A stretch of DNA of 64,000 nt from Powellomyces hirtus (Eukaryota; Chytridiomycota; Chytridiomycetes; Spizellomycetales; Powellomycetaceae), in contig JAHLKG010000026.1 of NCBI GenBank assembly GCA_025526995.1, positions 340,001-404,000 of the forward strand. The letters are read 5' to 3'. Below the pieces are notes generated by a model. It was not told the origin of the DNA. It saw only the letters and a program-made list of their open reading frames with translations, and did no database searches. The stretch's first letter is position 1; each line of letters begins with the position of its first letter. Below, piece after piece: positions 1-64,000 of this stretch. Position numbers and translations under genes: made by a program.

Positions 1-1913
1 CCCATAAATGTCTCGGAGACGGTTGTGTCCATCTTGGACAAAGACGGTCCGTTGTTTACATGATCCTATCAGCTAATTACCCCGCTCATACACACGCTTT
101 GTCTCCAACCCTCAGAGGACAACAAACAACGATTCTACCATCTGGATCCTTATAGTAAGTGGGAACTTCTGCCAGCCGGCAAATTATTTAATGAATCTGA
201 ATCAAAGTACTGATGAGAAATATCGAATCAACTTGTTCGCATACGCACAGCATATCAGCCAATCAAGCCATACTATACACTTTATAACAAAACTACGCTT
301 ATCCCAAAGACCGGGTATATGCACCTGGGGCTCGGCGACCGGAAAATGTATCCGCGTAAAGAGTTTTTTGCGAGTAAGTTTAGACCACACAATGAACTCT
401 GGAGGACCATCAGAATTAAAGTGGCTCAATTTAGTAAACGCGGAGAACAACGGCATGAAACTCGGCTTGATGGTTCTTCAAAGATTCAAAGAGGGAGCAA
501 CAATTCCGTCTTATGCATGTGCAGCGGGGATTCTGGTCGACGCTACGTGGAACGACATGCTCCGTGCCGCCAAACCTGTTGAAACTAGCGGTATGTGGGA
601 AGGTGCCTACTTGTACTTTCTGCTCCTTTCCCATCGCGTTCTCCCCATCTTCCGAGCAAGCAGCTCTTCCCCTCCGTCCCTCCCCAGCTGATGACCCTGT
701 GCACAATGATTGAACTTCCCCTTATTGAACAGTGGTAGCCATTTTCGACATCAAGCTTGGAATTTTGGGAAGCAGCAACATGATCGTCAATAGCTCCAAT
801 GTTGACCCCGTCACTGGCAAAATTCAGTACGCGCTGGCCAAAGTCGATGCAATGACGTTGGAACTGCGCGATCTTTTGGTCGCTCGGTACGGCAATTTTA
901 CACAGGCAGTGGCTGCGGTCGCGGACAAGCCGTCGTTTGAACTTTTCTTGGCTGGAGAGCGTTGGGTAAGAGAATATTCGTTTCGCTGTTTTGTTGTTTT
1001 TGCGCGGGGATTCCGTTTCAGGTTTCTTTGGAAAGAAATTCATGACTAACAGCTTCCAAACAATCATCGGTTCCCCACGTCTCGTTGTGGACATCAGATT
1101 GTGAACCTTGGCGTTGCACAGCTGAGTACCTACGACCAAGCTCTGCTCGTCGCGGCACTCCCCCGTTCCGAGGTGAGTAAGCGAGAGAAGTGAGTTGGTT
1201 CATTTTCTTCGTCACCACGCACATGCGAAGTCTACTTGGTTTTGTTGAGTCTTAGTCACCTCCTGTGCTGGGAGCCAAACATAGAATGGCCTCTTAGGCT
1301 TCGAATACTGAATCCCCTCGTGAACAATAGGTCTATGGCGTGATTGAGAAAGCCAGTAGCCGCAGTCGGGCCATCTCGATCGGCATCTCGGCCGCCATGG
1401 CCGTGGTTGTCGCCGCGATCTTTGTCTTGGTCGTGTTACCACTTGGCACGCTGGCCAGGCAGATGGATCAGTTGACCAAGTTAAACTTTGGCACTCTGGA
1501 AGCTTCCGGCGCCTTGGATAGGCGATCTTGGGTTTGGGAGGTGCGATTCGCCCGTGTTGAAACCGTTGTCAATCCCTCGGAAAGAGAAGTCTTCCTCACA
1601 TTTGATGGTTTTGCCCTTTCCACCATACACGTAAAACAGCTACGACAAGTCCAGACCGTCTTCGCGACCATGGTCAAAGCCTTGTACGTCCTTCACCCGC
1701 ATTTCCCGTATGCTCCGCTTCCTAACGGAAAGATAAACAAAAACTCACTCCCTTGTTCACCATTTTTTACTGATTCCCAGCGCTGGAGCAATCAAGAAGA
1801 ACAAATCGATGATTGCCGGCGCCGCTGCTGCAAATGCCCCGAGTTCTCGAGGCCAAACCAATTCCGGGCCGACTGTCAAAGTGGTTCGCACTGCCGATCA
1901 ACAAGAGCTTTGA
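1..1913 (+). CDS. Cache/HAMP-like transmembrane receptor, 5' end missing or unresolved
   Basis: I read five well-supported 3' exons, ending at 590, then 733-965, 1098-1172, 1331-1540, 1640-1683 and 1781-1913 (TGA). Introns are GT-AG and all phases agree. The extracellular part has a Cache-like strand pattern (IFDIKLGILGSSN near 745-785) and ends in LAGERW and LSTYDQALL. One transmembrane helix follows (about 1375-1445), then a HAMP-like linker (LPLGTLARQM, RRSWVWE, VFATMVKAFAGAIKKNK) and about 30 Ser/Ala-rich residues to the stop. I see no kinase or cyclase domain after the linker. Exons before about 415 are uncertain: GTAAGT donors at 157 and 374 suggest two more. The reading TVFATMVKAF depends on removing the intron at 1684-1780. 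From memory, similar proteins are common in chytrid genomes; the sensing ligand is unknown. The true start may lie left of the window. Confidence 0.6.
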
Positions 1914-2096
1914 AAGAGTGGGGACCTGTGCCTCCGGAAATTGACTGTAGCTACAAAGTCCAGAATCGTTTCCCAATCGATCTTCGGCTTGTTATTGCAC
2001 GGTGCTTTCCTCAAACAAAGCTTAATTAACAGACACTCTACACTGGTGAAATAAAGTATCCGCTATCACGGACGTGCATGGAGTAAGCGGGGTTAT

Positions 2097-2138
2097 GTCG
2101 CCGTATATGCGTCGCCGTATATGCGTCGCCGTATATGC
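2097..2138. repeat. 14-bp tandem repeat, three perfect copies
   Basis: The unit GTCGCCGTATATGC is repeated exactly three times in a row. It lies 184 bp after the stop of the receptor gene, in its 3' flank. Each unit contains the short palindrome GTATAC-like core GTATAT/ATATGC; no function is evident. Confidence 0.9.
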
Positions 2139-2315
2139 AACTAGCGGACAATCGGAAATGGCTGGCTCTGATGTAGCAAGGAATGCGTTTAAACGTTGTC
2201 TGTGAAGGCAATGACTGTGCGTCCATTGAAACTATGGTCCACTTGGTCACCACATGCCAGCATCCGTGCAAATATTCGGTTTGCATTGACCTATGATGCC
2301 CAGCGATACGACGCA

Positions 2316-2723
2316 TCAGCGCTTTGAGCAGGGATCTGGAGCACCATCCTCCCAGAGAGGAGACATGAGTGAGGTCGGCAAAGAGGGCTTGAAGTCATCT
2401 GGTGAACCCAAGGCATCAGGCTCGAGCTGCGTACTACTAGCCTTGCGCACAGGGCGAGGTTCTGCGCGCACGCTGACCCGGTCCAGGACAAGCTTTGCAT
2501 CTTTGCATGGGCGGACTATGTCGCTGTGATGCGTTGAGGCTACGTTCTTTTGGAGGGAGGTGAAGAAGGGGTATTGAAAACTTCCTCTGAAAGGTCTCGG
2601 CATGCAAGGGAGTATTGGAACCTGTTTTACGTTTTCACTAGCTCGCCCAATGACAGCAACATCATTCAATGCCTCGGCAATACTTCTCGGTTTGTCCGTC
2701 GTTGACAACACTGAGGGCGGCAT
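2316..2723 (-). CDS. hypothetical protein, doubtful
   Basis: An ATG-started open frame of 135 residues. It has no transmembrane segment, signal peptide or family motif that I recognise, and is rich in Pro, Ser and Arg. Other frames are open over the same stretch, so chance is a real possibility. I list it only because it is the longest ORF in this intergenic stretch. Confidence 0.2.
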   Translation of the reverse strand: MPPSVLSTTDKPRSIAEALNDVAVIGRASENVKQVPILPCMPRPFRGSFQYPFFTSLQKNVASTHHSDIVRPCKDAKLVLDRVSVRAEPRPVRKASSTQLEPDALGSPDDFKPSLPTSLMSPLWEDGAPDPCSKR

Positions 2724-3573
2724 TAGATATGAAGCTATAAAGCACGTTTGCCTAAGGCCGCTAGGGAGAACCCTGTAATGAAGAAAGGGGCCATTTGCGA
2801 TTCACATGATATGAAGCGCGGGCCGATGGTGCTATCAGCTCAAGAGCGTACCTCTCATGGGCAAAATTGTGGTGCCGGGTATGCAACATTCATTGCGACC
2901 ATCATTTGCTCTTTTGGTCAAGCCCAGGCCTAAATGGGCTAGTGGCTGAAGCACTGGATCCGCCATCGGAATCCTGATATAGCTGGGCCAACGGACTGCA
3001 TTGACGGCAAGATTTTGTACTTCCAGCGAGCCTATGCGCTTTTAAATGTGCTTTCGTGGTATCCCGTCGCTTCCGACATCCAAGACACCGCACAGTACTA
3101 GATTGAGACGGATCCTGTACGCTCCCATGTAATTGTTCGACACCGCTCCCATGGCAGGAATTTGAACAGATTCTCTCGAGTTTATCAGAATTTGGATCGA
3201 CTTCTGATCATGGCCACTACGGAATTTCCGCGGAAATGCAATCAGCATGGTTGCAATGCTACTAGCAGTCGCTATCACGCTTGTAGAATGATCAAGAAAG
3301 TCTACATATCAACTAAGAACTCCCGTTTTTGTGAGTGCGTCGCGCTTCATGAGAACTCGCTTCACCCATGCTCCATTGAGTTCCAGGGCTTATGTATCTA
3401 AAATCTCTCGCTGTGTCAAATCCTGGTGTGCAGATCATTATTGCGTCTCGCTTTATCCAAATGAGAATTGGCTCTATCTCAGCCCACGTCTACTCGGAAA
3501 GCCCCTGTCAAAGCTCAACTCTCCTAAAGTTCCCATGAACGCAATCATTGCATGCCTACTATCACCATCGTAT

Positions 3574-4775
3574 TTATTCAACCAACGCTTTCATCAACCC
3601 ATTTGCTACATATTCCCGATCGCTGCCGTTATCCACCATCCCTATACCTACCACTGCGCACGACCTTAACATTGATTCATCCGTAGACCAGCCTGCTAGC
3701 CTCGACCACACCACGACATGCGCACCAAACCCGACCCCAAAACACTTCAAAAAATGTTCATCCACACTCCCTCCTTTTCGGTATTCTCTCAAAAAGGCAT
3801 TGAGAACATGTAACGCAAGTTTGGAACGGAAATGATAGACAAAGAAGAGTTCAGCACAGAACTGAGCGGCATCCAGGGCAGCCAGACTGTATCGTGTAGC
3901 CTCCCAGTCAAGGATCCAGATTTCGGTCGCATCGGGGTCACAAGAAGATGAGGAGACCATCAGATTCCCCGGCCAGAAATCACCCATTGTGAGAGTTTGT
4001 TCTGAGTACGCCACATCTCTGTCGCCAAAGCTCTCCACAGTTTTTACACTTTCCGGGCATGAGAGTTGGACTTGTTCTACTAGGGGCCCAACCATCTTGT
4101 ACACGCAAGCGTTTATGATCGCCTTTGCTTCCGGGTTTCTAAATGTTTCTAAGAGAGACATGGGCGTAAGTTGAAGAGTGTGGCAAGATCTGTCAGCAAC
4201 ACTGGGTATGTGGTTGTCCTGGGAGTTGGGGCGACGGAAGCTTCTAATTCCACCCGTATCTACGCACCTAATAGCTTGCCTTTACTTCCCACCCCCACCT
4301 CGTGAAGCCGCCTCAAGAAGTTGCCAAGCTTCTCCCCAAGATTCCGCAATTTTTCCTCGTCAATTTTGGTCTCATCGGCTGTTGATAGGTACTCCTTCAA
4401 TGTCGTGCTTGTTCCAGCGTCCTCCATGTACAATATCCAGTTGTCTTGGTCAAAGTGATACAATTCGGGTATTTTAATTCCGGGACATTTTCGAAGAATC
4501 TCGGCAAATTCCCCATCACGAAACTGCTTGCGAACATTGACTTCGAAGAGCTGACGCTCGACTCTGAAAGGATGTTGTCTGAACTTGGCCACGAAGGGTT
4601 CCGCATGTTTGATGATGAGGGTTTTGGACCCGGACGGAAGGGGCTGTGTGAGGTGGGCTCGCCAGACGAAGTTTGCGTTGCCACCGGTAAGAGGTTCGAG
4701 GTGGGATGGCGTAGGCAAATTTGGAGGATACACAGCGAGTATGCCAGCAATGGTTGTAAGATCCGGGGAAGTCAT
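3574..4775 (-). CDS. APH/choline-kinase-like phosphotransferase
   Basis: Two exons (4775-4264 and 4189-3574) joined by a 74-bp GT-AG intron give 375 residues. The intron donor is GTAGAT; the nearby GTGCGT donor breaks the frame. The protein kinase-like fold is marked by the N-terminal loop LTGGNANFVWR (about residue 29), the lysine strand TLIIKHAEP, the Brenner-type catalytic loop MGDFWPGNLM, and the metal-binding WILDWEATR. The usual HGD of APH enzymes is MGD here, so the catalytic Asp and Asn are kept while the His is replaced by Met, as in some fungal members. The family includes choline, ethanolamine, methylthioribose and aminoglycoside kinases; substrate cannot be told from motifs. The start is the only ATG before the conserved N-terminus. 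It converges with the upstream receptor gene. Confidence 0.8.
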
Positions 4776-5146
4776 TGAGGAGATTGCTTAGAGAGTCCAC
4801 GACCCGTCCTCGGCCAGACCATGTGACCCGTCCCTTTAGCAAACCTGTTTGCGTGTCAACGACCGAGGTGATGACATCGAATTTCCACTTGAATGGCAGG
4901 TGGCGCTTTGTCTCCACATCCCATGATTGCAGACTGGACTCGATTGAAGATGTCGTTGGCGGTAGGGACGGAGAAAGGACCGTGGACAGAAATCGCAGGA
5001 GATGTTGATGTTGGCTCCCTCGGGCATTGTCAGATCGGCTGTATGCAAGTGACAGCGCCACGTCAACCTATATAGCATGGCAGACTCGTTAACATTTGCA
5101 AACCAAATTCTACGAATGGGGCACTTTTTTGGATTTCAAAGTGATT

Positions 5147-5662
5147 ATGGCGGGTGTAGAAGTATTAACCTTGCAAACCACCCTCGCCGACGACGTAGAA
5201 GCTTACAGGAGAGCAAAACTAGATTGCGTTCTGGAAATTCCCAAGAACGCCGAAGTGTATGGAGTACAGCCGTACCGGATAGCTGAATGGGAAACGGATA
5301 CATGGAAAACATGGCAATACGCCCTCAGGGACGAGCTGATGAAGAAGAATCTTGTGAATTTCCCCACCGGCACGGCAGTGCAGATCCAGGATGTGCTTCA
5401 AGACCACCTGCTTCTTATCTGCCGACATTTGGCCAGAAGTGCGGACAATAAATTTGCTCGCCTCTTGATTCAACGCTTAGAGGATCCGAACCACGCTATC
5501 GGATACTCTCACACAATGCTACGCAAGAAACGTCGAAATGTTGATCAGAGCGTTCTTGACAAGTACCTCGACAAGTATGCTGGGCTTGTAGATGGACTGG
5601 ACTTACATTCGCACCGGTGGGAGTCGTCAACGCTCCTAAACCTGGGACTGCATCGAACCTAG
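5147..5662 (+). CDS. hypothetical protein, 171 residues
   Basis: The open frame extends upstream to 5096, but that codon is TTG; the first ATG is at 5147 and gives MAGVEVLTLQ. The product is charged, rich in Leu, Lys and Asp, and predicted soluble, with helical stretches such as WETDTWKTWQYALRDELMKK (starting near 5287). No family is recognised. It lies next to a decayed copia fragment, so it could itself be a remnant of a mobile or plant-like ORF. Codon use is ordinary for the window. Confidence 0.4.
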   Translation: MAGVEVLTLQTTLADDVEAYRRAKLDCVLEIPKNAEVYGVQPYRIAEWETDTWKTWQYALRDELMKKNLVNFPTGTAVQIQDVLQDHLLLICRHLARSADNKFARLLIQRLEDPNHAIGYSHTMLRKKRRNVDQSVLDKYLDKYAGLVDGLDLHSHRWESSTLLNLGLHRT

Positions 5663-5684
5663 CTTTCCGTCGCTTGGTGAGATA

Positions 5685-5815
5685 TCTTTCACTGTTGAAA
5701 GTCTCAGCAAAGTGGCGGGTATTGGGATCAGAAGCCCAATCAGCATCCGTGTAGCAACGAAGAGCTGTGGTATCGGAACCAGATGAAATTATGGTCTTTC
5801 AGTGTTCCTTGGAGC
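5685..5815 (-). mobile_element. decayed Ty1/copia retrotransposon RNase H fragment
   Basis: Translating the minus strand gives the copia RNase H signature YTDADWASDPNTRHF, followed by FNSERYLTKRRKARF and preceded, after a frameshift, by QGTLKDHNFIWF, which matches the usual LRYLKGT-type lead-in. Only about 40 codons survive and they lie in more than one frame, so this is a short dead remnant. No LTR, integrase or reverse transcriptase core is seen around it. Confidence 0.65.
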
Positions 5816-5907
5816 GCGAATTGTATTAGAGCGTGTCTATTTTGATACGTCCTGTTAATGAATACACTTGTGTGTGTCTATTTTGCTCTCCACTGTCTAC
5901 GTTGTCT

Positions 5908-6060
5908 CTCTTCTCGTGAGGGGAACAAGACATTCGGGTAATAATGGTCGTAAGTGGTGAAAGTCACCCAGATTCTTGTAGTATTTGGAGAGGGGTCCAG
6001 ACTTCTATGTTACTCTACGCTACGCTGTTCCTCTTCCCGTGAGGGGAACAAGACATTTGG
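5908..6060. repeat. 30-bp direct repeat, two copies
   Basis: Copies at 5908-5937 and 6031-6060 differ at two positions; the shared core is CGTGAGGGGAACAAGACATT. They are 93 bp apart and lie just downstream of the copia remnant. Read on the minus strand they encode a repeated NVLFPSRE. They may be traces of a mobile element end or of the decayed coding region next to them. Confidence 0.8.
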
Positions 6061-6097
6061 AGAAAAGCCGTCTTAAGGCTACTGGTACGTACGGAAT

Positions 6098-7423
6098 TCA
6101 CTCCTCCTCGTAATTCTTGATCAGGGGTCCAAATTCATGAGATAAGCGGGGGCGAACGTCAGGTAGAAGCGATTCCCAGAACGGGTCGGCCAGAAGTGAC
6201 CAGTACGCGCTCAGTACAAGTATTATTCGATCACGGACCCTAGCTTGGTCAGATAGGAGTTGTGTGAAAAGTGTAGCAAGTCACGGTCTCGCACCCGAGT
6301 CCCAGCTCGGAAAAAGTCGTCGCTGTCCATTTCTTCCCAATTCAAATCCGGGTTGGTAAAATTCCAAGTTCTTTCCAGTCTTGACACTTCCGATCTACGG
6401 ATGTGTTCAACAACCTCGTATCTTGCGCCCAAAGCGCCAAACATTGCTTCGAGGCTCGGGAATCGTCGCCACGACTTGCCATGATTCTGCCTTTGTGGCG
6501 TGTGGGTCAGCGTGTGAGTCACGGAAGAGCCAACGATTGTCAGCTAGCCTTTCTCGCCAATCCGGGATAGTGTCCCATATTTGTTGGGTGGATCAAAAGG
6601 TGATGAAGGAGTCTGGGTCTTGTCGTAGGATGGTGACCCTGTGTTTATGCGGAAAAAGAACATACGGAAAAATGCGAAAGTGATATGTCCATCCACGTAC
6701 TGGCTTAAAGAGTCGTATTCCAGTTCCATACTGGCGTAACAATAGTTGATTGGGAATTCAGAGCGGGAGGCATCCCCAAAGCCCCAAGATCCAAAACAAA
6801 GGCATCGGCAACAACAGTTCATTGTGAACTGGTGCAGATAAGCTCTCACCCATTAAGTAGAGGGGTGCAGATTGCCCCGACACCACATCGTCCAAGGAAT
6901 ACTTCCAAAAGTTCCGAATCAACACGGAGCCATACCTTTCAGCGAAGTGCAGAATCGCTTGGTCGACGTTCACACATTGTATACGCCGCTCCGTAACCCG
7001 CAAAAGAGACCTTCGGGATCGGAAAATGCGCCGCAAGGCTGCGGCTACCCGAAAGAGCTCTCAAGCGTAAAGCGTTTCCAAATCCAGTGAACCATCACAT
7101 GCATCGCTCTTGCCTTGTCAGAGTACGATGTCCGTGTCGGCATCCAACCGTGCTTTCTGGTTGTCGGAGGAGTTGCGATAGTGGAAAGTGATGGATGTGT
7201 TAGACCTTACAAAAGTGATATGGCCAAGATATCCCTTTGCATTTATATACATCTGCTCGGATGTCATTGATACGCATACTTGCGTCTCGGGGGCCAATGG
7301 CTGTCTCGTCATGTAACGATAAGTCCCAAGCTTCTCGGTAGTAGTAGGTGCGGTTACACGATTATGATTCTGAGCAGTCATGCAAGTGTCTGTCCGGAAG
7401 CCACCAGCGGGGCAAGTTGCCAA
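6098..7423 (-). pseudogene. degenerate or unresolved coding region
   Basis: Several protein-like stretches follow one another on the minus strand but change frame. Examples are the 46-codon run at 6098-6240 (LVLSAYWSLLADPFWESLL, ending in KNYEEE), WTYHFRIFPYVLFPHKHRV around 6650-6700, NFWKYSLDDVVSGQSAPLYL around 6850-6910 and LGHITFVRSNTSITFHYRN around 7170-7230. The order and style suggest one ancestral protein. Possible introns (for example GTGAGA near 6850) do not restore a full frame by eye. No family is recognised. It is either a pseudogene or a multi-exon gene I could not assemble. Confidence 0.35.
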
Positions 7424-8279
7424 AAACCTATGTGAGGGCGGGGAATCGCAGAGGTCACTGTGAGGGCCTTGTGCGGGTCATCCTCGGCCTGGGTTGAGAG
7501 TAATAAGCGGGACATTCTTCCCGATGATGATGACAGAGTTTTCTGTATGTTGGTGTTGTGGGATGGCGCGACATGGCCAGAGCTCGTGCATACCACTGTA
7601 CATGACCTGTTGCGCCGCGGACAGCATTAGAGTGAAGGGGCAGATAAGAGCGATATCCTGATAAAAGTACTTTGTTCAACATACGGACCGGTCGCAGTTG
7701 GTCGGTGATACAGTCAAGCGCCGTTTGTTGCCGGGTTTGTTGAGTTGTTGACGATGCGGTGGGAGTTGAGCAGCCAGATTTATGCAGAATCACTGTGTCT
7801 TGTCGAAACGCTAAGGTATCAGCCAGTTGAATGAGCAGTGACAAAACAGCGTAACAATCCTCGTTAGACGTTCAATGCGGCGCAATGCTTGGCACGGAAG
7901 ACGACATGCTACAAGTTACGGGGTTCGACCTACACCCTTGAGAGATAAAGATGACGAGGGTCTTGCTGCAACGGGCCCTATTCGATCTGTCTCGTCCACG
8001 ATCGTCATTGCGTCTTCTCAAAAAAGTATGACAAACAATGGACTTTGGGGTTAGGATTAACGTTTGAGAATTTGACGGCGAACTGTGTCCCAAATGAGCA
8101 CGCGGGCACGAAATGTACGTAATGACAAGATCACCCGCATCGTCAACTCCTCCTCGTAGTAGTTGCGGGGAAATAATGGAACTGACGTTTTCATTTCGTC
8201 AGAATTCATGTTCCACAACCACGTTCGGAGTATCTAGTACATAGCCCGCGCCGCCAGACTGTTGCGCAAACGATGGGAT
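7424..8279. other. no gene recognised
   Basis: Minus-strand ORFs of 72 to 129 codons overlap one another here, but none has a recognisable motif and their composition is low in hydrophobic runs. I see no RNA gene. The right end is the promoter side of the membrane-protein gene at 8505. Confidence 0.4.
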
Positions 8280-8287
8280 TATAAAAG
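8280..8287 (+). promoter_or_regulatory. TATA box of the gene at 8505
   Basis: TATAAAAG lies 218 bp before the ATG at 8505, which would give a 5' UTR of about 190 nt that is pyrimidine- and CA-rich. The same TATAAAAG octamer precedes two other genes in this window. Confidence 0.55.
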
Positions 8288-8504
8288 TGGAAGTGCGATG
8301 GGGACTGCCCCCATACTTCTCACAGATCGAGGGTCCCATCAACGTTGAACCTTGTCCCCGCTGCGCTGTTCGAAATCAATTCCCTCTATTGCATTCGGAC
8401 AAACTCAGACCCTGCCCTACCGCACCAGACATTAGTATAGTCTTCCGCAAGACCTAGACTCCTAACCTATCAACACCAAAAACTACACCCATCGCAACGC
8501 AGAA

Positions 8505-8990
8505 ATGGGAGCCTTCACCACCACCAACGTCTTCCCCACCGAATCCGCCAACCGAGCATGGGCCGCCGTTCTCGTCCTCTTCCTCCTCTGGTGGATTGCC
8601 ATCCTCGTCCACGGGCTCCTCTCAGGCCTGCTCAAGCCTCGGAGCACCGTCGCATCCAACGGGCAAGTTATTGACGATCTCGGTCGAATTGCTACCACGT
8701 CCAAGCGCGGTCGATGGGAACTGCACACCCGGGACGCAGCGGATGCGTTACAGATAGTGTTTCTGTCGGCTTTTGTGGTGACTACCGTCAATCATCTTGT
8801 GAATGGCGTATCGAAGGGGTTCATGATTTTGTTGTGGATCCAAGTTTGGGTCGGATTCTTTTGGGCTATATTGAGGGGTCCGTTCAGACGGTTTGCGGAC
8901 GTGCTATTGGTCATTGTCATCCCTCTGTTTATAACCATGTGGGCGTTGGCGTTCAGGGGTGCTATTTCGGCAGTTGATGATGATTTGTGA
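8505..8990 (+). CDS. small integral membrane protein, 161 residues
   Basis: Intronless, with the start in good context (cagaaATGGGA). There are four hydrophobic segments: WAAVLVLFLLWWIAILVHGL (residue 22), IVFLSAFVVTTVNHLV (83), FMILLWIQVWVGFFWAI (104) and VLLVIVIPLFITMWALAF (133). A charged loop at residues 55-80 separates the first helix from the rest. The short C-terminus is acidic (AVDDDL). No family is recognised. A TATA box precedes it and AATAAA occurs at about 9076 in the 3' flank, so it looks like a transcribed gene. Confidence 0.75.
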   Translation: MGAFTTTNVFPTESANRAWAAVLVLFLLWWIAILVHGLLSGLLKPRSTVASNGQVIDDLGRIATTSKRGRWELHTRDAADALQIVFLSAFVVTTVNHLVNGVSKGFMILLWIQVWVGFFWAILRGPFRRFADVLLVIVIPLFITMWALAFRGAISAVDDDL

Positions 8991-9572
8991 ATCTACATAA
9001 GGTGACGACACATTGGGCTATGTAGGGAGTCGAGACCAGGGTTACATTTTCATCAAATATGTATATACTACACCGAATAAAGAAATTGCATATGCTGTTT
9101 TCGCATGTCTATCTCGATCGCTTTGTACAGGGTTTCTGTGACAGCCCGCAAGCCAGACCAGCAGACCGGAGTGTTCGCCGGCCGCATGAAGTGGGGAACG
9201 CCCCCTGCGCCTCCTGCGCCTCCTGCGCCCACTGGGATTTCAAGTGATGTTTCGAGTGTCAACTCCATTTTTAGACCTTGCCAGGATGAATGGTTGGATG
9301 ATCTCGTTGAAAACATCTAAATATTTATCAAGCAAATGTTGTAAACAGTGTCGCGCCTCTCTTGAGAACAAAAAGGGCGGCGCACTGTTAATGGCAGCGA
9401 ATCAGGAGAGGAAGAGTCGGGAACTATGTATGTGTGTGATAAATATAAAGGAGGAAGGATGGCCGCTTGGGCTTTAGGTCACAACAGAAAACAAACATTT
9501 GCGCCCCCACCACCCCCCCCCCCCCCAAAAAAAAACACATCAAACAAGCAAAGGTAAGGGCTCTGTCCCGTC
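8991..9572. other. 3' flank and intergenic sequence with simple repeats
   Basis: Contains the AATAAA near 9076, a CTCCTGCGC triplet repeat at 9202-9228, and a pure tract of 14 C followed by 9 A (9513-9535). A 71-codon ORF at 9105-9320 spans the triplet repeat (reading PPAPPAPPAP) but has no other support. Confidence 0.5.
9202..9228. repeat. 9-bp tandem repeat, about three copies
   Basis: The unit CTCCTGCGC is repeated with one change in the first copy. It lies in the flank after the gene at 8505-8990. Confidence 0.8.
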
Positions 9573-9580
9573 TATAAAAG
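9573..9580 (+). promoter_or_regulatory. TATA box of the gene at 9637
   Basis: TATAAAAG sits 57 bp before the ATG at 9637. This position shows that the open frame upstream of the ATG (back to 9499) is probably not translated. Confidence 0.6.
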
Positions 9581-9636
9581 CTGGACCATCTTCCTCGTCC
9601 CCTTGTAGCATAACTACTACATACCAACCCAATAAC

Positions 9637-10191
9637 ATGGACTCACCAACAACCACTACCATCGCCTCCTCTTCCTCCATTGAAATCATCATGGATGGGC
9701 CCGGCCGGCCGTTGACTCCTGGCGACTCGGTCCCCTCTGTCGAAGGACCCCCCCTTCCTTGGTCAGATACAGTCTCTCACCCCATGCCTTCAAGATCATC
9801 CGCGCCCGCAAAACGGCAACGAGTGAAATCCGACTATCCGAGCCTTTCCGCAAGGGTTGCCCGCCTCGAGAAGCGCGCAGACGAGCGTGACAAGCGCGAT
9901 GCCGTGCGTGATTCGAGAATCACAGAGCTAGAGAGGCGCAGGAACGAGCATGATTCGGAACTCAAAGTGGTTCATTCGGAAATCAAAACGATAAAAGACA
10001 GGCTTGTCAGTCTGGAACGCAGACAAACACTATGGGAGGATCTCGCAGCGCGCGTTCGCGCAATACTTGAAGAGGCCCCCCGTCAGGACGCAGGGCGTTC
10101 CGATCGTGCCCTGGAAGCCGCCCGCCGTGCATCCATTCTCTTTTTGCGGGAGGCGGAAGCCCTTCGGTTATTGAGTTCGGGCAGCATTTAA
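9637..10191 (+). CDS. coiled-coil, probably nuclear protein, 184 residues
   Basis: The frame is open from 9499, but the TATA box at 9573 and ATG context place the start at 9637 (MDSPTTTTIASS). The first 50 residues are Ser/Thr/Pro-rich and disordered. A basic cluster (AKRQRVKSD, residue 59) resembles a nuclear localisation signal. Residues 70-130 form a clear heptad coiled coil (ARVARLEKRADERDKR, RITELERRR, IKDRLVSLERR), followed by a second Arg/Ala helix. There is no basic-leucine-zipper DNA-contact motif, so I do not call it a bZIP factor. A strong hairpin lies 36 nt after the stop. Confidence 0.65.
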   Translation: MDSPTTTTIASSSSIEIIMDGPGRPLTPGDSVPSVEGPPLPWSDTVSHPMPSRSSAPAKRQRVKSDYPSLSARVARLEKRADERDKRDAVRDSRITELERRRNEHDSELKVVHSEIKTIKDRLVSLERRQTLWEDLAARVRAILEEAPRQDAGRSDRALEAARRASILFLREAEALRLLSSGSI

Positions 10192-10227
10192 GTTTCCTCC
10201 ACCTAAGAACGGCCATGCACCACCACC

Positions 10228-10276
10228 CACAGTAAGGATTGACAGATTGACTCTCAATCTGTCAATCCTTACTGTG
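10228..10276. repeat. perfect inverted repeat, 23-bp arms, 3-nt loop
   Basis: The left arm begins CACAGTAAGG and the right arm ends CCTTACTGTG; all 23 base pairs match and the loop is CTC. It lies 36 nt after the stop of the coiled-coil gene, so it should be in the transcript as a very stable hairpin. No flanking target-site duplication is evident. Confidence 0.95.
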
Positions 10277-10984
10277 TCTGGACCTGGTGAGTTTTCCCTA
10301 GAGATCCGTCATAACATAACTGCATTTCCGTTTAAACTTTATCAATATACATCGATTCCGTTATTTCGACATCTTCTGGCTTCTGGCTTCTTCCACTTTT
10401 AACAACCCAGCTTGCGTCATGAGGACCCGAACCCGTTGTAGCAGATGTTGCCGGTTATTGATTGGACTCGGCCATCTGCGGCGACTTGTCCTACTTTTCG
10501 GCGGAGGGGGCGCGGGTGGCATATACATCTTGAACGGGTACAAGAGGATCAAGTCTGATACAGTAGAAGGGCCTCCCAGCCTTGCCCCAAATGCTTTACC
10601 TCCGAGTCGTTAAAATAATTTTTGTATTGATTCCCGTCCTACTCCCCGCTCTGATTTTGCTTAATTAAATACATATCTTTCGCACGACGAAGATGGCTTA
10701 ATAGATGCTGGTTTACGAGAATACGGGCTTGTCAGATGGGTCTTTCTGATGGCGCTAGCTTTCTGAGACTGATAGGACTATACCATCCCACACCACGTCT
10801 CTGTGTCGTATTTTTGAAAATGCAATTTCGGCAGAAACCCGTTTAGCAAGTTTTTGGGGCCGCAGCATGTAGAAGGGCGTTGAAAATTATTGGGCGGCTG
10901 CTGCCCACAAGTCCGTACCCAAAATAATGACTATACTGAAGAAGGGGAAGGTTGATGCCTCCATGGGCGGCAGTGAGGGCTCTT
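10277..10984. other. intergenic sequence between convergent genes
   Basis: Mostly AT-rich. A 64-codon ORF (10419-10613, +) contains a Gly-rich hydrophobic run (LVLLFGGGGAGGIYI) and could be a small membrane peptide or the last exon of a gene, but nothing supports it further. I see no RNA gene. Confidence 0.4.
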
Positions 10985-13984
10985 CTATGCCGCGTCCCCA
11001 TCCCGTTCCAAAATAGGCACCAGCTTGTCTTTATATCCGCCCTCCCTCCACACATCCAGTACAACACCTCTCAGAGCAAAATGGCGCCGATTCAGGCGTT
11101 CGCACGCGGCGGTTTGCAAGCCAGCCGTGATCGAAATACAGACGACGAGAACAGCATCGTCGATGAAGTGATCCATTTCATGCAGCGCGACACGCACGCA
11201 GACTAACAAGAGGAGCGCGAGGAGCATGGTTAGATGGAAATGATGCGCTGGGAGGCCGGTGCAGCCGCCCGAGGCGAGGAGGGTGTTGAAAGCGTGGCTA
11301 AAAGCGGATGGCGGGGTTATTCTGCGCCAAGAGAGGTGAGACGGACAATAAATCTTACGTTGAAAAAACCTTGTAAATGTCTTCCCGATACCCAATGCCG
11401 CCCTCCAAGACAGTACTACGCACATTTGCCGAGCTGGAGAAGATTTGAGGGAGGCGTGAAACAAGGCGGTCACGTCAACATCTGGCACTGTCGTATTCTG
11501 AAACGCATCTGGGGTTGCATACTTACCTCCAGTAGTATCCGCTAAATATTGTTACAAAGGACAGCGTCATCAGCCAGTGCGCGCGCGATGGTCGCCGTCG
11601 GACGGAGGGTAGCCACGTGGCGGCAGCGGCGAAGACACACACGGGGATGAAGAACACGAAAGCGAAGATGCGCAGGCGGTGCGGACCGGGTTGGGTGCAT
11701 AGATAGTATGAGACGCCGGCCATGCGGGATGGGTCACAGAACCTGCGGGAAGGAACCAACACGAGGAGGTTAGGACGGACCCCTTTTTTTTACGTGCCGG
11801 GATTGGGCGGGGGTAAAACGTACGTCACGACGTCAAGAAATGGATGGGCAACAGCGGCGGACAGCTGAATAAATAGGGCAAGACGAAAAAGGTTACAGAA
11901 CTCGCGGTGTTGCCACTGAAGGTAGTTACGTTCTCTAAGTAAGCCACCCGAGAACAGGGTGAGATGAAGAAACGTACGACAGAGACGACACACGAGGGGT
12001 GGGGGGGATGGGAGGGGATCTTGAACATGGTTCATCCTCCTGCATCGTCTGGGCACGTACTCCAACCAGAACTCACAACTCACATGGCTTGATCCGCCCA
12101 CGAGACATATATAAAGCGTTTCCACCATCGTAATGTGTAAGCTTTTAGACGCGGTTTTGACTTGGGGACGCCCAACAGACGGGCGGGGGTGGCAGCGCCA
12201 CGGGACTCAGCAGCAGACGGGGACAACAACGTGTCTTCGTTGTCTCCACATTTGGAAGTTGATGGTGGTTTGGTACTCTCATCCGTCGACGCCTTTTCGT
12301 GCAACGGCGCGGTTGAGATAATACTCCCTACCGGGGCAGCGACATTCCGCGACGTGGGACCGACTTTCCGCGCATTCTCCAGACTCGTCGAGCGGCATTG
12401 GCGGGCCTGTTTGATGTCATCTATGAGTTCCGCTGTGGCAATTCCGTGCACAGAGTCGACGGTGACCCCTCGTGAGGATGCGACAACGTGCTCCATGAGA
12501 AACACGGAGCGCAGGCGGGACTCAAACACGTAGTATTCACACAGCGCTGTTAACCCGCTGTTACCACCAGCCAAATAAAAGCAGACATAGCAAATGGGTA
12601 CACACCCGCAGGAGCAAAAGGCACAGAATAAGAATTGATACACGATGCGACAATTACGCTTTAGTTAAGCAAATGAATGAACGCCTACCATAGTCCGTAG
12701 CTGCAAAACTGTGTCACGAAATCGGCCCCGCTTGACGCGCCAGAGCAAAGGCTGAGGGAGACGTAGTTTCCAATGATGCCAAACCCGCTGCTCACGACGG
12801 ACCACCAGAATCTACAAACAGGAATAAAGGCGCAAGTGATCGTGTGAATGTGAGGAAGACAACGCACAAGACGGGTTGAGCCCATACCACAGCGGCACTA
12901 CCAAGGAAAAGCCCCACATCCCGATCTTTTTCCCCATTTAGCACAAGCTCACATCTCTACGCACCCGGTATAGGCAGAACAAACCACCGTATGAATTAGC
13001 ACGCACCAGGTGTGTTCGATATGTGAGCGGAACTCTGTCGTCTGGGTACCGCGTTCGGATGCCGCTAATATGCCTTCATACCCCGCCAGTGGGACCGTCA
13101 CGACCGCGGTGCACAGGGGTCCGACCACATGATGCTGGTAATAATGCAGCGTTGGACGGTTGCGGATGGCGAAGAGGATGATGGTGACTATTACGCAGAG
13201 GGCGGTGCAGACGATGTAGTATGGGAGCGCTGAAGGGGTTTAGAGAAGAAGACGAGGGGTGAGTACGAGGGGATAAGTAATTACCCGTGTCAATCATCAG
13301 ACGAAAAATACACAAAGAAGCAAGGGGGCGCGAAGAAAAAAATTGGAGAAACGCATGCTTCGTTCGCCCCAAAATGCTCTTCGCCATTTCCGCAGCCCAG
13401 AAATACGTGCTTTTTCACTCCTTCATTTGCGTCCTTCTCGTCAAACCTTCTCAAACTCAGTTAAGACAAATTCGTACCGAAATTCCCCTTATGTACGCCT
13501 CTCATCCTTATAAGAAGAAGGTATGTTGGGAATACTGTGTTAGAGAAACCTTATTTGTGAGCAACAACGTGATATGATGCAACTCTTCGAAACAGAATCC
13601 ATTCGCCAACTTACTCAAAGAGCATACGGCGGCCATGAACGAGTTGTGTTTCACGGCCATTGCCGAGTACTGTGCCCAAAAGTCGGTCTCCAAGGCGGGA
13701 TCGACAAATCTCAAAGTCCATCTGTTTTGAGGGAATTTGCTCTTGATCTGGGCCAGGGCGGACGCAAATTTTTTATCTCCGTCATCAAAGTCGTGAATGC
13801 TAGGCAGACTAGTGTTGTGGTCGGTGGTATTGGTATGAACTTTGCCTGCGGACTCGAGCTTAGTGCTTGCGAAGGAGAAGGGCACATGAACCGAGAGGTC
13901 CCGTCTGCCTTTGGGGGGCGTATCTGAACGTGGGTGAGGAGAAGGTGGGCGTGAATCTGGACGAGCAGCGGAGAGGACGTTCAT
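10985..13984 (-). CDS. twin membrane-module protein, 656 residues, resembling cyclase membrane anchors
   Basis: Eight exons: 13984-13615, 13229-12965, 12811-12689, 12557-12084, 11934-11824, 11742-11527, 11433-11359, 11321-10985. All introns are GT-AG; lengths sum to 1971 nt and every junction is in phase, six of seven in phase 2. The start ATG begins MNVLSAARP. A disordered N-terminus leads to NRWTLRFVDPALETDFW, then helices (PYYIVCTALCVIVTIILFAI and others) over about residues 120-255. A 130-residue Ser/Thr linker follows. A second module starts WADQAIERNYLQWQHREF and has about five helices (FAFVFFIPVCVFAAAATWL, MLLALLLLVCVRVALHEM, AVLVVCISITAGLQ) before ending 45 residues later. The two-module layout recalls membrane anchors of class III nucleotidyl cyclases, but no catalytic domain follows. 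That likeness is from memory. Confidence 0.7.
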
Positions 13985-14396
13985 GGCTGTCTGAGGCGCT
14001 ACTGCAAGCGTATTGCGGTTTTGGGTCAATGTCAGCAACGGCCGCTGCACTTTGGCACAAGGTTGTTTCTCGCGTCCAAATCGGAGTCCAACACCACATT
14101 GCCCAACGCGCGTATGCGGAGAATACCGCAGCAGGCTTACTTCATCGACGATCGCAGGTTTTTTCATGGCTGATGTGGTGCTACCCCATGAAACGGGGTT
14201 CTGGTATCACTCGGTATAGCCGTCAAGTTTCAACGTCAAATCATGGGCGCCCACGGAAGTTGGAACGACGAGATCATGTCGGCGGCCAGAAGGAGGAGAC
14301 CAAGTGGAGGTGCGACTTGGGGAATGGCCCGAGTGTGCTGCCTGCGATATAAACGGTTCTCCTCCTTCTATTCGTCGTCCCACAGTCGAATTCAAC
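13985..14396. promoter_or_regulatory. divergent upstream region of the membrane-module and ABCC genes
   Basis: A 412-bp region between two head-to-head start codons. A TATAAA at 14348-14353 lies 44 bp before the ABCC ATG at 14397 and decides that start over an in-frame upstream ATG at 14304, which lies before the TATA box. No clear TATA box is seen for the minus-strand gene. Confidence 0.55.
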
Positions 14397-17300
14397 ATGC
14401 GACACCTGTCAGCCAAGAGAGACGACCCCTCGCCGAAGCTGGAGTTGTCTGAGACTCTCATTGAGCGGAGCTTCTTCTCTTACATAACCTTTTCATGGAT
14501 AACCCCACTGCTGAAACGTGGAAAGCGCTCCATTTTACAGGAGGAGGTAGGCAGCATTGCCTGGTACCTTTTCACCGTCGGATAACCATTGAACGCAATT
14601 GCTTTGCGTATAGGACCTGCCCAACTTTACGGAGAAAAGCCGCGCACACAACGCCAGGAGCATCTTAAACCCGTTTTGGCAACAGTATGAACGCTACCAG
14701 ACAAAGGTCGCTGACCAGGACGGCAAAAAGGCGGCAGGTGGCTTATCACTTCCTAGTCTGTCCTTAACCCTAGTGCGTCACTTTCTACTTAGATAGTACG
14801 TTTTATTGTTTGCGGTGCCACGTTCGGCGTCTGCTTCACATAATCACTCGCAATCCCGAGAGATATCTAACCTGTCCATTTCGTGATCAGTATTGCATCT
14901 CTAGTCCTGGCCGGCATTTCCGTAGCGGCGGCCATTATCCAACCTCTTCTCATCGCAGACGTCGTCACACTGCTGGACCCCAATGCCAATCACGCCGGTC
15001 CAATCATCAAAACTGTTTGGGGCTATGGGCTGCTGTACTTTGGGCTCTCCGTCGCAGCCGCCTTTGCTACGTTCAACTTTCAAGCAATGTATCTGGACAT
15101 GCAAGTCGAGCTCCGCGCCATCGTTGTTGGAGCTGTGTATGGGAAAGCGCTTCGATTGTCGACCAAATCTCAACAGGTATGGACTGCGACACATCCACCT
15201 TCAGTTTGCCACAAAAGATTTCTTTCTCACTGGGTTCTAATCATTCCAGGATTTCGGCGCCGGCACTGTCAATAGCATGATTAATGCAGATGTGCAGCTG
15301 ATCGGCAGCTTTCCCATGTACTTGACAAGAGTGATCACCTGTACAGTTCAGATTATTCTTGCTCTCTATCTGCTCGCCAGACTCCTTGGCGTAACTACGA
15401 GTATCACAGCGGGAGCATTCGTCCTCCTGTCTGTTCTGACGGTCGTCTGCATTAACCAATTTGCGCGAAATCAAGGGCGATACATGAAAGCGTTGGATAA
15501 GAGGACAAAGTTGCTGCGAGAACTGATTTACGGAATCAAGAGCTTGAAGCTGGAAGCATCCGAAAAGCACGAAGCAACGAGAATCGAAGATGCCCGAAAT
15601 CTGCAACTAGGAGATCTCCGAAGAATGATCGGATGGATGTTTTTGGTCTTTGTGTGTGTCATTGTTCAGCAGGACTTTATCCCGACCATAACCATCATCG
15701 GATACACGCAATTTGGAGGCGCTATCAACGCCACAACGGTCTTTCCCATCCTCGGATTGCTTTCTGCCCTCATGGAACCGTCTGGAATGCTCGGAGGCAG
15801 TATCATGTAAGCAAATCGTTCGAGAGAAATCAACCCCCAACTGTGTATAACTGTCAGAGGTTATGACTTTCATTGATGGTTAACCCTCTCTTTCTCAATT
15901 CCATTTCCGGACATCTATCAGGCGGCTGTCACAAAGCTTACCTTCCCTGAAAAGGGTAAGCACGTTTTTGCTCGCCGAGGAGATACGTCCTGACGAAACC
16001 ACCCGAAGACTCTCCCTCGATGCGGCCAACGCTGATACTCCAGCAATAAGCTTGACTCGAGCAAACTTCTCTTGGGAAGCCTCAACCCCAACTGACGATG
16101 CCAGTGACCAGAAGATAGATCATACGGAGGAGTTGGCTGTCAAGGATGTTCATACGCGTGGGTCTGAAGATAAAGATGCGTCCATGAATACAGTTGTCGT
16201 CAAGGAAGTCGAAGAGGTCGATGGACTCGACAAACCCAAGCAAGGGTTTCATCTGTCCGACATATCGCTGGATATTCTTCGTGGATCCCTCGTCGCGATT
16301 GTGGGACCCGTGGGCAGTGGCAAAAGTTCTATGCTCTCAGCTCTTGTGGGAGCAATGCGAAAGACTGGAGGGACAGCGACGGTCACTGGATCGATTGGTT
16401 ACTGTGCCCAGGTAAGTGTAGAATTAGGCTCGAAACCCTTTGTAAGAAGTTTGATATTCATTGCCATTCTTCCCCGTTACTGTTCATAGGAACCATGGGT
16501 GTTATCCGGCACTCTGGAACAGAATATTCGGGGCTTCTCTGGCGATCTGAGCCAGGCCGACGTTGCCGACGCCGTCTCAGCTGTCTGTTTAGATCGCGAT
16601 ATACAAGCTTTCCCACATGGACTGGGGACCCGCGTCGGAGAAAAGGGCATCTCCTTAAGCGGGGGACAAAAGGTATGCTCCTTTCTTCCTGTTCTAAGTC
16701 GGTTCAAATGTTCTACACCAATGTATGTCGCTCACCATGTACTTTCCTATCTGTGTCCAGGCTAGGTTGGCAATTGGGCGAGCTATTGCATCAAACCCAG
16801 ACATATATCTTCTCGACGATCCTCTTGCAGCGCTGGACGCGCAAGTTGGAAAAACTATCTTCGAGAAAACCATCTGCGGAAGCATGAGGGGCAAAACTGT
16901 CCTCTTGGCAACGCATCAGCTGCATCTAATTTCTAAAGCTGATATCGTGGTTGTGCTCAATGGTGGCAAAGTGGCCGAGTCTGGAAGCTTTTCGGAATTG
17001 ATGGAAATCCCCGGCGGAGTCTTTGCCAATATGATGAAAAACTACGCGGTTGAAGAAAACGTCGACGATGGGAAAGACACAGTTGTGGAAGGTCAGAGCT
17101 TACTACCTGAACAAGAAGGCGAAAAAGCCTTAAAGGAATATGAGGAACAACTGGCTATCGCCGAAGACCGTCAGCAGGTAAGCAAGGATAACCGTACATG
17201 TTTATGGTATTGGAATTTCACATTGTAAGATTACTTATCGACTTGCTGTCCGATATGGCAGGGTCTCGTCGAATTCAGCGTTGTCTTGCGATACTTCAAA

Positions 17301-19046
17301 ACCGGTGGATTTTTCTTGGCGCTACTTCCTTTGATCCTGTTCCCGATCGGTATTGGGATGAATTCTTTCGCTGCCATCCTTATGGTCATCTGGGCGGACA
17401 ACGAATGGAACTGGACCGATGACCGATACTTTACGCTTTACTACAGCATTGGCATCGTCAAACTGTTTTCGATTCTGCTCACTACCGTCTTGTGGTTTTC
17501 GTTGGGATATCGCGCTTCGAAATCATACCACCACAACGCATTAATGGCATTGATACGCGCTCCATTGGGATGGTTCGACGGTCAACCAGCAGGGCGTATC
17601 ATCAATCGTATGACGACGGACGTCTTACAATTGGACCTCAGTTTAGCTCAGGATATCATCAACTTGGTCGACACTACCGCAATGTTCCTTGCGAACGTCG
17701 TTATTGTCGCATACGGAACACCATTCATTCTCATCCTCTTTGCGGTGATGTCTATCCCGTCTGTATGGGCATTCCGTTTCTTTCAAGCATCATATCGCGA
17801 GTTGAAGCGACTTTCATCGATTCTTAAGTCACCGCTTGCCGCGCATTGTTCCGAAACATTCAACGGCATCCCCTCCATCAAAGCGTATAGATGGGAAACG
17901 AGTTTCGTTGCTCGACAGGAAGCTACCACCGACTCGGCCAACAAAGCAATCTTGTTGACAGATTCGGCGAAACTGTGGATCAGTTTGCGCATGACCCTTC
18001 TCACGTCGGTGATTGTCCTCGCCAGTGTGATGCTTGCGGAGATCGGCGTCGTTGATGGAAGCGCTGCTGGTCTGATGTTGGTCGGCGCCATCAATCTGGG
18101 AACACTGTTAAACGTAGTGCTGCTGATGATTGGCATGACGGAAGCATCCTTCAATGCGGTGGAGAGACTTGATTATTATGCCGGCAAATTGCCGATCGAA
18201 AAATCAACCGGAACAGACAAAGTTGATGACACCTGGCCGCGGTCCGGTGGCATCGTCATCGAAAACCTCGAGATTCGCTACGATACGACAGCGGAGTCCG
18301 CCTCTCCGGTTCTACAAAACTTATCTGTCGTCATCCGGCCCGAAGAGAAAGTTGCCGTCTGTGGACGGTCCGGCGCCGGTAAATCGACGCTTATGTTAGC
18401 CCTATTCCGCATTGTCGAGGCTTCGAAGGGCACTATCCGCATCGATGGGCAAGACATTTCAAAGATTGACTTGGATACGCTTCGCGATCGTCTTCAAATA
18501 ATTCCACAGGAACCTATCCTCTTCTCGGGGACTTTCCGATCCAACGTTGACCGATGGGGGAAACGCACCGACCAAGAGATCTGGAACGCGTTGGACATGG
18601 CAGGAATGAAGGAGTACATATCTTCCCTTCCTGGTCAACTGGAAGCCGAAGTCTCCGAAGGCGGTTCGAACATGTCGAGTGGGCAGCGGCAGCTGATCGT
18701 GCTCACCAAAGCCATCCTTTCCAATGCCAAGATTATCATCATGGACGAAGCCACGGCCGCAGTCGACCACGAAGCAGACGAAAGGATCCAAGAGATGATT
18801 TCGACGCATTTTAAACACTGCACCGTAATCAGTATCGCGCATCGCCTCAACACCATCGCCGGCTTTGACAAAGTCCTCGTGTTGCGCGACGGCCGGTTTG
18901 TGGAGTTTGACTCTCCTCACGTTTTGCTGGCAGACCCGTCCTCATTGTTTACCGACCTCGTCGAGGCTTCTGGGTCCGCTAACGCTGCGGTGATCAGAGA
19001 CATTGTTGCGCGCCACCAGGCGGAGCAAGACGCAGTTGAGATGTGA
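14397..19046 (+). CDS. ABCC (MRP-type) full ABC transporter, 1349 residues
   Basis: Eight exons: 14397-14546, 14614-14795, 14891-15176, 15250-15806, 15922-16411, 16490-16672, 16761-17177, 17262-19046; sum 4050 nt, all in phase. The order is short N-terminus (FSYITFSWITPLLKRG, typical ABCC start), TMD1, NBD1, TMD2, NBD2, with no TMD0. NBD1 has Walker A GPVGSGKSS, signature LSGGQK, Walker B LLDDPLAALDA with Asp in place of the catalytic Glu, and THQ instead of the H-loop AHR. These are ABCC traits that make site 1 degenerate. NBD2 has GRSGAGKST, a non-standard signature MSSGQRQ, IIMDEATAAVD and AHRLNT. It probably exports organic anions, conjugates or a secondary metabolite at the plasma or vacuolar membrane. 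It is divergent from the gene at 10985-13984 and 18 kb from the NRPS. Confidence 0.92.
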
Positions 19047-19855
19047 TTGTAGGGATAGGATTTTTGCGGGACGGAATAGCTTTGAGGAGATCAATGTTTT
19101 GGGGGTGCTTTTCCTGGCAATCGACATGTTAGAACCAAGAGGCTGTTATCAGAGAGTCTACAAGAATTGAAGGCAAACAATAATACAAAGAAGCCGTTAA
19201 GTTATACGCCCTCGAAAGAGAGAATTCTTGAATTGGCGCAACGGATTCATATTTTGGGACATGCGCCGCATGATTCCTCGGCCTGTCTGTAAATCTGACA
19301 ACCTGTTTATTTTAGCGACCTAAATTGCCCAATATCCTTGTTGACTCCACAAGGCCCTCACACGAACTGGCACCTCCAATTCCGTTGGAGACATAGGTCT
19401 CTACAGTGCTGGCCTCCTCGAATGTACAAATGTATCTTGTCCTGGGATGCAACACATCTCACTGACTGTGCAAAGACAGAGCCATTAGGATTTGCATGTT
19501 CATTGCGCCCTTATTACAAGTAGACAGTGAGAAGAACGATGAGGGGAGTCTACTGGAAGAGAACTTGAGGCATGTTGAACATGTGTAGAGGCGGCAAAGT
19601 CAACAACGAGCGGCGGCAACACGTCGCGGCTTGTGCCACAAATGTAAGAACAGGTGCAGTTGCAGCGTACAAGTACTGTACAGCTGCAACGTCCTGCGTT
19701 AGACAGGAGCCTCGGCGGATCGTTGTCGGCTGCACGTCCTACGTCGATGCAGGTCTCCTGTCGGCAGTGACTGTTTTTGTCTGGAAGGGAACTCCCGAGA
19801 CATTCCTCTACGCTCTCAAGGCGAGGAACGGAACGACACCCCATTACGCCACAGT
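19047..19855. other. intergenic, no gene recognised
   Basis: About 0.8 kb. It contains an imperfect inverted repeat near 19656-19693 (GTTGCAGCGTACA against TGTACAGCTGCAAC) and overlapping ORFs on both strands without motifs. No RNA gene seen. Confidence 0.4.
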
Positions 19856-20818
19856 ATGGCTTCGCAGGTGATTAAACATCCCCCGCCGCCGCAACTAAAC
19901 GAGTTCCTTGTATGACTGCCTCATAATGAAGTTGGTACTCACGCTTATCCGCCGTTTTGAACAATCGCATAGGACGAACGTGGGGCAAGCAAACAGCGCG
20001 TTAGTTCTGTCCAATTGCCGTCTGATGGCATCGCCACGCACAAGAGCGAGCTGACACCGCCGTACTCGCCGGTCCTGCTCATCCTTTCACTCCCTCTGTT
20101 CGCGCTGTACGTGTACAGCCTGGTCAGTTACGTTGTCAACCGTGTCCTGATCGCCCCGGCGGCGTGGCCCAATGCTTTGTATGCCGCCGACAACGCACAC
20201 GTTTTCTATCACCTGCATTTCGCCACTTTCCTCCTGTGGCTGGTCATCCTTGGCCCCTGTATGCTCGTCAAGAATGTGGGCCTGCCCGGTTTGTACTGGA
20301 CGACATGGTTCACGCTCACCGTCGGCACCGCCCTGCCGCTGCTTTCGGTGACGCGCGCAAAGGAGACTCTCGGCACTCCAGCGTACGTCGCTGCAGGCGT
20401 GGTGGCCAACGCTGCTGCCGCCGTAGCCGCCGTGGCCATCGCCCTCGGCGTACCCCTGTATCGCCGCTTCCGCCCGCACTCCTTGGCCGGAAAGCAAGGT
20501 TGCTTCGGCATCACCGCCTGGGCCTTCCACCTATTCGCCGGTTACAATCTCGCGGCGTTTGGCGTGCGCTATCTGCTGGTCGACCGCGCCCCGTCTCATG
20601 CCGCCCAGGCCGCCTGGCATTGGGCTTTGCTGGTTTACCATCTCTGTCTCGTCGTGTACTTGCTGCGCTCGAATGATTCCACCGCGACGACCCCCAGGTT
20701 TGGGCCTCTGAGGAGATATACAGTCTCCACATGGATGGTGAATGGCGCCCTGGTGGTTCTGGGACTCGTGCCTATCGTCGTTTGGCGGGCGTCTTGTGCA
20801 AACTGTGGACGGGGTTAA
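19856..20818 (+). CDS. seven-transmembrane protein, 277 residues
   Basis: The long exon has no ATG near its start. A 12-nt first exon (19856-19867, MASQ) followed by a GT-AG intron to 19996 gives a phase-0 join to RVSSVQLPSDG, which I infer as the start. Seven hydrophobic helices follow: LLILSLPLFALYVYSLVSYV, HFATFLLWLVILGPCML, WTTWFTLTVGTALPLLSV, AAGVVANAAAAVAAVAIAL, WAFHLFAGYNLAAFGVRYLL, WALLVYHLCLVVYLL and NGALVVLGLVPIVVW. The topology fits a small receptor or channel-like protein; no family motif is recognised. The exon is markedly GC-rich. A 23-C tract lies 13 bp after the stop. Confidence 0.6.
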
Positions 20819-20831
20819 GGATGGGGTTATT

Positions 20832-20854
20832 CCCCCCCCCCCCCCCCCCCCCCC
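20832..20854. repeat. homopolymer tract of 23 C
   Basis: An uninterrupted run of 23 C, 13 bp after the stop of the 7-TM gene. The length may be inexact because such runs are hard to sequence. Confidence 0.8.
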
Positions 20855-21668
20855 GAATGTTGGGTCCCTAAACGGGGGCATAAAATAGTGGACAATTGCA
20901 CTTTGAGCCTGGCATATGCTTTTGCCAGAACGCAGAGTCGTAATGTTACTCGCCCACCCGCTTTTTCTCCCTCCTTCGCGCAGCGTAGCAGGCTGCCTGC
21001 GGTCGAATGACGAGAGCCCTGGCCCCGGAAACTAGGTTCACTGTGCTGATACACATGACGTATACACTCTTTACAAATTCTGCTCTCTCTATACATACAG
21101 TTTAACAATCAAATGGATAGTCTCTGTTTTACCTACCAACGCTGTATACTTTTGCCGGCCAGGTACGCTAGTCATTCTTTACAGACTTGTCTCCACAACA
21201 CGGTAAAGCTTGGCGCCATCCCATCAGCCAGAGCTCAGCTGGTAGCTAACAGCCACGACGTGATCGTCAAAACTCCTCACGCCAGTCAGGGCGGTACAGC
21301 TCATCCACAATGATATCCTCTATCAGCATCGTGGCGTAACACGCCATCATGAACATGTCGTCCTATTGGTAGAATATGTCATCGTCATTGACGAATTTTA
21401 GAACAAAGTCGAGAGAGTGCAAACAATTCAACAAGCCTGAGGAGGGTGCATGCTGAGCATCCGCGGGAGAACACCTATACAGGTCCTCTTGCACAGATGA
21501 CTTTTTTTTATAATCCCTATCCCTTCCATGATGCCGGGGGCCCCGAGACGGAGAAGCAGAAATCGCAAACAGGATATTATTCAAAATATTCGTGTCATGT
21601 GCCATATTCATGCATTGACGTTAGACGTCGTGCTCTTTTCATAGTCTTCACATCCCCATTTACAAAAC
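20855..21668. other. intergenic sequence between convergent genes
   Basis: No motif-bearing ORF and no RNA gene seen. It holds the 3' flanks of the 7-TM gene (+) and the lactonase gene (-). Confidence 0.45.
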
Positions 21669-22871
21669 TCAATCTCGCAACTTGGCAGCCTTCCATTCCC
21701 TCTCGGACCACCTCTCCCACCCTTTCAACAACTTCCCCGGAGCAATCCCAAGCTTCTCCAACTCCACCTCATGCGCAGTAATCACCATCACATTGTTCTC
21801 CATCTCCATCCGACCCAACCTCGCGATGGTCACGTACGCGGTCTGCAAATCCAGGTGCATCGTTCCATTCTGTCCATTGAATGTCAAAGACCCGATCGGT
21901 TGCCTGCGGTCGATCTCCGTCGCGGAGCGTGGTGGGGGTGAGTAGAGAGCTTGCGCGTGCGCGGAGTCGCCGCCGAGGAGGAGGTAGGTGGAGGGAGAGG
22001 TTGAGACGCGGAGGAGGGCGACGAGGTGGCCGGGTGTGTGACTGATAATATTCATAGGTCAACTGAATGTGTAGAAATGTGCCATTCAATGCAAAGAATC
22101 TTACCCAGGTGCATCACATAACCACATCGATCCATCGCCAAAAAAGTCCCAGCATCGATCAAATGCACCGATCGGCCGCGATCTCTTTCCGATCCACTCT
22201 TTCCGATCCTCGCCCTGGCCGACCTCAACAAACTTCCTACCTTCCAAATACCGACTGGGGAACGAGTCCAAACCTCCAGGAACGGCGTCCCCACCATTGA
22301 TAAATGCCATCGTCCCATTGCCAACAAACACCGGAATTCTCTTGTCAAACGCATCCAAAGCTCCATAGTGATCCATATGCGGATGGGACAAAATAATCCC
22401 ACTGATATCCCTTTTCGTCGGGGTCACTCGGGAACCAAAAACGCGCTTCAAAATCTCAGGGTACGCGTCCCCTTGCCTCACATGAGAAGCAAACAATCCG
22501 TTAGGACCTAGCAGCTCTCTAACGGCTTTCGGGAGGGCGTCCACGTCGTAGCGAAGACCGAGGTCCCACAGGTACCGGCGGCCATTCTTTTCAATGACCC
22601 AGCCCCAGCAGGGAACGCGGATGGTCTCGTTGGCGTGAGGAGGGTCGTAGATGAAGGTGCCGCGTTTGGTGGCTAGGTGGCCGAGGTGGAGGAGGGTGAC
22701 GGAGACGGTCGCGGAGCGGGAAGGTGGGGCGGGGAGAGGGGTGAAAGGAATTGTATAAGGGGGGATGTGGCCGCCGGTGGAACGCTTTATAAGGGGGGAG
22801 GCGGCTGAAGGCAGCGGGAGGGCCGGGAAGGCCAGTAGGAATATTACCGATAAGAGCGAATGGAGATGCAT
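21669..22871 (-). CDS. secreted metallo-beta-lactamase-fold lactonase
   Basis: Two exons, 22871-22105 and 22041-21669, joined across a 63-bp GT-AG intron; 379 residues. A signal peptide is clear (MHLHSLLSVIFLLAFPALPL). The dinuclear metal site of the family is complete: ILSHPHMDHYGALD (HxHxDH), APGHTPGHLVALL (third His), GGDSAHAQALYSP (bridging Asp) and ITAHEVELEKL (last His). The fold hydrolyses ring esters; the closest well-known members act on acyl-homoserine lactones, so it could quench bacterial quorum signals or open a lactone made by the fungus. Substrate is inference. A minus-strand TATAAAAG is 93 bp upstream of the ATG. Confidence 0.85.
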
Positions 22872-22963
22872 CTTGGGCTTTGATCTGCGCGTGCTGAGAG
22901 GATAGGGTTATGTGTATTGCTTCTGATGCTTGGAGGGCGGGGCAGCTAGGACACTCAGTGCCT

Positions 22964-22971
22964 CTTTTATA
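22964..22971 (-). promoter_or_regulatory. TATA box of the lactonase gene
   Basis: TATAAAAG on the minus strand, 93 bp before the ATG at 22871; same octamer as upstream of the genes at 8505 and 9637. Confidence 0.55.
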
Positions 22972-24402
22972 ACATTCCGCCATGTGCAAACTCGGCGAAA
23001 TCGAAGCTGCATTGGCAGTTGCGCAAAACTTCATTTGTCATCCACTTCGGAATAAGCCGGTCGAATCCGGGTTATGTGTTTGTCAGGGCGTCAGACAGAC
23101 TCTTGCACACAAAAGATCCGAACGTGGGCGACACGTGGCTGATGCTCAGGAAGTACAACATTACGAATGTTTCCGAGAATGTACTAAAAAAAAAAAACAG
23201 CCAGCTAGTGTGCCCGATGACTGCTTGTAAGCAAATAACACGGGCCGTCGCGACTGCATGGTTGTATTCAGAAACACCAGTTGAACGAGCGTGTTCAATC
23301 CGGCGACAGCCACGACAGGCGTTGGTGCGTGGAAAACATCTAAACGGGGAGGCCCCGCCTTTGATCAACAGCGAATATTATTAATCCACGGTAGGAATTG
23401 ATGGCTTCGGAACCGGAACGCTGGTGCACTTGATAAAAATATGAGCCCGTACCCTAGTCTCATATGGCATCTAGACAATGCGCTTCTGTCGGTAAGGTGT
23501 GTGTGTCTGGTGGAGTGTGGGTATGGTTAATGATGACCGCGAGACGAATTATCGAAGGCGATTTTGTGTTGAAAGTGTGGTATCGGGTGAATCACTAGTA
23601 AACAGTACGAACTCAGGCCATCACTGAATTTCTCAATCCAAGGCGCGACCGACCTGTTGTCGGACGGCCTTCTGGATTAACGCAGGAGCTTTTCAGGCTC
23701 TCATGTTTCCCCACGGCCAGTACGGGTGAAAGGGCAGATGGAATACTGTAGCAGTACCTCCGGCCAGCGGCGGAACCGTCCGAGACAGGACTCGTAATCT
23801 GCCAAGCGCCACGCGCTCCCAAAGAGTTAACCCGTGAGCTCGAGAGCAGCCTCATATCTCCCAATCCGAATACAACGTCGTATCCTCCTACGATGCCCGG
23901 AGAATGCCCTTGCAGGCCCGCGAAGCCCAGTCTCGTCTTGGGAATATCGCCCTGCTACTTCTTGCTCTGTGGAAACTGTGACCACAAATCACGGTCCAAG
24001 TGAATGGAGGAAGGTTTCAGGATGGAATAGAAAGAGGCGCGGGAAGGAAATCAGATTTTGAAAGGCGGCCTATGGTCATGGTAAGCGGATTAAGGACGCT
24101 CTTTCCGAATTGCTCATCACGGTAGATGCTGCAACGGGCGATTTTCGTTTGGCGCTCTTGGACGAAAGTTCAGAAATTTTGGTCGACTCACTGAGGAGTC
24201 ACTTACGCACAGCCATGCTTACCGCTGAAGCGATCGAGAGGGTCGTCGAGATAAAATACTTTAATGTAAATTAACAAATTGTCTCTCCCACTCTTTTTGA
24301 TACAATCAGGTTATGGTGGAAACGGATTGTACATGGGTATGGAAAATATAGTAGTTCTTGCTCTAAAAGCTACCTCCAATTCCGAGTCAAAACCAAGTCA
24401 GA
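22972..24402. other. low-gene stretch with coding-like fragments
   Basis: No complete gene. Two stretches look coding-like but have no start or clean splice sites. One is plus-strand 24080-24274 (RIKDALSELLITVDAATGDF, then FRLALLDESSEILVDSL). The other is on the minus strand near 23760-23880 (IRIGRYEAALELT, then SAWRLADYESCLGRFRRW in a frame with one stop). Both could be gene remnants. Confidence 0.35.
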
Positions 24403-24678
24403 ATGACCGGCAAATCAAGCGGAAGACCTCTCGCTGTTGACACGTCTGGGCTACCAGTTGGTATGCACACTTTATCAATAGAGGAAGCAGTTGCCAGCTC
24501 CCGGAGGCAGAAAACTTTGATGCCATGGCATTATTCGTCAATCAATCTCAGCCACGTAGCAACACAATCTGCATTTTTCCACTTGAAGCAAGGGAATGAT
24601 GCCAACACGATCATGTTCTTCATGGCACGCTTGGCAAGTCTTGTGATGGGAGAATGGTCATCGACAGCAACCCGGTGA
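24403..24678 (+). CDS. hypothetical protein, doubtful, 91 residues
   Basis: An ATG-started frame (MTGKSSGRPLAVDTSGLPVG) with no recognised domain. A GTATGC donor at about 24460 suggests it may instead be the first exon of a longer gene. The Ser/His/Leu-rich middle (WHYSSINLSHVATQSAFF) looks protein-like. Confidence 0.25.
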   Translation: MTGKSSGRPLAVDTSGLPVGMHTLSIEEAVASSRRQKTLMPWHYSSINLSHVATQSAFFHLKQGNDANTIMFFMARLASLVMGEWSSTATR

Positions 24679-25301
24679 TGGAAATCTTGTTGTGGCAAGA
24701 GACATATTGTCTGTACATCCTAACTATCGGACGCACACGTACAGTACCATGTCAGAATGTCTTGCGTGAGAACTTTCCACGAGCGGACGGGCCTGCACAG
24801 TCCGTCGGAAACGCGACGGTGCCCATGCAACAAATCACCAGAACAAAGACTACAAAGGGTCGAGCAATACGGTGGCTCAGAGTGCAAGCCGGCTTCCAAG
24901 TACTGACAGAAAAGGAGCTCTCATTATCTGCAAGATGCAAAAGTTAGGCATCTTTGTTTCCTTTTGTCAACTAACTAAAGGAAGAGTGTTTGTGGGCGGG
25001 CCTATACGATAGTCATTAGTTTCGCGCAAGAGATGATGGCTGGATGGCGGTGGTTCCCGGTCCAGCGCTTGACTGAAAGTGTGATTAAACGACCGTTTTG
25101 TATCAGCAAAAATGTTTCGCGAAAAAGCAGAGATCACATGTATTTTGAGGGAGATATACGTGAAATATAGGGATCTGTCTAATCTATTCTCAAAAGATAT
25201 ATGATTCAAGCCCCGAGGACCTTGCGCACGAGCAAATGTCGGATCTACCATCTGGCGGCGCATCGGATGGGTTGGGGGGCTATCGCGTCTCATGCATCGA
25301 T
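24679..25301. other. intergenic, no gene recognised
   Basis: ORFs on both strands below 100 codons without motifs. It is the 3' flank of the minus-strand cysteine-rich gene at 25302. Confidence 0.4.
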
Positions 25302-25661
25302 TTACCAGACGGGCTTGGCGTTGGTAGAGACGACACAAGCGCGAGCAATGGCGTTGGCATTGGGGAGAGGCTGGGGCTGCTGGTCCTGGATGCACTTGTC
25401 GAAGCCGGAGGGGTCCTCGGCGGGGTCGGGGCAAGGGGCGCTGGGGTCGACGAGGGGCGCGCCCATGGGCCAGTCGGGGTACGGACCAAAGACGCAGTTA
25501 GTGACGGCGAGACCGTCTTTGCCGCAGTAGCAGTGACCGTCGACGCCGAACGCGTGGGCGCAGTTGCAGCTGCGGTTGGGAGCGGCGGAGACGAGAGCGA
25601 TGATGCACGCGAAGACGACCGCGAGGAAGATCATGCGCTTGCTGAGGGATGCGGAAACCAT
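25302..25661 (-). CDS. small secreted cysteine-rich protein, family copy 1
   Basis: 119 residues from the ATG at 25661. A signal peptide (MIFLAVVFACIIALVSAAP, from residue 9) is followed by a domain shared with the genes at 29240 and 29997: CNCAHAFGVDGHCYCGKDG, then a single Cys, PYPDWPMG, CPDPAEDPSGFDKCIQDQQ, PLPNANAIARACVVSTNAK. Eight cysteines are conserved among the three copies. Unlike the other two, it stops right after the shared domain and lacks the Ser/Ala-rich hydrophobic tail. A GTAAAT right at the stop could be an intron donor hiding a tail exon, but I found no in-frame acceptor. Function unknown; likely extracellular or an effector-like protein. Confidence 0.75.
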   Translation of the reverse strand: MVSASLSKRMIFLAVVFACIIALVSAAPNRSCNCAHAFGVDGHCYCGKDGLAVTNCVFGPYPDWPMGAPLVDPSAPCPDPAEDPSGFDKCIQDQQPQPLPNANAIARACVVSTNAKPVW

Positions 25662-26725
25662 GTTTTTTGGTTCGGTGGCTGAATGCGAGGTGGGGAGTAT
25701 GGATGCGAGGGGACGACTGGCCTTTAGGGCCACTTTATGTATTTCCCATTCGCCTGCTCGGCGGGGATGGCTGTCATGCACGATGGACACCCAGAGACAG
25801 TCACACCTACACCTGCCAAATCCAGTTGACAATTGACAAAGTCCCTGGGAACCTCGAACACTGCAAGAAAAAGGAAAAAAAGGACCAAAAATGGAAAGCA
25901 AATGGGGTGCGCCCGCCCTGGCGGCAACAAGGGACAACGTCGGAAAAAAAGGCTGAAAAATGTCCCACCCTGCGAGGGCCCATCATGGAATACAGTACAT
26001 TCTTCAGCCACATCGCTACGCCCAAGTCCGCCGGGCGGGAGGACCATGCTGTGTAGAAAGTAGATCGGGGGCTTTTCGTACCTGCTGAAAAAGATCTAAG
26101 CCATCATTACGGCGAAACCCTAGAGCTATGGTTAGAGCAAATCCTACATGGCGGTGGTTAAAAGTTCTCTTCCTAGAGAATGGTTACAAGAAGTATGTCA
26201 AGCCATGGCTAAGTTACGGCTACAGTCGATTGGGCTCCAACTACCCGCGCATCTGCTATGTCTATTTATCATCGATGTAGCGCACACTTATAGGCGGAGA
26301 TTTGGGCGATATCACCCTGATGTGGTTTGTTAATCTATGTGACTGATGCCCGTGCGTCCCAGTCAAAAAAAAGTTGGAGAAGCACGGGGGAATCGAGCCG
26401 CTCCTGGAGAGTTGTTTGCCACAGGGATGGGGAAGGCTCCCGTCTGGTTTTTTCTTGGATTGTTTGCATCCACCAACTTGGCTGCCCACTCGTTGGCGGG
26501 CTCTGACGAGCAGGGCCATGAACAAGGCCTTCGTTCGTGGAGATGCCAGACGTCCCGGGGTCAGTTTCTGGAAACTCTACAGTACATACACTCGTTTGCT
26601 TTGGCGATTGCACTATTCGCTACGAAGTAGACTGGGAAATACTCAAAAAGCGAGACAACCTGCGTATTCCAGTTTGAGTGCCTTCATTGCCTCTTCCATA
26701 GATCGGCGCTTCATCGTTTTAAGAA
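25662..26725. other. intergenic, no gene recognised
   Basis: Contains the upstream region of the minus-strand cysteine-rich gene and of the plus-strand TMEM135-like gene. ORFs up to 162 codons occur on both strands but overlap and carry no motif. Confidence 0.4.
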
Positions 26726-28336
26726 ATGTGCAATCCAACAAGCGGCGCCGACACCAGATTCCACGACACACCACCAGTTCAGAGCATCCCCCCGCTGGAA
26801 CATCCAACGCGACAGATTCTGTTGTCATGTGCAAGAGCGTACCTCAGTGGCTACGCCTTTGACGCGTTCCCCAAGATCATATCCCTATTGATCAAGCTGA
26901 TATCTGGACGCCGCCATGGGGAGCCAGGATCGTCGAGGCAGATTCTGTTGCGGCTTCTCGTCGTCGTGGCTTCGAGTCTCAAAGCGCGACTCCCGTTCTT
27001 CATGCTTACCTTGATAGGAGGGTTTCGAGTCTTGGATCGGCTTGCTTGGAAGGCAGTCAAATCCTGGAAAGCCCACCCCGGCATCACGCCAAAGAAGGTA
27101 TCCATCGCCGTGTCAGCTTCTGTGATGCTCCAGCCGACCCCCGAAGGCGATGAGATGGAGCAACTTGCTTTTGCGATCGACGGTCCTCCTAGTGTCTGTT
27201 CGAAAGATGCGTTGAAATCCATCGTTCCTGCCCCATACCCAATGGTCGAAAGAATCCTGAACCCTACTGTGTTTGCGGCCACAGTGTCCAGTGCCTTGGC
27301 TTTGCTCATTATCGAACCAGCTCGTCGCGCCGAATTTGCCCTCTTCACCTTGGTCCGCGCTATGGACTCGGCGGTCTCGTTCAAGCGGGCGAGCATGAAG
27401 TGGACGTTACGCAACAGGTTCGGCGTGCCTGATCTTGTGCTCAACAATGCTAGCGCAATCGTTTTCATTACTGCATGCACACAAATCATGTTCTGCTGGT
27501 TTTACTAGTGAGTATGCTGCCCGAGTTGAACGTGGTTTTCAACTCTTGATTCGAGTTTACTGACTATTGTCTTTGGGCATTTCAGCCCACAAGCTCTGCC
27601 AAGAAGCTACACCAATTGGATTACCAGCATGAGCCACTTGCACCCACGAGTCAAACAAGCGTTCACCTTGTTCGGGCTCGGGGAGATGCAATACGGCGAG
27701 GACACTGGGCACGCACACGTCCTTGGCGAGGTCGCAGAGGAACTGGGTTACGGCTTTGGAGCAGGAGATCCTGTCAACGGTCACGTCTCGTGCGGCGTGA
27801 TTCACAACAAGATTGGCTGCCTCCATAACTTTGTTCAAAAGTGGCGAGCTGGAATGCGGGACTCGTTGAAGATTTATCTCCTCGTGCATCTCTTGCCGGT
27901 GCTTTTATTCAATCGGAAGCGTCTCAGGTCCAGCCGCCGCGCGAAAACCATCACCGACATCATCACGGGCACGCTCCGGTCTGCCAACTTTCTCGCTACG
28001 TTCGTCACGTTTGTGTGGATACCGCTGTGCACCGTGCGCAACTTGACGAAGCGGGACGGCATGCTCGGGCCATTCCTCGGCTCGCTTCTGTCGGGTTTCT
28101 CCATCTTTCTCGAGCGCCCGTCGCGCCGAAGGGAGATGACCGTGTACGTTGTACCGAAGGCTCTCGACAGCCTGTGGTGGAGACTTGCAAACGGCAGACT
28201 GGGGTTGGGAAGAATGCCAGGAGCCGAATTCGTCATGTTCGCGGCGGGCATGAGCTATATTTTTTCCGCATTCACTGAGCCCGTTGCGCTGAGACCCGCC
28301 ATCAGAAACGCTCTGGGCTTCTTTCTGACACAATAG
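26726..28336 (+). CDS. TMEM135-family membrane protein, 510 residues
   Basis: Two exons (26726-27507 and 27586-28336) with a 78-bp GT-AG intron, phase 2. The N-terminal half has paired hydrophobic repeats (ILLRLLVVVASSLKARLPFF; FAATVSSALALLIIEPARR). The middle carries the family's Cys motif, VSCGVIHNKIGCLHNFV, directly followed by RDSLKIYLLVHLLPVLLF. The C-terminal half repeats the Tim17-like pattern (GMLGPFLGSLLSGFSIFLERPSRRREMTVYV across 28058-28150). TMEM135 proteins sit in peroxisome, mitochondrial and lipid-droplet membranes and affect organelle dynamics and lipid transport. Family assignment rests on the Cys motif and repeat layout. Start chosen as the first ATG of the exon. Confidence 0.78.
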
Positions 28337-29239
28337 AGTAGGAATAGATGAATAGACATTTGCGTGCAACCGACATGCGATGGGACGATTACAGTTGGGA
28401 TTGCTAGTGACGATCGACTCACTCACGCTCCCGCTGCATGCACCGCAGAACGTCAGCCCTAGGGATGCTGTTGCGTGACGATGCGTAGTCTCGGAACAAC
28501 GTGTGAGGGAGGGAGGTGAGGGAGGGGGCTGAGGGGACAGGCTGAGGGAATGACTTGAACATTCACCTTTGTACTATCGATATCGATACTCTTGAGATGG
28601 AATAGACGATGTTCTGTGTAACCAAAATTTAGCAAACAACACGAGAGAATGCGCCTAAGTTATATCGATAGCTGAGAGCAACGAGTTAGTGCGTTGGCAA
28701 CGGCTTGTGCGATACAGAATTTTGCATGAGTGAGTGAGGAGCGAGTCCGCATCTGTGAAAAATGCTGAGTGTGATTTTTTTTTTTCAACCCCACGAATCT
28801 GTCCGGCGCCCGTCCAGGTGGTGGTGCCATATACCGTGGTGTATGTACATGAAAAAAAAAAACAACAACAACAACAACAACAATTGCAACGGGATTTATA
28901 ACAACGGTTGAGGACGTTGTTGATAATCGATATGGGTTGTGTTGTTGTTTTGTAACGCGCATTTTGTCACTCTTCACAAAATTGACGCTTCTCGCAGAAC
29001 GACGCAGGACGACGGGGACAACCGTCACGCCGCCCCGTTGACCGCTCCGCTCCGCTCCAACGCCCGTCTTGGCGAACTCCTGTGGAACCCCCCCGTCGTT
29101 GTTTGGCATCGCTGCATCTCATGACAAAGTCGTCGTTAAATACTCTGGCAGTCATCCTTCTGCATCATCCCTCTAACTTTTGACGAATACATAACTTACC
29201 CTCACATCACTCCGGTCTCAACTCATTCACCGCGCAACA
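28337..29239. other. intergenic region with simple repeats
   Basis: Holds an 11-A run and (AAC)7 at 28861-28881, and a GAGGGAGGGAGGTGAGGGAGG purine-rich stretch near 28505-28530. A 149-codon minus ORF overlaps these simple repeats and is not credible. The right end is the promoter of the gene at 29240, which lacks an obvious TATA box. Confidence 0.45.
28861..28881. repeat. (AAC)7 microsatellite
   Basis: Seven perfect AAC units preceded by a run of A. Confidence 0.9.
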
Positions 29240-29671
29240 ATGTTCGGCCGCCGCTTTAGTATCAAATTCGCGGTCTTCGCCATGTTCCTAGCCATCCTCT
29301 CGCCGATCGCAGAGGCCGTGAGCTGCAACTGCAAAAACGCCTTCTCCGTCGACAACGCTTGCTATTGTGACGCTGCTGGCGCCGCAATCTGGTCCTGTAT
29401 TCATGCACAAGCACCATACTGGCCAATGCAGAACGCTCCTGCCGAGAGTGCGATGGCGTCGTGTCCGGATCCGACCGTCGACTCTGCTGCTTTCGACAAG
29501 TGCATCCAGGACCAGCAGCAGAAGCCCCTCCCAGACGCAGACGGCATGGCTCGTACCTGTGTCACGAGCACAAAAGCAGCTCCCACCTCTTCAGCGGCCC
29601 GCACAGCTGGAATCGCTGGTGGTGCGACAGTTCTGGCTGCGTCCTTTGCCGTCTTCGTATCGGCCATGTAA
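29240..29671 (+). CDS. small secreted cysteine-rich protein with predicted GPI tail, family copy 2
   Basis: 143 residues, intronless. Signal peptide (FAVFAMFLAILSPIAEA), then CNCKNAFSVDNACYCDAAG, a Cys, APYWPMQN, CPDPTVDSAAFDKCIQDQQ and PLPDADGMARTCVTSTKAA. A Ser/Thr/Ala linker leads to a C-terminal hydrophobic helix (GGATVLAASFAVFVSAM) with no charged residues after it, as in GPI-anchored proteins. The linker offers small residues (SSAA) as a possible cleavage site. Same orientation as copy 3, 325 bp further on, so the two look like a tandem duplication. Function unknown; probably cell-wall or surface bound. Confidence 0.8.
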   Translation: MFGRRFSIKFAVFAMFLAILSPIAEAVSCNCKNAFSVDNACYCDAAGAAIWSCIHAQAPYWPMQNAPAESAMASCPDPTVDSAAFDKCIQDQQQKPLPDADGMARTCVTSTKAAPTSSAARTAGIAGGATVLAASFAVFVSAM

Positions 29672-29913
29672 AAATCCCGCGCAATTCACACCCGCTCTAT
29701 CCACAGCCATACATATAGATCGTTCGCAGACACACACAAATGTGTATTTTACTGTAATATACTTACTTGGAACAATGTTGTTGTTGTCGATTTGATTATT
29801 TCACAGGGTATGAATACATCCACCCGAGCGTTCTCCAAACCTAAGCAGGCAGGAAACTCAGCCCAGCCAACATTTTCTTGGCAAGCTTGGTCTCCTTGAC
29901 CCACTTTCTGCCA

Positions 29914-29920
29914 CTATAAG
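29914..29920 (+). promoter_or_regulatory. TATA-like element before cysteine-rich copy 3
   Basis: CTATAAG about 80 bp before the ATG at 29997, similar in spacing to other TATA boxes in the window. Confidence 0.4.
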
Positions 29921-29996
29921 AAGGCAGCCACCACGCGAACCCCATGTACCTGTAAACACTCGCTCACAAACTCGGCCTCGCACTCACACCGCAACC

Positions 29997-30473
29997 ATGT
30001 TTGCTCGCTTTCCTCTCACCATCCTCCTCCTCGCCGCGATCCTCCTAGTGACAACCGCTCGAGCAGACTGCAACTGTGCCAACTCGTGGTCTGTCGACAA
30101 CGTCTGCTACTGTGGAAAGGATGGTGCCGCAATCGACGCTTGCGTCAAGGGCATCGCTCCATACTGGCCCTTCCAAAACAACACCCTCCGCGCAGACTCG
30201 TCATTGTGTCCCGACCCAGCTGTGGATGCCGTGGCGTTCGACAAATGCTTGGAGGATTCCCTACCGAAATCTCTCCCTAACGCAGGCGCAATCGCCAGCG
30301 GATGTGTTGCAAGCACAAAGGCCACTCCTGCGTCTTCCTCCGCATCCCCCGCATCCCCCGCGTCCCCTGGATCTCCCGGAACCTCGAAATCTGGAACTTT
30401 GCGAAACATTGCTTCGATGGGCTTGACTGCTACCATGGCGTTCTTCCTCGCCGTCGCATTAGCAATGTATTGA
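29997..30473 (+). CDS. small secreted cysteine-rich protein with predicted GPI tail, family copy 3
   Basis: 158 residues, intronless. Signal peptide (FPLTILLLAAILLVTTARA), then CNCANSWSVDNVCYCGKDG, a Cys, APYWPFQN, CPDPAVDAVAFDKCLEDS and SLPNAGAIASGCVASTKA. The linker has a short SPASPASPGSPG repeat encoded by near-identical tandem units, typical of an O-glycosylated stalk. The end is a hydrophobic helix (TATMAFFLAVALAMY) suited to GPI anchoring. Shares all eight cysteines and the spacing with copies 1 and 2. Function unknown. Confidence 0.8.
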   Translation: MFARFPLTILLLAAILLVTTARADCNCANSWSVDNVCYCGKDGAAIDACVKGIAPYWPFQNNTLRADSSLCPDPAVDAVAFDKCLEDSLPKSLPNAGAIASGCVASTKATPASSSASPASPASPGSPGTSKSGTLRNIASMGLTATMAFFLAVALAMY

Positions 30474-30641
30474 AGTGACACGGGCACTTGAGATTCGTCA
30501 TGGTTGAACTCAAAATATAATAGACCCAGAGCTACACTTCAGGCGAGGTCTCTATAATAAAATGCTTCATCTATAAAACTCTACATTACACTGCATGCTG
30601 CAGATAAAAAGTCCTCTTCCTATAGTCATTATAAATGCAGC

Positions 30642-33600
30642 CTACATGGCATGCCTCCCGTTAGCGGCTTCCTGGCGTCTGACCATCTGAGCATATGCGC
30701 CGTCCATCGCCAAAAGTTCCGGATGTGTTCCACTTTCGAGGATCACGCCGTCAGACAGCAGAACAATCTTGTCGGCATCGCGCACGGTGGAAAGACGGTG
30801 CGCCACCATGATGGTCGTGATATCTAATACAACCCAAACGTGTTTTAGGCGTCTGATGTGGGCTTGCAAGTTGAAGTAATTATGGCTCTACCTTTTGTTA
30901 GCGTGTCGATGGCGGTGCGAACAATCTTCTCGTTATGTACGTCCAGTGCACTATACATTGCAAACAGCACTTGTCAGTTAAGGCGAGACCCCGGACAGAG
31001 CATAGCACATGATAGAAACCTTGTGGCCTCATCTAGAATTAAGATTCGCGGTTTTCGAATGCATGCCCGAGCTACGCATTAAAATGCACATAAGTCAAAG
31101 AGGTCGTGACTCCATACGGAGACTACAAAGGCTGTCTTACCAATAGCAATCCGCTGCTTCTGTCCACCGCTGACAGAACCCGTCCCAATGACTGTCTCAT
31201 ACCCGTTTGGCAGCTCATTCACGAACTCATCCACACTCCCCACAGCAGCCGCCTTCACAAGCTGTTCTTCAGTGACGTTCACGACGGCTCCAGCAGGCGC
31301 AGCCGAGGCTCCATACGCAATGTTTTCACGCACTGAGCGTGAGAAAAGGACAGGTTCTTGAGCCACAACGGCGACCTGTCGACGGAGGGCTACGAGATCC
31401 CATTCTTTCACGTCGATTCCGTCAACGGTTACTTTGCCTCCTGTTGGATCATAGAGTCGTGAAAGCAAAGACGCGACGGTGCTCTTCCCGCTACCGGATG
31501 GACCGATGAACGCGACAGTTTGGCCTTGCTCGATGGTGAGCGTCAGATCGCTGAGCACTTTCTTGTCTGGCAGAGCCGGATATGCAAAGTCGACATTTTG
31601 AAAGACGATGCGACCCTGCATGTTCGGGCTGTGCTGTTTATCCACGTCCCCGCCCGCGAGAGGAAGATCCAATTGCGTGTGATTTCCATCCACTGGGCCA
31701 TCTCTGTTGGGGTTGAAAGATGGCAGGCGCCTGCTCCGAATTCGTGGGTTCCTCGACATCAACTGATGCAGACCATGCACGACCGCCGTTGTTTCTCCAA
31801 TGTTTCGGCTAGCGGCGGAAAGCGCTCCGAGAGACTGTGCGACCCACATGACGCTGAGAACGACAACCAGCACGTCGTGGAATGAAATCAGCTGGCGGAT
31901 AATGAGGTGGTAGATGTAGACAAAGGCGGCAATGTAGCCGAACACGAAGAATGCTGTCCTCACGATGTTAGGAATTTTGCGTGAAGAACAAGACACAGCC
32001 ATTCGTACGTACAGGTGTTGCATCCTGCGGCGAGTCCAGTCAATAATCGAGCGCTGGTGCCCTGCTTGAAAGCATCATCGAGTGATTCTGATCCGAAACC
32101 ATTAAGCAAAACAATCAAAAACAAAAGCCAGCAGCCCGGGAGACGTACCAGAGAACGAGGCGATGAACTGTTGTTCCTTCCCCAAGCACACGATGGTCTT
32201 GGCATTTGAAACAGCAGCCGTCGCATCCGTCCCTGCCTTCTCCAGTTGCAGCTTGATCAACTCAGCATAGTTCGATGATCCCTTCAGTTGCGCATAGTTT
32301 GCAAACACCACGAGCGGCGCACAGGCAAACATGAACAACGTCAACTTCCAACTCGCTCCCATGGCAATCCCGACAGCAATGACTACGGACACAATCATGC
32401 TAAGGATGGATCCCAGTATGCCTTCAAGGAGACGTTCGATGACGTCGGGATCTGCAGCGAGCATTGTGGCCAGAGCACCCGCTGTCTGTTCAGGCTCATC
32501 GTAGAAATACATGTCTTGTGAAAGCAGTTGACCAAACACTTGGGATCGGACGCGGTTCGCGAGATTTGTACCAGAGATAGAAAAGGACAGTCGTCGGAGC
32601 GTGCGTCCTAAGAGACCGAGGAATGCGAAGCCGAGAAACAGGGACGAGTAGAAGATTACGTGTCTCCAGCGGCTGCCGTTGTGATCCGGTTCGCTGAGAA
32701 CGCTAAAGTTGTTCGCCATAATCAACGACTGAAGCGGAGTCAACTGTAATCACAAGAGAAGGGTTCAGGAGAGCTGGACGATGGATTACCAGAAACAGCT
32801 TAACGCAACCCACCCCTCCAAGAAAGAAGCTCCCGAACAAACCCAGGGAGACCCACATCTTCTCAGTCCCGACAATCTCCAAAAACCATTTGCGAACTTG
32901 CTTGCTCTCGGCTTTGCTATAGACTTTCTTAGGTTCCTTCTCCCCCTTTGGATTCTTCTTTTTCTTCTTGTTCATCTCCTTCGGCCTTTCACACAGGACG
33001 TCCTTCACTGGTGTCAGTGCTATGCTATGAACGGACGCGACATCCGGAGAAAGCCCTTCTCGTGAAGACCATTGACCGTGCCACCCTTTGGCCATGTTCC
33101 ATGCGACTTGGATCGCCTGTGCTTGCGGTTGCACATCAACCAGGTCTATCCATTGTGTGTCGAATTTCATGATGGAAGAGGCACGCGAGGAATCATCCAA
33201 TAGTTCGACACTATCATCGTCCGACCATGTTTCACCGGAATTCAGAGACTCGCGATCGTCCGCATCTGAGATTTTGAAGGTGGGCAATCCCACTCTGTCG
33301 TGAGAAGCTTCTGTTATCTCTCGTTCGCCGTCAACCGATTCTCTGATCATAGCCGCGTAAATTCCTTCGAGTTCAAGGAGCTCATTATGTGTTCCCTTCT
33401 CGACGATGCGCCCTTGTTCCAGAACACAAATACAGTCGGCGTTGCGGATGGTTCCAAGTCGGTGGGCAATGATCACGGAAGTCATGCCATGACACACGGC
33501 ATCGATTGCATCCTGTACCTCCTTCTCCGTATTAACATCCAGAGCGCTGGTACATTCGTCGAATATCATGAACTTTGGACGTCGGAGCAATGCTCGAGCA

Positions 33601-35356
33601 ATCGCCAAACGCTGTTTTTCTCCACCGCTCAATCTCACGCCGCCTCCTCCACCCGCGGCTCCGCCCGCAGCCGCGATGATACTGTCGTAACCGAGTGGAA
33701 GTTTGTCGATGACATGTGCGACGCGTGCCAACTGACATGCTTCCACGATTTGCTCCCGACTCGGTGGTGTCAGACATCCCAAGGCGACATTGTCTGCGAT
33801 TGTCCCTCGGAAGAGCACAGGCTCCTGATTCACCAGTCCCACATTTTCTCGCCAGGAATGCGGTTCGATCGACGCCAAGTCGAGATTTCCCACAAATATC
33901 GAGCCGGCACTCACATTGTGCAGTCGCAACAATAGCTGAGTAATGGTCGACTTCCCACTTCCCGATCGACCGACAAACGCAATCTTGCTGCCATACGGGA
34001 TGTCGAGGCTCAGGTTGTCAATTACGGTCACACCGGGTCGTGATGGGTAACTGAACATGACGTTCTTGAACGAGATGTTGGCATTTTCTGCTTGTTCAGG
34101 GGAGATCGACTGCAATTTCACAGCAGCACGTTGCTGAGCCTCATTTTTGGCGTCGAGTAGGAATTCGAAAATAGCGCCTGACGCTGCTTGTCCGTCACTG
34201 ATTGACTGTAGATTCTCAACAATCTGGTTCAAACCATTGAGCGCACTGGATACCTGGAGAAACGTGTTAATGATGTTTGCTTGGGTGGATATGGCGTTTA
34301 CGGCAAGCCATCCGGCGTACAGGAACACGGGCGATAGAATGGCGTCCATGAAGAAGGAGCTTGCGCCGAGTCGGAGTGCTACTTGCAGGTAGATTGCGCG
34401 CGCGAGTCGTCCAACGGATGCGAGAGCGGCATTGTATCGCGTCCATTCCTCCGCTTCCCCATTTAGCGAAAATACCGTGCGAATGTTGGACAGCACTTCC
34501 AAGGTGCTGCTGCTGAGGTCCGAATACTTTTGCTGCACTTTCTCGGTGTCCTTCCTAATTCGTCTCACAGCGAGAGTGGTGATGGTAATGGGAATGATTG
34601 ATGCGCCGATGATGATAACTGCAAGTCTCCACTCCGTATACAGTCCCAACGTCAGCGCAAACAGCACCGCCGAGGCGAGGGTCAATGTTCGTCCCAATCG
34701 TTCGCCGATAGCTTCCCTCACTTTCATGGCGTCACGCGTCACCATGTTCGAGAACTCTCCCGGGCCGTGTTCGTCGTGGTAAGCTTGATTTCGTCCCATG
34801 TGATGTTCGAAGATGGCTTTTCGAAGAAGAAGTGTGGCGCGCTCACCAGCGACCATCCACAAGTAGCCCTGCAGCGCTCCAATCAGCAATGCGGAGGGAG
34901 CAAGTACGGCGAGATAAATGATGTATTGGAACACATCGTCGTGAAGGTTGCCGGGGTAGCCGCCAGGTGGGGAGTTCTGATAAACACCAATTATGCCCGC
35001 CAGTAATGCTGCATATTAGAGGGAGGTCTTGAGTGATTGTGCACATGGTCCAGAGTCGGCCCGCACTTACACGACAGATAGTCCAAAAGGGGAAACACTA
35101 GCCCATTGAGCAGCGATGCGAGAACTCCAAGAGAGAAGAGGACTTTGGTTTGCGCATCGACAAAGTTCCATACATTCACATGAACGAGCCTCCTCGGCGG
35201 GCGTGCGACTGGAGTACCGCGCGACTCGGCGTCTCCATGCTTCTTGTCTCGTGAGTCCCCATAGGACTTTTGTGCGGGGTTGTCCACATGACGCATTTCC
35301 GTTCTTTCGATGAGCTCCTCAGCGTCCTTTTGCATGTTAGCAGATAATCTCATCAA
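30642..35356 (-). CDS. ABCB (multidrug, P-glycoprotein-type) full ABC transporter, 1429 residues
   Basis: Eight exons: 35356-35071, 35008-32790, 32743-32149, 32087-32009, 31958-31141, 31071-31020, 30950-30892, 30823-30642; sum 4290 nt, all in phase. The order is TMD1, NBD1, a long charged linker (LDDSSRASS, then NKKKKKNPKGEKEPKK), TMD2, NBD2. NBD1: GRSGSGKST, RLSGGEKQRLAIARAL, FMIFDECTSALD, IAHRLGT, with a Gly/Ala insertion just before the signature (AAAGGAAGGGGGVR). NBD2: GPSGSGKST, VSGGQKQRIAIARA, ILILDEATSALD, VAHRLST. Both sites look catalytically complete. Such proteins export hydrophobic compounds including lipopeptides. It starts 1.4 kb from, and runs opposite to, the NRPS, so it is a good candidate for product export or self-protection. 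Confidence 0.93.
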
Positions 35357-36751
35357 TCCCCAGAAAAATGCGGAAGAGAGAAAACAAGAAAGAGAGAGCG
35401 ACAGTAGTGGTGCAAAAAGACATGCAAGCTAGATGTAGGTGGCCGCCTGGAGACGGTCAGTGATGGATTGTTGGGAAGTGTCGACGCTTGGATCGTCGCT
35501 GCTGAGCAGAACATGGCTGAGCAGGGTATGGCTGAGGAGAAGAGCGATCCGTTATGGAAGGTACTGTGGACGAGGACATGTGAAGACAAAAAAAGTTGAG
35601 ATGTTGGACCATGCTGTTCCGCACGCCCCGGAGGTACAATTTGGTCTCGTTTCTGTGCAAAGTTTTCGCCGAGTGAACTTTTGACGGCGACGCGTCGGCA
35701 GGGCTTTACGGCTTGCTGGACCCGCAGAAAAGTCTCCGCCGCAGTTGCGATTATTGTCTCTCGGGTGATAAACAAGACGGAATCGTCGGTGCCATTACAT
35801 GCCGCCGCAGCACGTATATGGATACTACTGTACATAGCTTGTGTGACGCTGAAGGTTTGTGCGCTTTCCGGGTTCTGTTACACGGCGAGGATAGTATGCG
35901 ACAACAAATGCACGGAGATATAATATCGATACTTGGATCGCGCCATAAGCGCAACCCGCCCAAATGCTGGTGATAGAAAAAAAAAAAAAACTGTCCATAC
36001 AACACTTCTGAACATTCTCAACTCTAACCCATCCATGTACAGTACAGTACATGCATAGCAACCCCCCCCCACGTTTCCCGCGATCTTCGTCGCGATCAAG
36101 GTCAGGATGTGAAAACAAAGCAATTTGATGCGTGTGCACTGCCGTTTTTGATGGCTTACGCGTTCTGCGTCCCGTTTTCCCTGTGCATCGCTCCTGCAAA
36201 ACAACGCCCGGCCCACGAAACCTGCAACGGCTGCATTGTGGAGATTTTCTGGATTGACGCTGATAATCGTACACCTCGAGAACTTTAGTCAATTTTGCAT
36301 CCGTTCACTTCGCCAGCGCGCGACGATGCAAAACAAGAGTCGCAAAGCATTGACAAAAAAAAGTTTACCCCGCTCGTCGGCGGTGAAACGCTTTTTCTCT
36401 TTCTTTCTGCATCTGCGGCATTGTGGGGGGCGTCCTTGGGGGCCAAACTGCTCAGTTCATGCACAGGTGGCATGCCTCTCGCGTGATTTTGCACCGCAAC
36501 ATGAAGCGTAAAAAAAGCAAAGAACAGCCCGCACAACCAATCGTGCAAGACTGCAAATCATTTGATATTTGATACATTCACAGGCCTCACACGCGCTGCC
36601 CTCCCCCCCAATCCGACTGCCTAAACACAGCTGGATGTTCTGTGTGTTGTGAGACCCCACCCATCAGCATTCTCTAGATAGATAACTCATAGAATCCATT
36701 TACTTATAAACCGTCACAACACTTAGTCTCGACGGACCTCATCAACCGAAA
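35357..36751. promoter_or_regulatory. shared upstream region of the ABCB transporter and the NRPS
   Basis: A 1.4-kb region between two head-to-head start codons with no credible gene. It holds two A-runs (near 35980 and 36355), a C-run at 36061-36070, and GTACA repeats near 36035-36055. Coordinated expression of synthetase and transporter from here is inference. Confidence 0.55.
36705..36710 (+). promoter_or_regulatory. TATA box of the NRPS gene
   Basis: TATAAA 41 bp before the ATG at 36752. It supports the short first exon as the true 5' end and implies a 5' UTR of under 25 nt. Confidence 0.6.
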
Positions 36752-39600
36752 ATGACACCCATCGAAACCCCTCAAAACGATACCGAAGCTCTGAAGGAGC
36801 GCATCTCCATGCTTGGTATGTTGTTAATTGTTTGCTTGTTATCGTTTGTAGTGACTCTGTTCTGCGTGTGTATGTGCGCATGTGAGCTTCCTCAAGTGTG
36901 ACGGAGACGAACGACGCGTTCCGGACGTGGCTTGACTGAGAAGGATCGGACAAACGCCAAAGAACGTTCTACGTGACGTCATTCGCACGTTTACGAAAGT
37001 CTGCAAAACACACACATTCTTTCAACGCTGATTTCGTCGTGTGGGGACTGGGTCGCGCAGGTTTGGGATTGACGGAAGGCGGAAGGGAGAGTAACAACAA
37101 AGTGGGCGAAAGCAATGGACAAAAAGTGGAAAACTGCCAGTTGTGCATGGCGAGAGGTTCAACAACGGTGGAGCCGAAATAGCGTCCTAATGCTATGAAA
37201 TAGAATCTAACCGACATGGCTCCTTTGTCTGTCACATTTGACAGCTTCGAAAGATCGCACTTTGATCTACTATCTCCAACAAAATGCCAAAATCGACGGT
37301 GAAAAGATCAGCCACCGATTCCTGAACGATATGGCCGGCAAAAAGTCGACCACGTTCACTTTCAAGCAGCTCGATGACACTTCAGCCTCTCTCGCATACA
37401 GAATGCGCAACAGCTGGAAACTCAAGAAAGGCGACACTGTCCTCCTTCTTTACCCGCCCGGACTGCACTTCTTGGTTGCATTTATGGCCTGCTTCCGAGC
37501 CGGCGTGATCGGGGTTCCAGCGTATCCCCCCGTTCTTAGCAATCTGAAGGCTGATCTCCCAAAACTGCGGGCGATTCTGGATGACTGTGGCGCAGCCAAA
37601 GCGCTGACGAGCCGGGACTATTACATGGCCAAAACCGCTTTTGGCATCAAAAACATGCTGTCGGCATATAAATTTCCCAGCGGTTCGTACAACTGTTCAT
37701 GAATGAGAAGTTCGGTTTTGAATATGCTCATATTGCGTACCAATTTTCTATGAATGCTTTTATCAGACCTCGAACTGCTCGTGACCGATACTGTCCCCGC
37801 CAGTGGCCCAAAATTGACAGACGAAACGGTCATTTTGGATGATTTGGCCTTCCTTCAGTACACTTCGGGATCAACGGTATCGTAACTTAGAATTCTATTT
37901 CTGGATGTTCAGACAAGAAAAGCGTAAACTCACTGTATTTTCTCGCCAAGGGTACTCCCAAAGGGAATATGATTACTCATGGAAATATGGTTCACAATCT
38001 CGCTCTGGCCAGCTACGATGCTGGAATTTCTAGGAAGTCTGTGCAAGTGTCATGGCTTCCCCAGTACCACGACATGGGTCTCTGCTCCGGATTCCTTGCA
38101 CCAGTCCTGCGTGGCCATGCGTCTGTGGTCATGTCGCCCATTGACTTCATCAAAAACCCAATGATGTGGATGCAGGCCATGTCCGATTACAAGGGAACCC
38201 TTTCGCATGCTCCCAACTTTGGATACGAACTCGCTGCTCGCAAACACGATCCCTCGAAACTCTCCGCACCTCTTGACCTTTCGAACGTCGAGTTTTTAAT
38301 GAACGCAGCTGAGCCCGTCCTGTTCAGTACAATTGAGAAGTTTTACGCAACATTTGAGAAATATGGCCTCAAGCGCAATGTCATCAATCCCGCATATGGT
38401 CTTGCCGAGAACACTGTATTCGTGGTCAGCTCGCACGACGGCAAACTGCTCAGTCACAACGACCGTGTCTGCTGCGGTGAGCCCCACTTGGATGTTGATA
38501 TCCGAATCGTTGACTCGGATACTCTCAAAGAGCTCCCCGACGGTCAAGAAGGCGAGATCTGGATTAACAGCGCCAGCAAAGCCCGTGGATACTACCGCCG
38601 CACTGACAACGAAGAGAACTTTGAAGCCAAAGTTTCTGATGCTGTTGGAGACGTCGCCAACCACAAATATCTCCGTACCGGAGATCTGGGCTTCAAAATG
38701 GATCGGGGTCTCTACTACAGCGGACGCATTAAGGATCTCATCATAATTCGCGGCCGGAACTACATCCCGAGCGACATTGAAGCCATTGTCAACGTCCAGC
38801 CTGGCATCAGACCTGGGTGCGTTGCGGCCTTTAGCGTACCAGGTGACCACGTCGAGCGCGTCGTGGTGGTTGCAGAACTGCGTGCAACCAAGAAGAAGAT
38901 GGACAAACTCGCTTTAGTCATGAAGATTGTCCAAGCTGTCAAGTCCGACGTCGGTATATCCGTGAGCTCGGTCGTCCTCATCGCGGAGCGCACGATTAGT
39001 AAGACGACGAGTGGCAAGATCCAGCGTCGCAAAAACAAAGAGCGATACCTCAAGAAGGAACACCGCGTAGTTTATGAAATCAACGGCCTTGCCGGTGATT
39101 CCGAGTTTGAAGACGACGGGAGCGAGAGCTCCGACAGCGATTACAGCGAGAACGGTGATAACGGCTCTAGCGGTGGTTCTCAAACAGATGCTGCCGGCCC
39201 CAATTCAGGCAATAGTTCCCAAGTGGGACCTGGCTCGCCAGACGCCACGTCCGACGAGAGAAGTGACGACGAATCTCCTGTTGACATTTCTCCGGACTTC
39301 AAGAAATTGAGCCGCAGCGCGCTAATAGAAATGTCGCTCCCGGAACGTATCAATGCGTTGACTGTTCTCACGGCACAAGGAGTGAAGAAGAATCTCGGAT
39401 ACGTCCCAAAACCAAATCAGAACCTCATCCATAGCGGAATTACCTCTTTACAAGCCGTGCAGCTAGTTAATCACTTGGAAACTGTTTTGGAAATGCCGCT
39501 GGCTGCGACTCTTTTGTTCGAATGCTCCACTGTTGCAGCGGTCGCAAACCACATTGCAGAGCTTGTTGAAACAGCCACCACTTATGCGAGGTCTGCCGTT
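36752..39600 (+). other. NRPS loading module: FAAL and carrier
   Basis: FAAL marks: LLYPPGLHFLVAFMACFRAG, VPAYPP, YTSGST/GTPKGN (split by the intron 37877-37950), SWLPQYHDMGL, NAAEPV, YGLAE, RTGDLGF, GRIKDLIIIRGRNYIPSDIE and TSGKIQRRK. The YHDMGL and IIIRGRN signatures separate FAALs from amino-acid A domains and acyl-CoA ligases. A 60-residue acidic Ser-rich linker (39105-39290) leads to a carrier with SGITSLQAVQL near 39435; Thr replaces the usual Asp before the active Ser. Introns 36816-37244, 37683-37766 and 37877-37950. It should load an acyl-adenylate made from a free fatty acid; chain length cannot be read from sequence. Confidence 0.9.
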
Positions 39601-42600
39601 ACGTTCCCCGACGAGTCAGCGTTTGTCGAAAAAGCTGGTCGCGTTTTGGAGTACGCTGCTTCGCCAAGTCAGCAACGCATGTGGGTTGCTCAGCTCGTGG
39701 CCAAGGACACAAGTTACCACGTGCCACAGCTGCTGCACATCAAAGGCCGATTCGACCCTTCCGCGTGGAACAAGGCGTACTCGATCCTCGTTCACCAACA
39801 CCCAATCCTGCGAACGGTCTTCGATGCTGGTCATGACGGTCGCGTAATCGATCTTAAACAGCGAGCCCTTCCCACCGAGAAGGCCACGGTCAAGTTCCCC
39901 ACTGTTGCTGTCGCTGATGTTGCCAGCGCAATCAAACTAGCTCATGCGGACAACGCGGAAGTCCATTTTGACCTAACCAACGGACCCCTTGTGCGCGGAA
40001 CGTGTTACAAGATAGACAACACGGACGAATGGGTGGTCTATGTCAACTACCATCACATTGTTGTCGACGAGTGGTCATTGGGAATTGCAGCGAAACAGAT
40101 CTCGACGTTGTATTATCTCATAGTCCAAGAGGGCAACAATGACGAATCGATGTTGCGAGAAGTCTTTCCTGCTCCCAAGTTCAATTTCTTCGACTTTACA
40201 GTTGCCCAGCAGTCCGCTCTACAAGAAGAACAGGTCGCATCCCAGCTTGCCTTCTGGTCTTCGCATCTCGACGGGGTGGCTGCGCTGCAACTGCCACAAT
40301 CCAAGCGGCCCGAAAGCGCCTCGAACAGTCGTGTCGCAGGAACCTGTGCTATCAACCTCTCAAATAACCTCTTCACATCTTTCAAGCAGCTTTGTTTCAA
40401 CAACAGCGCGACCGCTTTCCAGGGTTTCCTGGCCGCCTTCAATCTCCTCATATCGATTTATGCTGGAAGTGAAACGGACTTTGCAGTCGGTATTCCGTAT
40501 TCCAACCGCTCCAGTTATGCAACCGAAGACATTTTTGGGTTCTTCCTGAACACATTGAGCGTGCGTGCGAGCGTAGATGAGACGGCTCAGATGCAAGGAT
40601 TCAGCGCATACCTTGCAAAAGTTCGGGAGAACGTACTCTCTGCCTTCAAGCACGCTGACGTTCCATTGGAGACTGTTATATCGCACCTGGCGAAGGCAGC
40701 TGGCGCGGATCGTTTCGAACCAGGTGTACACCCGCTATTCCAGGTCATGTTTGTGTACAACGACGCAACGCCGTACCGAACCGCCAAAAACATGGTGTCG
40801 GGTTGCGAGACTAAAGTTCTGTTCTTGGAGCCCGCGCATGCCAAGTTCGATCTTACTATGTTTGTGCGAGAAGAGGCTGCCAAGGACGCTGGAGCTGAAG
40901 TTCTCATCGAGTATGATGCCAGTCGGTATGATCCCAAACTCATTCGCAACATGGCCAACCACTTCGTCGACATCATTGAAAACGTGGCCGCGTCCCCTAC
41001 TGCGCCACTCTGCAAGATGTCGGTTACAAGACCTCGCGAGCTCGTGAAATTGGAATCGTACCTTCCGGGATGCGACATTCCAGAAGACTTGTTAACTCTG
41101 CCCGCAATGATCAAGAAGCAGACCCTTGCGACACCTGATGCTATAGCTTTGGAAGATGAGGACGGTCGTGTTGTCAGCTACGCCGAGCTTTCTGATCTTA
41201 CTGATCGTGTTGCAAGCTACCTGCTGAGTCTAGGTCTCGCTCCCGAGTCGCTGGTTGCGTTGTGTGTGGATAAATCAATCGAAATGATTGTTTGCATGCT
41301 GGGTGTTGTCAAGGCCGGATGTGCGTACGTGCCACTCGACGGAAACAACCCGGTGGATCGCAACCGTGGGATCCTTACCCAGGCAGACTCTAGGGTCGTG
41401 TTCACGCACCCACAATACTGCACCCAATTTGAAGGCCACGGTGTTCCTGAATGCCTCACGTCTGTCTTCGTGGTTGAGAAGAATTGCTTTAAGCAGCTTC
41501 CACAATGCGAGTCATCAGAGCAGATCACTATATCGCACAACCAGACGGCATACTGCCTCTTTACCAGCGGGACTACCGGAACTGTGAGACATTCCCATTT
41601 TTTCTACTTCTCATTTCTCCTCCTGAATGCTGACACAACTTTCCTTCGCTGTTTGCAGCCTAAAGGTGTCCAGGTTTCCCACAAGGCCATCTGCCTGTCA
41701 GTGGTAGAACACGGTCACATGTACGAGATTACGCCGCAGACACGATACATGCAATTTGCAAATTACACATTCGACGTCTCCGTGATGGACATTTTCTGCA
41801 CCCTGGCTCATGGAGCTACGATCCTGATTGCTGCAAAAGCTTCACTTCTGCAAGACCTTGGTGCCGTCATGCGGAAGATGCGCGCCACGTTCACAGCTCT
41901 GACACCCACCGTTCTGTCCGCTCTTCTCACACCAGAGGACGTTCCAACTTTGGTCGGTCTTGGCATTTCGGGCGAGGCAATGACGCAGCAGGTTGTAGAT
42001 ACCTGGGCGGATAAGGTCAGGTTGATCAACGCGTAAGTTATCGAGATACGTCGTACATCATCAACAATCAGCTCACCCAAAGTCTTCCCCACTCTTTTTG
42101 CGTGTTTGCATCTCAGCTTTGGCCCGACCGAGGCAGCGTAAGTGTTTGATTGCTTCTGTTCAACGCGCATGGCCCGGCCGCCCTGACAGTTTTTCGCAGG
42201 GTTAACGTTACGATGCAGCTCATGAAACCTGACACAGTCCCTACTATAATAGGAAAGCCGCTTGCAAATGTCTCAGTTTACATTTTAAACCGTTTCATGC
42301 AGCCGGTGCCTGAACTTGTGACCGGGGAACTCTACCTTGGTGGGCCCCAGTTGGCAAAGGGGTACTTAAACCGCCCTGATCTCACCGACGCGGCTTTCGT
42401 GAATCATCCAATCTCTGGTGAACGCCTCTATTCTACGGGCGATATCTGTTGCTTCACTCTGGATGGACTTATTGACTACCGGGGGAGAGTCGATGGACAG
42501 TTCAAGCTTCGTGGCCTCAGATTGGAGAGAGATGAAATCGAATCGGTTCTGCTTTCGGCTCATCAAACCATCGACAAGTGTGTGGTCATAATGTCCCGCA

Positions 42601-45600
42601 AGCACACTGGTCACGACATGCTGATTGGAGCCGTGTCTTTTTCCGATCTCTCCGCGAGCCAAAATATGGAGCTGCTATCTGAAGAATCGCTTGCGATCGC
42701 CAAACAGAGAATAAGTGAGGCTGCAAAAGTCCTGGCCAAAAAACTGCCTTCATACATGCAGTTGTCGGCTTGGATTCCCATGGAATACATCCCACTCAGC
42801 TCGTCAGGGAAGACTGATCGGACACGCGTAAAACAATTCATTGAATCGCTCCCTAACATCGACATTGGTGTGAACTTGGACGGCTCCGCCGCCGAAGAAG
42901 AACTGGAAGATCTCGCGTCGTTCAACATCGTTCGTCAAGTCATCGGAGACGTCTTGAAAGTAGACGGCCATGCTCTCTCAGCCTCTTCCACATTCCTTGG
43001 GCTGGGTGGTGATTCCATTACTGCTATTCAGGTTGCCGCTCAATGTCGACTCAAGGGACTGGACGTGCAAGTTGAAGACATATTCCAGACCAGTAGTCTT
43101 GGTGAGCTGGCATTGCGGGCTGCCGTGGGCGAAAAGGCAGTTGCTCTCTCCCTCAGGCAAGAAACCGACGGCGAAGATTTTGATTTGACGCCTATCCAAG
43201 CACGTTTCTTCCATCTCTATCCTACCGGTGCAAATCAGTACAACCAGTCGATAGTGCTGCGAGTGGCAGAGGCAGTGACAAGTTCGGCTTTGGAGGCGGC
43301 GCTGCAACAACTGGTGAATCGTCATGCAATGTTGCGGTGCCGTTTCATTCAGTCCGATAATGGCTGGGTTCAGCAGATCACACCTGTCGACCGCGTGCCA
43401 GAGTTCAAGCTGCCGTACCATGAAGTATCCTCCGCTACGGAGGCAAACATGATTATTGAGCAATCCCAGACTTCTCTTGATTTGCGAAGTGGACGTGTCA
43501 TTACTGCGGCTCTGATTCAAAACGTCTCCTCCGGAAGGCATAGGATCATTTTCATCGCGGTTCATCATCTCGTTGTCGATTTAGTGTCTTGGCGCATTAT
43601 CTTGGACGAGCTCGAGGTTCTTTTACGAGGCGGCGAACTAAGCCCCGCATCGTCAAGTTTTCGAACATGGTCTGAGGCGCTTGCGAGTAAGGCAAATGGG
43701 CTGACTGACATTACATTCAAGCCTGCGGAGGAAGTTTCACGGATCCCCAACGACTTTGAGTCGGCTCCAACGAAAGTGACATACGGCGGACGGAGGGTAT
43801 ATGATTTCACTCTAGATGCATCAGTGACCGAGAGCATATTCCGCCCTGAAAACAAGTACCGAACTCAGCCTGTCGAATTGCTACTTGCTGCTCTGACCTT
43901 GGCATCTCGAGAGACATTCGGTGTGCTGAAATTGCGCTTTGATATGGAGGGTCATGGTCGCGATGCCGTAAACGACGCTACCGTTGACGTTTCCCGAACA
44001 GTGGGATGGTTCACCAACCTTTATCCCGTGACATTCTCCAGTGAGGGAGAAATCAAAAGAGTAATTCAACAGACGAAGGAAGAGCTGCGCCATGCGACAA
44101 AAACTGCCACAGCGTTTGGACTGTCCAAGTTCATCCGGAAAGACCCATCGGTGCAAAACATTCCCGTCGCAAGCGTTTTGTTCAACTTTATGGGTCGTTT
44201 CCAACAGTTGGAGAACAAGGATCTGCTTCTAAAACTCGATGGCGATATGCTTGGTCGCGATTTGAAGCAACAGGCCGATGATCTGGAATGCCCCTATCTC
44301 TTTGAAATTAACGCGGTGCGAAATGCTGGCGAGATGCACATCTCCATCGCCTATAGTGCAGAGCATCATTTGTTTCAGACTGTGAAGAAGCTCGCCGACA
44401 ACTGGACGCACGCCATCCACCGCATCATCGATGAGACAGCATCAGCCACCGACTATTCTTGCTTCACACCGGCAGATTTTTCGTCATTGGGTGCGCTGAA
44501 GCAGGACTCTCTCGACAAACTTATGGAACAAATCAAGATTGTTTGCCATATGCGTCCTAGAGACGTACTTGACATTCAAAATGCTACCATTGAGCAGCAA
44601 GGCCTGGTTCTTGGTCACCTGAGCAACCCAGCTCTGTACTTGCTGCAATTTGTCATTGACTTGAGGGGGCCACTGCATGTCGCGCGATTTCAGCAAGCCT
44701 GGGATAAGGTGATCCACGATAACCCGATCCTCAAGTCCCGGTTCGTTATGGGGAAGGAGGATTCTTCTCTGTTCCAAGTGCTTCCTCGCGACAGCAACAT
44801 CAGCTGGTTTTTAAGCACCAGCTCAGATGATGCTAAGGCTGCCGTTTCAGCGTACTGCGAGTCCGATAGGCTGATTGAATTCTCGCTTGGTCGGCCCATG
44901 ATGCGCCTAGCTCTTTTCACCGTCACCGAGAATCAATTTCAGCTTGTGTGGACCATTCACCACGCTCTTACCGATGGATGGTCGTCGCCTATGATTATGG
45001 GAGACGTTATGGCGGCCTATTATAACGAGGCCGTTCCACGAAGAGTACAATTTGCGGATGTCGTTCAGCACAAACAGCGCCAAAAGATGGATGTTAAATT
45101 TGAATTTTGGAAGACGCATCTGCAGCAAGTATCGCAATCGAAGATTAGTGAGTGCGTCGCCAAACCTACGACAGCTACAAACGATAGCCGTATTCCCGGG
45201 ACACACTTGCGCTCTTTGAAAGTTTCCGTTGCTGACCTCAAGCGTGCGGCCGCCGAAGCGAACTCGACTATTTCCAACTGCTTACGAGCCGCCTGGGCTA
45301 TGGTGCTGTATAGATACACCCGGTCCACTTCTATCACTTTTGGAGCCGTGGTTTCTGGAAGAAATCTTTCCCTCGCGGGGATCGAAACCGTCATCGGTCC
45401 GTGCATCAATACTATCCCTGTGTGCCTCGACCTAGATGCATCGATGACACCACGCCATCTTTTGGACCTGGTCAACGAGGACCAAGTAAAGACCATGGAG
45501 CATGTGACCCTTCCTTTGGCTCAAATCCTCAAAGCCGCCGGATTGACCGGGAATAGTCAGTTGTTCGACTCTCTGCTGATTTACGAAAACTATCCTTGGG

Positions 45601-48600
45601 TAGAGGCAAGCGCGACGCCTCGGGACTTGGCACTGAACGTGGAACGCCATTCGGAGGCTACCGAGTACCCGATGGTGCTGTTTGTTGATAATGACGATTC
45701 AACTGTCAAAGTCGAGATCCAATATGACACGTCCATCTTCACTGACAATGTGATTGTCATGCTCGCTAAACATTTCAACAACGCATTGAGCACTATCGCT
45801 AGCCAGATGCCCGTGATGATTGGTGTCTTTCCGATGCTCGATGCGGAGGAACGCATTGAAAGCGTTCACGCAAGACAGTTCGATCTTCAGAGCTTCACAA
45901 TGGCCCATCACCTAATTGAGGAACAAGCGGCTCGTGTTCCGAATGCCGTTGCCCTCGAATTCGACGGTGGCGCCACGATGACGTATCACAAACTCAATTC
46001 CAAGTCTAACCAACTGGCAAGATATCTAATCTCTCAAGGCGTTCAGAAAGAGGATCTGGTGGCTATCTGCATTGACCGCTCGTTTCAAATGGTGATTGCC
46101 ATCCTTGCAATCGTTAAGGCTGGCGCCGCGTATGTTCCATGCGATTCTTCTGTCCCCATTGCCCGCAATGAGGTTGTCATTCGTGAAGCGCAAGCGGAAA
46201 TACTTTTAACAACGGCAGAGCATGCCCCGATCTATGGCAATAGCAGTGAATTGAACATTATCATACTGGATGACGAGCGGTTTCCCTGGGAAGCCCAGGA
46301 CGAAGGTAATCTTGATATTTGCGGATTAAATATGACTAACGCTGCATACGTTCTTTTCAGCTCGGGAACTACTGGAACGCCAAAGTAAGCCACAACCCCA
46401 AAGCTTGCCGTCATATACCACTGATATCCAAAGCCTTACTTTTGCCTACCCCCACTAGGGTGAATGCGAAGCACTACCCGCGTAGTTGTCGCTATGAGTT
46501 TCGCTCATTCTGATACACATATAGGGCATTGTGATAGAGCATGGAGCTCTGGCAGTATCAATTCAAGAACACGCTCGTATGGAACACTTCTGTGAAGGAT
46601 ATCGCGTGCTGCAATTCTCTAGCTACACATTTGATTACTCTGGTACGCTCTACAGAGAACCTGAAGCCATAATCACAGCCATAGCCAGGATCGCACTGAC
46701 TCTTACCATCTTCTTGTTACTTCTCGTAGTTATGGATATATTTGGAACGTTGTCTTTCGGAGGAATTCTTTGTATGGCCACCAAGGATCGGATGCTAGGT
46801 CATCTGGAAGAGGTGGCTTCGTCGATGGGAGTCAACTTTGTTTGCACCACTCCTACGGTCATCTCTATGATCAACCCGGAGGCGGTTCCAACGCTTACTA
46901 CGGTTTCAATCGGTGGCGAGTGCATGACTCAAGGCGTGATCGACACATGGGCTGAAAGGGTTGAGCTGATCAACGTATACGGTGAATACCTTCTTTCTAT
47001 TTCAAGCAAATCTCGCGCATACTGTCAATTAGCGATTAATTTGATTTTCGGAAATGAAGGGCCAACGGAGTTTACGGTCAACGCAATAATGGGAAGAATG
47101 ACAAAAGATTCCTCGAAGCAGAATATCGGCAAAGTGCTCGAGCACACACGGGCGTACATTTTGGATGAAAATCTGCAACAACTTCCACTATGCGTTACGG
47201 GAGACCTATGGCTTGAGGGACCGCAACAATCTCGAGGATACTTGGGCCGACAAGATCTTACGGACGCTGCGTTTCGATCAGATTGGAATGGTCTCCGCTT
47301 GTACCGCTCCGGGGATCTAGCTCAACGGCTTCCGGACGGCACGTTTCTGTGCCTGGGACGTATTGATGACCAGGTAGGTGGATCTGCATTTATACCAGAA
47401 AGCAGATAACAAAGAAGGTATAACAATCCCGCTCAAGGTCAAGATCAATGGCCAGCGTATTGAGATGAAAGACGTGGAATCGAATATATTTACTTGCGAG
47501 GGCATTACCGGATGCGCCGTGGCGCTCTGGCACAATTCATGCGGAGAGGCCCAACTCGCCGCGTTTGTCAAATGTCGGGAATTGCGAGCGACGGAGAAGG
47601 CTGAGCCTGTGCGCATACTTCAAGACGCTGCAACCGAGAAGGCCATCGCGGATTTGACCGCACATCTGCGCAAGGTCTTACCACAATACATGGTGCCAGC
47701 CATTATCTGTGGCGTCAATCGCGTGCCTATGTCTAGTGCTGGCAAGGCAGACCGCAAGACTTTGCTTGCCCTACTTGCGAATGGACCCATCCACATTCGA
47801 GCAAAGGCAAAGGAAGTCATCTTGCCGCGCAATGCTGAAGAGGAAGTATTGCTCAAAATTCTCGAAACCCAGCTGCGCTTGTCCGCGCCGCTAAGCGTAG
47901 ATGAAGACTTCTTTATTGCCGGACTTAACTCACTTGCAGCTATTAAGCTAGTTTCCTCAATCTCTGATCTCCTGGGTGTTGATGTACCGGTCGGTCAGAT
48001 TTTCATGAACCCGACAGTCACTGATCTGGCTACTGTTATCCGATCGATGCAAGAGGAAACTAACTCTCTCGAGAGCCCACGCATGGCTAAGCAGTCTATC
48101 GTTACTGATGGCCCGGAAACTATCCGCGTCTTGGCTTCGGACTCACAGAAGGCGATGTGGATGCTGCAAAACATGCAGCAGAATACCAGCTATCACATGT
48201 TTAGCATGATGAAGCATCCGGGAAATCTGCATGCTATCAAGCTTAGTCAAGCACTTGACTCCCTCAGTCGTACTCATAGCATCCTCAGAACCACATTCGA
48301 ACTCGACGAAGACACGGGCGATGTTTATCAGCTGATTCATCCCACTCTTCCCGTTCAATTTACTTCGATTGAGCTCAGCTCTGAGATCGACAACGAGGAA
48401 GAAGAAGCTCGCACCTTCGCATCGAAAGATAACCTCACTATGTATAACTTGGCGGCTGGGCCACTTGCGCGATTCATTCTGTTCCAAGGCGCCAAATCCT
48501 CCTTCTTATACTTCAATATGCATCACATCATCTCAGATGAGTCAAGCATGGCGTTGACGATTGAAGAACTCGGTCGACTATACGCGGACGACTCTGATTC

Positions 48601-51600
48601 TTCAGCGCACTCAACCCCTTATCAGTACGCCGATTACGCCGTGTGGCAGCAATTCCGACGTGAGCAGTTTGACGAACAATTGGGTTTCTGGAGTAAGCGT
48701 CTGCGAGGCGTGGGACCAGTTTCCTTTCCTCCGAGTGGCGTACCGCTGGCACCGCAGCGTCACACTGCCGGGCACATGGAAGTTCCTATCGAAAAGAGTC
48801 TAATGACGAGATTCACAGAAATGTCCAAACGACATGGCGCCACGCTCTTTGCTTCCAGTCTCGCTGCGTACCAAGTCCTCATGCATAGATACACCGGCGC
48901 AGAGCAATTTGCTGTTGGTATCCCTGTCTCAACTCGAAGGGGGGCTGAACTTCAGCGCATGCTTGGTGTTTGCATTAACACTCTGGCCATTCCATCCGGG
49001 ATGAATATGGAGCGCTCATTTGCTTCTGTGTTGAAAGAAACCAAGGCAGCTATCACCCAGGGTCTAGACAATTCCGACGTGCCATTCGAACTTGTGGTAG
49101 CGCGATCTCAAAGTGACAGCGGCTTTCTTCAAACAATGTTTCTGTTGAGCGACAGCGGCGCCCTGGAAAGGTCACTGGAGACTGCATTCGGCAAGGAAAC
49201 AACAGTTATTAAAATGACGCCACAGCACTGCAAGTTCGATCTGACCTTGGCGATTGACAGCTCGGCTGAAGGTCACGTACTACAAGTGGAGTACGACGCG
49301 TCTGTGTTCTCGGAGGAAATGATCAGAGGTCTGTGCTGGTCCTACCTCCAGCTCCTTGACTCTGCGGCACAGGATCCATCTGTTGTCGTTGGGAAGCTAG
49401 GTGTTACTCCGGTATCGCTTCAAGACAGCCACAGAAATCTCGGCGGCCCGGTGCCTTACGTGGACCATCGTTGCATGCATCAGCTGATTGAGGCTCAGGT
49501 GGAAAGAACCCCTAGTGCACCAGCGCTCGAGCATGAGAATGGTTCAGTTATGACGTACGGAGAATTGAATCGTACGGCAAATCAGCTGGCTCGTTGGTTG
49601 CAACGATTGGGCGTGAAGCCCCTGGACTCTGTTGGTCTGTGCTACAGCAAGTCTTTCGAAATGATTGTCTCCGTTTTAGCGGTTCTGAAATGTGGCGCCT
49701 ATTACGTTCCACTTGATGCATCGTCTCCAACTTTGCGGAACACCTCGATACTGACTGACTCCGATACCGGCGTAGTCCTCGCCGGGCATGCGGAGATGAC
49801 TATAATTGCTGACGGTTGTGCGAAGGCTGCCGTTTATGCCGTTAGCCTCCGGGATTGGAAGTTTGGGAAAGAGGATAATCGCAATCTGAACGTTGCACTT
49901 TCCAACCAAGCACCATGCTATCAAATATCGTCCTCCGGCACGAGTAGCGGTAAGTATTCCACTTTCTCCAGAACCACGACCTCCCTCTGATACGTCTTTT
50001 TCCTCAAGGTAAACCAAAGAACATTCTCATCGAACACAGACACATCGTTGCTTCGATCATTGCCCATGATGTCCTCTTTCAAGCGGGCAAAGAGACGCGG
50101 GTCCTGCAATTTGCCTCTTATACATTTGATGTTTCCGTCCTGGACATCTTTATTTCTCTTTCAAAAGGTGCTACGCTTTGTATTGCTTCCAGGGCAAGCA
50201 TGCTGGACAACCTGAGCGCCGTTGTCAGGAAGATGCGAGTTACGGCAGTAAGCTTGACGCCGTCTGTCGTGAGTGCCTTGCTTGATCCAGACGAAGAGAC
50301 CGATCTCAAAATGCTCGCTGTGGGAGGAGAGCCTCTTTCGGAGGCCGTTCGCAACGCATGGTGCCAGAAATTAATTCTTTTTAACGTGTATGTAGTGCTC
50401 ACCTATTTTCTTTAAGCCAACACTAACTTCCTTACCTTTCTCGACAGATACGGCCCTTCTGAGTGCACCCCGAACCAGATTTCGCAGCTGGTGTCTGCCG
50501 AAACAGATGTTCGTATTCTTGGAGATTGTTTCCCTGGTATGAACGCATATATCCTGGATGACTATCAGCAGCCTGTTATCCCCGGCGCGGTCGGGGAGCT
50601 TTACCTTGAGGGGGGACAGGTAAGATACATCGGCACCTGCCCCGCTGTCTGGAAGAACACGCGTTTGGTTTCCGTTAGTGATTATACTTCTTGTTAGGTT
50701 GGACGTGGATACCTGAACTCAGTTTTGACTGCATCGAGCTTTTTTGAGAGTCCATTTAATGCTGGCCAACGCATGTACAGGACAGGCGACGCAGCAAAAA
50801 TTACGGAGGACGGGAAAATCATGAGCCTTGGGCGTCTAGATTCCCAAGCTAAAATCAGAGGTCAGCGATTGGAGCTTGATTTCATATCCTCGGTGATTTT
50901 GGAAAACTGCAGTGCCATTCGACAAGCGGTCGCCCTCGTACAGAGGGACGCTGCTGGCGAGGAAACGCTGGTGGCCTTCGTGTCAACAAATACCTCCGCT
51001 GGAGCCGACGTTCCCGTCCAAGCGGTCGATCAAACTCAGCCCGAAATCAAGGAGCTCGTCAGCTTATGCTTTTCCAATCTCCGGAAACATTGTGCTGCAT
51101 ACATGGTTCCTTCATCAATAATTGTTCTCAATCGAATACCGCTTTCAACTTCCGGCAAAGTAAATCAAATGGCCCTCAAGCAGCTCTCATCTGTTGAAGT
51201 GGATCGCGAAGAGAGGGACATACCAATGTCGGATACGGAAAAGCAGTTGAGCATCATCATCGGCAGGGTTCTGAAGACTAAGTCTCTTGGTCTGCATGAA
51301 AACTTAATTGCCAGAGGGCTGAACTCTCTGTCATCAATTCGAGTGGCGTCTACATTGAGGAAGGAATGCGGAGCTTCCCTCTCATTTGCTGACATCTTTA
51401 GAGCTCCTAGCATTTCGGAGTTGGCTAAGCTTATAGAAGAGCAACGCAAGGTAGCGGTAAGCGATTGGCCGGCAACAAGCCTGCTGAGAGGCGAAGACGA
51501 AATCGTGTGCAGAGCCTCATATGCGCAAGAACGCATGTGGTTCCTGCAGAAGCTTCATAACAACTCTACCTACCACATTCCCACGCTACTGAAGTGCAGC

Positions 51601-54600
51601 GGTGTTTCTGCGCAACGCCTACTCGATTCGATTCGAATTCTGCAGCAACGGCACGCCATCTTACGAACCACCTACTTAATGAGCCTAGATTCTGACGAAG
51701 TTCTACAACATGTGCATACAACAATGCCATGCAACTTCACTATTGTGGATCTGATGGACACCACGTCTCCCATCGAACAGGCACACCGAACGGCTCTGGA
51801 TGACAATTCGAGAGTATTTGACCTATCAACGGAAGCGTCCTTCCGTGGAATTATTTTCCAGTTGACCTCCAACGAAATTGCACTGTACCTGAATATTCAC
51901 CACATCGCGAGTGACGAGCAAACTATGGACGCGATGATTCACGAACTCTGGACGGTTCAACTTGCTCTGTCCTTAGATGGGACCCATCAATCCGCCCCTC
52001 TCGACTGGCAATACGTCGACTATTGTCAATGGCAGCGTGAACGACTGGAGAAGGACGATGGCAAGGAAATGAAGAGACAACTGACGTTCTGGCGTGAGTA
52101 TCTGAGTGAGGTGCCGTCCCTCGTATTGCCGGCGCCGAACAACAACGTCAGGGACCTCGTCAATGGAGGCCGAACTCAGACTCTCCGAATCCATCACGCT
52201 ACTGTATCGAAATTTGAGACCTTCTGTTACCGCGAGAACTGTACGGCTTTCCTCGGCTTCTTTGCGGCATTTCAGATACTCATGTGCCGATTTACAAATC
52301 AATCGCAATTCGCAATTGGGGTTCCAATATCAAATGCGACCCATCAGAACACAATGAACATGCTGGGACTCTTTATTAACACCGTTGCGGTCCGCACCAA
52401 CGTGGACGAGTCAGTATCCTTCAAGACCATTTTAGCAACTGTCAAAGCGGATATGGAAAGAGTGCAGGAGCATGCTGAAACGCCCTTTGAAAGGGTGTCT
52501 CAGGCTGTCGGTGGATCTGATCCCTCTGCCCCCGCCTTGCGCTTATCTACTATGTTCGTCATGCATTCCACGCAAATCAGCAAGGAAGCGGTTACAGCAC
52601 GAGCGACCGGGGTTGAGGTGGTGGATCTATCTAATCAACACAGCAAGTTTGACATGTCATTCGAGATCGCGCCGTCAGTTGATGGTGTCACGATCAAGGT
52701 AGAATACGACCTGGCCTCGGTTTCGGCACTCTTTGTGGACAGGCTGCTTCGCGGATATAAGGTTTTGATTGAACAGATTTCTGTCGACCCGCTCTCCATC
52801 ATCGAAAACCTTTCTATCGTCGATCTGGAAGATGAGGAGCTGATGGCCGCTTGGAATGGGTTTTCGCCACCGATGATCCCCAAGGAGCATTGCGTACACA
52901 ACATGATCGAGGAGCGTGTTCAAGCGCAACCGAACCATCCCGCCGCGGTATTTGAGGATGGCCAATCGTTGACCTATGGAGAACTCAACGCCCGGGCGAA
53001 CCGGCTTGCGCGGTACCTTCGTAAACAGCAGATTGGCCCCGATTCGTTGATAGCGTTGTGCATGGCTCGCTCTCTTCAAATGATTGTGGCTATGTTAGCA
53101 ATCATTAAATCTGGAGGGGCATATGTACCGCTTGATGCCCAGATTCCGTTATGCCGGAACCTGCTGATTCTCAAGAACACAAAGGCCAATATTGTCATCA
53201 CTGAAGGGAAGTACGCACACTTCTTTGCCGAGGCCGACGTCCTTACTATAACAATGGACACACACGATGACTGTGAACTACCATGGGCGAAAGAGTGCGA
53301 AGAAAATCTTATAGTTGCAGGCCTCAACGTCGACCACTTGTTATTCTGCTTACACACGAGTGGGTCAACTGGGGTCCCCAAGGTGAGTGTCGCTTTATGA
53401 TTTCGATGCCTTCTGATTTCTCACTTGTTGCAACAATTCAGGGCGTGATGGTGACACACGGCGCCATAATCTACTCGATTCGCGAGCATGCTATTCAGTA
53501 TCGCATAAGCAAAGAAACTCGTTGGTTACAGTTCGCAGCCTACACGTTCGACGTCAGTGTAATGGATATTTTCTGCTCGCTCACTCAGGGTGCTACCCTT
53601 TGTCTCGCCCATAAAGAAAGCCTGCTCGCCGATATGGGCGCGGTTGGAAGGAAAATGCAGGCGACCTTTGCCACTCTGACACCGACGGTGCTGTCCGCTT
53701 TGTTGCAGCCGGGCGACATCCCAACTTTGACCGGTTTAGGAATCTCGGGGGAGGCTATGACCCAACCGATCATTGACAGCTGGAGCGACAATGTGATGCT
53801 TCAAAACGCGTAAGTCGCTAGCAAGCACAAAATCAACGGAGTGAATCAAACGTTCTTAAGTCTTTTCCTACCCTGCTGCAACGCCAGATTCGGACCTACG
53901 GAGTGCGCTGTCAACGTCACCATGAAGCACATGTTGCCTGGAGATCGCGCCGGATCTATCGGCAAGCCGCTCCATGGGACCTTCGCCTACATTGTGGATG
54001 CAAAACTTCGTCGAGTTCCGGTTGGAATTGTCGGAGAGCTTTTGATTGGTGGTAAATGTCCTAACACACTATGCGCATTATCAGATTTGCCTCACACTTT
54101 CGCCAATCTCCAGGTCCGCAACTAGCTCGAGGATATCTTGCTCGTCCGGATCTGACCGCTGAGCGATTCATCGATAACCCATGTGCAATTGGGACCCGGG
54201 CGTACCGAACGGGAGATCTTGCTCGCTTCGATGAGTCCGGTGAAATCTTTTTCCTTGGACGCTGCGACTCGCAGGTCAAACTCAGGGGGCTGCGCATCGA
54301 GCTGATGGAAGTGGAGGTGACACTGCTGAGAGCGTCGTCTCTCCTCCGAGCATGTTGCTGCCTCATCATCAATCATCAAGGGCAAGACCACATGATAGCC
54401 TACCTATCAACAAAAACGGCGGACGTTGGTTTCAAGCCATTAATGCTCGATCCTTCGGAAGAGGGTGTCTTGGATCTCATTGCTCGCTGCAAGGATTTCG
54501 CCGAACAAACTCTCCCTTCATATATGGTTCCATCATTCTTTGCCGTTATTGATCGAATGCCGCTGACCAGCGCAGGCAAAGCAGATCGAAAATCGATGCC

Positions 54601-57600
54601 TCGGTTTGAGACCCGTGCTCTTCATGGCACCTCCACTCCCTCGGAAGGCGAGCCGACGCCTCCGGGAGAGTTCGAAATGTCTGTCTTATCGATAGCTCGT
54701 GAGGTGTTGCGCAACAACAATCTTGACTTCGATGATAACCTGTTCACGGCTGGAATGAACTCGCTTACCACCATCCGCTTTATTGCTCGCCTACAAGAAG
54801 CGACAGCGTTGGAAATGAAGATCTCGGATGTGTTCACCAACCCAACAATTCACGCTCTTACAAAGATTATGCGAGCCTCTAATCAATCCAGTGCGTCGAC
54901 CCCGTTTCCGAAAACCTCGTTAATCTCGCGGCTGCGTGCCGGTGAACCTATCGCTGTGCGAGCATCTCAGGCCCAGCAGAGAATGTTTGTTCTTCAGGGC
55001 CTGCAAAAGGACAGCACCTACCATGTGCCGTTCTTTTTGAAGTTGAAAGCCTCAGTGGATGTTCAGCGTCTTCGCAACACTTTGGAAATTATGCAGCAAA
55101 GGCACCCTATTCTCCGGTCGACTTTCGAATACAATTTGGAAGAAGATGCAGTGGTACTCACTGCAAAACAAGAGATCCACATTGATGTCGGGTCTGTTGA
55201 CCTTTCCTTCTTTGCGGCCAATGCTTCCGATGTTGCATTGCAGCTATGTGCTCAAGATAACGAGAAGCTTTTTGACTTAACAACTGGGCCTCTGCTGCGC
55301 TCTATTGTGTTCCAACTTGGTAGCGGTTTCGTCGGATTGTACATCAACCTTCACCACATTATATCCGACGAACAAACTCTGCAAATTTTCTTATCGGAAG
55401 TCTCGAAGATCTACGCTGGAGGTGGCGATATGTTGGAGCTTGCCTTGCCTGAGTTCTGCTTTGCAGACTATGCATTGTGGGAGAAGCGAAGGTGGGTTAA
55501 TGCAGCCTCGGACGTTGATGCCGACCTTACATTTTGGAAGAACTACCTTGCGGATGTGCCAAAGCTAGACCTTGCCCACATCAATAATGCCCTTCATGCC
55601 CGCACCGCCGGTTCACACGCCATCACGATCAAGGGAGACATTTACGATGCGTTTGCTTCTCTCTGTGAGAATGCAAATTCCACCGTTTTTACGGGTCTCT
55701 TGGCTGCCTTCTATGTCCTCTTGCACCGATACAGTACACAGTCGGATTTCGCGGTTGGTATTCCAGTAACAAACCGTCAACATTCGGAGACTCTTGACAT
55801 GCTCGGACTCTTTGTCAATACGATCGTTTTGAGAGCTAAAGTGGATCCATCGATCGACTTCATGGAGTTCCTCAAGGAGCTTAAGCCGAATATGCTCGAG
55901 GTCTTTGAACACGCCCAGCTTCCGTACGACTCAGTGGTGGAACACTTGGGATCATCTACAACCCAATTGTTCAATATCATGTTCGTCGCTCAGGATATTG
56001 GCGGGAACATGCCTGCTACACTCTTAGGCGCCCCATTCGAACAATTGGCAGTTCCGGTGAAGCGTGCCAAATTTGATATAACGTTCTATGTCCAGACGGG
56101 CGCGTCAGGCGCTCACCACATTCAAGTCGAATACGACGCGTCGATGTTCGAAGCCGCTTTCATTACGCAGTTCTCAGACTCTTTTGTTTCTATCCTGGAT
56201 GGTGTAGTTCTCATGCCGTATAGCGCGATAGGCACACTGAAACTAGAGAAAGTCCACACCGAGGATAACAAACCGTTGGATGAGAACCAGGAATCATCAC
56301 GAGGTTCCAATCTCGGACCTGGCTATGCAGCTCCATCCGTTGAACTCAAGCCCGCTTCCACCCCTCGGTCCACGTTACCGGACGGCTCAGTTGAGCAAGG
56401 TGTACACGACATATTGCAAAACGTGCTTCGACGCACTAGAGGGTTTTCAATGGAAGAAGACATGTTTGAGGCGGGAGTGAACTCTTTAACATCAATGCGT
56501 TTGGTGGCGCTATTGAACGCTAAGTTCAACGTTAGCCTGTCCATTGCGGACGTATTTGAGGCGCGCACAGTTAGGAATTTGGCCAACAACATCAAAGGTG
56601 CATCGGCATCCCACGTCAATCGCGACCCCTTCCCAACGCTGAGCCATTCTTCGGAAATTGTGCGTGTGCGAGGGTCGTATGCTCAAGAACAGATGTGGAC
56701 GCTTCAGGAATCAAGCAACGATAACTCATATCACGTGCCCATTCTCGTCATTTTGAGGGGTTACGTAGATGTGACCGCTTTGTCCAAGGCGATTCATCAC
56801 GTAGCGACAAACACAGGACTCTTCCGCACCACTTTTGCCATGGAGAAAGGATATCTGATGCAGCTTGTGCATCCGGCTCTGGAATTCGGCATTGGCGCTT
56901 CTCGAATTCAGGGATTGGATGATTCGAGCTTGATCGACTCGATCGTTTCCGAGGCTCGAAAGGACAATGAAAAACCGTTTGATCTGGGCACTCAACCATG
57001 GCGGGCATTACTGACCGAGACAAATCGCGATATCTGCGGCCTCTATATCAATATGCACCACATTATCAGCGACGAGTTTACGGTTCAGTGGTTAATGAAG
57101 GGAGTCTTCCGAGTATACCATGCTCTCGCAAGCGGAACTGAAGCGAAAGTTGACTTATCAAGGCACGAATTTGTCGATTTCGCAGTGTGGCAGCGGGAAT
57201 CCCTGGAAGCAAACAATGGAGGCCGGATGCAGGAACTCATGGCTTTTTGGACTCACCTCAATGGCACACCCGCTCTTCAACTTCCCAAGCGAGCGTCCGT
57301 CGAGGCTCGCGGCGTTGGAACCGTTACAGCTATCTTACCTTTGGGCGAGATTCAAGCGTTCCAACGTATCACCGACGATTGGAGCGCTACAATGTTCACC
57401 GGGATGGTTACCATCTTCCGAATCCTTCTGTCCCGCTATGCCTCTCAGTCCGATTTTGCTATTGGTATCCCGGTCGCACAACGTGACCGGTCGGAAACCT
57501 TGGCCATGCCTGGTCCTCTGATCAATACAGTTGCCTTGCGATGCCCAGTCAAAGCCGAGTCTTCGTTTGTGACGAATCTTGAAAACAACAGAAGAAACAT

Positions 57601-60600
57601 CATAGCGGCACTCTCGCATGCGGCAGCTCCATTCGAAAAAGTAGTGCAAGCGAATGCGACAAACAGATCGGATCCTTCTGTTAAGCCTATTTACCAAGTC
57701 ATGTTCATTCAAGCTTCAGATGAGACGATCGAGGGCGTAGACAGATTCCAGGGTGCCTCAGTGGAACACCTGCAGGTTGCAGGATCTGCCCCTAAGTTTG
57801 ATCTTACCTTCCACTACAGGATGTCGGCTACAAGAGACACAGACGTTACAATTGAATACGACACTGCCTGCTTCAGCAAAGAATTCATTCAAAGAATGGG
57901 AGATCATTTCCGACAACTGCTTCTGAGTATCTGCGCGAAACCGGACACTCCTGTGAATGAGCTTACTTTCATGAATGAGACAGAAATACAGCGGATCCTT
58001 CTTACTTCCGATCGTCGGCATGAGATTCGTAAGCAAAATGGCGATATCGCAATTGGCAAGATGATTGAATCACAAGTGATAAAAACCCCGAAAGCGATTG
58101 CGCTTGAGGATGAATTCGGTCGCACAATGACCTACTCGGAACTCAATGAAGAGGCAAATCGGGTAGCAGCTTATCTCGGGAAAAGAGGAGCTCGGAGGGA
58201 CACCATTGTAGGCTTCTGCCTTCAGAAGCGAATCGAGGCTATTGTAGTTATTGTCGGTATCCTGAAAGCGGGAGCCGCTTACCTTCCCATTGGGCCTGAA
58301 AACCCTGTCGCAAGAAATCAGGAAATCCTGGAGCAAGCAAGGTGTCTGGTGCTCTTTACATCTCAGGAATATAACGCCAACTTCGGAACAACAAATGTTT
58401 TGAGAGACATTGTGAACGTGGAAGACCGCCCTTGGAGCAATGAGAGCGGACAGAATGCTGGCCTTCATCACCTAAGCGGGGATGATGTGGCATACGTTTT
58501 GTTCACTTCTGGTAAATCAAGAGCGTGACTCATCAGTACGTACGCGGAACTAATACCGCCTTCCCACTTCCTTCTTTTCCACGTGATTCAGGATCCACAG
58601 GCAAGGTGAGCCAACTATTCCGAATCAGTTTTGCAATATGCGGTCAAATTTCTTATATGAACATTTCGTGTAGCCCAAAGGAGTTCCAATTCGGAACAGC
58701 AGTATTTGCAGTAGTGTAGTGCAGCACGCCCGCGTGTACGGCATCACCGTTGCAACTCGTTACCTCCAATTTGCAAATTACACTTTCGATGTCTCAGGTA
58801 CTGAGCTTGCTAGCGGGAAGATTGAGGTGATATAGGAGGACCGCGGCTAAGTTTTACCCTCACACACAGTGATGGACATTTTTGTCTCATTATGCTACGG
58901 CGCAACGCTGTGTATTGCAAGCAAGGATCGCATGTTGGACAATATGCCTCAAGTGATGCAGAAGATGCGCGTGAACTTCACAGCTTTGACCCCATCGGTG
59001 CTCTCTGCTTTGTTGAAGCCTGAGGATGTCCCAACATTGCGTGGCCTCGGAATATCCGGCGAGGCAATGACTCAAAATATTGTTGATACATGGGCTGACA
59101 AAGTCACTCTGCATAACGCGTAAGTCTTTGCAGCGCATTAAAAATTTTGCTTAGGCCAGTTTGCTCACCTCTGTTCTGCAGATATGGACCAACTGAGGCT
59201 TCGGTATATTCTGGGCTGCTCGTGTTTCCATAAGACCAGATTTTCTAACCCATCCTTTGCAGGTCAACGTGACGATTCAGACGATGACACCAAATACACC
59301 TGCGTCTATTATTGGCTCACCGCTGCCGGGAACTGCTGTCTACGTTCTCGACGAAAACTTACAACCTGTCCCGGTCGGTATTCCCGGTCAACTGTTTCTG
59401 GCGGGAGTTCAGCTGTTCACAGGATACTTGAACCAAGACGATCTCACAGCTGAAGCATTGCTACCGGATCCATTCGTGAAGGGAGAACGAATGTATAGCA
59501 CCGGAGATCAGGTCGTGTTTACCGAAGACCTTCGCCTTTCGTACATCTCTCGTTTGGGATTTCAAGTAAAGGTGCAGGGAGGTCTCCGTGTTGAGCTCGG
59601 GGAAATCGATGCGGCTCTTTTAAGTCATGTCACTGCGGCTTGCACACTGTTGCTTCAGGACAAGTTGGTGGCATTTGTCTGTCCCGAAAACCAAGCCGAC
59701 GCCACGGTGACCTTGCAAGTGCTGCGAGACGAAACAGTCGTCGAGAATTTGTGTAAGATTCGCCAACAGCTGCGAGACCAGCTTCCGCAATACATGATCC
59801 CTGCACAGTTGGTATCGGTGAACCGCTTGCCGATGAGTTCGTCTGGGAAAGTTGATCGAAACGCACTTTGCACACTTTCTTTGGATGGATTGGTAGAAAC
59901 GGGGACCATTGTCGAACCGACAACTGACAAAGAGCATTCCATCACCCGCATTTTATGCGGCATCACTGGCTTGCAAAGCATTAGTGTCAGTACAGAGTTC
60001 TTCGCCCTTGGATTGAATTCGCTTCAACTCGTCAAGCTCGCGACGACCTTGAGAACCGAATTGGGATGCAAGATCTCCACTTCCACCGTTTTCAAACATT
60101 CCAGCATCAAGGACTTAGCCGCTCATCTCGATCAGCAGACGAATTTGGAAGACAATCTTCGCATTACGGTGGCGGCTGCTTGGAATAAACCGGCTCCGGA
60201 TGGCGTGGTTTACGCTCCTTCTTCATATGCACAGGAGCGCATGTGGGTGTTGCACGACATGCTTCGCGACAACACCTACTCAGTCCCGCTTTTTACGATT
60301 CTTAAAGACTTTGCTGCTGACGTTATCGCTAGCGCTGTCGACCAGGTATTACAACGCAATGCTGTCTTCAGAACTACTTTCAAAAAAGACTTGAGCAGCG
60401 GATCGATCTTGCAAGCAATTCACCCGACTCTGCAGAGGAAGACAGTTCGCATTGACCTCGCTCAGTCCGAGAATCCCAAGGACATTGCTGAAGCATTCGC
60501 ACGGGAAGACTTCGACAAACCGTTCAACTTAGATAACGGATCGCTCGTGAGGTCGTTTGTATGGGACCTGGGCAATGGAACTGTCGCAATGTACTTGAAC

Positions 60601-63600
60601 ATCCACCACATTTTAATCGATGAGGGTGGCTTGAAACTGCTATTGAAGGAGATACTCGATAACTGTCAAGGCACAGTAATTGCGTCTCCTCCGCCAGTGC
60701 AATATGCCGACTATGCTATCTGGCAACGAGCACTATTGGAAAACATCGGGGAGAGCCAGCTGCTTTATTGGAAAGCTCAACTTGATGGAGTAGCGACGCT
60801 CGCTTTGCCGACGCGGCAAGACAACCATGGGGCGACAAGAGCTTTAGGGTTTGTCGAAATGGAGGTCGACAGTCAAGCCTTCCACGCCCAATGCACTTCA
60901 GCGGGTTGCTCCATTTTCATGGGTATGCTTGCGCTTCTACATGTCTTGCTTGCAGGGTTCAGTGGACATTCCGATTTTGCGATCGGTGTTCCTGTGTCGA
61001 ACCAAACGCACCAGGATACGGAGGAAGTGATTGGCCTGTTTTTGAATACCATCGCGATTCGGATGAACGTGGACTATCAACTGGATTTCCAGACCTGGCT
61101 GCGTACTCAGGTCAAGGATGTCGTCACCGATGCGTTATCAAATTTGGAGATCCCCTATGATCGGGTTGCGCGGGCTGTCTCGAGACACGGACCTTTGTTC
61201 CGCGCGATGTTCATCATGAAGTCGAACGCCGAGAACAAGATGTTCGATCAGTGGTCCATTGAGGAAAACATAGAACTTCACCCGCGAGCAGTCAAATGCG
61301 ACTTGACGTTTATCCTCTCGCTGTCATCAAACAAGGAAGTTCTTACGGTTGAGTACGATGCATCTCTTTTCCATGCTGATTACGTTCAGAAGCTTTGCGA
61401 CTGTCTCATGCGCCTAATGACCCAAACCGTCAACGAAGTCAAACCGATGGCTGACCTTACCTGGTTGACAAAAGAGGAGCAAAAGCTTATGCTGGTCGAT
61501 TGGAACAGTGCCGCTGCGTTGACGCCGGATATATGCGCCCATGAACTCATAGAACTGCAGGTCGAACGAACCCCATCGGCTATCGCTCTGGTTCATTTTG
61601 ATGGCGGCTCGATGACATACAAGGAGTTAAACTATTCCGCAAACAAGCTGGCGAGACATCTGATGAAAGCGGGTGTTGAGAAAAACCATCCCGTGGCTCT
61701 TTGTTTGGACCGCACATTTGACATGATTATCTGCATTTTAGCCGTTGTCAAAGCTGGTGGAGCGTACTTGCCCTTGGACCCAATGAACCCCGTCCAGCGT
61801 AACATCGCGGTACTAGAAGAAGCGCAAGTCAAATTTGTTCTGTCGACTAAAGGTCACGAGAGAACATTCCAGGGTATCCAGGCAGATGTCCTGGTACTCG
61901 TTGTTGACTCTGATGATGAGCGTTGGGCGTCCGAATCCGGGGACAACGTGCGAATAAAAGACTTGGAGCCCGATGACCCGTATGGGATTTTCTATACGTC
62001 GGGTTCAACAGGGAAACCAAAGGGGGTGGAACTGCCTCACCGAGCATTGACTACCTCGACGCTGCGACATATCGAATTCGAAAAGCTCACTGCAGAAGAT
62101 CGCGTTCTTCAACTATCGACCTACACCTTCGATTACAGTGTGATGGATATCTTCTCCACTTTGTCAAGTGGAGGGACCTTGTGCCTGGCTTCGAAGGAGG
62201 ACATTATGTCGCAGATGAATCATGTGTTCACAAAGATGGCAATCACTTTCGTGATGACGACTCCAAGCGTTATTGGACTCCTAAAACCCAGTCCGGAACT
62301 CGCTTTGAGAACCCTCGCTATTGGAGGAGAAGGCATGACACAGTCAGTCGTGGACACTTGGGCTCACCGACTGTGTCTTTTGAACGTGAGTCGCAGAACA
62401 TCAGACCCCAGCTCTGAAACCATTTAACACCAAGATTTGCTCTCTTGGGCAAGCAACTAACTAACTTTCTCCTCTTCTCATAGGTTTACGGCCCGACTGA
62501 AGCCTGCGTTAATGTATCCATCCAGCATCTCAAGCCACATAACGACATCAGAGCGATTGGCAGACCTTTACCAAACAACACTGCCCGTATCTTGAACAAA
62601 GAACTTCAACCTGTTCCTTGCGGAGTTGTTGGAGAGCTATATCTCGGAGGTCTTCAGTTGGCGAGGGGGTATTACAAGCGCGATGATCTAACGCGAAGCG
62701 CCTTCATTATTCTAAGCTCGGGAGAGAGAGCCTACAGGACCGGAGATCTGGCTGTTTATCAGCCGGACGGAACCATTCTCTGCCTGGGGCGCGCGGATTC
62801 GCAAGTGAAGATTCGTGGGTGAGTGTCCTCGTTTTTGATGCCTAAAACGACGTGAACTCTGATCGCTGCCTTCTGTTTTTCCTGCAGCCTCAGAGTCGAG
62901 CTCGGTGAAATCGAACACGCGATCGTGGAATGCACCGGTTCATTATGCGCGGTGATCCTTCAGGGCTCGGGAACAGACGAGCCAAAGCTAATCGCTTTTA
63001 TTGCTAAGGCCTGTGAGCGCATTCCGACTGATGAGCTAGTCCTCATCAGTACAACAAAGAGCGCAAAGGACCAAGAAAATCTTCGGCGATCGATGAAAGA
63101 AAGACTACCCGCCTACATGGTGCCAAACAAGTTCGTCTACATGAAGGCACTCCCAGCCACGGGTTCTGGAAAAATCGATCGAAAAGCTCTCTCACAAATT
63201 GACGTTATGTACGAAGCAACAGCGGATGCCAGGGGCAAGACGCTTCCCGAGACAGAGGATGAGCGGGATGTGTATGCCATGATTGCTGACCTTGTAGAAC
63301 ACTCCGCTTTCGGTGTTGATGAGGACATATTCTCCATCGGGATGCACTCGATTCTGGCTATCAGGTTGACTGCCACAATGGAAAAACAATTTGAGGTTCA
63401 AATGTCGGTTGCTGACATCTTTCAGGCCGGGACCGTGCGTGGGCTAGTTGAATCGATGAAGAGAAAGGGCAACGGCTGTCAGGTACTATTCCCCGAGGAA
63501 TCAGTTGTAATAACGGGAGCCAGAAAGCAACTGTTCCCGGCGTCATCAGCTCAACAGAAGATGTGGATGCTTCAGCAGATCAAAAACGACAGCACGTATC

Positions 63601-64000
63601 ACATTCCTTTGCTGGTGCATGTCGAATCTTCATTGGACACCACTCTGCTTCAGCGGTCCCTAGATACCCTCCTCCAACGGCATTCAACCCTCAGAACCAC
63701 TTTCTACCTGGAAGTCAAAAACAACCAGTTAATGCAAGTTCTTCATTCCGAACTGGCTGTCGATTTAATGGACAAAACCTTCCGTACGCCAGAGTCGCGT
63801 GATCTCTGGACAAAGTCAAACAACGAGGAGGTCTTCGATCTGAGCCACGGTCCGTTGCTCCGAGTCGCTTTACTGCGTGTACCGGAACACGAGGACATTC
63901 TGTACATCAACATCCACCATATCGTCGCTGATGAGTGGAGCATCAATATTTTGCTGACAGAGTTGGCGGAGGCTTACCGTGCGGGCACTGCTATTGCCAA
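36752..64000 (+). CDS. FAAL-primed multimodular nonribosomal lipopeptide synthetase, 3' end beyond window
   Basis: First exon 36752-36815 encodes MTPIETPQND and joins in phase to 37245. About 23 introns give roughly 8,400 visible residues. Domain order: FAAL-T; C-A1-T-E; C-A2-T; C-A3-T; C-A4-T; C-T without A; C-A5-T; C-A6-T; C (cut by the window). The FAAL should activate a fatty acid as acyl-AMP and load it on the first carrier; the C domain then acylates residue 1. One E domain makes residue 1 a D-amino acid. Introns fall only in the leader and in FAAL/A domains. Each carrier keeps the phosphopantetheine Ser (ITSLQA, GGDSITA, GLNSLAA, GLNSLSS, GMNSLTT, GVNSLTS, GLNSLQL, GMHSILA). The donor at 46385 seems to lack one G (see findings). 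The FAAL start suggests bacterial ancestry; introns and the TATA box show it is fungal now. Confidence 0.92.
39640..44470 (+). other. NRPS module 1: C-A1-T-E
   Basis: C domain from 39650 (SPSQQRMWVAQLV) with YHHIVVDEWS near 40050. A1 from 41100 to 42830: YAELSDLTD, YVPLDG, LFTSGTTGT/PKG (intron 41584-41658), NYTFDVSVMDIF, GISGEAMT, INA/FGPTEAA/VNVT with two more introns (about 42035 and 42138), and SSSGKTDR. Carrier LGGDSITAIQ near 43005; the DSI form is usual before an E domain. E domain 43180-44460: LTPIQARFF, VHHLVVDLVSWRIIL, EGHGRD, DVSRTVGWFTNLYPV and FNFMGRF. A1 pocket read against GrsA: DVMAGSAVN. The module adds a residue and epimerises it. Confidence 0.88.
44500..48080 (+). other. 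NRPS module 2: C-A2-T
   Basis: The C domain follows an E domain and is the only one with classical IHHALTDGWSSPM, fitting a D-accepting (DCL-like) type. A2 about 45900-47760: YHKLNSKSN, LFSSGTTGTPK, YTFDYS/VMDIF (intron from 46640), GGECMT, INVY/GPTEFTVN (intron about 46982-47060), RSGDLA, DDQ/VKINGQ (intron from 47375), SSAGKADRK. Pocket DYMCSGVVN. The first A2 intron, after PK at 46384, needs a one-base shift to keep frame, because CAAAGTAAGC appears to lack one G. Carrier IAGLNSLAAIKLV near 47925. Confidence 0.8.
48110..51460 (+). other. NRPS module 3: C-A3-T
   Basis: C domain: SDSQKAMWMLQNM, MHHIISDESS near 48520. A3 about 49480-51190: YGELNRTANQL, YYVPLDAS, SSSGTSSG/KPKN (intron 49950-50008; the P-loop is less canonical), YTFDVSVLDIF, GGEPLS, FNV/YGPSECTPN (intron 50388-50447), GGQ/VGRGYL (intron 50620-50697), YRTGD, STSGKVNQ. 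Pocket DVLSAGVPN, unlike the other A domains. In the A10 motif the usual DR after GK is replaced by NQ, though the catalytic Lys is kept. Carrier ARGLNSLSSIRV near 51310. Confidence 0.85.
51500..54890 (+). other. NRPS module 4: C-A4-T
   Basis: C domain: ASYAQERMWFLQKL, IHHIASDEQT near 51895. A4 about 52890-54600: YGELNARANRLARYL, YVPLDAQ, LHTSGSTGVPK/GVMVTHG (intron 53383-53441), YTFDVSVMDIF, GISGEAMT, QNA/FGPTECAVNVT (intron about 53812-53886), IGG/PQLARGYL (intron from about 54052), YRTGDLARF, TSAGKADRK. Pocket DVMTGSAVN, one change from A1 and A5. Carrier TAGMNSLTTIRF near 54750. Confidence 0.87.
54930..56610 (+). other. NRPS module 5: C-T without an A domain
   Basis: C domain: ASQAQQRMFVLQGL, LHHIISDEQT near 55350, and the usual closing VEYDASMFEA. 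It is followed by only about 45 residues of Pro/Ser-rich linker, then a carrier with EAGVNSLTSMRLV near 56470. No A-domain motif lies between, and the frame is open from 54071 to 58528, so no hidden exon or large intron holds one. Confidence 0.88.
56640..60160 (+). other. NRPS module 6: C-A5-T
   Basis: C domain: GSYAQEQMWTLQ, MHHIISDEFT near 57055. A5 about 58050-59900: YSELNEEANRVAAYL, YLPIGP, LFTSG/GSTGK/PKGV across introns 58512-58591 and 58606-58673 with a 14-nt exon between, YTFDVS/VMDIF (intron about 58799-58868), GISGEAMT, HNA/YGPTEAS/VNVT (introns about 59121-59181 and 59201-59261), YSTGDQV, SSSGKVDRN. Pocket DVMAGSAVN, identical to A1. This A domain has the most introns (five). Carrier LGLNSLQLVKL near 60010. 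Confidence 0.87.
60180..63480 (+). other. NRPS module 7: C-A6-T
   Basis: C domain: SSYAQERMWVLHDM, IHHILIDEGG near 60602. A6 about 61530-63190: YKELNYSANKLARHL, YLPLDPMN, FYTSGSTGKPKGVEL with no intron at the P-loop, YTFDYSVMDIF, GGEGMT, LLN/VYGPTEACVNVS (intron about 62385-62484), YRTGDLAVY, KIRG/LRVELGEIE (intron about 62820-62887), GSGKIDRK. Pocket DYMMAGVVN, similar to A2. Carrier IGMHSILAIRL near 63340. Confidence 0.88.
63520..64000 (+). other. NRPS module 8: C domain, cut by the window edge
   Basis: SSAQQKMWMLQQIKNDSTYH begins near 63550 and IHHIVADEWSINI lies near 63910. The frame is open to the last base, so at least one more condensation step follows. Confidence 0.85.

Follow-up and report, generated by a model that had tools for sequence, protein, structure and literature searches.

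A probable fatty-acid-primed peptide synthetase from Powellomyces hirtus, a chytrid, with a eukaryotic-type FAAL at the start of bacterial-style NRPS modules

The window, i.e. the whole stretch of 64,000 nucleotides analysed, holds a synthetase gene of Powellomyces hirtus (Chytridiomycota), and the host is a chytrid. The synthetase is a single gene on contig C26 (+), which begins at 36752 and runs to extended coordinate 75744, so that its stop codon lies 11.7 kb beyond the window end at 64000; the predicted spliced product is 12,129 aa. A TATAAA read in the sequence about 45 bases 5' of the ATG at 36752 is a putative TATA box. The domain order is a fatty-acyl-AMP ligase (FAAL) with a carrier (T0), followed by 10 condensation (C) domains, nine adenylation (A) domains, 10 more carriers (T), one epimerisation (E) domain in module 1, a thioesterase (TE) and an ankyrin-bearing tail. 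The features are as follows:

31079-35015, minus strand: divergently oriented transporter of ABCB/P-glycoprotein type, upstream of the synthetase; candidate exporter of its product
36752-39070, plus strand: FAAL domain (residues 1-578), encoded by three exons (36752-36815, 37245-37682, 37767-37876) plus the 5' part of 37951-41583
39071-39408, plus strand: acidic Ser/Asp-rich linker from FAAL to carrier, seen in the sequence
39409-39555, plus strand: T0 carrier, PP-binding by Pfam, Ser in GITSL
39649-41043, plus strand: C1 condensation domain, HHIVVDE (Pfam and motif)
41098-42822, plus strand: A1, ends approximate, code DVMLGSAVNK by motif position
42930-43112, plus strand: T1 carrier, GGDS (Pfam and motif)
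43182-44447, plus strand: E domain, HHLVVDLVSW (Condensation-like match; TIGR01720)
44625-45815, plus strand: C2 condensation domain after E, HHALTDG
45896-47762, plus strand: A2, ends approximate, code DYMTSGVVNK, containing the odd junction of the next line
46385-46524, plus strand: junction in A2, read as two introns flanking a one-base exon at 46459
47909, plus strand: T2 motif, ahead of C3
48131-49408, plus strand: C3, HHIISDE
49469-51166, plus strand: A3, ends approximate, code DVLLAGVPNK
51256-51435, plus strand: T3 carrier (Pfam)
51514-52839, plus strand: C4, HHIASDE
52891-54603, plus strand: A4, ends approximate, code DVMLGSAVNK
54740, plus strand: T4 motif
54962-56245, plus strand: C5, HHIISDE, of the module that has no A domain
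56402-56587, plus strand: T5 carrier, directly 3' of C5 with no A between
56675-57997, plus strand: C6, HHIISDE
58041-59881, plus strand: A5, ends approximate, code DVMLGSAVNK
59941-60129, plus strand: T6 carrier (Pfam)
60217-61491, plus strand: C7, HHILIDE
61531-63206, plus strand: A6, ends approximate, code DYMTAGVVNK
63324, plus strand: T7 motif
63531-64000, plus strand: first part of C8, truncated at the window end
Beyond the window: C8-A7-T8, C9-A8-T9, C10-A9-T10, TE (GHSAG, extended coordinate 73918), ankyrin repeats and tail, with the stop at extended coordinate 75744

The whole-gene model has 32 introns, all GT-AG, of which 31 span 55-98 bases and one spans 429; 29 of the 32 are placed in A domains and three in the FAAL, and a separate count of HMM breaks in this gene gave 26 in A domains and none in C domains. 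The window contains 24 introns; counting the odd pair 46385-46458 and 46460-46524 as a single intron gives 23, in agreement with the figure of about 23 given in an earlier sequence-only reading of this DNA. Intron sites were hand-corrected at conserved motifs, hence a stop-free intron elsewhere may have escaped. A frameshift near 59215 was considered and rejected, as an additional intron (59204-59262) explains it; an earlier gene model with extra introns after 75724, reading past the stop, was likewise discarded. An oomycete as the source of the DNA, to which the named FAAL matches had pointed, was rejected: fifteen Zn_clus sites were counted in the genome, its EFL gene matches that of Thoreauomyces humboldtii at 97% identity, and the protein P0241 of Powellomyces hirtus is identical. 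No elicitin match was obtained, but the controls gave none either, so this carries no weight.

The sequence-only reading had also taken FAAL and NRPS to be parts of one gene, and this is borne out by a stop-free exon of 3,633 bases (37951-41583) that carries, in one frame, the FAAL core, T0, C1 and the 5' part of A1. The low-complexity linker at 39071-39408 could be viewed as the boundary of two adjoining genes, but linker, T0 and C1 share this uninterrupted exon and P0253, an annotated protein of Geranomyces, begins with the same FAAL-T arrangement, making two genes exceedingly improbable.

The A2 junction required closer attention, since the frame passes through it only by way of the one-base exon, or else by an assembly error or missing base. 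The public model P0241 (Powellomyces hirtus, 100% identical protein) splices only 46385-46458 and ends 17 residues after TGTPK, inside A2; at 2,909 residues, it means that searches of annotated proteins cover about a quarter of the enzyme. This termination, and the one-base exon or missing base on which continuation of the frame depends, are what one would expect of a decaying gene that is broken at 46385-46524 and yields the truncated protein of the public model. Against decay, the exon after the junction resumes the A2 motif at the exact next residue (TGTPK, then GIVIEH), about 9,200 later codons are open across 24 more introns, and the downstream part still encodes nine carriers, eight C and seven additional A domains, and the TE motif; we consider decay improbable.

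Domain calls with Pfam and NCBIfam models recovered the FAAL, carriers, C, E and TE domains, and the minimum of seven elongation modules given in the sequence-only reading proved too modest: C, A and T follow in repeating order (10 C, nine A, of which six lie inside the window, and 11 T), with one C-T module devoid of A. The eleven carriers, T0 to T10, were located by Pfam matches and motif positions, and C domains were confirmed by Pfam both inside the window and past it. The E domain scored 79.2 bits with TIGR01720 (cut-off 74.2) and has the motif HHLVVDLVSW; the thioesterase (PF00975, 70.9 bits, GHSAG motif), located after the last carrier, is the release domain. HHxxxD is present in all 10 C domains and is followed by E in nine and by G in one; the canonical HHxxxDG occurs only in C2, the C domain directly after E. 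By comparison, in 121 scanned proteins that were mostly, not only, bacterial, the residue after HHxxxD is E in one and G in 184 of 331 C-like stretches.

Assignment of the starter domain to the FAALs, as first read from YHDMGL and IIIRGRN, is supported by sequence comparison. Three NCBIfam fatty-acid-AMP ligase models gave 378.6, 362.2 and 344.3 bits, all far under their curated whole-protein cut-offs, and in a ranking of 103 NCBIfam families the top eight were FAALs or FAAL-bearing synthases; the ninth was the best CoA-ligase model (PRK07768, 280 bits), and the next CoA ligase scored 162. The view that this is not an ordinary acyl-CoA ligase hence holds by scores, the trees described below having been built without CoA ligases and A domains. 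Pfam matches at the start of the protein, each above its gathering score, were AMP-binding (218.4 bits), PP-binding (41.7 bits) and, at 34.1 bits, the DIP2-like C-terminal domain. Among PDB chains, the best 15 for the region are taken to be FAALs, and the signatures WLPQYHDMGL and IIIRGRN were both found. The span from YGLAE to GEIW, which we take to be the site of the FAAL insertion, is 47 residues compared with a median of 70 over 310 rows (all but 11 of 321 gave a span), indicating a short insertion segment; 31 of the 310, including this FAAL, have 54 residues or fewer. In EcFAAL, the CoA pocket is blocked by W224, M231 and F279, pocket prolines are P226 and P107, and a FAAL-specific helix spans T252-R258 (PMC8460268). 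The blocking residues correspond to W239, M246 and F294, with the spacing of 7 and 55 conserved, and P226 of the alternative pantetheine pocket to P241, when mapped by an offset of 15 (the phmmer stretch to 3pbk has offsets of 11 and 17 at its two ends, and 15 lies between them) and not from a printed 3pbk alignment. SPIDFIKNP aligns, in sequence alignment, with the corresponding stretch in nine other FAALs and may be compared with the EcFAAL helix. Since C. elegans PKAL-1 is without the insertion motif and yet loads a carrier, according to the portion of PMC8363725 consulted, the FAAL class is assigned here by descent and the other residues and not by the insertion.

Homologues were drawn from the best 120 of 7,819 and the best 120 of 2,817 matches, with roughly 8,000 best candidates scored and length bounded, so that further fungal FAAL-NRPSs may exist; the locus scan covered at least 80 loci. 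Eight matched rows yielded no FAAL by the extraction rule (P0332, P0044, P0110, P0086, two locus pieces and two DIP2 pieces), and the DIP2 pieces were returned whole for a 321-row FastTree. In this tree, the FAAL pairs with that of Geranomyces at a distance of 1.5, whereas the DIP2-like gene of this genome, present as two pieces, lies 3.0 and 4.3 from the nearest rows. The FAAL is therefore not placed with DIP2, a placement that the sequence-only reading had named as one that would refute it. The DIP2-like gene is on contig C12, and the highest FAAL-model score of its large exon was 59.7 bits versus 378.6 for the synthetase FAAL. For a more careful tree, we picked 78 of the 321 rows and left DIP2 out; 22 rows were called eukaryotic (P0003 and P0043 among them from metagenome sources), and 13 of the 20 NRPS-linked rows bear a bacterial name. 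The Powellomyces and Geranomyces FAALs are sisters (100/97), and a 99/96 branch separates 43 rows of two bacterial groups. A constraint that groups the two chytrid FAALs with these 43 rows was rejected (AU p 0.002), in a test whose group was picked after the first FastTree and with a FAAL row of odd amino-acid composition. By these sequence trees, the FAAL groups with eukaryotic FAALs and not with bacterial NRPS FAALs.

The domains tested from the modules have a different affinity. A3 scored 219.5 bits with gramicidin synthetase 1 versus 157 with SidN and 144.7 with psoA, and C3 gave 154.6 and 146.6 with Txo1 and tyrocidine synthetase 3, respectively, versus 63.5 with psoA and 60.7 with mokA; psoA is presumably fungal. 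As judged by these scores, the two domains tested (one A, one C) are nearer to bacterial than to fungal structures. Such scores would suit a whole FAAL-NRPS taken intact from a lipopeptide-making bacterium with introns gained afterwards, FAAL-NRPS proteins being common in bacteria among the matches listed, and NRPSs of bacterial affinity are described in other early-diverging fungi in the consulted portions of PMC7466969 and PMC8106346. The FAAL, however, falls outside the bacterial NRPS-linked FAALs, as evidenced by the 99/96 branch and the AU test, with its group chosen after the fact, and we regard intact transfer as unlikely.

Taken together, the locus probably encodes a single-chain, fatty-acid-primed NRPS that makes a lipopeptide, in which a eukaryotic-type FAAL is joined to a bacterial-style NRPS. 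We infer the acyl substrate, loading in cis, residue identities, release mode, export and function. Several observations weigh against this reading: the public model ends inside A2, the NCBIfam scores are well beneath their cut-offs, nine of the 10 C domains have HHxxxDE in place of HHxxxDG, the insertion segment is short, one module has no A, and the flanking stretches scanned gave no PKS, FAS or additional NRPS match. The N-terminal FAAL would convert a free fatty acid to an acyl-adenylate and load the acyl group onto the neighbouring T0 in cis; C1 would couple it to the T1-bound amino acid, the E domain would invert this first residue, and later modules would add eight more, for nine A domains in all. 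At the C-T pair that has no A, the chain may be passed along or the carrier loaded from elsewhere. Release by the thioesterase would then give an N-acyl nonapeptide, either linear or cyclic, for which the divergent ABCB-type transporter may be the exporter. The earlier prediction of an N-acyl peptide of at least six residues with a D-residue first is amended to about nine residues, with an E domain in module 1, the N-acyl peptide itself being conjectural. A starter specific for polyketide chains or aryl acids, for example, would instead give a product other than a lipopeptide: PKAL-1, FAAL-like and without the insertion motif, is proposed to load an advanced polyketide (PMC8363725, in part), and the FAAL of Geranomyces P0253 stands beside PKS domains. 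Conversely, fatty-acid-AMP ligases are the closest families, and the stretches scanned in the window gave no PKS match; a non-fatty starter is rather unlikely.

For the origin of this fatty-acid-primed synthetase, we suggest, with belief and doubt about equally matched, that the Powellomycetaceae evolved fatty-acid priming in cis independently: a eukaryotic FAAL-carrier unit, free-standing in oomycetes and algae, would have been fused to a bacterial-style NRPS in Powellomyces and to a PKS hybrid in Geranomyces, with module duplication in the NRPS and introns only in its adenylation domains following. If true, fusion of a eukaryotic FAAL to an NRPS would mean more than one origin of lipid priming in cis. 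Zoosporic fungi, chytrids included, are described as poor in secondary metabolites in the consulted part of PMC7466969; a predicted self-priming chytrid synthetase of 12,129 aa would be a defined target for product discovery.

Fused FAAL-NRPSs are known from bacteria, and none was found reported for fungi in the literature searched. The bacterial examples (Pyxidicoccus P0247, Bacillus thuringiensis P0266; the vioprolide type is another, according to the part of PMC11837247 consulted) likewise have FAAL, carrier and C-A-T modules in one protein, but their FAALs are in a different part of the tree. Geranomyces michiganensis HDU86_006690 (P0253) likewise begins with FAAL-T (39% identical across 93% of residues 1-760) and has an equally short insertion span of 47 residues; past FAAL-T it has one weak C (34.7 bits), KS, AT, KR and TE, and not a long NRPS. 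The nearest well-sampled FAAL group is that of the stramenopile FAAL-carrier proteins (Aphanomyces P0004, Phytophthora P0006, Lagenidium P0010), which are 738-786 aa, lack NRPS modules and have the usual insertion span. DIP2/CPS1 proteins of fungi and animals belong to the ANL superfamily and are FAAL-like (PMC8460268); they combine a DMAP1-binding domain with two tandem FAAL-like domains, whereas Powellomyces has a single FAAL at the start, then T and NRPS modules. PKAL-1 is also eukaryotic and FAAL-like, with NRPS carrier loading proposed, but is a stand-alone protein of an animal hybrid pathway (PMC8363725, as far as consulted). The sequence-only reading held that typical fungal lipopeptide NRPSs acquire their acyl group otherwise, which is right in substance: in the sections consulted of PMC12177691, a separate acyl-AMP ligase loads T0 of the NRPS for pleosporacin (PleA/PleB) and pneumocandin (GloA/GloD). 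The likeness to Powellomyces lies in an acyl-AMP ligase that loads T0 at the NRPS start and, for the ple cluster, in an MDR1-like ABC transporter; the difference is that pleosporacin has a separate ligase and CT-domain release, whereas the Powellomyces FAAL is part of the synthetase itself, whose assembly line closes with a thioesterase.

The NRPS gene begins at an ATG at position 36752 on the forward strand and extends beyond the end of the window; the window corresponds to C26:340001–404000 of the Powellomyces hirtus genome (29.26 Mb in 60 contigs), and when contig C26 was read to its end, the spliced reading ended at 75744, in numbering continued past 64000. Splicing was done with a simple Viterbi model and then hand-corrected at conserved motifs, resulting in a product of 12,129 residues encoded by 33 exons (one of which is a single base) and 32 introns, all of them GT-AG. 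The sequence-only reading had counted about 23 introns; 24 of the 32 lie inside the window. Exon 37951–41583 (3,633 bases) is stop-free and runs from just past the TSGST motif of the fatty acyl-AMP ligase (FAAL) to the end of that domain, through a linker, the carrier T0 and the condensation domain C1, and into the start of the adenylation domain A1. This uninterrupted exon, together with the same FAAL-T start in the Geranomyces michiganensis protein P0253, argues that the FAAL and the NRPS are, as that reading had proposed, one gene and not two.

The public protein model of this gene, DFJ77DRAFT_478472, was 100% identical over 93% when compared with residues 1–760 of our reading. Its start corresponds to our residue 51; the preceding residues, from 26 on, align with the N-termini of FAALs in the PDB. 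The model splices 46385–46458 and meets a stop 17 residues further, so that some 9,200 residues at the end of the protein are missing from it. Across 46385–46524 the frame is kept only with 46459 taken as a possible single-base exon, or with a one-base error in the assembly; the region was kept unaltered in the spliced reading.

The domain order is FAAL-T0, C1-A1-T1-E, C2-A2-T2, C3-A3-T3, C4-A4-T4, C5-T5, C6-A5-T6, C7-A6-T7, C8-A7-T8, C9-A8-T9, C10-A9-T10, TE, ankyrin, tail. The following features were observed: (i) the FAAL, T0 and then C1 were recognised by Pfam and NCBIfam models; (ii) the 11 PF00668 matches on C26, taken with motif positions, represent 10 C domains and one epimerisation (E) domain, the latter, in module 1, being backed by TIGR01720 of NCBIfam; (iii) nine A domains each carry the A4 motif YTFD, and 11 carriers (T0 to T10) are present; (iv) in the C5-T5 module (54962–56587, mid assembly line) the carrier directly follows C5 and there is no A domain; and (v) a thioesterase (TE; PF00975) and ankyrin repeats were identified in the C-terminal piece. 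These HMMER-type domain calls, which had been suggested as a check, agree with the earlier expectation of a FAAL, a carrier and at least seven elongation modules. Past the thioesterase, at 74530–75744, the ankyrin repeats are followed by a tail with a GKIDSEAI motif resembling the end of an A domain. Pairwise identity among the nine A domains is 35–48%. At code positions taken from GrsA, and with the final K of each code assumed, A1, A4 and A5 share the code DVMLGSAVNK, and A2 and A6 are nearly alike.

When NCBIfam families were ranked for the starter domain, the top 8 of 103 were FAALs or FAAL-bearing synthases, though all scores were far under the curated cut-offs and the ninth was the CoA-ligase model PRK07768 (280 bits). 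Compared with CoA-pocket features of FAALs taken from PMC8460268, the domain keeps the W, M and F that block the pocket, as well as one pocket proline. Both results are consistent with the true FAAL predicted earlier. From YGLAE to GEIW the domain spans 47 residues, the median over the 310 rows measured being 70; 31 of these rows, including P. hirtus and P0253, have spans of 54 residues or fewer. We take this span to be the location of the FAAL-specific insertion. The FAAL-like enzyme PKAL-1 of Caenorhabditis elegans, which is without the insertion, forms acyl-AMP and no acyl-CoA and loads a carrier (PMC8363725), so the short span would not exclude FAAL function. A collected protein, P0001 (1281 aa), contains two near-identical FAAL domains in tandem.

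Trees of the FAAL were built with FastTree (321 rows) and with IQ-TREE under LG+C20 (78 of those 321). In both, P0253 is the sister of the P. hirtus FAAL (support 98 and 100/97, respectively). In the IQ-TREE analysis, this chytrid pair next joins two eukprot proteins (97/93) and lies within a 32-row set (99/94). Besides the pair, this set comprises 20 rows classed as eukaryotic and a further 10; nine of these 10 form one clade, whose four listed members have reductase-type domains. On the far side of a 99/96 branch are 20 NRPS-linked FAALs counted as bacterial (13 bacterial-named), together with 23 other bacterial rows. Forcing the pair to the bacterial side lowered the log-likelihood by 44 and was rejected (p-AU 0.002; the group for the test was named after the first tree). 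The eukaryotic FAAL grouping itself is weakly supported (87/64 and 88/67; FastTree 10 to 51), and the P. hirtus row was flagged by the tree program for odd letter composition. Among the matches listed for this FAAL, those with names are mostly from oomycetes and other stramenopiles. An oomycete origin of the window was nevertheless rejected, as the genome contains 15 Zn2Cys6 sites and its EFL gene shares 97% identity with that of Thoreauomyces humboldtii; P. hirtus itself is placed in Chytridiomycota, Spizellomycetales, Powellomycetaceae. The other FAAL-like gene of the genome, on contig C12, is DIP2-like with two FAAL-like stretches.

Introns fall almost entirely within the A domains. Within the nine A domains, which make up 4,509 of the 12,129 residues, lie 29 of the 32 introns (binomial p 4.5e-10); the other three are in the FAAL, and no intron was found in the C, E, T and TE domains or the tail of the spliced reading. 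The A-domain introns occur at core motifs A3, A4, A5, A6/A7 and A8, and their phases often differ; all nine A domains have an intron at A5. An independent count of HMM breaks, which are fragments of matches and not gene models, gave 26 A breaks and no C breaks in this gene; elsewhere in the genome, four NRPS stretches (C20, C13, C4) gave 32 A-type versus 5 C-type breaks. Further NRPS-type loci occur on C1, C4, C13 and C20, with 44 condensation matches genome-wide, the present gene included.

Nine of the 10 C domains (39649–64829 and beyond) carry HHxxxDE instead of HHxxxDG; in 331 C-like stretches from 121 other proteins, the residue after HHxxxD is E once and G 184 times. Eight C domains find their best match elsewhere in the same gene, in another of its C domains (30.5–35% identity). 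The other two differ: C2 most resembles a C domain from a different P. hirtus NRPS, and C8 one among the collected, mostly bacterial, proteins. For the one A and the one C domain compared, A3 and C3, PDB scores were clearly higher with bacterial than with fungal synthetases.

Two ABC genes lie upstream:

31079–35015, reverse strand, divergent ABC transporter (best PDB matches ABCB4 and P-glycoprotein, with the larger exon scoring 545 bits)
17229–19046, MRP-type ABC protein

The stretches scanned downstream of the NRPS gene gave ankyrin and AAA-type matches only. The pleosporacin cluster likewise includes an MDR1-like ABC transporter (PMC12177691).

No report of a fungal FAAL-NRPS fusion was found in the open-licence literature searched, judged by titles and abstract openings. 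According to the sources drawn upon, the fungal FAAL-like group consists of DIP2/CPS1-type proteins (PMC8460268), NRPS-like clusters containing FAAL are described for Glomeromycotina (PMC8070225), and FAALs sit at the NRPS N-terminus in bacteria, with FAAL sequences recorded for fungi, algae, plants and stramenopiles (PMC11837247). In Geranomyces michiganensis, another chytrid, P0253 is a PKS hybrid that opens with a FAAL and also contains a thioesterase; this separately annotated protein shares its FAAL-T start with the P. hirtus NRPS.
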